DNA from: Calothrix sp. HK-06
Lineage (GTDB): Bacteria; Cyanobacteriota; Cyanobacteriia; Cyanobacteriales; Nostocaceae
Length of the DNA: 56,576 nt
Direction of reading: 5' to 3'
Assembly: GCF_001904745.1 (NCBI RefSeq)
Contig: NZ_MRCD01000059.1
Location: 1-56,576, forward strand
In this document: positions 1 through 56,576 of the stretch, piece by piece
Layout of the letters: each line of letters opens with the position of its first letter
Position numbering within the stretch: position 1 is the first letter of the stretch
Made by a program: the position numbers and the translations under genes
Notes under the pieces: model-generated
The model's input: only the letters and a program-made list of their open reading frames with translations
The model's database searches: none
Told to the model about the DNA's origin: nothing

Positions 1-66
1 GTTATGGAATATCACAATTGGCGCCTAATGATAGATAAAAATAGAATCATTTGAAAAAAATTAATA

Positions 67-1842
67 TTACCTTACTCCTGATTGTACTCGCCACAACGCT
101 GTATAAATTCCATTTTTTTCTAACAGTTGCTCGTGTTTGCCTGCTTCTACTAATTGTCCATATTCCATAACGTATACGCAATCTGCATTACGGATGGTAG
201 AAAGGCGATGGGCAATTGCAATTGTGGTTCTATTTACTGTAATTTTTTCTAAAGAACGTTGTATTGCTGCTTCGGTTTCGTTATCTACGGCTGATGTGGC
301 TTCGTCTAAAATTAAGATGGGTGGATTTTTTAATACTGCTCTGGCAATGGCTATTCGCTGTCTTTGGCCACCCGATAATTTTTGACCTCTTTCGCCCACT
401 ATTGTTTCATACTGAAGGGGAAGTTGCGTAATAAATTCGTGTGCTTCGGCTATTTTAGCAGCGTTGATTATTTCTTCATCTCTTTTGCCAAAGCTTCCGT
501 AAGCGATATTTTCTGCAACTGTGCCATGAAATAAAAATACATCTTGGCTAACTAAACCGATACTGCGACGTACATCATGTAAGTCTAAATTTTGAATATT
601 TATACCGTCGATTGTAATTGTACCATCCGTTACATCATAGAACCTAAGCAAGAGTTTAACTAAAGTGCTTTTACCAGAACCTGTAGAACCAACGATGGCA
701 ATGGTTTTTCCGGCGCCGATGTGTAAAGATAGATTTTTGATTATTGGTTGATGTTCTGTTTGATAACTAAAAGTGATATTCTTAAACTCAATCTCGCCGC
801 GCGCTTTATCAACGTCTAAATGTATACCACCTGTATTAATTTGAATAGGTGTATCCAATAAATCCATTACCCTATTTACAGAAGCCATTGCACGCTGATA
901 TTGGTCAAATATTTCACCCAACGACACAAGCGGCCATAATAAACGTTGTACTAAAACAAGTAAAACGCTATAATTACCTATAGATATCTTCTGTGAATAC
1001 GCCGCCATTCCCCCCATGAATAGTAAAGCTGTAAATCCGGCTAATACTAACATTCTAATTAAAGGAACAAATGCCGCAGAGAGTTTAATCGCTTTATTAT
1101 TACTCTTTTTATACGCTTCACTATCATTCCTTAATCGGGCATTTTCATACTCTTCAGCCGTAAAGCTCTTTATTGTCGTAATCCCACTAATATTATTTGC
1201 TAACCGTGCATTAAGCAAACTTACTTTTTCCCTGACATCAGCATAAACTGGTTCCAGGCACCTTTGATAAGATAGCGAACCCCACAGTATAAACGGCATC
1301 GGTAACATCGCCGCAATCGTAATGCTTAGAGGTAATATATAAAAGGCGCCACCAATTAAAATTATCATTGATGTCGTAATTTGGATAATTTGATTGGCAC
1401 CTCCATCTAAAAACCTTTCTAGCTGGTTAATATCATCATTGAGTATTGATAGTAATCCACCTGTACTATTGTCTTCAAAATAAGCTAACTCTAATTGTTG
1501 TAGATGACTATAAGCTTCTAGACGTATACCATGCTGAATATTTTGGGCTAAATGGCGCCAAAGTCTATCATAAGCATATTCAAACGCGGATTCGAGAACC
1601 CAAATTAATACAGTGATTACAGAAAGCACAACAAACTGTGAAGTTACATCTTTAACACCCAAACTAGCAATCGTCGAATCTTGCTGCTTGACTAATATAT
1701 CTACAGCAACACCAACTAACCAAGGTGGCGCCAGATCAAAGATACAATTGAGGATAGAGCAGGTGGATGCAGTGTATATTTGGGGACGATATGCGCGCGC
1801 ATAGCTTATAAGACGTTGGAGGGGGTGGGTTTTTGATGCCAT
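67..1842 (-). CDS. ABC exporter, fused membrane and ATPase domains
   Basis: A half-size ABC exporter of the ABCB type: an N-terminal six-helix membrane domain, then a nucleotide-binding domain. Visible motifs are Walker A GSTGSGKST, signature LSGGQRQR, Walker B LILDEATSA and the switch histidine in AHRLST, so the ATPase site looks intact. A frame extends upstream to a TTG at 1932, but the ATG at 1842 (MASKTHPLQRL) is preferred because family members normally begin with such a short lead-in; an ATG at 1863 is also possible. It opens the iron/siderophore district, so export of a siderophore or related peptide is a plausible job, but the substrate is not visible in the sequence. It could equally be a lipid or multidrug exporter. 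Domain assignment is sure, substrate is not. Confidence 0.9.
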   Translation of the reverse strand: MASKTHPLQRLISYARAYRPQIYTASTCSILNCIFDLAPPWLVGVAVDILVKQQDSTIASLGVKDVTSQFVVLSVITVLIWVLESAFEYAYDRLWRHLAQNIQHGIRLEAYSHLQQLELAYFEDNSTGGLLSILNDDINQLERFLDGGANQIIQITTSMIILIGGAFYILPLSITIAAMLPMPFILWGSLSYQRCLEPVYADVREKVSLLNARLANNISGITTIKSFTAEEYENARLRNDSEAYKKSNNKAIKLSAAFVPLIRMLVLAGFTALLFMGGMAAYSQKISIGNYSVLLVLVQRLLWPLVSLGEIFDQYQRAMASVNRVMDLLDTPIQINTGGIHLDVDKARGEIEFKNITFSYQTEHQPIIKNLSLHIGAGKTIAIVGSTGSGKSTLVKLLLRFYDVTDGTITIDGINIQNLDLHDVRRSIGLVSQDVFLFHGTVAENIAYGSFGKRDEEIINAAKIAEAHEFITQLPLQYETIVGERGQKLSGGQRQRIAIARAVLKNPPILILDEATSAVDNETEAAIQRSLEKITVNRTTIAIAHRLSTIRNADCVYVMEYGQLVEAGKHEQLLEKNGIYTALWRVQSGVR

Positions 1843-1932
1843 TAGCATAGCCAAACAAAGCATCAAAAATTTTAATATTTTCTGGGCGCCAAGTCTATCC
1901 CAAAACGGCAAATTTTTATCCCAAAAAGACAA

Positions 1933-2208
1933 TATTATGCATTATACCTAAAGTAATGATAATTTTTTACAATAAGAGTAAAGTAGATTCCCCAACTATA
2001 AATGGAGAAATTCGACGCTCTTATGTACTTCGGCGTCAATATACTTCACCTTTAGTAGATGAGCGAGTTTGCCAGTGATGATGGTTCAAAAGAAAGAGAC
2101 GCAACTCCTTTATCTCGTACAGAGGAAGGTGAGAAAGTTAAACCTGGAAAATTTTGGGTTTACGAACAAATAATGCATATTGCTTGCTTATTATATTAAT
2201 GAATTCCC
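1933..2208. other. Intergenic region with possible promoter for the exporter
   Basis: No gene is supported here. On the minus strand a TATAAT hexamer (plus-strand 1942-1947) sits just upstream of the exporter, next to an AATGATAAT stretch that weakly resembles half a Fur site. A short plus-strand open stretch near 2097-2174 reads like a fragment of a larger protein, but I could not assign it. Confidence 0.3.
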
Positions 2209-2409
2209 TTGGGTATTTACCCAACGAATAACACCAATACCGAATCATTAGCAGGTTATACAACTTTTGATGCTAAAACTCGAATTCCTTTAAGTCAAAC
2301 ATTTACACTTAATGCTAGTATAGACAATATCTTTAATCAAAGGTATCAATTGTTTCCAGGATTCTCTGACGTAGGTCGAATGTTCCAAGTTGGCTTGAGC
2401 GCAATCTGG
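2209..2409 (+). pseudogene. TonB-dependent receptor, C-terminal remnant
   Basis: About 65 residues match the last strands of an outer-membrane TonB-dependent receptor barrel. The pattern DNIFNQRYQLFPGFSDVGR followed by FQVGLSAIW is typical of the receptor C-terminus. There is no room for a plug, a barrel or a signal peptide: the frame opens just after a stop at 2200-2202 and has no plausible start. It is therefore the stump of a second receptor, lost by deletion. It lies directly upstream of a broken ferredoxin-like gene and a FecB-FecCD pair, which suggests that a complete uptake operon once stood here. The intact receptor of the region is at 9712-12279. Confidence 0.7.
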
Positions 2410-2424
2410 ACGTTGTTATCCGTC

Positions 2425-2658
2425 TCAAAAATGGCAACCTACTTTCGACGCACTTTCAAATGCAGTTGAAAAAGCACAATTAGGTGTAGAAGTACGGACA
2501 ACAGGTTGTTTACAGGTATGTAAATTAAGACCCGCAGTCTTTTATTTTGACGATAAAATTTGGTACACGCGCGTTAACCCGAAGTTGCTGAACAAATAGT
2601 CAACAAACATCTAATTGCAAGCAACAAAGTAACAGAACACATCTACCCTGCGGTATAA
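2425..2658 (+). pseudogene. Thioredoxin-like (2Fe-2S) ferredoxin remnant, frameshifted
   Basis: One frame reads ...FDALSNAVEKAQLGVEV, then RTTGCLQVCKLRPAVFYF and WYTRVNP. It continues in another frame as PEVAEQIVNKHLIASNKV up to a TAA at 2656-2658. The CLQVCK pair and the WY..V.PE..E.IV..H ending resemble the small thioredoxin-fold (2Fe-2S) ferredoxins found beside cyanobacterial iron-uptake genes. The frames join at about 2576-2580, where one C seems to be missing from a C run. The 5' end is fused to the receptor stump, so the N-terminal cysteines are gone. Family assignment is by pattern only; that the gene is broken is clear. Confidence 0.55.
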
Positions 2659-2665
2659 ATTGAAA

Positions 2666-3880
2666 ATGTCTACATGGCGCCGTTCATCAAAATTAATTAT
2701 TTTTATTATAAAGATACTGATTATCTCTGGATTAATCATAGCTTGTCAAAATCCGAGAATTAATCATCAGCCAAATACTACTAATGCAGCTTGCGTCCAA
2801 AACTATGAGGCAAACCGCGATTACTTTTCTGATAAAATTACTATTACCCGCGCGAAAGGTTTTAGCGTTGAATATCATAACAACTATAAAGTTATCACAA
2901 TCAACAACCCTTGGAAAGGTGCGAAAACAGGATTTAAATATATTTTAGTTCAATGCGGTACTCCGGCGCCGTCAAATATTCAAGACTCTCAAGTAATTAG
3001 TGTACCCGTTAATTCTGTAATTTCTCTTTCTACTACCCATCTTCCACATTTAGCCAAACTAGGAGTAGTCGATAAACTACTGGCAGTTAGTGACACCAAA
3101 ACAGTCAACACATCTGAAGTAGTAGAAAAAATTAAAACAGGTAAAATTGCCAACGTCGGAAGTAATGCCAGTATTAATATAGAAAAAATTGTAGAACTCA
3201 ACCCAGAGTTAATTACAACATATGGAACAGGAGATGTTAATAATGATAGTTATCTAAAATTATTAGAAGCTGGTTTAAAGGTAGCAATTAATGCCGAGTA
3301 TATGGAAGACTCACCTTTAGGTAGAAGCGAATGGTTAAAATTTACTGCTTTATTTTTTAATCAAGAGAAGAAAGCAGAGCAAATATTTGGGGAGGTTGCA
3401 AAGAGATATGAAGAAGTAGCAACTAAAGCCAAAGCAGTAAAAATACGTCCAAGGGTATTTTTAGGGTTTAACTTTAAAGGTACTTGGTATATGCCAGGTG
3501 GTCAAAGTTACACTGCTAAGTACTTAGAAGATGCAGGCGCCAATTATCTTTGGAGCAACGATAAATCTACAGGTAGTTTACCTCTATCTTTTGAAGTAAT
3601 TATCGAACGCGCTTCGGATGCTGATTACTGGCTGAATTTGAGTCAGAAGTGGAAAGAGAAAAAAGAAATATTAGCAGAAGATACTCGTTATGGTGATTTC
3701 AAAGCCGTAAAAAATGGGAATATATATAATAATAATTTGCGTGTAAATGAAAATGGTGGTAATGATTATTGGGAAGGAGGAATTAGCAACCCTGATGTTG
3801 TGTTATCAGATTTCATTAAAATATTTCATCCGGATATATTACCACAGCATCAACTTGTTTTTTACCGTCGTGTTAATTAA
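2666..3880 (+). CDS. FecB-type iron-siderophore binding lipoprotein
   Basis: A periplasmic solute-binding lipoprotein of the FecB/BtuF class, about 404 residues. The N-terminus has basic residues, a hydrophobic stretch and the lipobox LIIAC, so it should be anchored in the inner membrane. After an unusually long N-terminal insert, the binding fold begins near residue 115 with ISLSTTHLPHLAKLGVVDKL and continues through NIEKIVELNPELI. A TTG two codons upstream (2660) could also start, but the ATG at 2666 is preferred. Two bases separate it from the FecCD permease downstream, so they are co-transcribed. No ATPase gene follows, so the pair probably borrows one, perhaps the gene at 16550. Confidence 0.85.
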   Translation: MSTWRRSSKLIIFIIKILIISGLIIACQNPRINHQPNTTNAACVQNYEANRDYFSDKITITRAKGFSVEYHNNYKVITINNPWKGAKTGFKYILVQCGTPAPSNIQDSQVISVPVNSVISLSTTHLPHLAKLGVVDKLLAVSDTKTVNTSEVVEKIKTGKIANVGSNASINIEKIVELNPELITTYGTGDVNNDSYLKLLEAGLKVAINAEYMEDSPLGRSEWLKFTALFFNQEKKAEQIFGEVAKRYEEVATKAKAVKIRPRVFLGFNFKGTWYMPGGQSYTAKYLEDAGANYLWSNDKSTGSLPLSFEVIIERASDADYWLNLSQKWKEKKEILAEDTRYGDFKAVKNGNIYNNNLRVNENGGNDYWEGGISNPDVVLSDFIKIFHPDILPQHQLVFYRRVN

Positions 3881-3882
3881 TT

Positions 3883-4932
3883 ATGTATAATATCAAAATT
3901 TTAAAATATAGTAATTATTTAATTTTTAGTTTATTAATTGGAGTATTAATTCTAGCTTTTCTATTAGACATTGCACTAGGTTCGGTACAGATACCTATTG
4001 ATGAAGTAGTCAAAGTGTTATTTGGCGGAGAAGCCGAAAAAGTAAGCTGGACTAATATTATTTTAAAATTTAGATTACCAAAAGCAATAACTGCAACACT
4101 AGCAGGCGCCGCGTTAGGTGTTAGCGGTTTACAAATGCAAACAATTTTTAGAAACCCACTTGCTGGACCTTTTGTATTAGGAATTAGTTCGGGAGCATCA
4201 TTAGGTGTAGCGTTGGTTACATTAACAGCAAATTTAGCTGGTGCAAGTGCTATTTTCCAAACTTTAGGTATTTTAGGTGATTTGACTTTGGTTATTGCAT
4301 CGAGCTTAGGCGCCGCTGCTGTATTAGGCTTAGTCTTAATAGTATCACATCGAGTTCAAGATACAATGACGCTGTTAATTTTAGGCTTATTATTTGGTTA
4401 TGCCACAAGCGCACTAGTAAGTATTTTATTGCAGTTTAGCGACAGTCAAAGAATTCAAGCATATTTACAATGGACTTTTGGTAGCTTTGCTGGAGTAACA
4501 TGGCGCCAAATGCCTATTTTAATAAGTGTAGTATTATCAGGGTTATTGGTTGCAGCAGTATTATCAAAACCTTTAAATGTGTTACTAGTAGGTGAATCTT
4601 ATGCTTTAACACTGGGATTAAATTTAGAAAGAACCAGATTTTGGATAATTACAAGTGCTTCTATATTAGCAGGCGCCGTTACAGCATTTTGCGGACCAAT
4701 AGCATTTTTGGGTGTAGCAGTTCCTCATTTATGTAGAAGCATGTTTAGCAGTTGCGACCATCGTATCTTAGTACCTGCGGTGATAATAATGGGAGCAATT
4801 ATGGCATTGATTGCAGACTTAATGTGTACTATCCCCGGAAATCAAACCGTGTTACCCTTAAACTCAGTCACTGCACTAATTGGTACACCTGTGGTTTCCT
4901 GGGTAATTTTACGTCGGTATTATGCCAAATAA
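3883..4932 (+). CDS. FecCD-family iron-siderophore permease
   Basis: An inner-membrane permease of the FecCD/BtuC family, 349 residues, close to the usual length, with about ten hydrophobic segments. Family patterns are visible: FRLPKAITATLAGAALGVSG near residue 65, RNPLAGPFVLGISSGASLG near 90, and the ATPase-coupling region GPIAFLGVAVPHLCR near 275. It starts 2 bases after the FecB-type gene and ends before a short gene remnant. A single permease could form a homodimer, as BtuC does, but the operon has no ATPase. GGCGCC occurs four times in this gene, mostly inside Gly-Ala codon pairs. Confidence 0.9.
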   Translation: MYNIKILKYSNYLIFSLLIGVLILAFLLDIALGSVQIPIDEVVKVLFGGEAEKVSWTNIILKFRLPKAITATLAGAALGVSGLQMQTIFRNPLAGPFVLGISSGASLGVALVTLTANLAGASAIFQTLGILGDLTLVIASSLGAAAVLGLVLIVSHRVQDTMTLLILGLLFGYATSALVSILLQFSDSQRIQAYLQWTFGSFAGVTWRQMPILISVVLSGLLVAAVLSKPLNVLLVGESYALTLGLNLERTRFWIITSASILAGAVTAFCGPIAFLGVAVPHLCRSMFSSCDHRILVPAVIIMGAIMALIADLMCTIPGNQTVLPLNSVTALIGTPVVSWVILRRYYAK

Positions 4933-4981
4933 CGATGCTTATACAGTTTTTATTTACACAAGTGGCATGTAAAAGAAATAC

Positions 4982-5101
4982 TTTAAAAGGTGGATTTTAT
5001 TTACCGATTAATCTTGAACAAACCTACCATTACACCTGTGTTCGGCAACGAATTCCTGAATGTTAAGCGCGTTGATTAACAACAATAACTTGGTCGGCGC
5101 C
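4982..5101. repeat. 120-bp duplicated gene junction, copy A
   Basis: Aligns without gaps to 18070-18189 with about 7 mismatches in 120 bases (hand count). It spans the 3' end of a DUF4058 gene on the plus strand and the 3' end of an ABC exporter on the minus strand. In this copy the exporter is whole and the DUF4058 gene is a stump. Confidence 0.9.
4983..5066 (+). pseudogene. DUF4058 protein, C-terminal remnant
   Basis: A stump of about 27 codons reads LKGGFYLPINLEQTYHYTC and ends VRQRIPEC. It is almost identical to the C-terminus of the intact DUF4058-type gene at 17450-18154. Its stop codon overlaps the stop of the convergent exporter gene at 5063. It is the truncated half of a duplicated junction described in the findings. 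Confidence 0.75.
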
Positions 5102-6832
5102 ATTTATCAGCCATTCACGATGTGATACTACTAATATAGTAGGTTGCCAAGTTGAATTTTCTTGATTTTGGGATTCTTGCAGGCGCCGCCAAAGTTGTTT
5201 TTCTGTTTGCACATCTAAAGCGCTGGAAATGTCATCAAATACTAATAATTCTGGTTGGCGTATTAAAGCGCGAGCAATGGCAGCACGTTGTATTTGACCA
5301 CCCGAAAGACGAACTCCTTTATAACCTACTAAAGTTTCTAAACCCAGAGGCATGGCGCCGATATCTGAGGTAAATACTGAATTGTATAGTGCTTTTTCTA
5401 TTTCGCTTGTAGGCGCCATTAAGCCAAGTAAAAGGTTATCTCGTAGTGTTTGACTGAATAATTGAGGTATTTGTGGTACGTAAGCGCTACGAGGAGGAGC
5501 GAAAAAGTTTGCGGGGTCATTTACTAGGCAACCGTTCCAGTAAATTTTACCTGCTTGTACGGGTAATAATCCTAATAAAACTTGTAGCAGGGTTGTTTTT
5601 CCGGCGCCAATATCTCCTGTAATTACATTTAAGCTTCCTCGTTTTATTTCAAAGCTGATATTTTCAATTCCTTGATTGCTTCCTTGATAAAGATAAGTTA
5701 AATTTTCAACGGTTAATGTTTGTAATTTGGAGTCAGCTTGTGGTGGTGACTTGAGTACAGGTAAGTTTTGTCTTCTTCCCCAGATATTATTTAAGTAGAG
5801 TGGTTGAGGTGCAACTATGACATCGACATCAGATAAGTTATTATTGCCTTCTATTAATTCAGCCATACGCTCAAAAGAAACTTCGGTTTGTTTGGATAGA
5901 GCAATAAATTCTCCAAAAAATGTGAGAAAATCTGTGATGAATGCTGAGTAATATACAAATAAAGCAAAATCTCCAACTGTTAAACCAACATTATTTTTTA
6001 GTAATTTTGCACTCATAAGTAAAATAATTCCCGTGCCAAGATTTACCAAATTTTGAAAACTAGAGTTCAAAATAGCGGTAAACAACTGGTCTTTGAGCAT
6101 GGTTCGACGGCGTTGCTCATTGAGCTTTTGAAAATGGTTAATTACCGATACTTCGGCGCCTGCAACTTTTATCGCTTGTACAGAATTGAATATTTCACCT
6201 ATCAATCCTGTGACATTTTCGGTTGCCATACGACTTGCGCGACGATAGCGCTTAATACGGTGTTCCATTTGTTGGATGAAAATCACAATTCCAACTAAAG
6301 GTAAAAATATCAAAGCAGTCATCTGCCAATTGATATTAGCTAGAATTATAAGAGCTATTAAAGCAAACACACCAGCGTCAAAAAGTTCAGAGGTACTAAC
6401 GACATTATCTTCAATAAGTTGAACGTCATCACGGAAATAGCTTATTAGCTCTCCTAGCGCAAGAGTATTTTGTAATTGACTTTCTCTTTTTAAAGCTAGT
6501 GCAGCAGGACGGTTGAGGATTACACGCAATAGATTATGTCGCAGTAAAGCACTCATTGTGAAGCGGTGCTGAGTTTTTGTGATGCGACCGATAAAAATAA
6601 ATATGACTCTTGTAATGCCAGTAATTAGCAAAAGGATAACGAAAGTCCAAGGAGATACACTAAATTGAGATTTATTGGTGAGGTTATTTAAAAATTCTCT
6701 AATAATTAATCCTGGAATGATGGGAAGTCCCGCAATAAATAGCCAAAAAAAAGCATCTATGAGATAAAGTCGAGGAGTATAGCGAATCATTTGCCATAGA
6801 AGATGCCATAGATTTATTTTAGTTTGGTTCAT
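5063..6832 (-). CDS. ABC exporter subunit, probable heterodimer half 2
   Basis: A 589-residue fused membrane/ATPase exporter subunit. The nucleotide-binding domain has Walker A GDIGAGKTT, an intact signature LSGGQIQRA and switch histidine SHRE, but Walker B reads LLVFDDISSALD, with aspartate where the catalytic glutamate is expected. The start overlaps the end of the upstream exporter gene (6819-8543) by 14 bases, indicating translational coupling. The partner has a degenerate signature (VSAGQ), so the two together would form one degenerate and one good ATP site, as in TM287/288-type heterodimers. With the FecB-type gene upstream it forms a three-gene minus-strand operon. The substrate may be a siderophore, by context only. 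Confidence 0.88.
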   Translation of the reverse strand: MNQTKINLWHLLWQMIRYTPRLYLIDAFFWLFIAGLPIIPGLIIREFLNNLTNKSQFSVSPWTFVILLLITGITRVIFIFIGRITKTQHRFTMSALLRHNLLRVILNRPAALALKRESQLQNTLALGELISYFRDDVQLIEDNVVSTSELFDAGVFALIALIILANINWQMTALIFLPLVGIVIFIQQMEHRIKRYRRASRMATENVTGLIGEIFNSVQAIKVAGAEVSVINHFQKLNEQRRRTMLKDQLFTAILNSSFQNLVNLGTGIILLMSAKLLKNNVGLTVGDFALFVYYSAFITDFLTFFGEFIALSKQTEVSFERMAELIEGNNNLSDVDVIVAPQPLYLNNIWGRRQNLPVLKSPPQADSKLQTLTVENLTYLYQGSNQGIENISFEIKRGSLNVITGDIGAGKTTLLQVLLGLLPVQAGKIYWNGCLVNDPANFFAPPRSAYVPQIPQLFSQTLRDNLLLGLMAPTSEIEKALYNSVFTSDIGAMPLGLETLVGYKGVRLSGGQIQRAAIARALIRQPELLVFDDISSALDVQTEKQLWRRLQESQNQENSTWQPTILVVSHREWLINGADQVIVVNQRA

Positions 6833-8543
6833 TCAAGTTAGTCCTTGATAGTTGAGCAAAATGAGAATGATAATTGCTTACTAAATCTTGGCGCCTGCCA
6901 TATTCAATTACCTGTCCATTTTCTAAAATTAAAACTTGATTAGCTCGTTGTATAGTTTGGAGACGATGAGCAATAATAATTCCAGTACGTCCTAATAGTA
7001 GTTTATCTATTGCTGCTTCTAAATTCTTTTCAGTCTTTGGGTCAAGACGAGAAGAAGCTTCATCAAGGATAACTAGACTAGGGTTCTTGAGAAAAACACG
7101 AGCGAAAGCAAGTAGTTGTGCTTGTCCCGCAGAAACAGCACTATCTGTTAAGATTGTGTCTAAGCCATTGGGCAGCGAAGATAACCATTTAGATAAACCT
7201 AGTTCCGTAAGAATATCTATAATTTCTGTGTCATTAATGCTAGAATTAAAAAAAGTTAAATTATTACGAACTGTAGTAAGAAATAATTGCACATCTTGAG
7301 TAACAATACCAATTCGCTCTCGTAATTGGTTTGAAGATATTTGTTTCAGGGGAATATTATTTAAATGAATACAACCTAATTGCGGTTCATAAAATTTCAG
7401 TAATAAGCGTGTAATCGTAGTTTTACCGCTTCCAGTTCGTCCTAAAATTGCTAATACTTGATTAGGGGGTAAATAAAATGATAAATTATTAAGTGCATAT
7501 TCATTATCTGATTCGTAACTAAAAGAAACATTATCAAATTTAACCGATAATGCTTCAACTCCTAAAACTTGCTCATTAGTAGTATCTATTTTTACCGGGT
7601 ATTCTAAAATTTGTCTAACTCGATAAATACTAGCTTCTGCTTGTTGAAAGTTTTCTAACTGCTCGCGAATTTTTTCAATTGGCTCTTGTAATAAATTAGT
7701 ATAATGAAACAATACATAAACTGTACCGATACTAATTGCTTTTTGATTCCATAAATAAGCACTTATTCCCAAGGTAAGAGCATTACCAAGAGCAAATAAT
7801 CCAACTGATGTTGCCCAAAGAGTAGTATCAGTAAAACGAGCTTTATGATAAACAGCAAGCCAAGATTCTAGAAACTTATAAAAACGGTGCATTACATAAT
7901 TCACGGCGCCATTCGCGCGGATATCCTCTAAACCTATAATATATTCACCAATAAAACCAAAAAATTCTGCACTTACTTGACGATAATTAGTCCAAGGTAT
8001 AATTGCAAGCGGACGTAAACTTACAAGTATACTCAGTGCAACAACACTAAATATACTTAAACAGGCGCCTATACGCCAATCTTGTAAAAAGAGTATTATT
8101 AAAATACCACCAAGCAAAATGATATTGCCCAAAATATTAATAACTAACTGTGATAAAAATTGTGATAAAGCATTAACATCTCCATCAACCCTTTCAATTA
8201 ACTCACCTGGAGTACGAGATTTATAAAAAGCAAAATCTAGAGAAAGACAATGAGTAACTAAATCACAGCGAAGCGCATTAGTAGCAGTCCAAGCTACATT
8301 TTCGCTGAGATAAATTGTAGTTATAGAACAAGCTTGACTTAGAATAGCAACAATAATAAAAATCAAAGCCGCAAAATAAAGCTTTTGGTCAGAAACACCA
8401 GCAACAGCAGTATCAATAAAATAACCAATGATTTGAGGATTAATTAATTGTAGAGCAATATTAAGTAAAAGTGCTACAGTCAACCAAACGACGCGCGTTT
8501 TCTGAGGTAAGAGATAGTTTGATAAAAAATTTGTATATTTCAT
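6819..8543 (-). CDS. ABC exporter subunit, probable heterodimer half 1
   Basis: A 574-residue exporter subunit with an N-terminal membrane domain. The C-terminal ATPase domain has Walker A GRTGSGKTT, Walker B LVILDEASSRLD with the catalytic glutamate, and AHRLQT as the switch histidine. The signature is degenerate, VSAGQAQL instead of LSGGQ. It overlaps the binding-lipoprotein gene upstream by 4 bases (8540-8543) and the second subunit downstream by 14, so the three are one translationally coupled operon. The complementary defects in the two subunits argue strongly that they work as a heterodimer. A Fur-like stretch (ATGAGAATGATAATTGC, near 6858-6875) lies in the 3' end of this gene and could be fortuitous. 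Confidence 0.88.
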   Translation of the reverse strand: MKYTNFLSNYLLPQKTRVVWLTVALLLNIALQLINPQIIGYFIDTAVAGVSDQKLYFAALIFIIVAILSQACSITTIYLSENVAWTATNALRCDLVTHCLSLDFAFYKSRTPGELIERVDGDVNALSQFLSQLVINILGNIILLGGILIILFLQDWRIGACLSIFSVVALSILVSLRPLAIIPWTNYRQVSAEFFGFIGEYIIGLEDIRANGAVNYVMHRFYKFLESWLAVYHKARFTDTTLWATSVGLFALGNALTLGISAYLWNQKAISIGTVYVLFHYTNLLQEPIEKIREQLENFQQAEASIYRVRQILEYPVKIDTTNEQVLGVEALSVKFDNVSFSYESDNEYALNNLSFYLPPNQVLAILGRTGSGKTTITRLLLKFYEPQLGCIHLNNIPLKQISSNQLRERIGIVTQDVQLFLTTVRNNLTFFNSSINDTEIIDILTELGLSKWLSSLPNGLDTILTDSAVSAGQAQLLAFARVFLKNPSLVILDEASSRLDPKTEKNLEAAIDKLLLGRTGIIIAHRLQTIQRANQVLILENGQVIEYGRRQDLVSNYHSHFAQLSRTNLNEPN

Positions 8544-9532
8544 TTAACTAAATACTTAAATAAATCATCAATAATTGCGTTTGCAGCCAAAATACCGCTA
8601 CCAATCCAGTAGCTTGGGACTAAATATACTTTATTTTGTTTAACAGCTTTTAAATTTTGCCAAAGCGGATTTCTTGTTAGCTGTTCTAGTTTATTTTTAG
8701 CTCTTTCATTTCCTTGAGAGTTATTTTCAGCCGTCCAAATAAATATGACATCACCATCTGCTTTTTCTACTAATTCATTACTAATAGACATTTGAATTGG
8801 ATTGTTAAATAATTTTTCTGCCTCTATTGCAGTGAAATTTTGTGATTCTGGACGAGATAATCCAGCATCTTGTAAAATTGTACCGCAGAATGAATCGCGT
8901 AAATAAAGGTTGATTCTATCAGGATAAACTCGTACTACCGAAACTTTGAGAGAAGGATTATTTATTTTCTGTTTTAAGTCCTTAAGACGACGGTAGTATT
9001 TATCGATGACTTGTTGACCAACTTCTTTTTTATCTAATGCCACACTCATTTTTTGAAATACATCTTTCCACAGACCGCTATGTTCAGATTTAAACAGCAC
9101 AGTTGGCGCCATTTCTGAAATATGAGAATAAATTGATTGCTGATAGTCAGTCCCTAAAATCAAATCTGGTTTGGTTGCGAGAATACTTTCTAAATTTGGT
9201 TCACCAGCTTTCCCAATATTTTCCACTCCTACAAACTGCTCCTGTAAGTACGAGTTAAAATCAGATAAAACGGCGCCAACTGGCTTAATTCCCAGTGCGA
9301 GTGCATTTTCAAATGACGCATCATCTATATTTACAAGTCGTGTAAACTTTTCGGGGATACAGGTAGTTCCGGCAGCGTGTCCAACATTACGACAAGATAC
9401 GTTTGTGGTTTGATTAACACGGATAGAATTACCTCTATAACAAGCAACAGTCAGCAGCAAGCTGCAAAGTATCACAGTCCCAAATCGCAACCAGTAAGTA
9501 AAGCCTTTCATTTTTATACATTGGTTATTCAT
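8540..9532 (-). CDS. FecB-type iron-siderophore binding lipoprotein
   Basis: A 330-residue periplasmic binding lipoprotein of the FecB class. The lipobox LLTVAC follows a hydrophobic helix. The mature protein carries the FecB pattern: RLVNIDDASFENALALGIKP near residue 64, then NLESILATKPDLILG and a C-terminal LWQNLKAVKQNKVYLVPSYW. An ATG at 9511 (MKGFTYW) is a credible alternative start, because the seven extra residues precede the basic signal region. It is the first gene of the operon with the heterodimeric exporter. Pairing an import binding protein with exporters is odd; more likely it serves the FecCD/FecE system at 14475-17377, which has no binding protein of its own. Confidence 0.87.
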   Translation of the reverse strand: MNNQCIKMKGFTYWLRFGTVILCSLLLTVACYRGNSIRVNQTTNVSCRNVGHAAGTTCIPEKFTRLVNIDDASFENALALGIKPVGAVLSDFNSYLQEQFVGVENIGKAGEPNLESILATKPDLILGTDYQQSIYSHISEMAPTVLFKSEHSGLWKDVFQKMSVALDKKEVGQQVIDKYYRRLKDLKQKINNPSLKVSVVRVYPDRINLYLRDSFCGTILQDAGLSRPESQNFTAIEAEKLFNNPIQMSISNELVEKADGDVIFIWTAENNSQGNERAKNKLEQLTRNPLWQNLKAVKQNKVYLVPSYWIGSGILAANAIIDDLFKYLVK

Positions 9533-9711
9533 TAATGCTATGTATTATTGAATGTTGGTACACAATAACTATGAACATGCTAGTAAATATTTATACAAGT
9601 CAGCTAGTTAACACAAACATAAGACTAGCCAGAAAAGTTAGTATTAAGCTTTTTTTGTTGATACTCATCTTTTTTAGCTAGTAGTTTGTGTCATCAATCG
9701 TGTCTCTATAT

Positions 9712-12279
9712 TTAAAACTCTATTGCAAAAGAACCAATTAGTGTTAAAGGTTCACCATAGTAAACACCTAAACGACTACTGTCAGAACCTATAAAGTAAG
9801 TTTTATCGAAAAGATTGCGAATATTTAAAGCGGCTCTCCAATTATCGCGCTTGTAGTATAGTGCCGCATCAGTACGAACGTAACTAGGAAGCACATAACT
9901 ATTATCTAAGTCCCCAAAGCGATCACCAACAAAAAATATTCCAAGACCAAATCCTAATCCCTGTAAAGTACCTTTTTGCAATTCGTAAGTTGTCCACAAA
10001 GAAGCTGCGTGTTCTGGTATATTATCTCGGCGCCGACCTTCGAGACCAGTAGTATCTTTGCTCACAAATGCGTCTATATAACCATAGGATGCGATAACTT
10101 TCCAACCAGGGGTAATTTCGCCAGCAATGTCAAATTCAATACCACGGCTTGTTTGCTCCCCGGTTTGAATTGAGTCATTTTGGTCAGATGAATTGGGGTC
10201 GTCAACAGTCACATTTTGTTTGCGGAGGTCATATAATGCTAACGTGGCGCTTAAATTGCGAGTAATATCAGCTTTAACACCTACTTCAAATTGTCTTCCT
10301 GTCTCTGGTTTAAATGGTTGACCATTTCCGTTGCGACTGAAACCAAAGCTGGGTTCAAATGAGGTTGCATAAGATGCGTAAAGCGAGATATTCTGAGATG
10401 GTTGATAGACTATTCCTAAGCGCGGACTAAAATTACTATCTGATTGTGTAAATTCTTGCTTTTCTTCACCTAAATTCCGCGTGCTACGACTTTGCTCAAA
10501 AATATCAAATCGTCCTCCTGCAAGTAATTTGAGTTGGGGAGTGAGTTCGATTTGGTCTTGGATGTAAAAGCCATATTTATCAAGACTATCATCGCGGAAG
10601 AAATTTAATATGGATTGCTTAGGATACTCCAAACCTGTGTAAACTGGATTAAAAATATTGAGAGATGAGTAAGGTTCAAAGTCTCCGAAAGTTCCATTTT
10701 CCGTATTTTTAGTATAATCAAATCCAAAGAGCAATTTATGTTTAATAGAACCTGTCGAGAAATTTCCAACCACATTTGTCTGAACAGAATAAGCATTATC
10801 TCGACGTTCAGAAAAATAGCTCAATCTACTCAACTCACCCGTTTCTTCATCGAGAGAGTCGCGCAAAGGATAATAACGTGCTAAATTCACAAATTGCGAG
10901 CGAAAGGAATTTCTAATTGACCATCGGTCATTAAACTTATGGTCGAGTAAATAACTAAAATTAGTTACATTAATTTCCACATTCTGAAATGGCTCACCTA
11001 AAAACCTTTCCCGTGGTAAGTTTGCTGGACGATTACCTATTGCTACCGTACCATCATCAGATGTTCGAGTTTCCTGAAGCCAATTACCATTTAAAGTTAG
11101 CGTTGTTTGAGGTGAGAGTGCAAATTTAAATTTAGGAGCAAGAAATAAACGCTCTGAATTCACAAAGTCTCGAAAACTTCCCGCATTTTCATAAAAAGCG
11201 TTAAAGCGATAAAGTACACTCTTACTATCATTGAGTGGCCCAGATAAATCTACTGCACCTCGATAAGTGCTAAAACTTCCAACAGTTCCCTCAAACGAAT
11301 AAAATGGTTGAGCTAAAGGTTGTTTGGAAACTAAATTGACCAATCCTCCTGGTGGTGCATCACCAAACAACACTGAAGCAGGCCCTTTGAGAACTTCAAT
11401 CCGTTCAATATCCGCAGTTTCAATAAGACCACCAAAATCTTGATACGAACGAATACCATCCTGAAATATATTCGCTTCAAAACCACGTAAAGAAATGTAC
11501 TCGCTAAAACCTTGGTAGTAACCAGCATTAGTAGAACCACTAACATTTTCCAGTGCATCTCTAACGCGAATTGTTCCTTGGTCTTCTAACACTTCGCGCG
11601 GTATAACTTGAATTGACTGAGGTATATCACGAATAGGTGTATCAGTTCTAGTAGCGCTTGACGCTTCATCTGCACGATAACTTTCTTGGTCTCCTGTAAC
11701 CACTAATTCAATAGGTTCTTGATTTTCAACTTTGGGTTCTTCAGGTTTTGGTTGTTGAGTTTGTGTTTCTGGTGTTTGGTTGGCTGGTGGTTGCGGCGCC
11801 TCGGTTATTGGTACACTTGATGTAACACCAAAAATTAAACCTTCATCACCCTCAAATAACTCCACCGCAGGTAAACTTCCCGAACTTGTGACTGTTACCC
11901 GCACAGTATTTGTATCTACATTATTAACTGTTACTGAGGTAATATCTTTTGTCGGATTATCTTGCCGAAATGTATCACCACTCGTTAGACGTAACTGAGC
12001 ATTTGTGATATCAGCAATGAAAGTATTTCCTTCGCTTTTATTAACAGGTTGCAGCTTATCACCTTGGGTTGTCTCTAAAATAATATCAAATCCCTTGTCT
12101 GTATTATTCAACCGCACACCTGTAATTTGAATTGTAGCTTGGGAAATATTTAGGGCAGAAGCAGATGGTAGAATTTTTCTCTTTATGAGTTCTGTTTTCA
12201 CCTCTGCCCGCGCGGGTAATGTAGTAAAAGCAACACTAACAACTATTGTCCAAACCAGTTTTTGCAGGTGACTTGCCAT
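9712..12279 (-). CDS. TonB-dependent siderophore receptor with AMIN domain
   Basis: An 855-residue outer-membrane receptor. It has a signal peptide ending in ARA (about residue 25) and an AMIN domain at about residues 45-155, a common cyanobacterial addition. A Pro/Gln/Glu-rich linker and a likely TonB box IELVVTG come next. The plug contains DIPQSIQVIPREVL and RIEVLKGPASVLFGDAPPGG. The 22-strand barrel ends in phenylalanine (GSFAIEF), as expected for barrel insertion. It should bind a ferric siderophore outside the cell and import it with energy from TonB-ExbB-ExbD encoded at 18.4-21.7 kb. An AraC regulator lies immediately upstream, with a repeat operator and a Fur-like site in between. Ligand unknown. 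Confidence 0.95.
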   Translation of the reverse strand: MASHLQKLVWTIVVSVAFTTLPARAEVKTELIKRKILPSASALNISQATIQITGVRLNNTDKGFDIILETTQGDKLQPVNKSEGNTFIADITNAQLRLTSGDTFRQDNPTKDITSVTVNNVDTNTVRVTVTSSGSLPAVELFEGDEGLIFGVTSSVPITEAPQPPANQTPETQTQQPKPEEPKVENQEPIELVVTGDQESYRADEASSATRTDTPIRDIPQSIQVIPREVLEDQGTIRVRDALENVSGSTNAGYYQGFSEYISLRGFEANIFQDGIRSYQDFGGLIETADIERIEVLKGPASVLFGDAPPGGLVNLVSKQPLAQPFYSFEGTVGSFSTYRGAVDLSGPLNDSKSVLYRFNAFYENAGSFRDFVNSERLFLAPKFKFALSPQTTLTLNGNWLQETRTSDDGTVAIGNRPANLPRERFLGEPFQNVEINVTNFSYLLDHKFNDRWSIRNSFRSQFVNLARYYPLRDSLDEETGELSRLSYFSERRDNAYSVQTNVVGNFSTGSIKHKLLFGFDYTKNTENGTFGDFEPYSSLNIFNPVYTGLEYPKQSILNFFRDDSLDKYGFYIQDQIELTPQLKLLAGGRFDIFEQSRSTRNLGEEKQEFTQSDSNFSPRLGIVYQPSQNISLYASYATSFEPSFGFSRNGNGQPFKPETGRQFEVGVKADITRNLSATLALYDLRKQNVTVDDPNSSDQNDSIQTGEQTSRGIEFDIAGEITPGWKVIASYGYIDAFVSKDTTGLEGRRRDNIPEHAASLWTTYELQKGTLQGLGFGLGIFFVGDRFGDLDNSYVLPSYVRTDAALYYKRDNWRAALNIRNLFDKTYFIGSDSSRLGVYYGEPLTLIGSFAIEF

Positions 12280-12302
12280 GACTCCTCACAACCAAAATAA
12301 AA

Positions 12303-12326
12303 ATTAATAATATTTCTCAACTAAAA
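12303..12326. promoter_or_regulatory. Fur-like site upstream of the receptor
   Basis: The stretch AATAATATTTCTCAAC resembles the AT-rich FurA sites described in Anabaena (AAATAAATTCTCAATAAAT-like). It lies 25-50 bases before the receptor start. Similarity is by eye, so it is tentative. Confidence 0.35.
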
Positions 12327-12395
12327 ACAGGCTTGCACCCAAAGAACTATTATTAAGAAGCTTACAGGAAACCCCTTGATTGTGGATAATGGCAA

Positions 12396-12437
12396 TGAAC
12401 GCTAAACGGAATTTTTTGAACGCTATGCGGAATTTTT
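12396..12437. promoter_or_regulatory. Tandem 21-bp repeat, candidate operator of the AraC regulator
   Basis: Two directly adjacent 21-base units (12396-12416 and 12417-12437) both begin TGAACGCTA and end CGGAATTTTT, differing only at two middle bases. A 21-base period places both units on one DNA face, the layout used by AraC-family proteins. The second unit overlaps the last codons and the stop of the regulator gene itself. It lies about 120-160 bases upstream of the receptor start. Confidence 0.65.
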
Positions 12438-13412
12438 CCAATTAATCAAATATTGCTTAGGATTGGCGCCAAACTTTTTCCGAAAAGCTGTGGCAAAATA
12501 GCTGCGACTAGCAAAACCAACGCAAGATGCAACTTCTGCAATACTCATATCCCCTATAAGTAATAACTGCTGCGCTTTCTCCAAACGGTAATTATGTAAA
12601 TATCCAAACACTGTTGTGCCAAAGCATTGACGAAACCCACGCTTGAGAGTGCAGTCATTTAGTCCCGCAATTCTCGCCAATTCCATCAACGACGGTGGAT
12701 CATCTAATCTCTGTAATAAAATCTTTTTGGCATAATGGATACGCTCAATATCATCATTTTTCAACTTCGGAGTATCTTTTTTATCCTTGCGTTCGGCTAA
12801 ATCTGCTTCGACAAGCAAGCTCATCAACTCAAACACTTTACTTTCTAAATATATTCTTTTAGTTGTTCCTTGATAAGGACAATGTAAAATTTGTTGTAAT
12901 ACTACCTGCATCGCAGATGTAATAGTGCCTGCACTGCTGTAATACAAATCATCAGTATTCCTAATTAGATGCGCGAGTTCGCAAGGTAGTTGTCCAGTAC
13001 TATCTCCTAAAAACGAAAGAAAAGTTTCTGGATTTAAATGAACATTTATACTAATTACCCTCTCGGATGACTGAGTTTCAAAAGCCTCTTTAGGCGCCAT
13101 TCCGCTACCATATAAAGCATATTGCCCAGAACCAAAAGAAAAATCATCACTTAGATAATTTCCAGACAAAAATATACTGTATTCCAAAACATGCTCACGT
13201 TCTGGTAACTTGAGACAAATATTATCATGGAACTGACAATCGTTTATCTCTAACTCAATTCCCGAACGTAACTCAATACTTCGACAAGTTCCTTCAGCTA
13301 ACTCCAGAGGATAATTCCATATCCAGTCTGACTCATCTTTCGCATCATATTGATATCCAGTCTTAGGTGTAAACAAATTCCAATAATCGCTTTGTGAAAT
13401 AATGATTGTCAT
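12423..13412 (-). CDS. AraC-family regulator, PchR-like
   Basis: A 329-residue transcription factor. The C-terminal hundred residues form the double helix-turn-helix of the AraC family: LMELARIAGLNDCTLKRGFR for the first motif and SIAEVASCVGFASRSYFATA followed by FRKKFGANPKQY for the second. The N-terminal part is of the type seen in PchR, which senses ferric siderophore in Pseudomonas. It sits directly upstream of the receptor in the same direction, so it probably activates receptor expression when the siderophore is present. Its last codons run into the tandem repeat that is the best candidate for its own operator. The effector is inferred from family and context only. Confidence 0.88.
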   Translation of the reverse strand: MTIIISQSDYWNLFTPKTGYQYDAKDESDWIWNYPLELAEGTCRSIELRSGIELEINDCQFHDNICLKLPEREHVLEYSIFLSGNYLSDDFSFGSGQYALYGSGMAPKEAFETQSSERVISINVHLNPETFLSFLGDSTGQLPCELAHLIRNTDDLYYSSAGTITSAMQVVLQQILHCPYQGTTKRIYLESKVFELMSLLVEADLAERKDKKDTPKLKNDDIERIHYAKKILLQRLDDPPSLMELARIAGLNDCTLKRGFRQCFGTTVFGYLHNYRLEKAQQLLLIGDMSIAEVASCVGFASRSYFATAFRKKFGANPKQYLINWKNSA

Positions 13413-13456
13413 TGAATAGATTTAATAAAAAATGAACAGGACGCGCAAACCATCTT

Positions 13457-13852
13457 TTAATCAGCAGTAGCAGGCGGAATTTGAGCAACAATAGCATTTT
13501 GTAAAAGTTCAGGGAAATTTTTCCAAGCTATGGCGCCTTTACGGCTGTTAATATATAGCTTCATAAAATCTAGTAATGCTGTATTAGCATTTCCTTCATG
13601 GGAAATATCCGTAAAAAGATAAGTGGGCTTTTTCGCATTATTGACAGCGACAACACAGCCACGACTACATGCCCATAAGCATTCTACAGCCTCAATTTCT
13701 AACAATTCTGACTGTAGCTGCTCACTACATAAAGTTTCAGACAAAGCATTTAACTGATCTAGTAATATTGAGCCATCGGATATTTGACCTTCTGCCAGTT
13801 CCTCTGATGAGCGATGACAAGATTTACAGACTAGTAATTTGTGTTTAGACAT
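13457..13852 (-). CDS. DUF1636 putative metal-binding protein
   Basis: A 131-residue cytoplasmic protein of the DUF1636 type, recognised by the N-terminal CKSCHR, the middle ECLWACSRGCVVAV and the pattern KPTYLF. The spaced cysteines (two near residue 10, three near 75-80) suggest metal or Fe-S binding in a thioredoxin-like fold. It lies 44 bases upstream of the AraC regulator on the same strand, probably in one transcript. Relatives often neighbour cobalamin or siderophore receptor genes. Its exact role is unknown. Confidence 0.75.
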   Translation of the reverse strand: MSKHKLLVCKSCHRSSEELAEGQISDGSILLDQLNALSETLCSEQLQSELLEIEAVECLWACSRGCVVAVNNAKKPTYLFTDISHEGNANTALLDFMKLYINSRKGAIAWKNFPELLQNAIVAQIPPATAD

Positions 13853-14026
13853 ACATTTATATATTTTAACGTTGGCTTACGGTGCCAAGTCTTACCAAAA
13901 ACAAGAGCAATGCACAGGCGGGACACCTATACTATATGAGAAAAATTACTACTAAATTACTTTACCATATTGCTCGTTAAAGAAGCTACCACGCACCAAA
14001 TTTCTGGTTTTCTCCATTTTTGGGTA

Positions 14027-14146
14027 TTAACGAATCAAAGCCAGCGTACCAATGACAATTAAAATAGTTCCGAGCATCACTTGTAGTGTTAGTTGTTCTT
14101 TGAGAAAAATAAAAGTCAATCTGCCAAAACTGGATGCTCCCAGCAT
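14027..14146 (-). pseudogene. DMT/SMR-type transporter, C-terminal remnant
   Basis: A minus-strand frame reads FIFLKEQLTLQVMLGTILIV then IGTLALIR and stop. This is the usual last helix and hairpin of EamA/DMT or small multidrug-resistance transporters. Nothing upstream continues it, so only the final 39 codons survive. The rest of 13853-14474 shows no gene. Confidence 0.55.
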
Positions 14147-14455
14147 TTGGGGTGGTTCTAGGCGCCGTATTCACGGTTTTCTTTTAGGAATGGTAGGTGC
14201 TGGAGTTAGCAAAACAATATTTGGGGGTTCCAGACCATGATGTTGAACGCTCGTGTTAAATGCTGCTGTTAACAGGTCAGATGGAGGCGCCTCTTGAACT
14301 CTTACCTGCTCTTTTCTCTGTGTAGTCTGTGGTGAAAAAGCATAATATCACAGTTTCTTGATAATTTTTATTATTTTTTGATTTTGTTATGATGTGGCGC
14401 CTTGTGTATTCAAATTAATGATAAGTTATGTTATTAAATATAATAGGTGACTTAA

Positions 14456-14474
14456 AAGTAATTCTCAATAATTA
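14456..14474. promoter_or_regulatory. Fur-like site before the FecCD operon
   Basis: AAGTAATTCTCAATAATTA lies immediately before the ATG at 14475. It is a close visual match to the FurA-box pattern described for Anabaena. A repressor bound here would block the operon under iron sufficiency. Confidence 0.5.
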
Positions 14475-15506
14475 ATGAGTAAATCAACCTCATCTTTGGG
14501 GAGAAATTTTCTATCGTCGCTAAGTTTGCCTGTTGGAGGTTTAATTTTAGCGACAACTGCTCTCCTGGTATGTTTAGTTTTCAGCGTCTCATTTGGCGCC
14601 GCTGATATTCCGCTGCCTCAGATATTAAGTGCTTTTACCCAGTTTGATGGTTCTAGAGAACACCTAATTATTCAGACTGTACGTTTACCACGTTCGATAA
14701 TTGCCATGCTGGTAGGTGCCGCAATGGCTACTGCGGGTGCAATAATGCAAGGTATAACTCGTAACCCGCTAGCTGACCCTGGTATTTTAGGTGTTAATGC
14801 AGGCGCCGCGTTTGCTGTGGTAATTAGTATTTTTGCGTTTGGTGCTTCAACTCCAAGCACCTATATTTGGTATGCATTTGCAGGCGCCGGAGTAACAGTT
14901 GTTAGTGTATACTTCCTTGCATCGTTGGGACGTAGTGGTGTTACCCCTCTCAATCTTACTATCGCAGGCGCCGCTGTGAGTGCGTTGCTTGCTTCCTTAA
15001 CTACAGGTGTTCTCATTGTCAGTCAACGCACTTTAGAAGAAATCCGCTTTTGGCTAGCTGGCTCTTTAGCTGGTATTGATGAAAGCATTATTGCTCAAAT
15101 ACTGCCTTATATAATTATTGGTTTGATAATTGCATTCGCCTTATCTAGACAAATTACAATTTTAAGTCTTGGGGAGGATGTGGCGAAAGGATTAGGGCAA
15201 CAAACTTTATGGGTAAAAATTGCAGGTGCCGTTAGTGTTCTACTTTTAGAAGGTGCTGCGGTAGCTGCTGCTGGGTCAATAGGATTTATTGGTTTAGTTG
15301 TTCCTCATATTGTTCGTTTTATAGTAGGCACTGATTATCGTTGGATTTTACCTTATAGTGCCATTTTTGGAGCAATCTTACTTTTGGGTTCTGATGTCTT
15401 AGCACGATTGGTAATTAGACCCCAAGAAATTCCCGTTGGAGTTATGACCGCTTTAGTTGGGGCGCCGTTCTTTGTTTATTTAGCGAAAAAGAAGGTGAAA
15501 AAGTGA
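14475..15506 (+). CDS. FecCD-family iron-siderophore permease, first subunit
   Basis: A 343-residue permease with about nine or ten membrane segments and the FecCD family patterns: RLPRSIIAMLVGAAMATAG near residue 75, RNPLADPGILGVNAGAAF near 95, and the coupling loop GFIGLVVPHIVRF near 275. The stop overlaps the start of the next permease by 4 bases, so translation is coupled. With the second permease and the ATPase it makes a complete FecCDE-type inner-membrane importer for ferric siderophores. Six GGCGCC palindromes fall within this gene. Confidence 0.92.
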   Translation: MSKSTSSLGRNFLSSLSLPVGGLILATTALLVCLVFSVSFGAADIPLPQILSAFTQFDGSREHLIIQTVRLPRSIIAMLVGAAMATAGAIMQGITRNPLADPGILGVNAGAAFAVVISIFAFGASTPSTYIWYAFAGAGVTVVSVYFLASLGRSGVTPLNLTIAGAAVSALLASLTTGVLIVSQRTLEEIRFWLAGSLAGIDESIIAQILPYIIIGLIIAFALSRQITILSLGEDVAKGLGQQTLWVKIAGAVSVLLLEGAAVAAAGSIGFIGLVVPHIVRFIVGTDYRWILPYSAIFGAILLLGSDVLARLVIRPQEIPVGVMTALVGAPFFVYLAKKKVKK

Positions 15507-16546
15507 AATCACTCGTTATTCGTTCTCCCAAACTTGGTATTTCTTTAAGATTGCAACGCCAAGTTCCTGGTATATTTATTATCTTGACAGTAATTACTCT
15601 TGCGGCAATGGTAATTAATACCTCCGTTGGAGAATACCCGACTCCACCGTTGATTGTAATTCAAACTGTTTTAGGAATAGATACGGGAAACCCTGATTAT
15701 GCGTTTGTAATTAATACCTTAAGATTACCGAGAACATTAACAGCTTGCTTAGTGGGTATAGCACTGGCAATTTCTGGAACGATTATGCAAGGTTTAACTA
15801 AAAATCCTTTAGCTGATCCTGGCATTATTGGTGTAAACGCAGGCGCCAGTTTAGCGGCTGTTAGTTTAATAGTACTATTGCCTAGCTTTTCTGTAGGAGT
15901 TTTACCATTATCTGCCTTTGCTGGTGCGTTACTGACTTCTTTATTAATTTATTTATTGGCATGGGATAAAGGAACTCATCCCATTAAATTAATTTTGATT
16001 GGTGTGGGAATTGCCGCTGTTGCAAGTGCTTTTACTAGTCTGATGGTGACATTCGGAAATATATATGATGTCAGTCAAGCTTTGGTTTGGTTAGCGGGTA
16101 GTGTTTATGGTCGAACTTGGGAACAGGTTTTTTCTTTACTACCTTGGATAGTTGTATTCGTACCTTTATCTATAGTCAAGGCGCCGCAATTGAACACTCT
16201 CAACTTAGGAGATGATATTGCTAAAGGGTTAGGTAGTCGGGTGGAATGGCAACGCACTTTTTTACTATTAATAAGTGCTGCACTTTCAGGAGCAGCAATA
16301 GCAACCGCTGGAACAATTGGTTTTATTGGTTTAATTGCTCCCCACATCGCGCGGCAGTTAGTTGGTGCAAATCATCAAGGTTTAATTCCAGTCGCAGGAA
16401 TGACAGGTGCCATGATTGTAGTACTATCTGATTTTATTGGACGCACTATTTTTGCTCCGATAGAATTACCCTGTGGTATCGTCACCGCTGTAATTGGGGC
16501 GCCGTATTTTGTGTATTTATTAGTCAAAAGTCGTAAATCTTTATAA
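15503..16546 (+). CDS. FecCD-family iron-siderophore permease, second subunit
   Basis: A 347-residue permease starting with GTG in the overlap GTGA with the previous gene. Family patterns include RLPRTLTACLVGIALAISG, KNPLADPGIIGVNAGASL and GFIGLIAPHIARQLVGANHQ, the cytoplasmic loop that contacts the ATPase. Two different permeases in tandem point to a heterodimeric channel, as in FecCD and FepDG. The ATPase starts 4 bases after its stop. No binding protein is encoded in this operon. Confidence 0.92.
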   Translation: MKSLVIRSPKLGISLRLQRQVPGIFIILTVITLAAMVINTSVGEYPTPPLIVIQTVLGIDTGNPDYAFVINTLRLPRTLTACLVGIALAISGTIMQGLTKNPLADPGIIGVNAGASLAAVSLIVLLPSFSVGVLPLSAFAGALLTSLLIYLLAWDKGTHPIKLILIGVGIAAVASAFTSLMVTFGNIYDVSQALVWLAGSVYGRTWEQVFSLLPWIVVFVPLSIVKAPQLNTLNLGDDIAKGLGSRVEWQRTFLLLISAALSGAAIATAGTIGFIGLIAPHIARQLVGANHQGLIPVAGMTGAMIVVLSDFIGRTIFAPIELPCGIVTAVIGAPYFVYLLVKSRKSL

Positions 16547-16549
16547 AAC

Positions 16550-17377
16550 ATGTCAAACTTAATAACAGCAAATAATCTAACTCTTGGTTATGATAACGCG
16601 ACGATTATCAAAAATCTTGATTTGACCATACCCCAAGGACAAATCACAGCATTAGTCGGCGCCAACGGTTGTGGCAAATCTACATTATTACGAGGATTAG
16701 CAAGATTACTTAAACCTAGCGCTGGAACAGTATATTTAAATTCAGCAGATATATTTAAATTATCTACTAAAGATGTCGCTAAACAATTGGGAATACTCAC
16801 TCAAGGGCCAGTGGCGCCGGAAGGTTTAACAGTTCGCGACTTAGTAACATGTGGACGTTTCCCGTATCAAAACTGGTTACAACAATGGACAAAAGAAGAT
16901 GAACGCTTGGTAGAAGTAGCTTTAGAAACAACTGGGATAAAAGAACTTGGTGAACGTGAATTAGATACTTTATCTGGTGGACAAAGACAACGCGCGTGGA
17001 TTGCAATGGCATTAGCGCAGGACACAAATATTTTACTACTAGATGAACCAACTACTTTTTTAGATTTGGCACATCAAATTGAAGTGTTAGATTTATTATA
17101 TGATTTAAATCAAAATCAACAGCGAACAATAGTTATGGTGCTGCACGATTTAAATCAAGCTTGTCGTTATGCTGATTATCTTGTTGCTGTTAAAGGGGGG
17201 ACAATTTTTGCAGCAGGTAGACCAGAAGTTGTGATGACACAAGACATGGTGTTGGAAGTATTTGGTTTGGAATGTCGAGTTGTACTTGACCCAGTAGCAG
17301 AGACACCTATGTGTGTACCAATTGGGGGAAGGGGAAGAAAATTGGCAACGGATGTAACGGATGTAACGGATAGGTAA
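16550..17377 (+). CDS. FecE/FepC-type ATPase of the siderophore importer
   Basis: A 275-residue cytoplasmic ATPase. Motifs: Walker [11 protein letters not shown]-loop in [16 protein letters not shown], signature [10 protein letters not shown], Walker [13 protein letters not shown] and switch histidine in [13 protein letters not shown], the last typical of the iron-siderophore/B12 importer ATPases. It closes the three-gene permease operon and is the only importer ATPase in the window, so it may also serve the orphan FecCD at 3883. The last codons run into a GATGTAACG repeat (TDVTDVTDR), which looks like repeat invasion of the 3' end. Confidence 0.93.
17344..17372. repeat. ATGTAACGG tandem repeat at the 3' end of the ATPase gene
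   Basis: GGCAACGGATGTAACGGATG continues with another ATGTAACGG unit. It belongs to a small dispersed family also present at 18301-18405 and 28690-28722. Here it encodes the last residues of the ATPase. Confidence 0.8.
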
Positions 17378-17449
17378 TTTTAGATAATATATTAGATGAA
17401 AAATTTATGATACAGTTGCATTAGTAATGGAACGCAGGCAGAGGGTTAT

Positions 17450-18154
17450 ATGGCACTAAGAGATCACTTCCGACCTCCATTAAGTACCAGGCGCCACTGG
17501 CACAGTTTTCATAATGCTTGGTCAACATATCTTGCAGACGACCTAAATCAATCTCTTCCAGAGGGTTATTTTGCAGAACCAAACGCTCAATTTGGTATTG
17601 AAATTGATGTAGCAACTTTTAGCGAACAAATTCCTATCAATTTAGAGCGCAAAACCCTGGAATCACAAGCATGGGCGCCAAGCTCACCCACTGCTACTCT
17701 GCCGTTCCAATTAACTACAGATATCGTTGAAATACAAATTTTTAATACTCAAGCAGGTCCAACGCTCGTTGGTGCTATTGAATTAATTAGTCCTAGTAAT
17801 AAAGACCGTCCAGCGCAACGCTCTGCATTTACTTCTAAATGCCAAACCTATCTTCAACAAGGGGTTGGGCTAATAATAGTCGATATTGTTACAACACTAA
17901 ACGCTAATTTGCACAACGAGTTAATGAATCGTTTAAATTTGCAAATTAACCCATCAGACGCGCGGTTATATGCTGTTGCGTATCAAGTTACTCAAAACGA
18001 ATCACCGTACCTCAATTTATGGCAAGAAGCGTTTACAATTGGGGGTAGCCTTCCAATTTTGCCCCTATTTTTAAAAGGTGGCTTTTATTTACCAATTAAT
18101 CTTGAACAAACCTACCATTACACCTGTGTTCGGCAACGAATTCCTGAATTATAA
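17450..18154 (+). CDS. DUF4058-family protein
   Basis: A 234-residue protein beginning MALRDHFRPPLSTRRHWHSF and continuing ...GYFAEPNAQFGIEIDVATF, the hallmark of a DUF4058-type family that is much expanded in cyanobacteria. The middle part (VEIQIFN, VGAIELISPSNKDRP, TYLQQGVGLIIVDIV) looks like a restriction-endonuclease-like core, with a possible acidic residue in AIELISPSNK. The function is unknown. It has no evident link to iron transport. Its 3' end forms one copy of the duplicated 120-bp junction. Confidence 0.75.
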   Translation: MALRDHFRPPLSTRRHWHSFHNAWSTYLADDLNQSLPEGYFAEPNAQFGIEIDVATFSEQIPINLERKTLESQAWAPSSPTATLPFQLTTDIVEIQIFNTQAGPTLVGAIELISPSNKDRPAQRSAFTSKCQTYLQQGVGLIIVDIVTTLNANLHNELMNRLNLQINPSDARLYAVAYQVTQNESPYLNLWQEAFTIGGSLPILPLFLKGGFYLPINLEQTYHYTCVRQRIPEL

Positions 18155-18189
18155 GCGCGTTGATTAGTAACAATAACTTGGTTGGCGCC
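18070..18189. repeat. 120-bp duplicated gene junction, copy B
   Basis: Counterpart of 4982-5101, with about 7 differences in 120 bases. In this copy the DUF4058 gene is whole, while the convergent exporter gene survives only as a minus-strand tail of about a dozen codons. Confidence 0.9.
18151..18189 (-). pseudogene. ABC exporter, C-terminal remnant
   Basis: The minus strand reads GANQVIVTNQRAY, matching the end of the exporter at 5063-6832 (GADQVIVVNQRA), but its stop codon has been lost and nothing of the ATPase domain precedes it. It is the truncated partner of the duplicated junction. Confidence 0.65.
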
Positions 18190-18300
18190 GATCTGTTACG
18201 AAGACTGTTTTGAAGAGCTTTATTACAAAATTCCTTATACGCTGTCAGCGTCAGGTTATAGTTATTACTTTTAAATGTATATAAATAAGTTGGTATTACT

Positions 18301-18405
18301 GGCAACGGATACAACAGATGTAACGGATGGGTAATTAGATAAGACGTGATTAATCACGTCTCTACCGTTGCATCTGTTACATCCGTTAATAATCTGTTGC
18401 CAAGT
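18301..18405. repeat. MITE-like inverted repeat with central 20-bp palindrome
   Basis: Left part GGCAACGGATACAACAGATG plus TAACGGATGG; right part is its approximate reverse complement (18366-18405). Between them is a perfect palindrome AGACGTGATTAATCACGTCT at 18342-18361. The hairpin may also serve as a bidirectional transcription stop between the DUF4058 and ExbD genes. Confidence 0.75.
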
Positions 18406-18408
18406 TTG

Positions 18409-18816
18409 CTATTTCGGACTTTGAGTTGCAATGGCTAATTTGGCGCCTTTTACCTGACGCACTTTATCCATCACCTCAACAATCTCACCGTGTTCTACCG
18501 TTTTATCAGCATTAATAATCACTACCGATTCTGGATTGGCGCCTACTAATGTACGCACTTGCTCGGTTAAAGCATCAATGGCAGTTGGAACTTTATTTAC
18601 GCTGACTTGACCGTCTGCATCGACTGTCACAGTGATTTTAGTAGGAATTTGCGATTTTTGTGAGGTTGCTGCTTGCGGTAAGTTTACTGGTAAACCTTCT
18701 TGCCGTGTTAAGAATAATGTTGACATGATAAAAAACGTCAAAATCGCGAATATCACGTCAATCATTGGCACAATATTAATTTGTGCTGGAATATCTGCCT
18801 CATCTTGTAATCGCAT
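18409..18816 (-). CDS. exbD: ExbD, biopolymer transport protein
   Basis: A 135-residue inner-membrane protein with one N-terminal helix. The pattern INIVPMIDVIFAILTFFIMS contains the membrane aspartate used for proton-driven energisation. The C-terminal periplasmic domain carries VVINADKTVEHGEIVEVMD, typical of ExbD/TolR. It overlaps ExbB by 17 bases. With ExbB and TonB (19800) it powers the outer-membrane receptor. Confidence 0.93.
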   Translation of the reverse strand: MRLQDEADIPAQINIVPMIDVIFAILTFFIMSTLFLTRQEGLPVNLPQAATSQKSQIPTKITVTVDADGQVSVNKVPTAIDALTEQVRTLVGANPESVVIINADKTVEHGEIVEVMDKVRQVKGAKLAIATQSPK

Positions 18817-19456
18817 AATTTCTATCCCCCTCTTTCTCGTAACGACGACGATAAAGTAGCTCTAACTGCCCACCGTATTCTTGCATGAACGCGATTTGAC
18901 GTTGATATAGTCCTCGGAAAGTATTAGAAAACATTAAGGTGAAAATCGCAACAATTAATCCTGATGCAGTAGACACTAGCGCTTCACTAATACCTGATGT
19001 TACACCAGCAGTCTTTGTACCACCTACATCACCTAAATTAAGTGAAGCAAACGATGCAATTAATCCTAATACAGTTCCTAACAAACCTAACAGCGGCGCC
19101 AAAGAAATAATAGTCTCGAATATATTATTGAATCGCTTCATAATCGGAATTTCTGCTTGCGCTTCACTTTCGAGTGCCAAACGAAATTCCTCTGGATTAG
19201 CTCCTTCTAACTCTAGTGCAGATAGAAAAATACGCGCGATTGGTAAATCTGTATTCTTTTGCAGTTTATCCAACGCACCAACGACGTTATCCAAGCGGTA
19301 AAGATTTAAGACTTCGCGGACTACTTTATTCTGACGATGGGTAATACGATACCAAAAACGAACTCGCTCGATAATTAGCGCAATTGCAGCAACGCTGAAA
19401 CCCAGCAGGGGCCACATGACAATACCACCAGCGGCAAATAACTTATCTATTCCCAT
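18800..19456 (-). CDS. exbB: ExbB, MotA/TolQ/ExbB proton channel
   Basis: A 218-residue inner-membrane protein with three membrane segments. The conserved channel region reads LAPLLGLLGTVLGLIASF, followed by GISEALVSTASGLIVAIFTL, both diagnostic of the MotA/TolQ/ExbB family. It is the first gene of the ExbB-ExbD pair and is divergent from TonB, with a 343-base control region between them. Confidence 0.94.
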   Translation of the reverse strand: MGIDKLFAAGGIVMWPLLGFSVAAIALIIERVRFWYRITHRQNKVVREVLNLYRLDNVVGALDKLQKNTDLPIARIFLSALELEGANPEEFRLALESEAQAEIPIMKRFNNIFETIISLAPLLGLLGTVLGLIASFASLNLGDVGGTKTAGVTSGISEALVSTASGLIVAIFTLMFSNTFRGLYQRQIAFMQEYGGQLELLYRRRYEKEGDRNYAITR

Positions 19457-19799
19457 ATCCTCCCATATCCTCTTATAAATCTCAGATTTGCACTTGGCTA
19501 CAAGGGTTTTAAACTACAAAACACATTGTCAACAAAATTTGAAATATGTTGCAATAACATCTCATCTTTATGTATATCATAATGACAGCAAGTTACAATT
19601 TTTTTCAAGCTCGATTTGTATCAATTGTGTAAAGCGTCGCTATGCTTATTGAAGGTGGAAAAGTAAAAACACCTGGAAGTCTTGCTATAGCGTCATTTAT
19701 GCTTTTGTAGCTAGTCGCGAAAAAAGCGCTAGTTTGCCAGTTGACTTATTAATTACATAACTTTATAGTACATATAGTGAGAATAAGTAGCAATAAATT
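19457..19799. promoter_or_regulatory. Divergent control region between exbB and tonB
   Basis: A 343-base non-coding, AT-rich stretch between the divergent exbB and tonB genes. Near its right end (19776-19796) AGTGAGAATAAGTAGCAATA resembles a FurA-type site, about 5 bases before the tonB ATG. No open frame of interest was seen. Confidence 0.4.
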
Positions 19800-21686
19800 A
19801 TGAGTTTCTCCAACACCGCTTTTAATCAACGTGAAAAAGAATCTAAGGCTCTGAGGGGTTTTCTAACTCTGAGTCTAATTGGTTCTTTGGGTATACATGT
19901 AGGCGTATTAGCTTCCGGTATTGGAAATTATCTAACTAGGGCGCCTGAAGTGAGTGAAGACCCAATAGAATTTGCGGTTGTTGATACTCCGTCGGAGAAA
20001 CCAAAAGAAGAACCTTTGGAGAAACCAAAAGAGACTGCAAAACTAGAACAAGACACGAAAGTTCTGACAAGTTCGGCAAGTAAACCTTCAACAGAAGGAA
20101 TAGTATCTAACAATACAAAAATTGAGTCACAAACAAAAATAGAATCTCCTTCTGTACCAAAACCCGTACCAATACCAATACCAGTACCGCAAAAACAAAC
20201 AGTAGTGCCACCTCAACCAACACAAAGAATAGTTGAGGAAGCAAAGGTAGTACAGCCAGAAAAAATTCAACCCAAAGTTGAACGAGCAACAACCCAAAAT
20301 ACAAATGAGGAAAGACCAACACAACCACGTCAAGTTGCATCATCAAATAGTAATCCAGTTCGTATCAACACCAATATATCTTCGCAATCTACGAATACTC
20401 CGAGCCAAAATAATAATTCTGATGCACTACGCGAAACCCTGCGTGGTGTAAGAGACTCACGTAGCCAAAGTGTTGCCAGCAGTGCCGAAGGTTCAGGAAC
20501 ACCAGGTAATGGAGATACAGGAACCCGTGGAAGTGGTGCCTCTGGTACTACTGCATTAACAGGTAGTGGTACGGGTATTACAAGTAGCACAGGAACAGGT
20601 GGAGGAAATGGTGGCACAGGTACTACTGGGGCTGGTACAAGTGGCAGTGGTGGTACTGGTACTACTGGTTCAGGTTTAGGCAGAACTGGAAATGGTGGCG
20701 GTGCAGGTATTGCTTTAAACCCTGGTGATGGTGGTACTGCTACACGTAATTCAGAAGGTAATGGTATGCAACGAGTTGCGGCGGCGCCCACAACTCCCAA
20801 ATTACCAAGCAACAGTGGAGACGACGATAACTCACGCCGTAGCGGTGATGGTCGTGCTGCCTGTCGCGAATGTAAAGTTAAATACTCAGAACGTGCCCGT
20901 CGTCGAGGAGCAGAAGGACGAGTAGAAGTATCTGTTGATACAGATAATGAGGGTAGAGTTACCAATGTAAGGTTAGCTCGTTCGAGTGGAGATAGAGACC
21001 TTGACGAAGAAACCCTAAGACAAGCGCGCGAGTGGAAGTTAAAGCCTTCCGAAAGCGGTAGACAAGGAGTAAATATTGGTACAGAGTTTGCAATTTCTGG
21101 TTCACGACGTTATCGTGATGTGCAAAAACGTCGGCAAGAGCGTGAAGAGCGTTCAAGACAGGAGCAAGTAGCATCCAATAGTGATAGTAATGAATCAAGT
21201 ACACCAAGACGCAGGCGCCGTATATTAGAAGCTTCAACAAATACTGCAACCAGCGATGTACCAACAACATCAACAAGACGGCGCCGCACCTTTGACACAT
21301 CATCACAGCAAGCATCTTCTAATTCATCTGAGTCAACAAGTAATAGATTAAACCGTCGTTTACGTCGTCAAACTGAAGTTACTTCAGCACCAGAAACTAC
21401 TCCTAGACGAGTACGACGTTCTTCGGAAGGAGAAAATTCTATCGGTAGTCGCTTGCGTCCTCGTACAGAAAGTGCATCATCAACTGAGTCAACACCACGT
21501 CGGCGCCGGGAAGTTACAGCCGATGTCCGAACATCTGGTGAAACACGACCAACTCGCAGACGGCGCCGGGAATTTAATCAATCTTCTCCAGCATCCGATT
21601 CCAGTAGTCGTTTACGCAATGCACTACGTCGGAGTCGTGAATCTGCACCTGCCGCTGCTCCCAGCACTGGTAGTACAGAAGAATAA
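19800..21686 (+). CDS. tonB: TonB-like energy transducer with long basic tail
   Basis: A 628-residue TonB. It has a short cytoplasmic lead and one membrane helix (about residues 20-45), then a Glu/Lys/Pro-rich stretch (PKPVPIPIPVP near 120) and a Gly/Thr/Ser-rich linker (about 225-325). The TonB C-terminal domain (about 350-430) has GRVEVSVDTDNEGRVTNVRL then LRQAREWKLKPS, the receptor-contacting fold. Unusually, this domain is not at the end: about 195 more residues follow, rich in Ser, Thr and Arg clusters (TPRRRRR, STRRRRT, TRRRRRE). Classical TonB ends with this domain. The tail is very basic and probably disordered in the periplasm. It may bind peptidoglycan or the acidic outer-membrane surface, but that is a guess. 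Confidence 0.88.
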   Translation: MSFSNTAFNQREKESKALRGFLTLSLIGSLGIHVGVLASGIGNYLTRAPEVSEDPIEFAVVDTPSEKPKEEPLEKPKETAKLEQDTKVLTSSASKPSTEGIVSNNTKIESQTKIESPSVPKPVPIPIPVPQKQTVVPPQPTQRIVEEAKVVQPEKIQPKVERATTQNTNEERPTQPRQVASSNSNPVRINTNISSQSTNTPSQNNNSDALRETLRGVRDSRSQSVASSAEGSGTPGNGDTGTRGSGASGTTALTGSGTGITSSTGTGGGNGGTGTTGAGTSGSGGTGTTGSGLGRTGNGGGAGIALNPGDGGTATRNSEGNGMQRVAAAPTTPKLPSNSGDDDNSRRSGDGRAACRECKVKYSERARRRGAEGRVEVSVDTDNEGRVTNVRLARSSGDRDLDEETLRQAREWKLKPSESGRQGVNIGTEFAISGSRRYRDVQKRRQEREERSRQEQVASNSDSNESSTPRRRRRILEASTNTATSDVPTTSTRRRRTFDTSSQQASSNSSESTSNRLNRRLRRQTEVTSAPETTPRRVRRSSEGENSIGSRLRPRTESASSTESTPRRRREVTADVRTSGETRPTRRRRREFNQSSPASDSSSRLRNALRRSRESAPAAAPSTGSTEE

Positions 21687-21802
21687 CTTTTTATATCCCG
21701 TAACCTCCTCATTAATTTCACACTCTTGTGGCACAGGTGTCCTCGCCTGTGCAGTCATATATTTTTTAACCACAGAATACATACATATGGTAGACTCGCA
21801 GC

Positions 21803-22009
21803 GTGTATATTAAAACAGAAGCTTGGGATGGATATTTAAATGCGGTTCCTTATCTAGAAAAAATGTCCCCCAATGCAACTGCCATGCAAAAATGGGGTGA
21901 AGTTGAAAATGTCGATCCATTGGTAGCTTTTTTGTGTTCTCAAGAAAGCGGTTTTATTACGGGTTAGCATATCTATGTTGACGGTAGTGTTCAACTATCT
22001 TTATTTTGA
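21803..22009 (+). pseudogene. Short-chain dehydrogenase, C-terminal remnant
   Basis: The frame reads YIKTEAWDGYLNAVPYLEKM, then WGEVENVDPLVAFLCSQESG and FITG-stop-HIYVDGSVQLSLF. This is the end of a classical SDR (…LVAFLCSDEASFITGQ.IYVDG). A TAG replaces the usual glutamine codon after FITG, and the Rossmann-fold and catalytic parts are missing upstream. Confidence 0.75.
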
Positions 22010-22378
22010 AATATCCATAAAATGAGTAAAAATTTGAAAATGTGAACCGTGGTTCACATTTTCACTGACGCTTAATTTAAAGTGTATAAAGTAACAAACT
22101 GTACTGATATTTAGAAAAAACATCCTTAGCAAATTAGAATGCTAAGGACTGTATATAAATATTCTCTCCTGTTATATATATCTCGGAAGTCAAGGAAGTT
22201 ATGCAAGATATAATCAATGTATATTTATTTGCTATACGTCAAAATAAAAAGTCGAGTTTTTCTAAATATAAATACGCAAATTTCTTGTTTCTTGTATGAA
22301 TAATTACTAACTTTGTGCGTGACCCCTACAAGCCTTATAATTACGTTGAAGTTTTTTGTTGGGGTCACGACCCTACTC
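22010..22378. other. Non-coding region with two strong inverted repeats
   Basis: No gene. At 22036-22063 a hairpin has 13-base arms (GAAAATGTGAACC / GGTTCACATTTTC) and a 2-base loop, which may end transcription past the tonB side. At 22318-22369 CGTGACCCC pairs with GGGGTCACG across a 34-base loop, just after the glycosyltransferase stop on the other strand. Confidence 0.6.
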
Positions 22379-23548
22379 TTATGCAATAATTTCCCGATAA
22401 TATTCTACCATTCGGCGCCCAATTGCGTCCCAGCTAAATGAATTCAAAGCACATTCTTTTGCGTTAGCTCCTCGTTTTATTCTTTCTTCGGGGTTTTGCA
22501 GTGCTTGAATAATAGCTTCGGTAAGGGAGTCAACTTCTGTTTTACTTACCCATCCCGATTGACTATTATATATTTCATGCCATATATGTACTTGGTCAGA
22601 GATAACTACGGGTTTACCTGCAACCATTGCTTCTGCTACTGCTATACCAAAGTTTTCATAGTATGAGGGTAATACAAATATGTCGGATGCTTCGAGTAGT
22701 GCTGATTTGGAGGCGCCTGTAACAAACCCGGTAATGGTAGTATGTGGATGTAAGGGTGAATTTTCTAATTGTGTTCTAATGGATGCTTCGTAATTGGGGT
22801 CTTGGGGATTTGTACCAGCTAGGATAAAATGAAAGTCCAATTTTTTTGCTTGAATTCTTTCTAAGGCGGGTATTAACAAGTCTAAACCCTTTTTAGGGTC
22901 TATCCGCGACATAAATAATATTATTGGCACATTTTCTGGTATACGATATTTAGAACGAATGTTTTCTTCACTTTGACTCACTGATGGTGTTACACCTAGT
23001 GGCAATATAATATCCCGCGTTTTTACTCCAAATCGTTCTGATACTTTTGCCTCCTGATTACTGGTAAAATGTAAAGCCGAGGCGCCTGCAATGTTAGAAC
23101 GTTCCAAGAATGCTGCATATATTTTTTTGAGGTATTTCTTTTTACGCAGGTCAGCAGGGTCAAGTGTACCTAGTGGACGCAATATATAAGGTAACTTGTT
23201 TTGACGACATATTGCCGCTGCTGCACTTGTAACCGGAGAAAATAATGCATGAAGATGTGCTACATCATATTCATGTGCATATTCATTTAACCATTTTAGT
23301 AATGAAAGCGAAAACTTATAACGACGAAACGGTGAACAACGAAAATAAATTATTTCATACCCGTCTAGCTTTATCGGTTGCTGCAAAGGTACATCTAAAG
23401 GTTTCTGTCCTATGTCACCATTACTGTCTGTTGTTAGTATAGTCACTTCGGTGCCATGTTTTACTAACGCAGGCGCCAGTCCCAACACCATTTGGCTCGG
23501 CCCACCATATATTAATGATATGGATGGCACTATTTGCAATATTTTCAT
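22379..23548 (-). CDS. hpsP: Glycosyltransferase family 4, probable HpsP
   Basis: A 389-residue GT-B glycosyltransferase. The N-terminal domain begins MKILQIVPSISLIYGGPSQM, with the glycine-rich acceptor loop. The C-terminal GT4 domain has ILFMSRIDPKKGLDLLIPAL near residue 210 and the sugar-nucleotide site PSYYENFGIAVAEAMVAGKP near 295. It would add a sugar to a membrane-linked glycan on the cytoplasmic side. It is last in a minus-strand run of ligase-like protein, GT2, GT4 and GT4, which in order and type fits the hpsL-N-O-P part of the hormogonium polysaccharide locus known from Nostoc punctiforme. The gap to the preceding gene is 4 bases. The family is sure; the symbol rests on order and resemblance. 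Confidence 0.75.
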   Translation of the reverse strand: MKILQIVPSISLIYGGPSQMVLGLAPALVKHGTEVTILTTDSNGDIGQKPLDVPLQQPIKLDGYEIIYFRCSPFRRYKFSLSLLKWLNEYAHEYDVAHLHALFSPVTSAAAAICRQNKLPYILRPLGTLDPADLRKKKYLKKIYAAFLERSNIAGASALHFTSNQEAKVSERFGVKTRDIILPLGVTPSVSQSEENIRSKYRIPENVPIILFMSRIDPKKGLDLLIPALERIQAKKLDFHFILAGTNPQDPNYEASIRTQLENSPLHPHTTITGFVTGASKSALLEASDIFVLPSYYENFGIAVAEAMVAGKPVVISDQVHIWHEIYNSQSGWVSKTEVDSLTEAIIQALQNPEERIKRGANAKECALNSFSWDAIGRRMVEYYREIIA

Positions 23549-23552
23549 TTAG

Positions 23553-24728
23553 TTAATATTTAGTTAATATTTCTTTATAAAAGTCTAACTGCTGTTTCGC
23601 CAAAGCTGTATTAGTATATTGTGACATCGCTTTGGCATAACCCAATTGTCCCAAATTATGCGCTAACTCCGGGTCTTCCATCAACGCAGTTAAACAACTC
23701 GCTAGCTTTTCTACATCCCCTTCCGGAAATATCATCCCAGTTTTCCCAATCACGTGAGGTATTTCCCCAGAATCTGAACCTATCACTGGTGTTTGACATG
23801 CCATCGCCTCTATTATCACATGTCCAAATTGCTCTTTCCAACCGACTGACGTTAAAGTTTTGAATTTATATGTTGTTTCTGATGGCAATACTAAAGTACT
23901 CATCAAATTAATATAATTACAGACTTCGTGATGCGGTACACTTTCAACGATAATTATTCTATCTTCTAAATTAGCTGCACGTGCTTTCTGTAATAATTCA
24001 TCTTTGAGTTCTCCTCTTCCCAATAACAAACACTTCCATTCTTTATGCTTTATTGTTTCTAACGCACTTAATAACGTCATTATTCCTTTTTCTGGTACAA
24101 ATCTACCAACAAAACCAATAATAAACTCACCTAGTTTGATATTTAATTTTTCAGCAAGTTCGGGTTGAAGTTTGGGGGTAAAGAGATTTTCATCGACTCC
24201 TAATTGTGGCATAACTTTGATTTTGCCGTTATATCCACGTTGAGTGAGTATTTCGGCGCCGTCTTGGTTGCCTGATATAATACCGTGAGTATTATCTAAA
24301 TTATATTTTTCAAGTAGGGAAGCGACTTTGTTGAGTTGGTATGGTAAGTTCCACCAAGTAAAGAAGACGTTTTTAGCTTTGAGTCCTAAAAGTTTGTTTA
24401 AGGTTATGAATTGAGCATAGCCCAAACTTTTGGCACCTTGCTCAACCTGAATTATATCAGGACGGAATGATTTAAGTAAGGGTATTAAATCGGCACCGAA
24501 TGTCAGTAAACCTTGATGGTTTTGACTAAAGTTGGAAACGGGGACTATACGGAAGTTACCCTCGTTTTTATATTGGGTTTCGATGATTTTGTTTTGAACT
24601 CCACCAGGTTTCCATCGTTTGGGTACGACAACCGTCACCTCGGTGTTCTCTTCGAGTTGGGCAAGTGCGCGGAGTTTTTCGCAGTTGAGGTCTACTATAT
24701 ATGTATGGCTGACAATTAATATTTTCAT
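23553..24728 (-). CDS. hpsO: Glycosyltransferase family 4, probable HpsO
   Basis: A 391-residue GT4 enzyme. It starts MKILIVSHTYIVDLNCEKLR and has the donor-binding half with FIGFVGRFVPEKGIMTLLSA near residue 205 and FGHVIIEAMACQTPVIGSDS near 310, including the conserved EX7E-type glutamate pair region. It should transfer a nucleotide-activated sugar to the growing exopolysaccharide unit. It is separated from the upstream GT2 gene by 78 bases that hold a heptameric tandem repeat and hairpin, so its transcription may be partly attenuated there. The symbol is inferred from gene order within the hps-like cluster. Confidence 0.75.
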   Translation of the reverse strand: MKILIVSHTYIVDLNCEKLRALAQLEENTEVTVVVPKRWKPGGVQNKIIETQYKNEGNFRIVPVSNFSQNHQGLLTFGADLIPLLKSFRPDIIQVEQGAKSLGYAQFITLNKLLGLKAKNVFFTWWNLPYQLNKVASLLEKYNLDNTHGIISGNQDGAEILTQRGYNGKIKVMPQLGVDENLFTPKLQPELAEKLNIKLGEFIIGFVGRFVPEKGIMTLLSALETIKHKEWKCLLLGRGELKDELLQKARAANLEDRIIIVESVPHHEVCNYINLMSTLVLPSETTYKFKTLTSVGWKEQFGHVIIEAMACQTPVIGSDSGEIPHVIGKTGMIFPEGDVEKLASCLTALMEDPELAHNLGQLGYAKAMSQYTNTALAKQQLDFYKEILTKY

Positions 24729-24735
24729 GGTTTTA

Positions 24736-24796
24736 TAGTTAGCGGTTAGCGGTTAGTGATTAGCGGTTAGCTAAAAACTAAAAACTAACCGCTTGG
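24736..24796. repeat. Heptamer short tandem repeat (GTTAGCG) with hairpin
   Basis: About five units of GTTAGCG or one-base variants (GTTAGTG, ATTAGCG) are followed by CTAAAAACTAAAAACTAACC, whose end pairs with the last units (AGCGGTTAG / CTAACCGCT). This is a typical cyanobacterial STRR, placed between hpsN and hpsO. Confidence 0.8.
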
Positions 24797-24806
24797 GGAA
24801 ATAAAT

Positions 24807-25814
24807 TCAGGCACCTACAGTATCATCTAAGTGGGTATATATTTGTCCATCATTCCATTTGGACTGAACAACAGTACCTAAAGCTTTAAAGAATCCGAGG
24901 GTGTAGAAAATGAAGCGCGTTAATATTTTAATAGGGGAACCGCTTTTATGACAAGGTGGGCGCCCAAGTACATGGCAGTCGAATAAACGCGCGTATAATC
25001 TTAGTGCCTGGTTTGCGGTAAGATTTTTTAAACCCATCAAAAAATGATTATGGTAAAAGGTGAGTTGATATTTTGGTGAACGTGTACTGATATCGTGACA
25101 ACCACCCGTTTCTTCCCCAATATGAATAAGATGTGCTTCGGGGTCGTACCAAATTTTATATCCTGTTTGACGTAATCTTAAACAAAAGTCTGATTCTTCC
25201 CGTACTGCACTACCACGAAATCTTTCATCAAAGTGTAAACCGTGTTTGAAAAAGATTTCACGACGAAACGACATGTTACATCCCCTTGCGGTTAATACTT
25301 GTTGGGGTTTGACGGTGTGAACTAGGTCGATATAATACCAAGCAATACCTGGATCCATTGCTTGGGGTGGTAAATAGTCAATGCTTTTATAGTTTGCGTC
25401 ACCTTGAGTACGACCAACAGAAGCATCTGCCATTTTCATTCTGTCAAATACTCTTCCTGCTACGGCGCCTACTTCTGGTTTATCGATAAAGTTTTGAGCG
25501 TGAGCCTTTAAAAATCCAGGTTCCACTTTTACGTCATCATCGATAAATAAGATTATCTCACCAATTGAGCGTCGCACCGCATAATTTCTGGCGCCGGGTA
25601 AACTTGCCCAGTTCAAACGAAACCATTTAATTTTGCTTTGTTTGGTTTGTTGCTGTAAATAAGTTTCTATTTCAGATTTATGTTGGGGGGTTTGGTCTAC
25701 AACAATAATTTCGTAGTTAGGATAATCTTGGTTTAAAATATCATCGATACTGTCGCGTAAAGGTTCTTCACGCCCATAAGTCGGTATAATTACTGAAATA
25801 TACGGTAAATTCAT
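24807..25814 (-). CDS. hpsN: Glycosyltransferase family 2, probable HpsN
   Basis: A 335-residue GT-A fold enzyme. It begins with the GT2 signature ISVIIPTYGREEPLRDSIDD and has IILFIDDDVKVEPGFL with the metal-binding DDD motif near residue 93. RGCNMSFRREIFFKHG and the catalytic-base region REESDFCLRLRQTGYKIW follow. It probably transfers the first or a branching sugar for the cell-surface polysaccharide. It is downstream of the O-antigen-ligase-like gene. GT2 assignment is firm; the hps symbol is by synteny. Confidence 0.7.
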   Translation of the reverse strand: MNLPYISVIIPTYGREEPLRDSIDDILNQDYPNYEIIVVDQTPQHKSEIETYLQQQTKQSKIKWFRLNWASLPGARNYAVRRSIGEIILFIDDDVKVEPGFLKAHAQNFIDKPEVGAVAGRVFDRMKMADASVGRTQGDANYKSIDYLPPQAMDPGIAWYYIDLVHTVKPQQVLTARGCNMSFRREIFFKHGLHFDERFRGSAVREESDFCLRLRQTGYKIWYDPEAHLIHIGEETGGCHDISTRSPKYQLTFYHNHFLMGLKNLTANQALRLYARLFDCHVLGRPPCHKSGSPIKILTRFIFYTLGFFKALGTVVQSKWNDGQIYTHLDDTVGA

Positions 25815-25899
25815 TTTAACTCATAACTCCTAACTAATGTACGGGCGGGTTTATTTATATCTTGGGAAATAATGTAAAATTTAGGTGAACCCGCCCCTC

Positions 25900-27564
25900 C
25901 TAACTTTTCTTCTTTTTACCCTTTGTGGTCTCCACCCTTGCTAATTGTTCCTCTTTAAGTCGTTCGATTTTATCGATTTCCGGAAGTTTTAATAAAATTC
26001 CAGCGGCAAACCAGTAATATACAGCTACCGGGTCAACATCGAGAGGATAGTAATAAGTGTTGTAACTTATAAACAATATAAACACCCACATAGTCGCAGC
26101 GTAACTGCGGAAATTACGGTTTTTTATTTTTCGATAGGTTTTGAAGCAAATAATAGTCAAACATGTTACAAATACTATCCAGGCAATTAGCCCAATTATG
26201 CCAACTTCGTGTAATACTTTGGGATAGTATGTTTCGACTAATTTAGTTTCACCCATTGCACGTGCGGAGTTGGTAGCACGACCAAGACCACTACCAAGGG
26301 GACCATCAACGTTTTTCCAAACTTCCTCAAATTGGTTGACAATAAATTCTTGAGGAGGAGAAGCTTCCCAACGACTGGTAAAGCTTGCGGTACGTTCTTC
26401 GACAACAGTGGGATTACTGACCATAGCGATACCGAGAATTAATGCAAGTCCTCCAAACATAGGAATAAACTTTTTCAAGTTACCAAGTTGTCCTGTGAGT
26501 AATAGACAGAGCATGAAACACACAGGGACTAAAGCTAAAGCAATGCGCTGTCCAGAAATAACAGCGTTGATGAAAACCACAACTAAAGACCCTAAGCTGA
26601 TACCTTTCCAAAGTATTGAGGGGTCGCTAAATCCGGTTGCGAAGGTAAAAAACGTGCTGGATATTAAAAACCATGCCCATTGCCACGGCGCCACAAAGGT
26701 TCCGGGTAAACGTATCATACCTTCAGAGGGACTATAAATTAGGGCGCCTCCGAAATAACATCGAGCATCAATAGAAGCTTTATATAAAGCGTCACCAGTA
26801 GCGTTACGAGTACCTTCGCAGACTCCAACTAACAGCAACAGATATTGAATAATTCCTAAAATACCGCAAATGAGAATAAATAGGACTTGTAAGCGTGACA
26901 GTCGTAGAAAATCTCTTTTATCGCGAATACTATAATAAATGCAGCTAATTAACGGAACATAACCTAAAAATACTTTGAGTCCCAATAAACCCATACCAAT
27001 AGGGAACTCTTTTGGAGCAGGTTTAAAAGGTAAAGAAGGGGGAGGGTTGAATTGTTGGGCACCGTTAACAAACAATAGAGTCAGAGCGCAACACCCAAGT
27101 AAGATATATAAAGGGGTTTTAATACCTTGGGGGATAAGTAAAGGTAAACGTTCTTTTTTCAGCTTTTGCCATAACCCGATTAAAGCGGGTAAATAGAAAG
27201 CATCCTTAGCGAGTTGTAATATAGGACTATTGCCGATGTAATACGTGATAGTACCACCGAATGGCACATAAGCCATGAAAGCGATTAAAGCTGGGACAGG
27301 GTATTTGTAAGAAAGGGAAATTGAAATTACCCCTAGAACACCGGGAACAGCAACTTTAATACCACCGACCAAGAATAAAATAATACCAAGAAACAACCCG
27401 GCGCCAACAGCAGCAGAAAGAAAATTAATCAACTCTTTCTTAGCTTGAGCAGCTTTACGCTTTTGCGTCAATCGTTGCTTCAAGTCAATTTCAGAATCTT
27501 GCGACTTAGACTTAGACTTAGACTTAGACTGAGTAGATTTTCGTGAAATAGGAGTATCCGTCAT
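25900..27564 (-). CDS. hpsL: O-antigen-ligase-like membrane protein, probable HpsL
   Basis: A 554-residue polytopic protein. The first 50 residues are cytoplasmic and highly charged, with a run of Ser-Lys repeats (QSKSKSKSKSQD), followed by ten or more hydrophobic segments. A large periplasmic-type loop at about residues 380-430 precedes ETYYPKVLHEVGIIGLIAWI, which resembles the late region of Wzy/WaaL O-antigen ligases. It would polymerise or ligate polysaccharide units. It is first in the minus-strand cluster and was likely the transcript start. Polysaccharide secreted by the hps system is needed for hormogonium gliding in Nostoc. Confidence 0.7.
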   Translation of the reverse strand: MTDTPISRKSTQSKSKSKSKSQDSEIDLKQRLTQKRKAAQAKKELINFLSAAVGAGLFLGIILFLVGGIKVAVPGVLGVISISLSYKYPVPALIAFMAYVPFGGTITYYIGNSPILQLAKDAFYLPALIGLWQKLKKERLPLLIPQGIKTPLYILLGCCALTLLFVNGAQQFNPPPSLPFKPAPKEFPIGMGLLGLKVFLGYVPLISCIYYSIRDKRDFLRLSRLQVLFILICGILGIIQYLLLLVGVCEGTRNATGDALYKASIDARCYFGGALIYSPSEGMIRLPGTFVAPWQWAWFLISSTFFTFATGFSDPSILWKGISLGSLVVVFINAVISGQRIALALVPVCFMLCLLLTGQLGNLKKFIPMFGGLALILGIAMVSNPTVVEERTASFTSRWEASPPQEFIVNQFEEVWKNVDGPLGSGLGRATNSARAMGETKLVETYYPKVLHEVGIIGLIAWIVFVTCLTIICFKTYRKIKNRNFRSYAATMWVFILFISYNTYYYPLDVDPVAVYYWFAAGILLKLPEIDKIERLKEEQLARVETTKGKKKKS

Positions 27565-28030
27565 CGTTCAATAGGCAGTAACACATAAAACCTGTTATAC
27601 ACCCTTTTACATAGCAAACCTGGTATCCACTTCTAGCAAAAATACGATTTAGCAAAAAATTGGCAAAAAATCGAAAAATTAACATGCATAGGGTGCGTCA
27701 CAGCAATAACAATCTGGAACAAAGGCAAAAGTCAAAGCTGTGACGCACCATCTCTGATTATCTACAAATATAAATGATTTCCCAGTAGTTGTTAAACCTG
27801 CGGTATTGTATATCGGTAATAAATTTGTCAGAGATGGAAAAGAAATCAACCTTCATCAATAGTTTTATTGTACTAATTAAAATTAGAAGTATTAATCGTA
27901 AACTAGCTCTCCAACAAGAAAACAGGCATCTGTTTTCAAAAATTATTATTGCCATAAAAGAAGTATCGTCTATACAATAAAAGTAATACCGTCAAAATCT
28001 CAATTAATTTCGTAACTGAACTGTATCAAT
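27565..28030. other. Non-coding region with a 13-bp inverted repeat
   Basis: No gene supported. GGTGCGTCACAGC (27692-27704) pairs perfectly with GCTGTGACGCACC (27737-27749) across 32 bases. Such GTGCGTCAC hairpins recur in cyanobacterial intergenic DNA and may be decayed MITEs. Open frames at 27758-27980 are low-complexity and unsupported. Confidence 0.6.
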
Positions 28031-28570
28031 ATGGCAAGAAAGAAAATAACAAAGTCTCTTGAAAACAAGGCATCAGCTAAAAAAGTTAAACAAAGTAAGC
28101 CCGAAGATACTGAGACATCAGCTAAAAAAGTTAAACAAAGTAAGTCTGAAAATACTGAGGCATCAGCTAAAAAAGTTAAGCAAATAGAACCACTAGAAGG
28201 TAAGGAATTAATTAGCAAAGTTAAAGAACTGCCAAATAGCAGCAAAGAAGAAAAAGCTAAAGCGTGCGGCTACTATAGCGTCACCAAAGACGGTATAGAG
28301 CGAGTTAACATGATGAAATTCCTCAATGCCCTACTTGATGCAGAAGAAATATCATTTGATACCCGTTCGGATGAGCATGGTCATGTCGGACGCAGCGCTA
28401 GCTACCGAATTGCAGTGCAGTCTAATGGCAATTTGCTAATAGGTTCAGCTTATACAAAACAATTAGGCTTAAAACCAGGAGATGAATTCACCATTAATGT
28501 AGGTAGAAAGCATATCAAATTGGTATCAATTTCAGCAGAGCAAGAAAATCAAGAAGAAGTAGCTGCTTAA
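28031..28570 (+). CDS. CyAbrB-type transcription regulator
   Basis: A 179-residue DNA-binding protein of the cyanobacterial AbrB group. The conserved region starts at about residue 60 (ISKVKELPNSSKEEKAKACG, YYSVTKDGIERVNMMKFLNA) and ends in the C-terminal swapped-hairpin domain (YRIAVQSNGNLLIGSAYTKQ, LGLKPGDEFTINVGRKHIKL). CyAbrB proteins act as broad regulators of carbon/nitrogen metabolism and differentiation. Unusually, residues 14-52 consist of a Lys-rich tandem repeat (SAKKVKQSK units, 45-bp period). A basic N-terminal arm could raise non-specific DNA affinity, which is inference. Confidence 0.88.
   Translation: MARKKITKSLENKASAKKVKQSKPEDTETSAKKVKQSKSENTEASAKKVKQIEPLEGKELISKVKELPNSSKEEKAKACGYYSVTKDGIERVNMMKFLNALLDAEEISFDTRSDEHGHVGRSASYRIAVQSNGNLLIGSAYTKQLGLKPGDEFTINVGRKHIKLVSISAEQENQEEVAA
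28071..28185 (+). repeat. 45-bp coding tandem repeat in the AbrB gene
   Basis: Three copies of a 45-base unit beginning CATCAGCTAAAAAAGTTAA start at 28071, 28116 and 28161; the third is partial. They encode SAKKVKQSKPEDTE-like blocks and are nearly identical at DNA level, suggesting recent duplication. Confidence 0.9.
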
Positions 28571-28959
28571 GAGCAAATATAAATCAACTATTTGGAGGCG
28601 CCCGCACGTGATTTACTTCGGGCACCCCTATATGAAACAAAATCTCATATAAAGTATCATTATATACTAAATAACTTTCTAATAAATTATCCGTTACATC
28701 CGTTTATAATCCGTTGCCAAGTCTTTTTTATACCCATTAATAATTGGGTGTACAGGTGTATTGCGAGTTGATGACCGTAGAACGAAGCTGTATTAATATC
28801 TGTATTAATATATTTAAATTACGGTGCCTTCAACGGGCGCCGCGCGAGAACTAGAATATGAAACAAGCACATTTTTTAAAATTCTTACTATATATGGATT
28901 TTGGAATGTGTTAGTTAGGAGTAAATAGATATTATAGCATTACTACTTAACGCACTCCT
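28571..28959. other. Non-coding region with a dispersed repeat copy
   Basis: No gene. 28690-28722 is another copy of the ATGTAACGG/GGCAACGGAT repeat, in reverse orientation. Upstream of the sucrose gene, TAGGAGT (near 28915) and ACTCCTA (28954-28960) form a weak inverted repeat around the presumed promoter. Confidence 0.5.
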
Positions 28960-31122
28960 ATGCAAACTAATTCAACAGAGTTAATGATGTCAAACAATAG
29001 TACTACCAAGCCCTGTTATATACTACTAATTAGTATTCATGGGCTAATCCGAGGTCACAATCTCGAATTAGGTCGTGACGCAGATACTGGGGGACAAACC
29101 AAATATGTTGTTGAATTAGCTAAAGCCTTGGCTCTTCAGCCGAATGTAGAGCGTGTTGATTTAGTCACGCGGCGGGTCGTTGATAGTGCAGTAGACGCTG
29201 ATTATAGCGCAGCAACTGAATCTCTGGGCGCGGGAGTGCAGATAGTTAGGATTGAAGCAGGGCCTGATGGCTATATTGCCAAAGAAGAATTATGGAGTCA
29301 TCTTGATGGCTTTGCGGATCGTTTGTTTGCTTGGTTACATGAGCAACCACGTTTGCCTGATATCATCCACACCCACTATGCTGATGCAGGATATGTGGGG
29401 GTACGTCTTTCGCATTTAACTGGTTTACCACTTGTACACACTGGGCATTCTTTAGGACGTGATAAGTACCGTAGATTGTTGGCATTGGGCATGACGATGG
29501 AGGAGATAGAGCAACGCTATCACATGCTGCAACGTATTAGTGCGGAAGAAGACACCTTGAGCAATGCAGATTTGGTGATTACCAGCACTTACAACGAAAT
29601 TGAAGATCAGTATGAGCTTTATGATTGTTACACACCTGAAAAAATGGTGGTTATTCCACCAGGGACTGATTTAAAGGAGTTTCATCCGCCTTTAGAAGGG
29701 GGTGAAACTATCGAGTTCAAGCAAACATTAGAAAAGTTTCTGAAGCTACCTGATAAGCCGATAATTTTGGCATTATCGCGTCCTGATGAGCGAAAAAATA
29801 TTGTCACTCTATTAGAAGCCTACGGTCAATCGCCACGTTTACAGGAATTAGCCAATTTGGTAATTGTTGCAGGTAATAGAGATGATATTCGAGAATTGAA
29901 TGAAGGTGCCCAAAATGTTTTAACCGAATTGTTGTTAGTGGTGGATTGTTATGAGCTTTATGGCTGTGTTGCTTTACCAAAACATCATACTTCTCTTGAA
30001 GTGGCGGATATTTATCGATTAGCCGCAGCTTCAAAAGGTGTTTTTGTCAATCCTGCTCTTACCGAGCCTTTTGGCTTAACATTACTAGAAGCTGCGGCAA
30101 GTGGATTGCCATTGGTTGCAACAGAAAATGGTGGACCAGTGGATATTATTGGTAATTGTCATAATGGTTTATTAGTTGACCCTTTGAATTCAAACGCAAT
30201 TGCCGAAGCTTTATTAACGATTCTTTCTGATTCTAAGGTTTGGGAACAATATTCTGAAAATGGTTTAAAAAATGTTGCTAAGTTTTATTCATGGGATGCT
30301 CATGCTCAAACTTACTTAAGAAAAATTGAACCCTTATTGCAGCATGAACCTTTATCAAAAACAACACTGCCACCCAGAGCAAGTAGCTATCGAAAACGGG
30401 CTATTTTCACCTCTATCGACAATACGTTATTAGGTGATGCTGAGGCATTGTCGCAATTCGTACAAGTAATTCGCCAACATCATAGGGAGTTTTTATTTGG
30501 AATCGCTACAGGTCGGCGTTTCGATTCAGCCCTAAAACTTTTCAAAACTCATGGTATTCCAACCCCTGACATTTTAATTACCAGTTTAGGTACAGAAATT
30601 TATTATTCCCCACAACTAACTGCCGATGTTGCTTGGAATAACCATATAGATCGTGGGTGGACACCACAGGTATTACGGCGCCTGTGCGATCCATTACCTG
30701 GCTTGACACTGCAACCGAAAAGTGAGCAAAGTCGTTTTAAGATTTCTTATTATTATGATGCGAGCATTGCACCTTCATTAGAAGAAATTTTGACTTTGTT
30801 GCGGCAACAAGAATTGTCAGTTAATACAACACTCTCATTCGGTCAGTATCTCGACTTTGTACCCGCAAGAGCCTCTAAGGGTCAAGCAGTACGCTATGTA
30901 GCAAAACAATGGAATATTCCATTAGATAGATTTTTGGTTAGCGGTGGGTCTGGCGGTGATGAAGATATGTTACGCGGCAATACTCTGGGTGTGGTCATTG
31001 CTAATCGTCACCGCGAAGAACTGTCGAGCTTGACTAATACTGAGCGCGTTTATTTTGCCGATGGCGCTCATGCCTGGGGTATTTTGGAAGCGATTAAGCA
31101 TTATAATTTTTTTAATTTGTAA
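28960..31122 (+). CDS. sps: Sucrose-phosphate synthase, bidomain
   Basis: A 720-residue enzyme that joins UDP-glucose (or ADP-glucose) and fructose-6-phosphate to make sucrose-6-phosphate. The GT4 part starts at ISIHGLIRGHNLELGRDADT and holds HTHYADAGYVG, HTGHSLGRDKYRRLL and the donor site NPALTEPFGLTLLEAAASGL near residue 365. From about 475 a HAD-like, sucrose-phosphatase-like domain follows, but its first motif reads FTSIDNTLLG, with serine where phosphatases have the nucleophilic aspartate. The domain is therefore probably catalytically dead, as reported for other cyanobacterial bidomain synthases. An internal ATG pair at 28984-28989 could be the true start, since no good ribosome site precedes 28960. 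No separate sucrose phosphatase is in the window. Confidence 0.93.
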   Translation: MQTNSTELMMSNNSTTKPCYILLISIHGLIRGHNLELGRDADTGGQTKYVVELAKALALQPNVERVDLVTRRVVDSAVDADYSAATESLGAGVQIVRIEAGPDGYIAKEELWSHLDGFADRLFAWLHEQPRLPDIIHTHYADAGYVGVRLSHLTGLPLVHTGHSLGRDKYRRLLALGMTMEEIEQRYHMLQRISAEEDTLSNADLVITSTYNEIEDQYELYDCYTPEKMVVIPPGTDLKEFHPPLEGGETIEFKQTLEKFLKLPDKPIILALSRPDERKNIVTLLEAYGQSPRLQELANLVIVAGNRDDIRELNEGAQNVLTELLLVVDCYELYGCVALPKHHTSLEVADIYRLAAASKGVFVNPALTEPFGLTLLEAAASGLPLVATENGGPVDIIGNCHNGLLVDPLNSNAIAEALLTILSDSKVWEQYSENGLKNVAKFYSWDAHAQTYLRKIEPLLQHEPLSKTTLPPRASSYRKRAIFTSIDNTLLGDAEALSQFVQVIRQHHREFLFGIATGRRFDSALKLFKTHGIPTPDILITSLGTEIYYSPQLTADVAWNNHIDRGWTPQVLRRLCDPLPGLTLQPKSEQSRFKISYYYDASIAPSLEEILTLLRQQELSVNTTLSFGQYLDFVPARASKGQAVRYVAKQWNIPLDRFLVSGGSGGDEDMLRGNTLGVVIANRHREELSSLTNTERVYFADGAHAWGILEAIKHYNFFNL

Positions 31123-31153
31123 AAATAATGTCACGATAATTTAAGAGAATACT

Positions 31154-33109
31154 ATGTACGAACAAATTTCTCACTCACTATTAAATTCGATACTGGATGA
31201 TTTAAAGCCAGAAATTCGTCGGCAAGATTTGCGGCATTTTTATACCCGTCTCGGTGCGAACTTTTACGCTATTCATTCGCTATTTTTTACACTATACGGA
31301 CATCGCGATGATTTTAAAGTGCAAATGTTACGGCTAGTTGAAACAATGGCGAAAGGCTATATTGATCGCTCTCCAGAGTTAGAGCGGTTGGATATTCAAC
31401 GCGAACAAGACCACAACTGGTTTTTGTCTCAAAAATGGGTGGGGATGGCTCTTTATTCCAACGGTTTTGCAGAAAACCTTGCAGATTTAGAGAACAAAAT
31501 AGGCTATTTTCAAGAGCTAGGTATTAATATGGTACATATTATGCCGATTTTGAAGTGTCCAATCGGTAAAAGTGATGGGGGCTATGCTATCAGTGATTTT
31601 AGAGAAGTTGACGAAAGAGTTGGTGATTTAGAAGATATTCGTCGTATTGCGAAAGAGTTTAGAAAGCGTGATATTTTGCTGGTTTTAGACATTGTGCTTA
31701 ATCACACTTCTGATGAGCATGAATGGGCTAGAAAAGCAATTATGGGGGATCGTAATTTTCAAGATTACTATTATATTTATGAAAACAGAGAAATTCCTGA
31801 TATGTTTGAGGAAAACATGCCAGAAGTTTTTCCTGAAACAGCTCCAAGTAATTTTACTTGGAATGGCGAGATGGAAAAATGGGTGATGACGGTTTTCCAT
31901 AGTTATCAGTGGGATTTAAATTACAGCAATCCGAGAGTTTTTATTGAAATGCTCGACATTATTCTGTTTTGGGCAAATCAAGGTGTGGATATTCTCCGAC
32001 TGGATGCTGTTGCTTTTTTATGGAAAAAGATTGGCAGTTCTTGCCAAAACGAGCGCAATGCCCATCTAATTTTGCAGTTAATGAAAGATTGTTGTCAAGT
32101 GGCGGCGCCTGGTGTTTTATTTATTGCGGAAGCAATCGTTGCTCCTGTTGAAGTAATTAAGTATTTTGGTGAAGATGCAATCGCCGCGAAAGAATGCGAA
32201 ATTGCTTATAACGCTACTTTAATGGCATTATTATGGGATGGAATTGCAACTAAAAACACTAAGCTACTTTACCAAGGTATAAAAAGTTTACCTAACAAAT
32301 TAGAACGCGCGACTTGGCTAAACTATGTGCGTTGTCATGATGACATTGGTTTTGGTTTTGACGATTATGATATTCAAGTAGCTGGTTATGAACCGAGAAC
32401 ACATAGAAAATTTTTAGTTGATTACTTGAGTGGTAAGTTTGATTCATCCTTATCTAAAGGATTGGTATTCATGCCTAATGAAGCTACAGGAGATGCGCGT
32501 ATTTGCGGTTCATTAGCTTCTTTGGTTGGATTAGAATCTGCGCTCTTAACTGCTGATGAACATTTGATTGACCTTGCAATTAATAGGATTTTACTACTCC
32601 ACGGTATTATTCTATCTTTTGGAGGAATCCCTCTAATGTATAATGGTGATGCAATTGCTGTACTTAATGATTACAGCTATATAGATGACCCAAGCAAAAT
32701 CAATGACAATCGTTGGGTACATCGTCCTAAAATAGATTGGGAAAAAGCAGAATTACGTAAAAAACAAGGCACAGTGGAATACATGGTATTCACTGCCATG
32801 AAAAAAATGATTGCTATCCGTAAAGAAATTTCTGCATTTGCTGATTTTAATAACCGCGAATTGCTGCACGTAGGCAATGAACATTTACTATGTTATATTC
32901 GTTTCAATCATCAACGTCCATCAGAAAAAGTATTGGTCATTGCCAATTTTGATGCAAATCCCCAATACTTGGATTTAGATCAGCTTAGAAATACAGGCTT
33001 CAACACTTATGGTAAGTTTGTTGATTTATATAGTGGTATAAAACCAGAGCAATCTGATGGTCGCATCATTCTAGAAGGATATCAATTTTATTGGCTAACA
33101 GAGACTTAA
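31154..33109 (+). CDS. ams: Amylosucrase (GH13)
   Basis: A 651-residue GH13 alpha-retaining enzyme of the amylosucrase type, which transfers glucose from sucrose to an alpha-glucan and releases fructose. The helical N-terminal domain is followed by the (beta/alpha)8 barrel. The nucleophile region is DILRLDAVAFLWK, the acid/base glutamate lies in VLFIAEAIV, and the transition-state aspartate lies in RCHDDIGFGFDD. Length and layout match amylosucrases. It follows sucrose-phosphate synthase by 31 bases on the same strand, so sucrose is made and used from one operon, perhaps to feed glycogen. A sucrose hydrolase role is the main alternative. Confidence 0.9.
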   Translation: MYEQISHSLLNSILDDLKPEIRRQDLRHFYTRLGANFYAIHSLFFTLYGHRDDFKVQMLRLVETMAKGYIDRSPELERLDIQREQDHNWFLSQKWVGMALYSNGFAENLADLENKIGYFQELGINMVHIMPILKCPIGKSDGGYAISDFREVDERVGDLEDIRRIAKEFRKRDILLVLDIVLNHTSDEHEWARKAIMGDRNFQDYYYIYENREIPDMFEENMPEVFPETAPSNFTWNGEMEKWVMTVFHSYQWDLNYSNPRVFIEMLDIILFWANQGVDILRLDAVAFLWKKIGSSCQNERNAHLILQLMKDCCQVAAPGVLFIAEAIVAPVEVIKYFGEDAIAAKECEIAYNATLMALLWDGIATKNTKLLYQGIKSLPNKLERATWLNYVRCHDDIGFGFDDYDIQVAGYEPRTHRKFLVDYLSGKFDSSLSKGLVFMPNEATGDARICGSLASLVGLESALLTADEHLIDLAINRILLLHGIILSFGGIPLMYNGDAIAVLNDYSYIDDPSKINDNRWVHRPKIDWEKAELRKKQGTVEYMVFTAMKKMIAIRKEISAFADFNNRELLHVGNEHLLCYIRFNHQRPSEKVLVIANFDANPQYLDLDQLRNTGFNTYGKFVDLYSGIKPEQSDGRIILEGYQFYWLTET

Positions 33110-33628
33110 GATTATGATGACAGAAGCAGTCGAATGTCTAAGCTAAATAGAAGTAAAAACAATAACAATTTACAAAAAATTTAGTGGGATGGGCTTTAAG
33201 AATGCCCCGTCCCATACCCAAATCACTTAGGATTGCTATAGCTGAATTTTTATTTATAATCACAAATTGATGTAATATAAATCTATTTCTTTTTGAAGAC
33301 AAATTTAAAAATCATAAAAGTTAACATTAACATTAGTCATTCTATAAAAACTTGCCTACGCAATGTTCCCTTGGCTTAACCTCTACTTAGTTTAATCAAA
33401 CATCTATTCACCGATGCCAAAAAACTGACCCAGAGACTGTTTAAATCTCTCGGGTCAGTTGTAATTGAAACATATATGGGGGCTGGGTGATCTAATTTAT
33501 TGCAGCTTCATATTAAATTGGTATTAGATGCGTTTGCCCTGGAGATACGAGTTAACGATGTCTAACTCCTACAACAGTTTTGTTCTGTGCAAGTTGATTT
33601 ATGAGTAGAGAAATTTCTAACTGATTAG
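33110..33628. terminator. Non-coding region with two hairpins, likely end of the sucrose operon
   Basis: No gene. About 75 bases after the amylosucrase stop, 33185-33213 folds as TGGGATGGGC / GCCCCGTCCCA. A second, stronger hairpin at 33423-33460 pairs AACTGACCC and AGAGA with TCTCT and GGGTCAGTT. Neither is followed by a clear T run, so termination is likely but not proven. Confidence 0.5.
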
Positions 33629-33874
33629 ATTATTCCACCAGAAGTTGGAGCAAAGCTGGTACAGCGAATGAGTAATCCAGAACTAAGTGAGCGAGAACTA
33701 GAGGTGTTGCATTTAATGGCGCAGGGGATGAGTAATTTAGATATTGCTACTGCCTTAATTATCGCTGAAAGCAGCGTCAAATCTCACGTTAATTGAATTT
33801 TAAGTAAATTGGGAGTTAACGATCGCACTCAAGCCGTGATTGTTGCCTTTAAACGAGGGATTGTTAGTTTGTGA
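33629..33874 (+). pseudogene. LuxR/NarL response regulator, C-terminal remnant
   Basis: The frame encodes PEVGAKLVQRMSNPELSERE, LEVLHLMAQGMSNLDIATAL and SSVKSHVN-stop-ILSKLGVNDRTQAVI, the LuxR-type helix-turn-helix. The stop is a TGA in place of an expected arginine codon (CGA) in the recognition helix. The receiver domain is missing upstream, where a stop lies at 33626-33628. The tail ends in VIVAFKRGIVSL. Confidence 0.8.
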
Positions 33875-34130
33875 GCAAGCCTTAGTGACATTTCCAACTT
33901 TAGTTGGAGCGTTCCTTCGATTTTGAGGTGGGCTGATTTATCAATCACTTTGTTGTGTAAAAGTTTCAACTTAAAGTGGACGACTTTTTAGAGTCAATTA
34001 GATATATTAAATTCATGCAAACACGGATAGCAATGCCGCTTGCTTTCTTTGAGTTTGCTTTACACAGATTGCAGAAAGAAGGGTGTACGGCAATCGCTGG
34101 CGATAAGCCTACTTTCCCTTGGAGGTATTA

Positions 34131-34696
34131 GTGAACTATAACCGTAACCCCAGTTCGTTATTCGTCCCACCTTTAATACAAAATTACACACAAGGTGTGC
34201 TGAGTACTGCCGTCGTGCTGGTAATGTATGGAGACTATCAATGTTCTTAGAGCGCAGACGTTTACAGGCTGATTAAAGTCATTCGGCGACAGCTTAGTGT
34301 TTCTTTTGGGGAGGATTATTTGTGTTTCATCTTCCGTCATTTTCCACAAATACAGATTCATTCTCATGGTCAACATGCAGCCTCTGCGGCTTTTTCGGCT
34401 GCCACCCAAGGTCAGTTTTGGCAAATGCATGACATTTGTTCAGCCATCAACAACAGTTGGGAAACGCCTACCTTGCGGAGTATGCTAATAATTTAGGACT
34501 CGATATCTCTCAATTTCTGCAAGATATTTGTAAAAAATTACACATCAATCGCATCAATAAAGATATTGAAAGTGGATTACAAAGTGGAGTAGCAGCTACC
34601 CCAGCATTGTTTATTAATGGAATTCGATATAGCGGTCGTTGGAAAATTGAGCAGTTGATAGCAGCTATTGTCACTGCAAACCATTCAGTTTTCTAG
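34131..34696 (+). pseudogene. DsbA-family thioredoxin-fold protein, broken
   Basis: A GTG at 34131 is preceded by a good ribosome site (GGAGG, 5 bases away). The frame reads ...GVLSTAVVLVMYGDYQC, then S-stop-SADVYRLIKVI, CFIFRHFPQIQIHSHGQHAA and FWQMHD. It then changes frame at about 34431 (one base lost in GACAT-TTG) to FSHQQQLGNAYLAEYANNLG and SGVAATPALFINGIRYSG, ending at 34696. This is the DsbA-like fold (active site normally CPYC; the cis-proline is in VAATPALF). One nonsense codon and one frameshift inactivate it. It lies just before the redox gene island. Confidence 0.8.
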
Positions 34697-34760
34697 TTAT
34701 TAACTATACAACCAAAATTACTGCTTATTACGTAAGCAATTAACTAACAGGAACAATCTT

Positions 34761-35192
34761 ATGACACAATCTCTATGGTTTTTTGGTTCTCGCCTCACCA
34801 TCGTTGCCGATCACACCACGACCGGAGGTCAGTATGATTTGATCGAAGGCTACTTCCCTCCCGGCACACAAACACCCCTCCATCGCCACACACGCTATTC
34901 CGAACAACTTTATGTGCTGTCTGGGGAGTTCACGGTCTGGGCGGGTGAGGACAAGGTTGTGCTGAATGCTGGTGAAAGCTTCCTGATTCCTCTTGGCACA
35001 CCTCACGTGGTCGCCGCACTCAGCGATCAGCCAGCTCGCGGGTTAGTCGTTGCTGCGCCCAGCGGTTTTGCTCGGCTGATTGCAGCAGTGGGTACACTGG
35101 ATGAGAAAGAAGCACCGGACATGGAGCTAGCTGAACGCATTTCCACCGAGATCGGCGACGAAATTTTGGGTTCGCCCGGAACCTTGCCCTAA
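34761..35192 (+). CDS. Cupin-domain protein
   Basis: A 143-residue single cupin barrel. Motif 1 reads PLHRHTRYSEQLYVLSGEF (metal-binding His-His-Glu) and motif 2 reads SFLIPLGTPHVV with the last histidine. Such proteins are often small dioxygenases, isomerases or binding proteins; the substrate cannot be told. It is first in the plus-strand redox island (34.7-41.2 kb). The island appears more GC-rich and uses different codons from the surrounding genes, pointing to horizontal origin. A second, different cupin lies at 38395. Confidence 0.85.
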   Translation: MTQSLWFFGSRLTIVADHTTTGGQYDLIEGYFPPGTQTPLHRHTRYSEQLYVLSGEFTVWAGEDKVVLNAGESFLIPLGTPHVVAALSDQPARGLVVAAPSGFARLIAAVGTLDEKEAPDMELAERISTEIGDEILGSPGTLP

Positions 35193-35291
35193 GTACAGCA
35201 TTGTATGCAAACATTATTTGAGCCGTTAAGCTACCTCATCCTGGATATAAAAGTTTTATTCGCCATTTCATCATTACCAAAAACTTTGGAT

Positions 35292-35936
35292 ATGAAAATG
35301 CAACTCATCTCCGTCAACGTAGGGCTTCCACGTGAAGTAACCTGGAAAGGGAAAACAGTTAAAACTGGAATTTTCAAAGAGCCAGTCAGCAAGCGTGTTA
35401 TGCTGCGATCGCTTAATTTAGACGGTGATGGACAGGCTGATCTAACCGTTCATGGAGGGCTAGACAAAGCTGTCTATGTATACCCGTTCGAGCATTACGA
35501 TTATTGGCGAGGTGAATTGCCTGACACAGAACTGGCGCCAGGTACCTTTGGTGAAAATTTCACTACCATTGGGCTGAGAGAAGACGAAGTGAACATTGGT
35601 GATCGCTTCCGTATCGGTGCTGTAACGTTAATGGTGACACAACCTCGCCTGCCCTGCTACAAACTTGAAATTCGGTTTGGACGACCTGATATGGTTAAAC
35701 GATTTCTCGCGAGTCGTCGAACAGGATTTTACTTCCGTGTTTTGCAAGAGGGCGAAGTCGAAGTCGGAGATATTCTAGAACTGGTGAGCCGGAATAATAA
35801 TAATATCACTGTTGCCGATATCACTCAACTTTATGTTCGTGAGCAGGACAATCCAGAGTTACTTCACCGCGCTGCTCAACTTGAAGCTTTACCCAAAAGT
35901 TGGCGCGACTACTTCCAGCAGCAGAGCCGTCGTTAG
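35292..35936 (+). CDS. MOSC-domain protein, YiiM-like
   Basis: A 214-residue MOSC protein (molybdenum cofactor sulfurase C-terminal fold). Motifs: LDGDGQADLTVHGGLDKAVY, then APGTFGENFTTIGL and VTQPRLPCYKLEIRFGR with the conserved cysteine. The C-terminal three-helix extension (ITQLYVREQDNPELLHRAAQ) fits the YiiM group, where E. coli YiiM uses the molybdenum cofactor to reduce N-hydroxylated compounds. The frame is open from 35205, but the first 29 residues are unlike the family, so the ATG at 35292 or 35298 is taken. A HIP1 palindrome (GCGATCGC) lies near 35406. Confidence 0.87.
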   Translation: MKMQLISVNVGLPREVTWKGKTVKTGIFKEPVSKRVMLRSLNLDGDGQADLTVHGGLDKAVYVYPFEHYDYWRGELPDTELAPGTFGENFTTIGLREDEVNIGDRFRIGAVTLMVTQPRLPCYKLEIRFGRPDMVKRFLASRRTGFYFRVLQEGEVEVGDILELVSRNNNNITVADITQLYVREQDNPELLHRAAQLEALPKSWRDYFQQQSRR

Positions 35937-36034
35937 GCTATGTACCGGAATATAAGCAATTCGATATAAATAATTTCAGCCTAAACTGTTACAAACATCT
36001 CTTTCAACCTCAACAATCACAGGACTTATTGATC

Positions 36035-36784
36035 ATGAAAAAACTAGACGGAAAAATTGCAGTCGTGACGGGGGCATCTAAAGGAATTGGCGCCTCGATC
36101 GCCAAACATTTGGCAGCCGAAGGTGCAGCAGTAGTCGTCAACTATGCCTCTAGCAAAGAAGGAGCCGATCGCGTGGTTGATGAAATTACCAGCGCAGGTG
36201 GGAAAGGGATCGTAGTACAGGCAAATGTTACCAAAAAAGCAGAGGTCGAACGTCTTTTTATCAAGACGGAGCAGGCATTTGGCAGGCTCGACATCTTGGT
36301 CAATAATGCCGGAATTTATGAGTATCTGCCGCTCGAAGACATCACGGAAGAACACTTCCACAAACAGTTCGATCTCAATGTGCTGGGATTAATCCTCACT
36401 TCCCAACAAGCAGCAAAGTACTTTGACTCGGCGGGCGGCAGCATTATTAACATTAGCTCGATCGCCAGTACCGCCGCACCCGCAACCGGCACGGTCTATA
36501 ACGCCACCAAAGCAGCTGTCGATGCCGTAACAAAGTCGCTCGCCAAAGAGCTAGGCCCACGCAACATCCGTGTCAACTCCATCAATCCTGGTATGGTGGA
36601 AACGGATGGGCTGCACGCAGCGGGAGTTATAGAGAGCGATTTCCGCAAACAGATTGAAGCGCAAACCCCGCTTGGTCGCATCGGGCAAGTGCAGGACATC
36701 GCACCTGCCGCTGTCTTCTTCGCGTCCTCCGATTCAGCATGGATCACTGGCGAAACGCTGTACATCACAGGTGGTCTTCATTGA
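36035..36784 (+). CDS. Short-chain dehydrogenase/reductase
   Basis: A 249-residue classical SDR. NAD(P)-binding TGASKGIG near residue 13, NNAG near 90, catalytic serine in INISSIAS, and the YNATK tyrosine-lysine pair near 155 are all present, followed by NPGMVETDG and the C-terminal ITGETLYITGG. Length is standard. The frame extends upstream to 35900, overlapping the MOSC gene, but the ATG at 36035 (MKKLDGKIAVVTG) is the natural start. It probably oxidises or reduces a small alcohol or carbonyl; substrate unknown. It is followed by a LuxR fragment. Confidence 0.92.
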   Translation: MKKLDGKIAVVTGASKGIGASIAKHLAAEGAAVVVNYASSKEGADRVVDEITSAGGKGIVVQANVTKKAEVERLFIKTEQAFGRLDILVNNAGIYEYLPLEDITEEHFHKQFDLNVLGLILTSQQAAKYFDSAGGSIINISSIASTAAPATGTVYNATKAAVDAVTKSLAKELGPRNIRVNSINPGMVETDGLHAAGVIESDFRKQIEAQTPLGRIGQVQDIAPAAVFFASSDSAWITGETLYITGGLH

Positions 36785-36818
36785 TTTGTATAGAAATTCT
36801 ATAATTGTCGAGAAGTTT

Positions 36819-36914
36819 TACATCATTGAGGGCACCATCAAAACCCATGTTCGCAATATCCTGAAAAAGCTTTGTGTCAGTCATGGCGTAACGTCAAACG
36901 CAAAGGAGATGTAA
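36819..36914 (+). pseudogene. LuxR-type helix-turn-helix fragment
   Basis: Between the SDR and the flavoprotein gene a frame reads IEGTIKTHVRNILKKLCVSH, the recognition helix of a LuxR/NarL regulator, then runs out in unrelated sequence and a stop. Only about 25 codons remain. It differs from the fragment at 33629. Its end supplies the AAAGGAG ribosome site of the next gene. Confidence 0.65.
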
Positions 36915-38303
36915 ATGAACCCTGAATACTATGACGACATTATTATAGGTGGTGGTAAAGCAGGTAAAACGCTGGCGCCTGCATTGGTTGCGGACGGACG
37001 GAAAACCGCACTGGTTGAACGCAGCTTAACGATGATTGGTGGTGGGTGCATCAATGTCGCCTGCATTCCTACCAAAACGATGGTAGCAAGTGCCAATGTT
37101 GCAAATACCGTGCGAAACAGTACCCTTTATGGGGTTAAAGTCAATGTACCCACCGTTGATTTAGTAGAGGTGATCCGACGCAAACGATCGGTTGTGCAAT
37201 CTGCGCGTGCAATGAATTTGCACAATCTAGAAACTGCTCTCGGTAACAAACTGATCATTGGCACAGGACAGTTTGTTGCTTCCAAAACGATCGAAGTGAT
37301 AACGGCTGAGGGTAAAACTCGATTACTCACTGCAGAGCGATTGTTTATCAATACAGGCACGCGACCCTTGATTCCACCCGTGCCCGGTCTTACAGAATCC
37401 GGGTTTTTGACGAGTGAGTCGATCATGGAGCTAGAAAACTTACCCGAACACCTGATCGTTCTAGGCAGTGGTTACATCGGGTTGGAGTTTGCCCAGATGT
37501 TCCGTCGCTTTGGCGCTCGCGTCACGGTCATTGGACAAAGTGAGCAAATCCTGTCGCAGCAAGACCCAGATATTGCCATTGCAGTTCAAACCTTGCTAGA
37601 ACGAGACGGTATTGAATTTTTGCTGAAAGCGAAGGTATTAAGGGTCGAGCGCTCTGGCAATCAAACTATCCTTCATATCCAGGTTGCTGATCGTGAAATT
37701 AACCTTCAAGGTTCGCATTTGCTCGTTGCCGTCGGTCGGGCGCCTACTACTGATAGCTTAAATCTAGCCGCTACTGGGGTGGCAACTGATGAACGTGGAT
37801 TTATTCAAGTCAACGATCGTCTAGAGACTAACATACCGGGGATTTGGGCGTTAGGCGATATTAATGGCGGTCCGCAATATACCCATGTGGCGCTTGACGA
37901 TTATCGCATTGTCAAAGCCAATTTAATTGACGGGGGAAACCGCAGCACCCGCGATCGCCTGGTTCCCTCCTGCCTTTACATTGATCCAGAACTGGCTCAT
38001 GTGGGGCTGACCGAAACCGAAGCCCAGCGGCAGGGCTATGCTATCCGGGTGGCAAAGCTGGATGCCTCAGCCGTTCCGCGAGCAAAAACACTGGGTCAAA
38101 CCGATGGACTGCTGAAGGCGATCGTGGATACCGAGACAGGTCGAATTATCGGGTGTTCACTCTTGTGCCATACAGCAGGTGAGGTGATTTCGACGGTACA
38201 GATGGTGATGCAATCTCAGATGCCCTACACCGTTTTGCGTGATGCTATTTTAACTCATCCCACTATGACTGAAGGGTTAAACATCCTGTTTGCGAAGGTG
38301 TAA
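36915..38303 (+). CDS. FAD-dependent disulfide oxidoreductase, mercuric-reductase-like
   Basis: A 462-residue class I pyridine nucleotide-disulfide oxidoreductase. The FAD site IIGGGKAGKTLAPALVADG is N-terminal and the redox-active cysteines lie in GGGCINVACIPTKTMV (CxxxxC). The NAD(P)H site is VLGSGYIGLEFAQMFRRFG near residue 175, and the second FAD motif is GIWALGDINGGPQYTH. The C-terminal dimerisation domain carries the usual histidine in DAILTHPTMTEGLN. It lacks the N-terminal heavy-metal domain and the C-terminal cysteine pair of true MerA, so it is probably a general reductase. A clear AAAGGAG ribosome site precedes the ATG. A HIP1 site lies near 37951. Confidence 0.9.
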   Translation: MNPEYYDDIIIGGGKAGKTLAPALVADGRKTALVERSLTMIGGGCINVACIPTKTMVASANVANTVRNSTLYGVKVNVPTVDLVEVIRRKRSVVQSARAMNLHNLETALGNKLIIGTGQFVASKTIEVITAEGKTRLLTAERLFINTGTRPLIPPVPGLTESGFLTSESIMELENLPEHLIVLGSGYIGLEFAQMFRRFGARVTVIGQSEQILSQQDPDIAIAVQTLLERDGIEFLLKAKVLRVERSGNQTILHIQVADREINLQGSHLLVAVGRAPTTDSLNLAATGVATDERGFIQVNDRLETNIPGIWALGDINGGPQYTHVALDDYRIVKANLIDGGNRSTRDRLVPSCLYIDPELAHVGLTETEAQRQGYAIRVAKLDASAVPRAKTLGQTDGLLKAIVDTETGRIIGCSLLCHTAGEVISTVQMVMQSQMPYTVLRDAILTHPTMTEGLNILFAKV

Positions 38304-38394
38304 AGAGATAGCAATTTCATCTATCTCGATTTGGTTAGTCATTTACGTCTCAACATGAACAGCATTTAATCAACTAAAAAGGAGCGTAGTTGCA

Positions 38395-38883
38395 ATGACA
38401 ATTCATCAAAGTGGACTTTTTGTTCAACCGGGTCAAGGTCGTTCTTACTACTTTGGTCAAGACCTTTATACCTTCAAAGCAATTGGTGAAGAGACGGGGG
38501 AAGCCTATGCGCTTTGTGAGATAATTGTTGCACCTCAAGGCGGTACGCCTCCGCATCGGCACAGCCGAGAAAATGAATCATTCTATATTCAAGACGGAGA
38601 GATAGAATTCCAGCTTGATGATCGTATTTTAGTTGCAACGGCTGGAACTTTCCTTCATTCACCTAAAGGTCAGCTTCACCGATTTACGAATACGACTGCT
38701 ACACCCGCTAAAATACTGGTTTGGGTTACTCCTGCTGGCTTTGAGAAATTTATTGCCGAAGTTGGAAAGGCAGTGAATGGGCAGATTACCCCTGGAGCAT
38801 CGTTGAGTTCTGAAGACCTGAACAAGATTTTGATTACTGCCCCTAAGTATGGTATTGAGATCATCCCTCCACCATCTGAGTAG
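38395..38883 (+). CDS. Cupin-domain protein, quercetinase-like
   Basis: A 162-residue single-domain cupin. Motif 1 is TPPHRHSRENESFYIQDGEI, with His-His-Glu metal ligands, and motif 2 is TFLHSPKGQLHRF, with the last histidine. The C-terminal helix GFEKFIAEVG resembles small quercetin-2,3-dioxygenase-like cupins. An AAGGAG ribosome site lies upstream. It sits between two flavoenzyme genes of the redox island, where it may handle an aromatic or quinone-like compound, which is inference from company only. Confidence 0.85.
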   Translation: MTIHQSGLFVQPGQGRSYYFGQDLYTFKAIGEETGEAYALCEIIVAPQGGTPPHRHSRENESFYIQDGEIEFQLDDRILVATAGTFLHSPKGQLHRFTNTTATPAKILVWVTPAGFEKFIAEVGKAVNGQITPGASLSSEDLNKILITAPKYGIEIIPPPSE

Positions 38884-38992
38884 CAATAATGTGATCTCTC
38901 ACAGTAAATTAACAAAAACGCAAAGAAGTAAAATCACTACTTGCAGCCTCGTCCACACTGCTGAAATCAAAACCTAAACTATTGGTTACGCA

Positions 38993-39103
38993 ATGATGAA
39001 GTTTGTTGAGCGCGGTCGAACAAGTCGTTGGAACCGAACGCCGAGAGATGATCTGTATTGGTATCTAACTAGCTTCAAACAACAAATAAAGAGAATTTTA
39101 TGA
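38993..39103 (+). CDS. Small open frame translationally overlapping the GMC gene
   Basis: A 36-codon frame (MMKFVERGRTSRWNRTPRDD, ending YLTSFKQQIKRIL) whose TGA overlaps the ATG of the next gene (ATGA at 39100). The codon use looks natural, but I recognise no family. It could be the tail of a lost gene or a leader coupling translation to the GMC gene. Weak support. Confidence 0.3.
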   Translation: MMKFVERGRTSRWNRTPRDDLYWYLTSFKQQIKRIL

Positions 39104-40659
39104 CTCATTATGACTACATTGTAATTGGTGCAGGTTCCGCAGGCTGCGTGGTTGCTAACCGTCTGACAGAAGACAGTAATACAACTGTGTTATTACTCGA
39201 AGCGGGCAACCCGGATACGAAACCGGAGATTCAAATCCCAGCGGAATGCCTCAGCCTACTAGGTTCCGACGTGGACTGGAGCTATTTCTCTGAACCAGAA
39301 CCCTACTTAAATAACCGTAAAATTTTTTGTCCCCGTGGCAAAGTCCTGGGTGGCAGCAGTTCGATTAATTTCATGATTTATATGCGGGGCAATTATCAAG
39401 ATTATGACCACTGGGAGTCATTGGGAAATCCCGGTTGGAGTTACCAGCATGTATTGCCCTATTTCAAGAAATCGGAGCACCAGCAGCGAGGCGCCTCCGA
39501 ATTTCATGGGATGGATGGAGAGTTAAGCGTTACCGATCTCATTTCTCCTGCTGTGGTGTCCCAACGCTTTGTCGAAGCAGCTGTGGCACTGGGATATGCC
39601 CACAATCCCGATGTGAATGGAATGCAGCAGGAAGGGGCGGGACTCTATCAATTGACGATCAAGGAGGGTAAGCGGCATAGTACTGCGACTGCCTTTCTCG
39701 TGCCTATTCTTCAGCGTCCCAATTTGACCATAACGACAAGAGCTTTGGTGACTCGCTTGTTGTTCGAGGGCACACGTACTATTGGGGTCGAATATCTACA
39801 CGAGGGCACGCTGCACCAGGTTAGAGTCAACTACGAAGTAATTTTAAGCGCTGGCGCGTTCGATTCGCCCAAACTGCTGATGCTTTCCGGTATTGGTAAT
39901 CCAGAACACGTCCAAGGATTGGGCATTCCGGTCGTCGTTGATCTGCCAGGTGTCGGTCAAAACCTCCAAGACCACCCTATCGTGCCCGTGGTACATAAGG
40001 CAACTCAGGATTTACACACTGCAAGCACCAGTAGTATCGCTGAAGCTGGCTTGTTTTTGCATACTCAGGATAATCTGGATGCGGCGCCAGATTTACAGTT
40101 TCTCTTCGGTCCTATTGTGTTTGCACCCCCTGGCTATGACCACTCTGGTTCAGGGTTCACAAGTCTAGTCTGTTTGACCCATCCCCAAAACATTGGGAGT
40201 GTCAGTTTGCGTTCACCCGACCCCAAAAACGCACCGATAATTCGGATGAACTATCTACAAAGTGAAGCCGATGTGCAGAAGCTCGTTGTCGGTATTAAAT
40301 TAATGCGCCAATTGTTCCATACAAGCGTTTTTAATGAGTTTCGTGGTGAGGAACTTGCCCCTGGCGCCGATAAGCAGAGCGATGAAGCCCTTGAAGCTTA
40401 TGTCCGAGAAGCTTGCAGTACGGTGTATCATCCTGTCGGCACCTGCAAAATGGGCACTGACCCAATGGCAGTTGTAGACCCTGAACTACGGGTATATGGG
40501 GTTGAGGGATTGCGTGTCGTTGATGCATCTATCATGCCAACGATCACCACGGGAAATACAAATGCACCTACCATTATGATTGGCGAAAAAGCAGCCGATT
40601 TAATTAAAGCCACAGGAGGTTGCGTCTCACAGCAAATACCTTCAGCAATCGCAAACTAG
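39100..40659 (+). CDS. GMC-family FAD oxidoreductase
   Basis: A 519-residue glucose-methanol-choline oxidoreductase, nearest in pattern to choline or alcohol dehydrogenases. The dinucleotide fold YIVIGAGSAGCVVANRL is N-terminal. The GMC signature 1 region is GKVLGGSSSINFMIYMRG, and signature 2 is GAFDSPKLLMLSGIG. The catalytic histidine lies in YHPVGTCKMG, with asparagine in NTNAPTIMIGEKAADLI at the end. It would oxidise a primary alcohol or aldehyde and pass electrons to quinone or oxygen. It is in the middle of the redox island. Confidence 0.93.
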   Translation: MTHYDYIVIGAGSAGCVVANRLTEDSNTTVLLLEAGNPDTKPEIQIPAECLSLLGSDVDWSYFSEPEPYLNNRKIFCPRGKVLGGSSSINFMIYMRGNYQDYDHWESLGNPGWSYQHVLPYFKKSEHQQRGASEFHGMDGELSVTDLISPAVVSQRFVEAAVALGYAHNPDVNGMQQEGAGLYQLTIKEGKRHSTATAFLVPILQRPNLTITTRALVTRLLFEGTRTIGVEYLHEGTLHQVRVNYEVILSAGAFDSPKLLMLSGIGNPEHVQGLGIPVVVDLPGVGQNLQDHPIVPVVHKATQDLHTASTSSIAEAGLFLHTQDNLDAAPDLQFLFGPIVFAPPGYDHSGSGFTSLVCLTHPQNIGSVSLRSPDPKNAPIIRMNYLQSEADVQKLVVGIKLMRQLFHTSVFNEFRGEELAPGADKQSDEALEAYVREACSTVYHPVGTCKMGTDPMAVVDPELRVYGVEGLRVVDASIMPTITTGNTNAPTIMIGEKAADLIKATGGCVSQQIPSAIAN

Positions 40660-40748
40660 CAGGGAGCAGTCCCTAACATTGCCTGGGAATAAAGGTTCTT
40701 GAACGTACACAATCTGTCTGGTAAAAATTTAACAGGAAAATAACAATC

Positions 40749-41213
40749 ATGACAATAAATCCACTATCTCAAAGAGACATCTCAAGAGTGACCAATCACC
40801 ACGCCCAACTCGATATCGCTCGTCGCTTCCACGCAGGGCTCGTCACGCAAGATTGGGGCGCGATACGTGCCCTCCTCACTGAGGATGCACACTGGACGCT
40901 CCCAGGTAACAATGCGATCTCAGGAACTGCCCTAGGAGCTGATGCTGTAGTCGAGCGTGCGCGAAAAATTGCAAGCTATGGGCTAAACTTCGAGTTACTG
41001 CACATTCTCGTCAGCCGAGACAACGTAGCTCTGTCTTTACATAATACTGCTCAACAGGGCGATCGAGTCCTTGATGAGTATCTGGCTACGGTCTGTCGGC
41101 TCAAGGACAGCAAGATCGTCGAGATCGAGACCTTTCTTTCTGACGTTGAGGGTATGAACGCCTTCTTTATAGTCTTAGTAAAAGACTCAAAAAGAAATCA
41201 TAATAGTAGATAG
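40749..41213 (+). CDS. SnoaL/NTF2-like protein
   Basis: A 154-residue protein with a cone-shaped NTF2-like fold of the SnoaL type: helix IARRFHAGLVTQDWGAIRAL, then LLTEDAHWTLPGNNAISGT and the late pattern DEYLATVCRLKDSKIVEIET. Members include isomerases, hydratases and ketosteroid-isomerase-like enzymes. The substrate is unknown. It is the last intact gene of the redox island. A GGAAAATAAC stretch precedes the ATG as a weak ribosome site. Confidence 0.82.
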   Translation: MTINPLSQRDISRVTNHHAQLDIARRFHAGLVTQDWGAIRALLTEDAHWTLPGNNAISGTALGADAVVERARKIASYGLNFELLHILVSRDNVALSLHNTAQQGDRVLDEYLATVCRLKDSKIVEIETFLSDVEGMNAFFIVLVKDSKRNHNSR

Positions 41214-41334
41214 CTCAGAGATTTAAAGAGGCTATTGAACGATCATCCCCATAAAAATGGCAATCAGTGAACGCCTGTGCAAGTTCAACTTGGATTGAAA
41301 TCAACGTCATAAGTATTGCAAATAAACGCAACCA

Positions 41335-41500
41335 ATGCTACATAATATGCACAGCGAAGCAACCCAAGCTGCTCCTAATGGTATTGGCTACCCAAATACA
41401 CCTGGAATTTATAACCAAGCTCAAGTTGGAGGATGGAAACAAGTAACTGACGCGGTACATGTATCTGGAGGAAGAATTTTTTACAACTATGCCACGCAGG
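41335..41500 (+). pseudogene. Old-yellow-enzyme (NemA-like) fragment
   Basis: A short frame encodes SEATQAAPNGIGYPNTPGIY followed by GWKQVTDAVHVSGGRIF. This is a well-known stretch near residues 55-100 of NADPH-dependent alkene reductases of the old yellow enzyme family. Neither the barrel start nor the rest of the enzyme is present. It marks the right end of the redox island, where a flavoenzyme gene has been cut off. Confidence 0.75.
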
Positions 41501-41556
41501 GCGAGTTGCCCATCCTTATATTCATATTAAATATTTTGTACTGGGAGAGTTTATAA

Positions 41557-42391
41557 ATAATTAGATAGGTAGCGTTAATTATATTCAAAAATGGAGTAAT
41601 AGCTTTAAAATTCAAGTGTTGAGTCTTGTTTTAAAAAATCATTTATTTCTTCTTTTGCTAATTCAAATACAGCTTCATATAAAGCATATTTTTTTTACTG
41701 CTATAACTAGAGAATAATTTCATTCTATATCCATTAAAATTAGTAAAAAATATATTACATTGCCAAAAAATATTATTTAAATGTACTTCATATCATGTCC
41801 GGTTGATTACCCATAATGTAGAGACGTTACATGTAACGTCTCTACGGTAATTTTATTACGGTTATGCCGCCGGACATGATATCACATTCAGTTTCAATCA
41901 AAAAAGTTTTGTACTTTACAGCGCTAATTGTTTTCATATTTTTAATTTGATATCTAAAAATTAAATTAAAGAGAATAGAGATTAGAAAATACATGAACAA
42001 CGAAATGTACTAATCTAAACTCTGCCACTATAGACTATAATTTATGAATCTTGTGTAGCTATGATGTATAAGATACTAACTAAAATAACAAATATGAAAG
42101 GAATATGACTTCAGTGTTAATACTAAAAAAGCATGAAATTAAGCTTGGTTTTACCTAAGTAGCCCCTCAGCTTTTGCTACTTACTTCTGTTGGTGTCCAT
42201 ATTGATAGAGTTCTAACTTAATGCAATATACGTACTAAAAGATTGTATTATTACCTCACTTGGAGTTTGAGGTGTTTAAAAACTTGAAAGCACTCACTCA
42301 CTTCTTAATTCGTAGTGCCGAATACTTTTTATATTTAAAAACTAAACGTATTGAATCTGTGATGTTATTATAAGCGTCTTCTTAAAATATT
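41557..42391. other. Long AT-rich non-coding stretch
   Basis: No gene is supported over 835 bases. It contains the MITE-like element at 41790-41882, listed separately. The remainder is low-GC DNA without ribosome sites or recognisable protein fragments. Confidence 0.6.
41790..41882. repeat. MITE-like element with nested palindrome
   Basis: A 93-base element bounded by perfect 13-base inverted repeats ATATCATGTCCGG / CCGGACATGATAT. Inside is a 28-base perfect palindrome at 41818-41845 (TAGAGACGTTACA core). The left 28 bases recur at 48164-48191 with one mismatch. Confidence 0.85.
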
Positions 42392-42934
42392 TTATTGTTT
42401 TAGTGTAATAAGAGTGGCAATGTGGTCTGCAACATCTTTGGCAGAACGGTATTCTGTATCAATTGGTTCACCAAAAGAATTGTCTAGATAGGCATTTGAA
42501 CATTCTACAATCCGTCGAGCAATCCACTCAGACTCCTTACCCTGAATTTGAGTACCCCGTTGTGTAAGGCGTGTTTTAATAGTATCGAGGCTTGCCTTTA
42601 AACAAAATATTCTAAGTTCAAGCTCAAAGCTTTTAATTCCCGTAACAACTTCATCAAAATAATCACGGTTACTAAATGTCATTGGGACTATTACTGTACC
42701 AGCGGTAAACCAATGGTATAGACGGATTCCTGTAATTGTAGACTTCCTCCACAGTTCTATATGTTGAAAGTCGTTCGCTCCCGTTCTTTTGAACTTAATC
42801 CATTTGGGAGCGCGCATCAAAAATGATCCTACCCATTCAGGATTATATATCGTGCTTCCTGGAAGATAATTATGTAAGATTCTTGCTACAGTTGTTTTGC
42901 CAACTCCAAATGAACCATTAAGCAAGATAATCAT
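42392..42934 (-). CDS. P-loop kinase-like protein, TmrB-type
   Basis: A 180-residue protein with an N-terminal Walker A motif NGSFGVGKTTVARIL. VPMTFSNRDYFDEV and a late LTQRGTQIQGKESEWIARRI follow, a pattern of small AAA/shikimate-kinase-like proteins such as the TmrB group, some of which give tunicamycin resistance or phosphorylate small molecules. No transmembrane segment is seen. It stands alone, between long non-coding regions. A lone ATP-binding kinase is the safest description. Confidence 0.72.
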   Translation of the reverse strand: MIILLNGSFGVGKTTVARILHNYLPGSTIYNPEWVGSFLMRAPKWIKFKRTGANDFQHIELWRKSTITGIRLYHWFTAGTVIVPMTFSNRDYFDEVVTGIKSFELELRIFCLKASLDTIKTRLTQRGTQIQGKESEWIARRIVECSNAYLDNSFGEPIDTEYRSAKDVADHIATLITLKQ

Positions 42935-43347
42935 AAAAATTTTTATATATTAACCTATAATCGTAACTTCTTTTTATTGAGTGGCGCCCACAAGAGAGCA
43001 ATTTCTCTCCAATAGTTGAGGTAGGTGACGTTTCATACCCGCGTTAATTGGTACGGCACCACTTAAAAAATAGTTTATTTGTACTTAAGACTTTGCAATC
43101 TGCTAAGATGCCAGGTAGCTGCTTGTGTAGAGGAGGCGTCTCGAACCAAGTTGATAACGCGCAAAAATTATCCGTTTATTGAGAATGAAGCTAATTAATT
43201 GAGAGTAATAATCTAATCTCACTTTAAAGTATTGTTTCTTATTAAATCAGACTTTCGATTCATGCATACTACAAGTGTAGCTTTTAAAATGGAACTAGAT
43301 TTAAGTTTTAATTAAAGCCTTTTGAATAAAAGTAGGTTGATAAAGCT
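42935..43347. other. Non-coding region upstream of the DRDYRN-repeat gene
   Basis: 413 bases without a gene. It contains a small hairpin GAGAG/CTCTC near 42995 and one GGCGCC. The AT-rich last 150 bases probably hold the promoter of the gene at 43348, but no clear motif stands out. Confidence 0.4.
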
Positions 43348-43782
43348 ATGAAATGTGCAAAAATTTTATTGACTACTGCTGTCATAAGTTTAGGCGTAAT
43401 ACCTCAATTTCCTGCAATGGCGGCAAATGGCGAAATTGCTTGTGATTCAATTGTCAGAGACAATGGTTATTCAGTAGTTAGTAGGCAAAGTGGTGAACCT
43501 GTTTACCGTGATGGACGAGTTGTTAATTATACTTATGTCTATCGTATTCGGAATAATTATGACAGAGATTACAGAAATGACAGAGATTACAGAAATGACA
43601 GAGATTACAGAAATGATAGAGATTACAGAAATGATAGAGATTACAGAAATGACAGAGATTACAGAAATGATAGAGATTACAGAAACAATAGAGATTACAG
43701 AAGAGGTAATCGGTACGGGCGTAATGTTGTGATTTGTGTTTGGAATGCAAGACGTGATTCAGCCAGACTGATTTTACGTTAA
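43348..43782 (+). CDS. Secreted protein with DRDYRN tandem repeats
   Basis: A 144-residue protein. The signal peptide (MKCAKILLTTAVISLGVIPQ, cleavage probably after PAMA) is followed by a short domain with one cysteine (GEIACDSIVRDNGYSVV). Eight near-perfect six-residue repeats DRDYRN follow at about residues 72-119, then a closing segment RNVVICVWNARRDSARL with a second cysteine. The repeats are extremely polar and alternately charged, so probably extended. The function is unknown. The flanking cysteines could pair, making the repeat a loop. It might interact with cell wall or surface polysaccharide, but nothing shows this. Confidence 0.8.
   Translation: MKCAKILLTTAVISLGVIPQFPAMAANGEIACDSIVRDNGYSVVSRQSGEPVYRDGRVVNYTYVYRIRNNYDRDYRNDRDYRNDRDYRNDRDYRNDRDYRNDRDYRNDRDYRNNRDYRRGNRYGRNVVICVWNARRDSARLILR
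43561..43704 (+). repeat. 18-bp tandem repeat, eight units
   Basis: Eight units of GACAGAGATTACAGAAAT with few substitutions. The period keeps the reading frame, so unit number can change by slippage without breaking the protein. Confidence 0.95.
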
Positions 43783-44821
43783 ACTTACATGTGTACTTTT
43801 GTACTTGGAATGGCACCCGTAACATATATCCTAATATTACAGGTGCCTTTCATGATATTTTCTTAGCATACATACTTGCTACGCGCTTTGAATGTTATGG
43901 AGTAAAATAACTGGTGTCATCGTAAGCAAAAGAGGCAATGACAGCATGATGTAAGGTTAGAGCCAAAGGGGGAAGTAATGATGGCACGGTTGGCGCCATT
44001 TCTCAAGCAGTCGGTTGCCTTGTTGAATTAAGATATTAATGACCAGTAACATCAAAAATCTTCCTCCCACCTGAATGGATACATATTGCGACCGTGGTAT
44101 TCTTGGTTTTGCTGAAAATATGAGTAACCCTTTATCCTTTTTAGAGTAAGTATTATCTACAATATAGTGTTAATTCTCTCAAAGCCTAACTGATTTGTAG
44201 TTTAATTGATGTTTTTAAGCAAAGTCTAACACAAGAAGCTCAAGATTTACTGGTAACATTATATGAGCAAATTTCATGTTTTACATGTCGTCAACACATT
44301 GTTGAGTGTTTGATAAAACTTACAACCTTGCCAGACTGGATAACTGATGAGTGTCAGTACGGCGCAAATGAGAGAATTCGGCTTTCTGTCCATCAATATT
44401 GTGAAGCAAAAGAATTGTAGTTTTAAACTGTGTCATTAGTTTTGGGACACTGTAGTATAGGCATTCGGCGCCTGTTAGCCCCGCAGGGCGAACGAAACAA
44501 TTATCTCCGAGCGTAGCGATGGATGCGCCTTGGCGCACCGAAGGGATAATTGTATAGTGAGTAGCTGTTAATGGTTAAATGAGAATTATAAGGTTTGTTA
44601 AATTATTCTTCAATCTTCAAACCATAAAGGGGTTTTTCAGAATCGCGATTTCAATAGAAGAATATCTCCGTATGTTTAGTTTGGAACAAGTGGCCACCTC
44701 AATATTTATCACTGAATAATATATAGTAATAGGTGTCTACAAACATCAAAATTAAGAATTTCAAGACAATTGATTTAATCACAAGCGCCTTTATGTTTCA
44801 GTTTTGATAACGGGATGTTTA
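43783..44821. other. Gene-poor stretch with an unassigned relic frame and a hairpin
   Basis: No intact gene in 1 kb. At 44190-44420 a plus-strand frame without a good start reads ...FKQSLTQEAQDLLVTLYEQI and LIKLTTLPDWITDECQY, with natural amino-acid composition. It is probably a relic whose family I do not recognise. At 44497-44553 ACAATTATC pairs with GATAATTGT around a GCGCC/GGCGC inner stem, a REP-like hairpin. Confidence 0.4.
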
Positions 44822-45709
44822 TTACGAAAAGGGATTTGCTTCTGTTACAATCTTCGGCAAAGGAATAAACTCCGTTTCATCTGGCACAGTAGGGAAATTA
44901 TTTTCGTGCCAATCAGCTTTTGCTTCTTCTATGCGTTCAATTCGGCTAGAAACAAAATTCCACCATTTGTACCGAGTACCCAACGGTTCACCACCAATTA
45001 CTATACACCGGGCATCAGTAGTTGCCGAGATAGTTAGTTGGCTATTTGGCTGTAGTATAGCAAGTCGATGTTGTTCGACATGTTTATCATTGAGACTCAA
45101 TCCTTCGGTAACGCTGTAAACTGCCACTTCAGGGTAATCATTAGGTACAGTAAAGCTCGTATTAGGTGTCAAGACAACATCTAGATAAACCATTGGAGAA
45201 AAAACTTGAACCGGTGATGTGTACCCGGATGCTTGTCCTGCAATCAGTTTAATAAAGGCGCCGTTACTCTCCCAAGTTGGCAAAGCCTCAGCAGGATAGT
45301 GACGAAACCAAGGGTCTGTTTCTTCATGCTCGCTCGGCAAGACCACCCATGTCTGGATGCCGTGGATTGCGGATTTATTGGCGCGCTCGCGATCTGGCGA
45401 ACGCTCAGAATGAACAATGCCACTTCCTGCGGTCATCCAGTTTACGGCACCAGGATGAATTTCTTGTACAGTACCCAAACTATCACGGTGCATCAATGCA
45501 CCTTCAAACAAATAAGTAACCGTTGCGAGGTTAATGTGAGGATGGGGTCTTACATCTACACCTTTACCAGGTGGTAAAACAGCAGGACCAAGATGATCGA
45601 AAAAGATAAATGGTCCAATCATTTGGTTTCCTTTTGAAGGTAGGCTGCGACGAGCAGTAAATCCACCTAGGTTTTTAACTTCAGGTTCAACAAGATGACG
45701 GATAGACAT
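44822..45709 (-). CDS. Pirin-family protein
   Basis: A 295-residue bicupin of the pirin family. The metal site is in PHPHINLATVTYLFEGALMH then HRDSLGTVQEIHPGAVNWMT with the conserved histidines and glutamate, and GSGIVHSERSPD follows. The C-terminal cupin includes AVYSVTEGLSLNDKHVEQH. Bacterial pirins of this type can act as quercetinases or regulators of metabolic enzymes; which applies here is unknown. The gene is alone on the minus strand, beginning with ATG at 45709. Confidence 0.92.
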   Translation of the reverse strand: MSIRHLVEPEVKNLGGFTARRSLPSKGNQMIGPFIFFDHLGPAVLPPGKGVDVRPHPHINLATVTYLFEGALMHRDSLGTVQEIHPGAVNWMTAGSGIVHSERSPDRERANKSAIHGIQTWVVLPSEHEETDPWFRHYPAEALPTWESNGAFIKLIAGQASGYTSPVQVFSPMVYLDVVLTPNTSFTVPNDYPEVAVYSVTEGLSLNDKHVEQHRLAILQPNSQLTISATTDARCIVIGGEPLGTRYKWWNFVSSRIERIEEAKADWHENNFPTVPDETEFIPLPKIVTEANPFS

Positions 45710-46054
45710 AATTTATTAAAATTTGTTGACTGGGGCTTACGATAATACAAGTGGCGCCTAAATATATTTGAAAAATTAAACTGCTTTCCTAATCTTACCT
45801 GTAAGAGTATGCACTAGTTCCACTCAACCCATAATTTTAGGTATTTTAATTTAGTACTTAGTACTATATCCTTGAATGTCGGCGTTGCTTTTTAGTACTT
45901 ATATACTTTAAAGCAAAAAGTTAAAAGCTATCAGCATCTGTAATCACATACATCAACACGTGATTATATATTAATGATTGGTGCCATATAAGTAATATTA
46001 CGATTGATGCTAATAATTTTATACAGCTAATTAAATATTACAGGTCTTAAACAG
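45710..46054. other. Non-coding region upstream of pirin and the PEP-CTERM relic
   Basis: 345 AT-rich bases between divergent genes. I see one GGCGCC near 45753 and no open frame, strong hairpin or clear promoter. Confidence 0.4.
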
Positions 46055-46406
46055 ATGATTAATTTCAATTGGGTCTTTAACATTTGGTTAACAGCTTTTG
46101 TTGTAACTAGTAGAGCGTGGATAGGTCTTAACAGTGGTGTCAAAGCTCAAAGTACAGGAACAATAACGATTGATAACAGTAAAGTTGTTCTGAATGGAAC
46201 TATCCCCACTGATTCAATTACTACTAATCGTAGTGATATTTCTGGAAATCTTAGCAACTCGATGTCTAACGGCGGTAAATAACATCATTATTACCACTGG
46301 CAACCTGATCTTAGTAAAAAGGCTTCCCGAACCAAGTTTTATAGGGGGCATATTAGCAATAGCTGCTTCCGCCGCAGTTTCAAGACTCAAATATAAACGA
46401 GAATAA
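46055..46406 (+). pseudogene. Small PEP-CTERM protein, frameshifted
   Basis: The first frame (46055-46282) gives a signal-peptide-like start MINFNWVFNIWLTAFVVTSR and a short Ser/Thr/Asn-rich passenger. A second frame, open to 46406, gives RLPEPSFIGGILAIAASAAV then SRLKYKRE. That is a full PEP-CTERM sorting tail: PEP motif, hydrophobic helix, basic end. The two halves are in different frames and overlap near 46255-46285, so a one-base gain or two-base loss has split the gene. Such proteins are exported and processed by exosortase in polysaccharide-producing bacteria. A sequencing error would restore a normal gene of about 117 codons. Confidence 0.6.
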
Positions 46407-47007
46407 TAGATGTGCAGGCGCCTGCAATTTAAGTACCTAGATATTTGAATATCTATAAAAGTTGGCGCCAGTTTCAAAGCGCTCAATTAACCTAAGATAA
46501 AGAATTACCTATATTGAATTAAGATAAGTCTTGGCGCCGAGGAAGAGTATCAAAAGCATCTGTAGGTTGATTTACCTGTCGTTTATAACTATCTAGATAT
46601 TTAAGTTCTGGCGCTCCTGAACTGAGAATGGGAGGTGTATCTATCTATATATGGGCACCAATAGGCACCTATAATAGTTAAAAAACTTCTTCAATGACGG
46701 TGCAGCAGCTTCAGGGGACACCAACTGCTCTACCAACACTGGCACCTTGCTTACGTATTTACACGATGATTGAGTGGAATTAAATTTAGCTTATTTTTAT
46801 ACAGTGATGATATAAAACTTTTTGCTAAACATCCAACTTTGTGGCTAATAATAGTGTTTGGTAAACCAAACTATCTATAAATACATTATTTAATTCTTGC
46901 TTCTGCCTTAACTCATCTGCCTTCTGCCTTTTCATAGTGCCATTCGATTGAAATCCAATGCTAATAGCGGAAGTACGTTTTAACGTACTAAAAAACCGAA
47001 GATTGCA
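46407..47007. other. Non-coding stretch dense in GGCGCC and GGCACC
   Basis: 601 bases with no gene. Three GGCGCC sites (near 46419, 46464, 46534) and at least three GGCACC sites (46652-46747) cluster here. 46894-46932 is a short CTTCTGCCTT-type tandem repeat common in cyanobacterial spacers. Confidence 0.5.
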
Positions 47008-47889
47008 TTAAAATGGAAAAGCAGGGGCACATAGCCTTATATAAATATCTCTTTTGTCATCAGAAAAATTTCTCCTACCATGAAGTATTCTTGTATTGTC
47101 AATCATTAAAATATCTCCTTTTTGCCAGCTAATTTCTGTAGTGATTCGTTCAGCAATTTCATTAAGCTCAGACATAATATTATCAGAAATTTCTGAACCA
47201 TCCTCAAACTTAATATTGTTTGGGTTTAACTGCTTGGCTGGTAATAAACTATTAATAAAGACTTGATGTTTTCCACATCTACTCGTAATGATAGCGGGGC
47301 AAATATATTCCAGTAAAATAGAACAATCTTCATATATCTTTAGATGTGTATTATTGGTAATACAGATTTCTTCTAATTTTTTTAAATCACTAGTCTTGTA
47401 TTTTTGATGCCAAACTTCTTTTGGCATATGAGCAGTAAATTTTATTTTTTTTTGTTGAAATAACTCTTTGGTTGAGCTACTAATTTCATGATAAAATTCT
47501 CTGCCATCACATATTGTAGTTTGTCCATCTTTTACTGCTGGATTAGCGCAGAAAAACCATAGTAGAAGAGGGATATTTTTCTGATAATACATTTCTCCAT
47601 GTAATTTAATTTCAAATTGATAATCGTTTACGCTTAAGAGAGTTTTATCTTCATTAATAACTCGTCTCACAAAAGCTCCCCCAGCATAATCCATGAAATC
47701 AGAACTTAATGAATTGCTAAATTTTTTAAAAATATCAACATCTGCTTCAAATCCTCTAAATAGTAAAACACCATAATTTTTAAAAAGATTAACAATTTGT
47801 AGTAAATCTAATTCTAAAATACTGGCACAACTACTATTATCAATCTGTTGTCCCATTCTTTCTGATATAGGCTGTAATTGTATGTTCAT
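47008..47889 (-). CDS. TauD/clavaminate-synthase-like Fe(II)/2OG dioxygenase
   Basis: A 293-residue Fe(II)/2-oxoglutarate-dependent oxygenase. It starts with the usual lead to GVLLFRGFEADVDIFKKFS and has the proximal iron ligands in LHGEMYYQKNIPLLLWFFC (His-x-Glu, as in clavaminate-synthase-like members). The distal histidine is in DNTRILHGRRNF, and the 2-oxoglutarate-binding arginine is in RDIYIRLCAPAF. Similar enzymes hydroxylate amino acids in natural-product pathways (SyrP type), but there is no biosynthetic cluster here. It is isolated. The first codon is ATG at 47889. Confidence 0.88.
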   Translation of the reverse strand: MNIQLQPISERMGQQIDNSSCASILELDLLQIVNLFKNYGVLLFRGFEADVDIFKKFSNSLSSDFMDYAGGAFVRRVINEDKTLLSVNDYQFEIKLHGEMYYQKNIPLLLWFFCANPAVKDGQTTICDGREFYHEISSSTKELFQQKKIKFTAHMPKEVWHQKYKTSDLKKLEEICITNNTHLKIYEDCSILLEYICPAIITSRCGKHQVFINSLLPAKQLNPNNIKFEDGSEISDNIMSELNEIAERITTEISWQKGDILMIDNTRILHGRRNFSDDKRDIYIRLCAPAFPF

Positions 47890-47943
47890 ATAAATAAATA
47901 ATTAAGACAATATAATTTTACCATAGCAGAGTGCAGGTATTAG

Positions 47944-48180
47944 TTGCGGTTTAACCCGGATTTCTCACTTGTAATAAAAAACACTTGGGGTAGCGGCAGT
48001 ACAAATATTACAGAAGTTAAAGCATTAGTAGAAAATGGCTTGGTTAATAAAGTAGCAGTAACTCTAAAAGAAGTATCAACAACAGCCACACTAGTATCAA
48101 CCATCATTGATGACGGCATCGCTGAGGGTGACGAAAGCATTACAATTGGTTTAACGCCTGATGATATCATATCCGGTTGA
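47944..48180 (+). pseudogene. Calx-beta-like repeat protein fragment
   Basis: About 78 codons read NTWGSGSTNITEVKALVENG and then TATLVSTIIDDGIAEGDESI, a Calx-beta-type or similar surface-repeat pattern. There is no genuine start, and the frame is ended by the first bases of a MITE-like element (its ATATCATATCCGG encodes the last residues IISG). The parent was probably a large secreted adhesin-like gene. Confidence 0.5.
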
Positions 48181-48251
48181 TTACCCATAATTACCACATT
48201 ACGTAGAGACGCGATTATTCCCTGCGGGACACTACGTGAACGCGTCTCTAC
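48164..48251. repeat. MITE-like element, second copy, with TAGAGACG hairpin
   Basis: The first 28 bases match the element at 41790 with one mismatch. A hairpin then pairs GTAGAGACGCG (48203-48213) with CGCGTCTCTAC (48241-48251). The right terminal repeat seen at 41870 is absent. After it, a short unassigned frame (48281-48370, ELGAKKAEEFAESLWYLRNY) may be another gene relic. Confidence 0.75.
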
Positions 48252-48389
48252 AAGGAATTTGCTTCAAAAGTTGGCCGTTATTTATTGAATTAGGGGCTAA
48301 AAAAGCTGAAGAGTTTGCCGAGTCACTATGGTATTTGAGAAATTACGTTAGAGAAGAATTTGATAAATAGTAAATTGTTTCAAATTATA

Positions 48390-49235
48390 TTAGCCAACTT
48401 CGACCGTGGTTACAGCAAATATACGGTTAATGGGTAAGTTAGGGGCGCCTTTAGTATACATTATTGCACATTCCGATACTGGCTCCATTCCATACCGTTG
48501 AGCCAAAGTGATTGCAATTGGATTTGCATCGGGTATATCCATAAACACAGAAGCATCTTGACTTTTGGCAAACAAAGCGAGCAAAATTTTTTCGGCAATC
48601 TGTTCTGAATCGGCAAATAGCGGTCCAACCCGAAAACCAGTATGGCTCTGCCGGATGACTCCATAGCCAACAAGAGCATCGTTGCTCTTGATTCCTAAAG
48701 CAATACGATGCGGGGGCGCAATCCAAGATTGCAGGAAGTTTGAGCGCTCTGCTGGAAAAAATGGTTGGTCATAAGCAACTAACGCGCGCAACGGCACAGT
48801 ACTGAGTTCCACAATATCTGGAGACAAAGTGCCATTACTTTTGCCTTCATAACGGATATGATTATAAGCAATTTGGAAACCTGATTTTTTGTAGTTTTTC
48901 TGTTGAGCGATTACACCATCTAAACCGATATTTCGTTTTGCTCCTAAATATGAGACTGCCGAAGTCCAAAGTTGCATACCATACCCGTGTCCACGATATT
49001 CTGGTTTGACGATATAAAAACCAATACAGCCAAAATTATCATCATAGGCAACAGCGGAAATGCAACCTATAGGCTCGCCGTTCAATTCGCCAATAAAAAA
49101 ACCTTGTTTGTCGATCTGGTAAAAACACTCGGCATCACAATTACCTGGGTTCCAGCCTTCCAAAGCTGCCCAAGCAATCGCCAAATCTACTTCTGACCTG
49201 TTCATGAGACGGACTCTAAAATTGGATACTGTCAT
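48390..49235 (-). CDS. GNAT N-acetyltransferase with two tandem domains
   Basis: A 281-residue protein. The N-terminal GNAT domain has GFYIVKPEYRGHGYGMQLW (acetyl-CoA site R-G-H-G-Y-G, near residue 75), with NYKKSGFQIAYNHIRY closing it. The second half (AYDQPFFPAERSNFLQSWIA to ALVGYGVIRQSHTGFRVGPL) matches the C-terminal acetyltransferase domain seen in YitH-like proteins. The substrate is unknown; candidates are amines, amino acids or antibiotics. Isolated on the minus strand. Start ATG at 49235. Confidence 0.9.
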   Translation of the reverse strand: MTVSNFRVRLMNRSEVDLAIAWAALEGWNPGNCDAECFYQIDKQGFFIGELNGEPIGCISAVAYDDNFGCIGFYIVKPEYRGHGYGMQLWTSAVSYLGAKRNIGLDGVIAQQKNYKKSGFQIAYNHIRYEGKSNGTLSPDIVELSTVPLRALVAYDQPFFPAERSNFLQSWIAPPHRIALGIKSNDALVGYGVIRQSHTGFRVGPLFADSEQIAEKILLALFAKSQDASVFMDIPDANPIAITLAQRYGMEPVSECAIMYTKGAPNLPINRIFAVTTVEVG

Positions 49236-49598
49236 AACGTCCGATTATATCTAAAGCAACTTAAATCCAAGAAAGTGAGGACAAATTGTACAAATAAAAC
49301 ATGCAAGTGCCTCCTTTTGATTATATTGTTACATAGAAGCTTGACCCTGCTGACTATGGTGCCTTTTACTGCCGATGTTCTTTTGGTTTAAGCAATTAGG
49401 TTCGCAGGCACCACGTTTTCATAAATCGCGCACGGATAACCGATTAAAATCGCTCAAACTCATACCAGCAAAGCAATTTCAGTTAGTAGATATTTAATAA
49501 CTTAAATTTATTGATTTGAACTGCGATTACTTTTATATAGGGCGCCATAGCAAAATTATGCTGCCCTACGAAGAATAGGCACCTGCAAGTCTACTTTT
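49236..49598. other. Non-coding stretch
   Basis: 363 bases, no gene. It contains one GGCGCC (near 49542) and several GGTGCC/GGCACC sites, the pattern seen across this gene-poor part. Otherwise I see nothing in it. Confidence 0.4.
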
Positions 49599-49937
49599 TT
49601 AGGATATGACTCTTTGAAGCTCAAGGTAAATTATTTTTTCCTCAAGACTATCGGTTGAATTAGCTAAACACTTTTTACTTTCAATAACATCCTTAGCTCT
49701 TACTAGCACGAGCCAGACATCTAGCTCATAGCTTAATTCCTCAATTAATGCTTCGTAGCTTTTAAGTTCATTTTCTATCGAGTCTGGGTAAAATATTGCC
49801 GCCATGAATCTTCGTTCTGGACAATGTGGTTCCACAATTACATGTACAAAACATTTGTCCAGTAGCTCTCTAAATCTACCAGTACAATAATTTTTGATTT
49901 TGATGGATTTTTTTAAATAGCGTAGAGTCATTTCCAA
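49599..49937 (-). CDS. Small hypothetical protein
   Basis: A 112-residue frame without a signal peptide or membrane helix. It is mixed in charge, with FRELLDKCFVHVIVEPHCPE and ENELKSYEALIEELSYELDV as its more ordered-looking parts; the second half is helical. I recognise no family. Codon use and composition look genuine. It is alone, in decayed surroundings. It may be a small domain of a larger lost gene, or a free-standing orphan. Confidence 0.45.
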   Translation of the reverse strand: MEMTLRYLKKSIKIKNYCTGRFRELLDKCFVHVIVEPHCPERRFMAAIFYPDSIENELKSYEALIEELSYELDVWLVLVRAKDVIESKKCLANSTDSLEEKIIYLELQRVIS

Positions 49938-50245
49938 TTTGCAAATTGTTAGATTATTTTATACAAGTGCAGAATTTAAAAGTTGTTGACACTTCCACTG
50001 TTAAAAAACCGTAGAAGTATCAAAGAGCTTTATATTCAAGGTCTTTATTGCTGCTAACCCCGTTTTAATGAAATAATCTTAACTTGTATTTAGACTTGTA
50101 TCAAATTAGTAATAATTCTTAATATTTCATAAATTATGTTTAGACTTTAAGCCTTTACAAGAGCGTCACCCGGATTTCTCACAAGACTTTAGAAAATAGC
50201 AACACAATTCTAGCAGTTTGAACCCACATTTCTCACAAAGCCGCG

Positions 50246-50522
50246 TGTGGAATTGCGGGCAGCATCCCGTTTGCAGGAGCAGTAGCATTTAATGGAAGTT
50301 TAACAGCAATGCAATTTGCCGTAGTCAGCCGTAGCACGAGTATATAACGTAGACCTAATTGCAGCGAGTAGTGCAGGTGCCATTGCCGGAGCGGTTATAA
50401 CAGCAGGTGGAGGACAAATGTTGGCAAGACTAGGAGGCGCCGTTGCTGGATTACTTCCTGCGTGGTGGTTTACTACCTATAGGGCTATTGGTATTAGCAT
50501 TGGCGCCTTTGATTACAGCTAA
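50246..50522 (+). pseudogene. DUF697-like membrane protein remnant
   Basis: Two frames together read CGIAGSIPFAGAVAFNGSLT, AMQFAVVSR, then VARVYNVDLIAASSAGAIAG and GGGQMLARLGGAVAGLLP. The order of an IP..GA helix, a T..Q..V/I.R..R.Y.VD motif and a Gly-rich second helix resembles DUF697 membrane domains. A frameshift lies at about 50328-50335 and there is no start. The assignment is by pattern only. Confidence 0.35.
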
Positions 50523-50768
50523 ATTTGGAAAGCTATTTAAATTGACTAAATTTAATAGTTGGTAGCGTCGGCGTTCAATGATTAAACTGGTGCCGCTTAA
50601 GTCGTCTTAGTTTGAACGCGCATCCGTAAATAGCTAATCATAGTTTGTATAAATATTAGTCGAGTTGACAATTAGAAAAGGGAAGGTGATATAAAGAATA
50701 TTGGCTTCTGGATTTGAAATTATCGATTCATACTTAAAAAGTATACATTTTCATTACATTAAGTCAAA

Positions 50769-51257
50769 ATGAAAAATAGAATTATTTTTATTGGATTGTC
50801 ACTTGTACTATACGGTTTAGCACTTAGCTTGCCATGTCTGTTGTTCGATATATTACCAAAGGGGGTTCCAAAATCCGCAGCACCTCCGGGTCAAATTAAT
50901 GCTTATGGGAATCTAGATAATATATATGATATGAAAGGAATTGAGCTTACAATTGCTGGGTTATTTGGATTGTTGTTCGGCGTGATTCCACCAGCCATTG
51001 GTTGGTTAGCCAACCCAACTTACTGGATGTCCTGTATATTGTTTGCTCGACAACAATATAAGCTTTCAATGATTTCTGCTACCATAGCAGTTATCTTAGG
51101 CTTTACTGGAACAGTATCAGCATTTTGGTTTAGATTGCCTAATGGCAGTAGCCCTTTGACTGAATTAGCATTAAACAAACTGCTTCCTGGCTTCTGGTTA
51201 TGGCTTGCTGCTCCGTTTTTTATTGCATTTATAAGCGTTTTCAAGTTAACTAGATAA
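50769..51257 (+). CDS. Small membrane protein, unknown
   Basis: A 162-residue protein with about four hydrophobic segments: residues 5-27, 55-80, 95-118 and 137-158. The first loop (PKGVPKSAAPPGQINAYGNL) would be outside. The second segment, LTIAGLFGLLFGVIPPAIGW, and WLANPTYWMSCILFARQQYK look well structured. I recognise no family. The ATG at 50769 follows an AT-rich, promoter-like stretch. Neighbours on both sides are relics, so the context says nothing about its role. Confidence 0.65.
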   Translation: MKNRIIFIGLSLVLYGLALSLPCLLFDILPKGVPKSAAPPGQINAYGNLDNIYDMKGIELTIAGLFGLLFGVIPPAIGWLANPTYWMSCILFARQQYKLSMISATIAVILGFTGTVSAFWFRLPNGSSPLTELALNKLLPGFWLWLAAPFFIAFISVFKLTR

Positions 51258-51661
51258 CGATTGTTACACGACCCGGACGTTTGGAAGATAAGGGGTATGC
51301 GCTATTCACCTATTGAAAATATGCACTCTATCTACCAAAACCACTACGATTCAGTTTTTTGGGACAAGTATTATTTTGCTCTCCGAACAATATTTTGCAG
51401 CACTCCATTTTTATTTACTGAGTTAATGAGGGACTGCATTGCTTCCGGTTTAAAGTAGCGTCGGGATTGGGGTGATTGGGGCAGGACTATTTTATCCAGT
51501 GGCGCCACAAATATTGGTGTAGTGTTGGATGGTGTTACTTCGAGTGATACAGTCGTTGCTGCGGTTGGTTTAGGTGACGCTTTCTTTTTAAATGCAGGTG
51601 CCTTTATAGTAGATTTAGCTGTTCTTGCTGTTTTTGGTTTTAGTGTGCCACCTTATCTAGC
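51258..51661. other. Decayed region with an unassigned open frame
   Basis: No gene I can support. Frames at 51261-51458 and 51522-51661 are open (the second has a hydrophobic stretch VGLGDAFFLNAGAFIVDLAV) but show no family pattern. They may be pieces of former genes. Confidence 0.3.
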
Positions 51662-51931
51662 TCAAAGACCAACCCCAAGATGTTCTAATAGCTTTTCTCT
51701 GATGGGCACAAGTACTGGATGCATCGGCACCATTGGGTAATTCATTTGTGAGTAATTGTATGGAATTCCAAATGATGCTGTTTTGCGCGCCGTCATGCTG
51801 TTATCCCACTCCACAGTTTCTAATAATGTTCGGAAAACAACCGACATCGTATCTGTGTCTAGAAATTTCTCAATAATAAGAAGGTTTGGTACTTCAATCT
51901 CAGTCGTGCTTGATATTGTAGTATTTAACAT
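51662..51931 (-). pseudogene. AlkB-like 2OG-Fe(II) dioxygenase, N-terminal fragment
   Basis: The minus-strand frame begins MLNTTISSTTEIEVPNLLII and runs through LLETVEWDNSMTARKTASFG then PYNYSQMNYPMVPMHPVLVP. These match the first half of AlkB-like DNA/RNA dealkylating dioxygenases. It stops after about 89 residues, before the HxD iron site and the rest of the double-stranded beta-helix. It therefore cannot be active as AlkB. Confidence 0.7.
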
Positions 51932-51968
51932 TCGGTGTTATGAAATATATAGGCGCCGCTGCACTTTC

Positions 51969-52200
51969 TTACAAGGAAGACAAGACACTCAATTTACTCT
52001 GCCAATCTGAGTTGTATTGTAGGGTTAAAACCCTATAACTGGTGTTGTATTTGAGATTATCGCGCTCAATTTTATCCTGCTTTTTCTTCTCAGGGCTATC
52101 GTGGACTGAACCATCGCAGAAAATTGATATTCTATCTTCTTTGTAGAGAAAATCTGGTTTACAAGTTTTGCTTACAGATGGTTTAAAATAACCAAATATT
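51969..52200 (-). pseudogene. DUF1998/DrmB-type protein, C-terminal remnant
   Basis: A minus-strand frame reads KTCKPDFLYKEDRISIFCDG followed by SVHDSPEKKKQDKIERDNLK and YRVLTLQYNSDWQSKL. A PDF..., CDGSVHD..., YRV pattern is typical of the nuclease-like end of DUF1998-type helicase-associated proteins. It is joined out of frame to the methylase stump at about 52195-52205, so a deletion removed everything between. In DISARM loci the DUF1998 protein is DrmB. The assignment is by pattern. Confidence 0.45.
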
Positions 52201-52657
52201 CTTGTACTAAACCATGTGCAGATAGTCTGGGTGTACCGCTTGGTGGACGCTGGTCTAATTTGAGACGACAGCCAATAATATGTATGGGTGGCTTGTTTTC
52301 TCCTGCTTCCGAACGGTGAGAAATAGCATAAGTTAATCCATCAACTTCTTCGGCTTGACGGGTAAGAGTTGGCTTGTAACCAAAGCTTTCTAATAATGAT
52401 ACAGCCCATTCGCGCGTAATTGTTGTAGCAGTGTCGTCTTGTTGCAGTCGTGCTAATTTACGTTGGAATGCTGCCCAGTATGCTTTGGCATCACCCCAGG
52501 CAATAGCAATTTCATCGGCTAATTTATCAGTTTTTGCTAGCCCAAAATCTTCTGATTGTTGCCCTTTGACACTACCTGTTGATAACAGAGAAGCCATATC
52601 TGGGGCAAGGAGATTTCCTTCGATTTGTATTGCTGTTATTGCACTCACTACACTCAT
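52172..52657 (-). pseudogene. Eco57I-like adenine methylase, N-terminal fragment (drmMI-like)
   Basis: A 161-residue frame starts MSVVSAITAIQIEGNLLAPD and ends with HIIGCRLKLDQRPPSGTPRL and SAHGLVQEYL, then is cut. This N-terminal region precedes the methyltransferase core in Eco57I-type adenine methylases, where the pattern continues ...HALVQEYLNRT.HLWGIVTNG. The SAM-binding and NPPY motifs are missing. It follows the helicase relic on the same strand, as drmMI follows drmD in class 1 DISARM. The fold is recognised by pattern, the system by gene order. Confidence 0.6.
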
Positions 52658-53054
52658 GATTCACCGCGCGTAATTAATATAAAAGTTAAATTTAAAGTTT
52701 TCGGTTTCCAGTTTGACAGCGACAGCGCACTATAGAACCAAGTTGTATATCAAGCGCATCGGTCATCGGAGCATAGAAAGGCATCAAAAAGCCGCAGAAA
52801 ACTACAATGTCTCCTGCATCACTATTAACTACAGTGATATTACTTAAGTTTGTTTGGTTGTAACATACTTTTAGGGCTTACGCAACTTTTGCCCACTTAC
52901 TTGTTTAAATAAAGGCGCCTATATGAATAGGGCACATTTTTACTTTCCGAATGGGTGTGACAATCCTAACTTTAGAATTGAATCCCATGTAGGTATGAAC
53001 GTAGTTACAGATTTGACAATTAACCTGCCCATTCGAGCGTAATAAAAATAAAAT
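52658..53054. other. Non-coding or decayed gap in the defence relic
   Basis: 397 bases. A minus-strand frame at about 52692-52880 reads NSDAGDIVVFCGFLMPFYAP, then RCRCQTGNRKL and stop, without a usable start; I do not recognise it. One GGCGCC near 52914. Confidence 0.3.
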
Positions 53055-55280
53055 TTAACTTTTGCGTTTTCCAGGTTGGAGGACAAATATACCTAAAATA
53101 TCCATTGGTAATTGAGGTTTGACTTGAATTGCTCCTTCTTTTGTTATGGTGCGAACTCGTTTGTGGCTTTGGGAAAGTTTTTGTGAGCGCTCAAGGGCAA
53201 ACTTTTCCAAGTCATTATTTAATTGGGTGATGTCTTCGAGTAATTCGCTGATTTCTTCTTGTTTTAAGGCTTTGGGAGTATCGCTAACTGGTTGCGCTAC
53301 TTTGAGTAATTCGCTGGTTGTTTCTGATTCTAACCATTTTGGTTGAGACGGGGCGCCTGTAAACCCAATCACAGCGCATTCTTCTGCTAATAGTGTTTGA
53401 TGTCTCGAGCTTTGGAGTAAATGACGCAATCTAACCAATAGTAGTGTCGTGCGTTTTTCCACTGCGTCGGTAACTGTATACCCACACCTTGCTGCAATGG
53501 GGTTACCAAAGCATCTTCGAGAATGTGACGTGCTAATCCTTCTACTAATGGGTGATTACGTCCTATATATTCAACTCCTTCTGGCGCCGGATGGGCGAAG
53601 GTGAGTAATAAGGGTTTTTCTCCCAGTGAAGATTGAAGGAAAGTTGGAATTGATGGTAACAGCCATTTCCCCTTTTTCTTGTCGATGAGAGAACAATTTA
53701 GGCGCCCGCAAGCTGATTTGACGAATCTTTCCACATCTTGTTGTGAACCTAAAATTTGGTCAGAGTCAATCAATTCCTGCTGAACTTCTTCTGGTTTAAT
53801 GCTGCGCTGTGCAAATCGAGTGCGACTGATTTTTTCTCTCTCGACAGCTTTATCCCAACTTTTATGAACTAAGTCAACCGCAGATTCTTTATTGTCAAGC
53901 AAATCAAGTAATGATAACTGTATTGGGTCTTTGAACAGAGATTTAAACACTGCTTCGGAAACCTTAGTACTATCCATCGGCACGGGAACAGTAATCCCTA
54001 ATGTCTTGTGAATTTGTACCACTTTCCGTACCAATACATCCATCACGGCGCCGTCTACTGGATTATCTTGTCCGAGAAGTAAAAAAGTTTTGACCTTTTC
54101 TGCGGGTTGTCCATATCTATCTATACGACCTTCACGCTGTTCTAGGCGATTTGGGTTCCAGGGTAAATCCTAGTCTAGGACTGCATTAAAGTGAGATTGC
54201 AGGTTAACACCTTCACTTAAACAATCAGTGGCAACTAGTATTCGTTGCGGATAAGATTTTAATTCTTCCAGACGAATTTCCCGCTCATCTTCCGAAAGCT
54301 CCCCAGTAATAGCAATAACGCGAACCTCGCCTTTTTTCTTCTCGAATTTTTGTTTCAAAGCTTCAGCAACATAATTCGCTGTGGCAATGTAACGACACCA
54401 GAGAATTGGGTTGTAACCATGTTTGAGTAAAGATTCAACTGTATCAATACAAGCTTGCAATTTAGAATCTTTCTTAAACAGTAGACCTTCGGCAGCTTCA
54501 ACAAACTCCTTTAATTTACGCTTTTCCTTATCACCGTAGCTTTCTTGTCCCTGTTCTACTACTATTGTCGGCGCCGCGTCTACAACTTATTCTTTATCAG
54601 CTGGGTCATAAACATAAGAACTCATCAAATCTTCGTCCATAACCGGGGAATCTTCGCCAATGTTCGACTCTCGAATTCCCTTCTTACAAAGTTCGACGGG
54701 ACGGAAACCGACACCGCCGACTTTGCGCTTTTTACTCAAAGTAGTAATAGCTGCTGCTGGAGAAGACATAACGCAACGAATAAGCGCCAAAGCCGACCAA
54801 TATCTACCCCGACGTTGAGCATAACTCATCTCACTGGTAGCATATTTTACCAATCCACGAGCAAAATTATAAACGTCTTCAAATAAACTTTTATACTCTT
54901 TCAAGAGTTTATAAGCCACTTCTGTTGATTCACGCTCAGGCAAAGGAGTCTCATCCCCTAACCATAATTTCACATCCGCTCGGCGCCGTTGAATAAAATG
55001 TTGCGCTAAAGTTTTGCGCTGTTCTTCATTAAGAGAATCTAATGATAACTGCCTAAACTCTGGTTTCAACAAACCCAACAACGATAAAAACGCTTCTTCA
55101 ATACCACTATGGGGAGTCGCAGTCAGTAAAACCAGGTTTCTATCAAGTTTTGCTGCAATATCTTGAATTAATTGATGTCGTTGCTGTTGCGACGTACTTT
55201 TATTATTTCCACTCGCACAGGTGTGAGCTTCATCTACAATCACCAAATCTGTAGCGAAACAACGAAAAGATCCGGCGCCG
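53055..55280 (-). pseudogene. SNF2-type helicase, broken (drmD-like)
   Basis: A large minus-strand gene read in one frame through two stops and one frameshift. Motif II is VIVDEAHTCA at the surviving 5' end; LVLLTATPHSG is motif III. The C-terminal helicase domain has VRVIAITGELSEDEREIRLE, ATDCLSEGVNLQ and DLPWNPNRLEQREG. Stops are TAA at 54587-54589 and TAG at 54170-54172 (in place of tyrosine before DLPWNPN). A frameshift near 53440 separates ARHYYW from LVRLRHLL. The Walker A half is missing: the gene is cut at about 55280, next to the IS630-family transposase. The VIVDEAHTC pattern, followed by an adenine methylase, fits DrmD of class 1 DISARM. Confidence 0.75.
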
Positions 55281-55284
55281 CTTG

Positions 55285-56453
55285 CTTATATTATAAGGTC
55301 AACAGCGTGCATGAATAAAAAACACTTTGTTAATCTAAGCGATGAGCAACGATTACAACTACTTGATTTGGTGAAAAGAGGAAAGGCTGGTGCCAGGGAG
55401 ATTCGCCGTGCGCACACGCTGCTGATGGCCTCGGATGGTAGTACCGACGAGGCAATCGCAAAAACTCTACATATATCGATAAATACAGTCTCTAGGACTC
55501 GTCAACAGTTTTGCGAAGAAAATTTAGAAACATTATCTGAACGTCCGCGTAGTGGGAAACCACCTAAAGTTACAGAAAATGCAGAAGCATATTTAATCGC
55601 GACAACTTGCAGTAAAGCTCCCTCTGGAAGCGCGTTGGACACTTAAGATGTTGGCTGACCGAATGGTAAGCTTAGAAATTATAGATAGCATAAGTACTAA
55701 CACAGTTGGTCGCACACTACAAAAAAACGATTTAAAACCTTGGCTGCACGAGCAATGGTGCATACCACAGTTGAGTTCAGAATATGTATACAACATGGAA
55801 GACGTACTAGATGTTTATGCTCAACTACCAGACGCGCGGCGCCCATTAGTTTGTTTTGATGAAAGATTGTGCTTGTTAATAGAGAACGTTCATGAACCGA
55901 TACCTCCCAAGCCTAAAACAGAAGACAAACCAGCACAATTTGAAAAAATAGATTATGAATACGAAAGGAATGGAACCTGTAATTTGTTTGCGTTTTTGGC
56001 GCCACATCTAGGGTGGAGGCATATTAAAGTAACTGAACGTCGTACTAAAAAAGACTTTGCTTACTGTATGAAAGAGCTAGTTGATATCCATTTTCCGGAT
56101 GCCGATATAATTAAATTGGTAATGGATAATTTAAATACACATACCCTAGGCGCCTTATACGAAGTCTTTGAACCAGAAGAAGCTAGACGAATCGCACAAA
56201 AATTAGAAATACACCATACACCAAAGCATGGAAGCTGGTTAAATATAGTTGAATCCGAACTGTCAGTACTCGTGCGTCAATGTTTAAATCGAAGGATACC
56301 GAATATTAAAACGCTAAAAGAAGAAGTATCTCTCTGGGAAGAGAATCGTAATGAAAATCAAGTTCGTGTTAATTGGCGTTTCCGGAAAGAGGACGCTAGA
56401 ATTAAGCTCAAAAGGGTTTATCCAACACCCCAAAATTAATGACAAGGACTACT
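55285..56453 (+). mobile_element. IS630-family insertion element, decayed
   Basis: Spans the transposase frames and flanking ends. The right end probably lies in CCAAAATTAATGACAAGGAC (56430-56449). A matching left terminal repeat was not found near 55270-55310, so the left end is either divergent or lost. The left boundary coincides with the truncation of the helicase gene, suggesting insertion or deletion there. Confidence 0.6.
55311..56439 (+). pseudogene. IS630-family transposase, frameshifted
   Basis: Two frames form one transposase. The first (55311-55646) has a helix-turn-helix, TDEAIAKTLHISINTVSRTR, then LSERPRSGKPPK. The second (55648-56439) is the DDE domain: PLVCFDERLCLL (first Asp), IIKLVMDNLNTHTLGALYE (second Asp) and HGSWLNIVESELSVL (Glu), ending in RVYPTPQN. 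The frames meet near 55615-55635, where ...SKAP should continue to ARWTLKMLADRM, so one base is gained or two are lost. Some IS630 elements use programmed frameshifting, but no clear slippery heptamer is seen, so simple decay is preferred. Confidence 0.85.
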
Positions 56454-56477
56454 AGTGGTTCGTGTCATAAGTTTTGG
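56430..56477. repeat. Imperfect palindrome at the IS right end
   Basis: CCAAAATTAATGACA pairs imperfectly with TGTCATAAGTTTTGG across a CTAGT centre. It overlaps the transposase stop. The same CCAAAATTAATGACA recurs at 56527 and, inverted, at 56558. Confidence 0.75.
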
Positions 56478-56485
56478 AAGGTTGT

Positions 56486-56506
56486 AGGGTGGGCTTCGGC
56501 CCACCT
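56486..56506. terminator. GGTGGGCTTCGGCCCACC-type hairpin
   Basis: A stable stem GTGGGC / GCCCAC closed by a TTCG loop, extended by imperfect pairs. This short hairpin is frequent in cyanobacterial spacers. It may end transcription from the transposase. Confidence 0.6.
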
Positions 56507-56522
56507 TACGCTCGGTGCCAAC

Positions 56523-56576
56523 CAGCCAAAATTAATGACATGGAGTACTAGTACTCCATGTCATTAATTTTGGCTG
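56523..56576. repeat. 54-bp perfect palindrome
   Basis: The last 54 bases of the window equal their own reverse complement, with arms starting CAGCCAAAATTAATGACATG and a TACTAGTA centre. It looks like two element ends meeting tail to tail around a CTAG core, and is probably cut by the window edge. Confidence 0.9.

Follow-up and report, generated by a model that had tools for sequence, protein, structure and literature searches.

The palindrome GGCGCC is densely iterated, and the usual cyanobacterial palindrome HIP1 (GCGATCGC) is scarce, in all seven genomes of the Calothrix genus that contains NIES-4105 and PCC 7716, the source of the 56,576-nt stretch analysed here (the window). We consider it fairly likely, judging from sequence comparisons, that GGCGCC is an alternative highly iterated palindrome (HIP) and that the target of a domesticated restriction methyltransferase has here replaced HIP1. 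The switch itself is already published for one strain: Elhai (2015, PMC4390886) described the alternative HIP of Calothrix PCC 7103 as GGCGCC, with data from a single genome and 19 kb from Calothrix D253, and in a search of mostly open-access literature, GGCGCC, HIP1 and cyanobacteria came together only in that paper. What is new here is the genus-wide spread, which is at odds with Elhai's position that clades do not retain alternative HIPs. The absence of the methyltransferase that tracks HIP1, a candidate methyltransferase (M3) at one locus, a putative deamination footprint and the conservation of sites are likewise new, as far as they can be read from the genomes.

Abundance and spread of GGCGCC

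The first-pass annotation of the window had counted about 100 GGCGCC sites by hand, against about 4 expected, and had seen HIP1 twice. The exact counts are 101 and 2, with both HIP1 copies inside a foreign-looking island (Table 1), and the expectation for GGCGCC is 3.2 from base composition, 5.3 from an order-1 Markov model, which the count far exceeds, and 5.4 on average in dinucleotide shuffles (n = 100, maximum 13). GGCGCC is the most over-represented of all hexamers in the window, at 19x. A maximal-order Markov model gives an expectation of 56, a value this high because GGCGC (115) and GCGCC (107) are scarce outside GGCGCC. The enrichment extends well beyond the window: the whole genome (9,990,453 bp) holds 15,449 GGCGCC and 6 copies of the control word CCGCGG, and a 453 kb sample of it holds 724 GGCGCC against 39 expected. 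GGCGCC therefore has the over-representation that marks HIPs in the sense of Elhai (2015), GC-rich palindromes at about 1000-2000 per Mb. An Rfam scan of the window at gathering thresholds gave no match.

The lineage-specific switch away from HIP1 that the annotation had suspected is real and genus-wide. GGCGCC occurs at 1150-1711 per Mb in all seven genomes, which diverge to about 80% nucleotide identity, and at no more than 108 per Mb among 69 other sampled family genomes; HIP1, low or absent where an alternative HIP prevails, numbers 31-163 per genome in the genus and 1117-7721 in 66 other family genomes searched. Four genomes with high raw counts (G170, G008, G037, G136) were rejected as carriers of a GGCGCC HIP, with observed/expected ratios (O/E) of only 0.68-1.52 in 40-60 kb each. 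G059 was rejected as an independent GGCGCC switch: its word is RGCGCC(G), with an order-2 O/E of 4.3 for AGCGCC and 2.7 for GGCGCC, and GGTGCC is there without excess (0.95).

Methyltransferases associated with HIP1 and GGCGCC

Across 80 genomes, a set that leaves out family members G142, G381 and G385 in both the search and the HIP1 counts, the methyltransferase query L256 matched each of the 70 genomes that have 1117 HIP1 copies or more, over nearly its full length in 69 of them (E<=1e-100) and partially in G270; the best match carries a flagged stop in nine of the 70. The ten genomes with at most 163 HIP1 copies, namely the seven Calothrix plus G059, G007 and G136, either lack a match at E<=1e-40 or have just matches at 36-37%. 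This HIP1-tracking enzyme, which we infer to be the CGATCG methyltransferase, is thus absent from all seven Calothrix genomes.

The annotation had also suggested that the palindrome is perhaps tied to a solitary methylase that targets it, and by comparison that idea gains support: the genus has a GRCGYC-type m5C gene, its endonuclease was not found, and the sites bear a putative central-C deamination footprint. The gene, of a BsaHI/HindV-type family (M3), lies at one locus in all seven genomes, with full-length ORFs in six. In the window's genome, M3 at the shared locus runs into two contig ends, its pieces matching G353 at 95.6% and 97.1%, and an intact second copy lies on contig C60 (Pfam DNA_methylase PF00145, E 6.9e-65). 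The m5C motif columns are conserved in the M3 alignment, where, by eye and with the BsaHI sequence not among the rows, RR and then G or A precede SPTI/SPTV in 13 of 13 rows; GRCGYC m5C methyltransferases have a conserved Arg, followed by Gly/Ala, upstream of the TL motif (PMC2413257). The GRCGYC type was assigned from homology together with the genes found next to M3 relatives: among 28 loci listed outside the genus and examined with 1.5 kb flanks, a HindVP-type endonuclease ORF adjoins M3 in 20, and 14 of these ORFs have at least 366 aa. Searches for this cognate endonuclease, which characterises the BsaHI/HgiDI/HindV restriction-modification systems, were negative in the genus, both in the sequence retrieved around the M3 locus of all seven genomes and with the HindVP profile PF09519 (0 of 7), a profile that also had no match in its built-in control genomes and does match ORFs in relatives.

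The enriched word covers less than the GRCGYC target predicted for M3: GACGCC and GACGTC stand at just 0.27 and 0.05 of their expected counts in 453 kb, and Elhai made the same observation for PCC 7103 (2015, PMC4390886). M3 alone is also insufficient: 13 listed loci that have M3 and at least six HIP1, with a HindVP ORF absent from the stretch, hold 0-1 GGCGCC each (one set of loci was the best 80 of a longer list), and G136, which has an M3 relative and neither HIP1 nor the HIP1-tracking enzyme, nevertheless shows a GGCGCC O/E of 0.68 (40 kb). Family carriers of M3 have less GGCGCC than non-carriers (0.96 vs 4.5 per Mb, p 0.016), but a control word is also lower in carriers (p 0.005), so we do not use this deficit as evidence on the target.

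Several other candidates were set aside. Methyltransferase M4 (370 aa) is present in all seven Calothrix genomes; it is also common across the family, with matches in 63 of 80 genomes (a search that left out G142, G060 and G193), and so cannot account for the switch. M1 and M2 were not seen in all seven, with some matches judged by length only. In-place loss of the endonuclease was considered from an ORF next to M3, present in G327 and G344 and grouped with GHL10, but at just 24% identity a shared locus is not shown.

Loss and retention of sites

Between close relatives, lost GGCGCC sites mostly become GGTGCC or GGCACC (49 of 87 for G000-G388). Where a site was lost in a single step, the change is central C>T in 92 of 137 cases (2.5x background), with other positions at 0-0.5x; G000 was reused in four comparisons, so loss and gain events are not independent. 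We read these replacements as the footprint that 5-methylcytosine would leave at the central C, which is also the base methylated by M.BsaHI in GRCGYC (PMC2413257). The standing excess of GGTGCC is modest (1.07-1.57). All 12 one-sided gains of GGCGCC came from GGTGCC, but we estimate that roughly half of them are accounted for by parallel losses; polarised comparisons gave no one-sided gain from 632 lineage-opportunities of the eight other near-miss classes. The pattern is one of suppressed loss, not of widespread gain.

At 84% identity, 0.75 of GGCGCC is kept vs 0.40 of other GC-only hexamers. Four-fold degenerate third bases at positions 1/6 are kept in 104 of 115 cases vs 57.9 expected; positions 2/5 give a less clear picture (18 of 30 vs 13.5 expected, against G391). 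The retention at 84% identity and the third bases at positions 1/6 show that the sites, synonymous bases included, are conserved as DNA beyond codon effects. For G000-G353, at 94.0% identity, GGCGCC is shared no more often than hexamers overall (0.772 vs 0.780; 0.700 for other GC-only ones).

A sequence of events that would fit begins with loss, in the genus ancestor, of the m5C methyltransferase of the HIP1 core (CGATCG), after which HIP1 sites would have decayed. A BsaHI/HindV-type (GRCGYC) m5C methyltransferase, gained without its endonuclease or later stripped of it, would have been fixed next to a RuBisCO-like gene and would now methylate the central C of GGCGCC on both strands. The methylated G-mC site may then serve the cell as HIP1 does, in methyl-directed repair or another chromosome-wide function, with sites held by selection or site-protecting repair and central-C deamination as the main leak. 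Methylation of GGCGCC, the exact enzyme target and the reason for upkeep are inferred here from genomes; for upkeep, we favour HIP1-like service of the methylated G-mC.

The most serious competitor, though we think it improbable, is a pure epiphenomenon: in the ratchet proposed by Elhai, mismatch repair that is directed by G-mC and skewed by a GRCGYC methyltransferase would make functionless GGCGCC from near-misses up to a plateau of about 1 site per kb (PMC4390886). The observed 1.15-1.71 per kb lies near that plateau; in the 453 kb sample, all but one of the nine near-miss classes are depleted and spacings below 50 bp are in deficit (19 vs 56.5 expected); regular spacing was dismissed (CV 1.03, short-range deficit only). 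The missing gains from near-misses speak against a ratchet at work now, but one may have been active earlier and halted at the plateau. A DNA-uptake or segregation signal read by a protein other than a methyltransferase is less probable again: it would suit sites that are dense within and outside ORFs and conserved as DNA, but the C-to-T leak and the co-present matching methyltransferase point to methylation, and no result here favours DNA uptake, which the annotation had raised.

The two remaining explanations have little to recommend them. Endonucleases of other specificity might purge near-misses and leave cell-protected GGCGCC as a restriction-modification relic, and restriction pressure is likely, given how strongly many palindromes are avoided: CCGCGG, CGTACG, CCATGG, GTGCAC and TTCGAA have no copy in 453 kb, and GATC and GGCC stand at 0.13 and 0.14 of expectation. 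Avoidance of other words cannot alone raise one word 18x over expectation, however, and conservation above matched codons contradicts the relic reading, which we regard as very improbable. Least credible is Gly-Ala and Arg codon usage. GGCGCC often encodes Gly-Ala, as the annotation noted (364 of 675 ORF sites), but all three phases are occupied (364, 142, 169); sites lie in genes and spacers alike, as it also noted (1.79 per kb in ORFs, 1.12 outside; simple ORF calling, >=150 aa, 513 kb of the window's genome); and related regions of 11 family relatives hold no site in 98 kb. We take codon usage as refuted.

Relation to known systems and a foreign-looking stretch

PCC 7103 shares with this genus the word, low HIP1, a similar density range, GRCGYC-type m5C methyltransferases and presumed loss of the standard CGATCG enzyme; the present data differ in covering seven of seven genomes and in adding site loss and retention, and in the PCC 7103 report the methylated base of GRCGYC enzymes was not known (PMC4390886). 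Like HIP1 (GCGATCGC), GGCGCC is a GC-rich palindrome at about 1 per kb, associated with an m5C methyltransferase and presumably with a methylated C after G, but word and methyltransferase are different and the GATC core is lacking. With the BsaHI, HgiDI and HindV systems (PMC2413257), M3 shares kinship by neighbourhood, relatives adjoining HindVP-type endonucleases, and the Arg then Gly/Ala before the TL motif; unlike them, the seven Calothrix yielded no such endonuclease, and in them GGCGCC is enriched instead of avoided.

For the role of HIP1, this genus offers a case in which the word has changed while density and the probable methyl-C-after-G arrangement have not. HIP1 selection is reportedly the subject of a 2018 paper. 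A likely enzyme and the clean HIP1/methyltransferase association over 80 genomes make the methylation hypothesis directly testable, and the case is relevant to the origin of solitary methyltransferases from restriction systems. More speculatively, cyanobacteria might need a grid of m5C after G at about 1 per kb rather than the HIP1 word, an orphan methyltransferase rebuilding a lost grid with its own target and selection keeping it through the genus radiation; G059, with HIP1 and its enzyme lost, RGCGCC(G) iterated and an M3-family gene, could be a second case in progress.

Table 1. Positions of the palindromes and of the foreign-looking stretch in the window
Feature	Positions	Strand	Remarks
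GGCGCC sites, n=101, palindromic	1..56576	.	first 20-25, last 56149-56154; mean spacing 561 bp
Foreign-looking stretch	32501..42500	.	41/62 GATC of window, 11/11 CGATCG, both HIP1; 7 GGCGCC in 10 kb
HIP1 (GCGATCGC) copy 1/2	35405..35412	.	
HIP1 (GCGATCGC) copy 2/2	37951..37958	.	

GGCGCC density is uneven along the window, with just 14 sites in 27501-45000, part of which looks recently acquired. GC reaches 0.48 at 35-40 kb, inside the foreign-looking stretch, and the genes scanned there include those for MOSC, a pyridine nucleotide-disulphide oxidoreductase and a GMC oxidoreductase.

GGCGCC in the window, the genome and the genus

GGCGCC occurred 101 times in the window, compared to 5.4 expected from 100 dinucleotide shuffles (sd 2.7, largest 13) and 5.3 under an order-1 Markov model. 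The first-pass annotation had put the number at about 100, far over chance, with HIP1 seen only twice, and both counts held. Nor was the excess confined to the window: the genome carried 15,449 copies over 9.99 Mb, the control word CCGCGG 6, HIP1 88 and the control word of HIP1 66. In 453 kb of this genome (the window and 20 further stretches), GGCGCC was found 724 times against 39 expected, and the runner-up palindromic hexamer reached only 4.6x.

Other palindromes also departed from expectation in these 453 kb. CGCGCG was in excess (163 vs 35, 4.6x), GATC and GGCC were strongly avoided (0.13 and 0.14 of expectation), and CCGCGG, CGTACG, CCATGG, GTGCAC and TTCGAA were absent. This avoidance suggests many restriction systems, past or present. 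One part of the window looks to have been acquired from a HIP1-bearing donor.

Island of differing composition in the window
Feature	Position	Content
Foreign-looking island	32501-42500	41/62 of the window's GATC, 11/11 of its CGATCG and 2/2 of its HIP1; GC up to 0.48; GGCGCC-poor

All seven genomes available for the genus were enriched, with 7,475-20,380 copies each (1150-1711 per Mb), including Calothrix sp. NIES-4105 (G390), Calothrix sp. PCC 7716 (G392) and the MAG Calothrix sp. C42_A2020_038 (G391); the highest density outside the genus was 108 per Mb (69 other family genomes sampled). Since HIP1 numbered at most 163 in each of the seven, the suggested lineage-specific switch away from HIP1 was borne out. 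The available parts of Elhai 2015 (PMC4390886) describe GGCGCC as an alternative highly iterated palindrome (HIP) of Calothrix PCC 7103, present too in 19 kb of Calothrix D253, report two GRCGYC-type methyltransferases in PCC 7103, propose mismatch repair guided by methyl-C after G, and treat exceptional HIPs as sporadic rather than clade-wide. The genus-wide enrichment opposes this last view. The phenomenon was thus already published for one strain; what we add is its extension to the genus, a probable enzyme and methylated base, and evidence that the sites are maintained.

Loss and upkeep of the sites

Of the nine word classes one base away from GGCGCC, a single one, GGTGCC (central C to T), exceeded expectation in the 453 kb, at 1.56x, the other classes lying at 0.17-0.72x. 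GGTGCC stood at 1.07-1.57x across the seven genus genomes and at 0.75x in related stretches from 11 genomes of the family (98 kb), where GGCGCC was absent. GGTGCC/GGCACC was the commonest counterpart of a GGCGCC present in one genome and missing from its relative in every within-genus comparison, making up 49 of 87 alternatives between G000 and G388 (93% identity) and a smaller fraction at 80-84%. When changes were polarised with G390/G391, central C>T accounted for 92 of 137 single-step losses (2.5x background, other changes 0-0.5x), with 12 more losses being multi-step; all four polarised loss/gain comparisons share G000. The central C is the base methylated by M.BsaHI (BsaHI paper, PMC2413257), and the loss pattern fits probable 5-methylcytosine at this same base.

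Sites were nevertheless kept. GGCGCC was shared more often than other GC-only hexamers, at 75% vs 40% between G000 and G390 (84% identity) and 64% vs 31% between G000 and G391 (80%); the advantage was smaller at 92.5-94% identity (0.77-0.89 vs 0.64-0.74), and between G000 and G353 sharing (0.772) was no better than for all hexamers (0.780). Within GGCGCC, four-fold degenerate third bases were retained more than in identical codons elsewhere: against G390, 104/115 at positions 1/6 (57.9 expected), 116/138 at the central positions (74.9) and 35/41 at positions 2/5 (24.3); against G388, 127/129 (105.0), 144/154 (127.5) and 58/61 (50.3), respectively. The effect was weak at positions 2/5 against G391 (18/30, 13.5 expected). 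This retention indicates that the sites are maintained as DNA, the central C least firmly. Elhai's ratchet, in which repair creates sites from near-misses, would appear as gains, and none of that kind were seen: all 12 one-sided gains derive from GGTGCC, and parallel loss may, by a rough estimate, explain about half of them.

M3, a candidate GGCGCC methyltransferase

The window's genome has ten PF00145 matches, four of them intact-looking m5C methyltransferase genes. M3, predicted to be of the BsaHI/HindV type (GRCGYC, which the accessible part of PMC8565308 gives among the m5C motifs of Haemophilus influenzae Rd), is 328 aa long and lies on contig C60, where a DnaB-like ORF was also noted by eye. 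A second M3-family ORF on this contig (locus L068), 244 aa long and 61.5% identical, lacks the N-terminal part and adjoins the intact M3 gene.

Every other genus genome carries a close M3 relative at a common locus, flanked by a RuBisCO-like gene (PF00016) on one side and a GHL10 gene (PF02638) on the other. The full pair of neighbours was seen in six of the seven genomes, including the window's own, where each is on a separate contig; for G353, the stretches examined gave the RuBisCO-like gene alone. The window's genome has its copy of M3 at this locus split by two contig ends, the N- and C-terminal pieces being 95.6% and 97.1% identical to G353.

Outside the genus, a HindVP-type (RE_HindVP) ORF adjoins the M3 relative at 20 of 28 loci (28 of 30 returned), 14 of the 20 ORFs being of at least 366 aa and the rest shorter or split. 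PF09519 matched none of the seven genus genomes; because the search's built-in controls were also blank, its matches to two of the relatives' ORFs (E 1.6e-149 and 9.7e-161) serve as positive control. A HindVP profile built from the relatives likewise found none at the genus M3 locus (about 57-100 kb per genome, C60 included for the window's genome). Comparison thus supports the earlier idea of a methyltransferase with a matching target and without its partner endonuclease, and M3 is probably the enzyme acting on GGCGCC.

Among the best 80 listed M3-homologue loci of named genomes, 55 of which have a HindVP-type ORF, GGCGCC was enriched only at the three from the window's genus (O/E 17-49); the remaining 77 gave 0-2.1, mostly with zero sites. 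At least 13 of the listed loci with no HindVP ORF in the stretch examined retain 6-28 copies of HIP1 alongside 0-1 GGCGCC; M3 by itself is thus not sufficient for enrichment.

Loss of the HIP1 system

L256, a 426-aa m5C methyltransferase from family member G330, was searched against 80 chosen genomes: the seven Calothrix, 66 of the other 69 family samples, five from genus g39 and two outliers. Each of the 70 in which HIP1 numbered at least 1117 gave a match, nearly full-length in 69 (E<=1e-100) and partial in G270, with a flagged stop in the best match of nine. The ten with at most 163 HIP1 (7 Calothrix, G059, G007, G136) had no match at E<=1e-40, or one of only 36-37% identity. These are genome counts rather than independent events, the losses falling in three groups (the Calothrix genus, g39 and G136). 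L256 is a candidate CGATCG enzyme of the DmtC/M.Ssp6803I kind; for M.Ssp6803I, the part of PMC6604393 consulted assigns m5C to the first C of CGATCG.

Together with the 13 loci, G136 and G059 set limits on the model. G136 is without HIP1 and has an M3 relative, yet is not enriched in GGCGCC. G059 is without HIP1 and its tracking enzyme, and has an M3-family gene (55%), with a blank HindVP search; its iterated word is RGCGCC(G), not strictly GGCGCC. Three of its four sampled sisters are HIP1-rich (G036, G078, G290), G007 being the exception. Loss of the HIP1 system may open the way, with a sequel that differs between these cases. In G007 (L126, L127, L363-L365), HIP1 is down to 134 copies and the tracking methyltransferase is lost, and in 100 kb no palindrome had obviously taken the place of HIP1. 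In G059 (L119-L123), HIP1 is absent from 94 kb and CGGCGCCG occurs 109 times, 15.7x the order-2 expectation.
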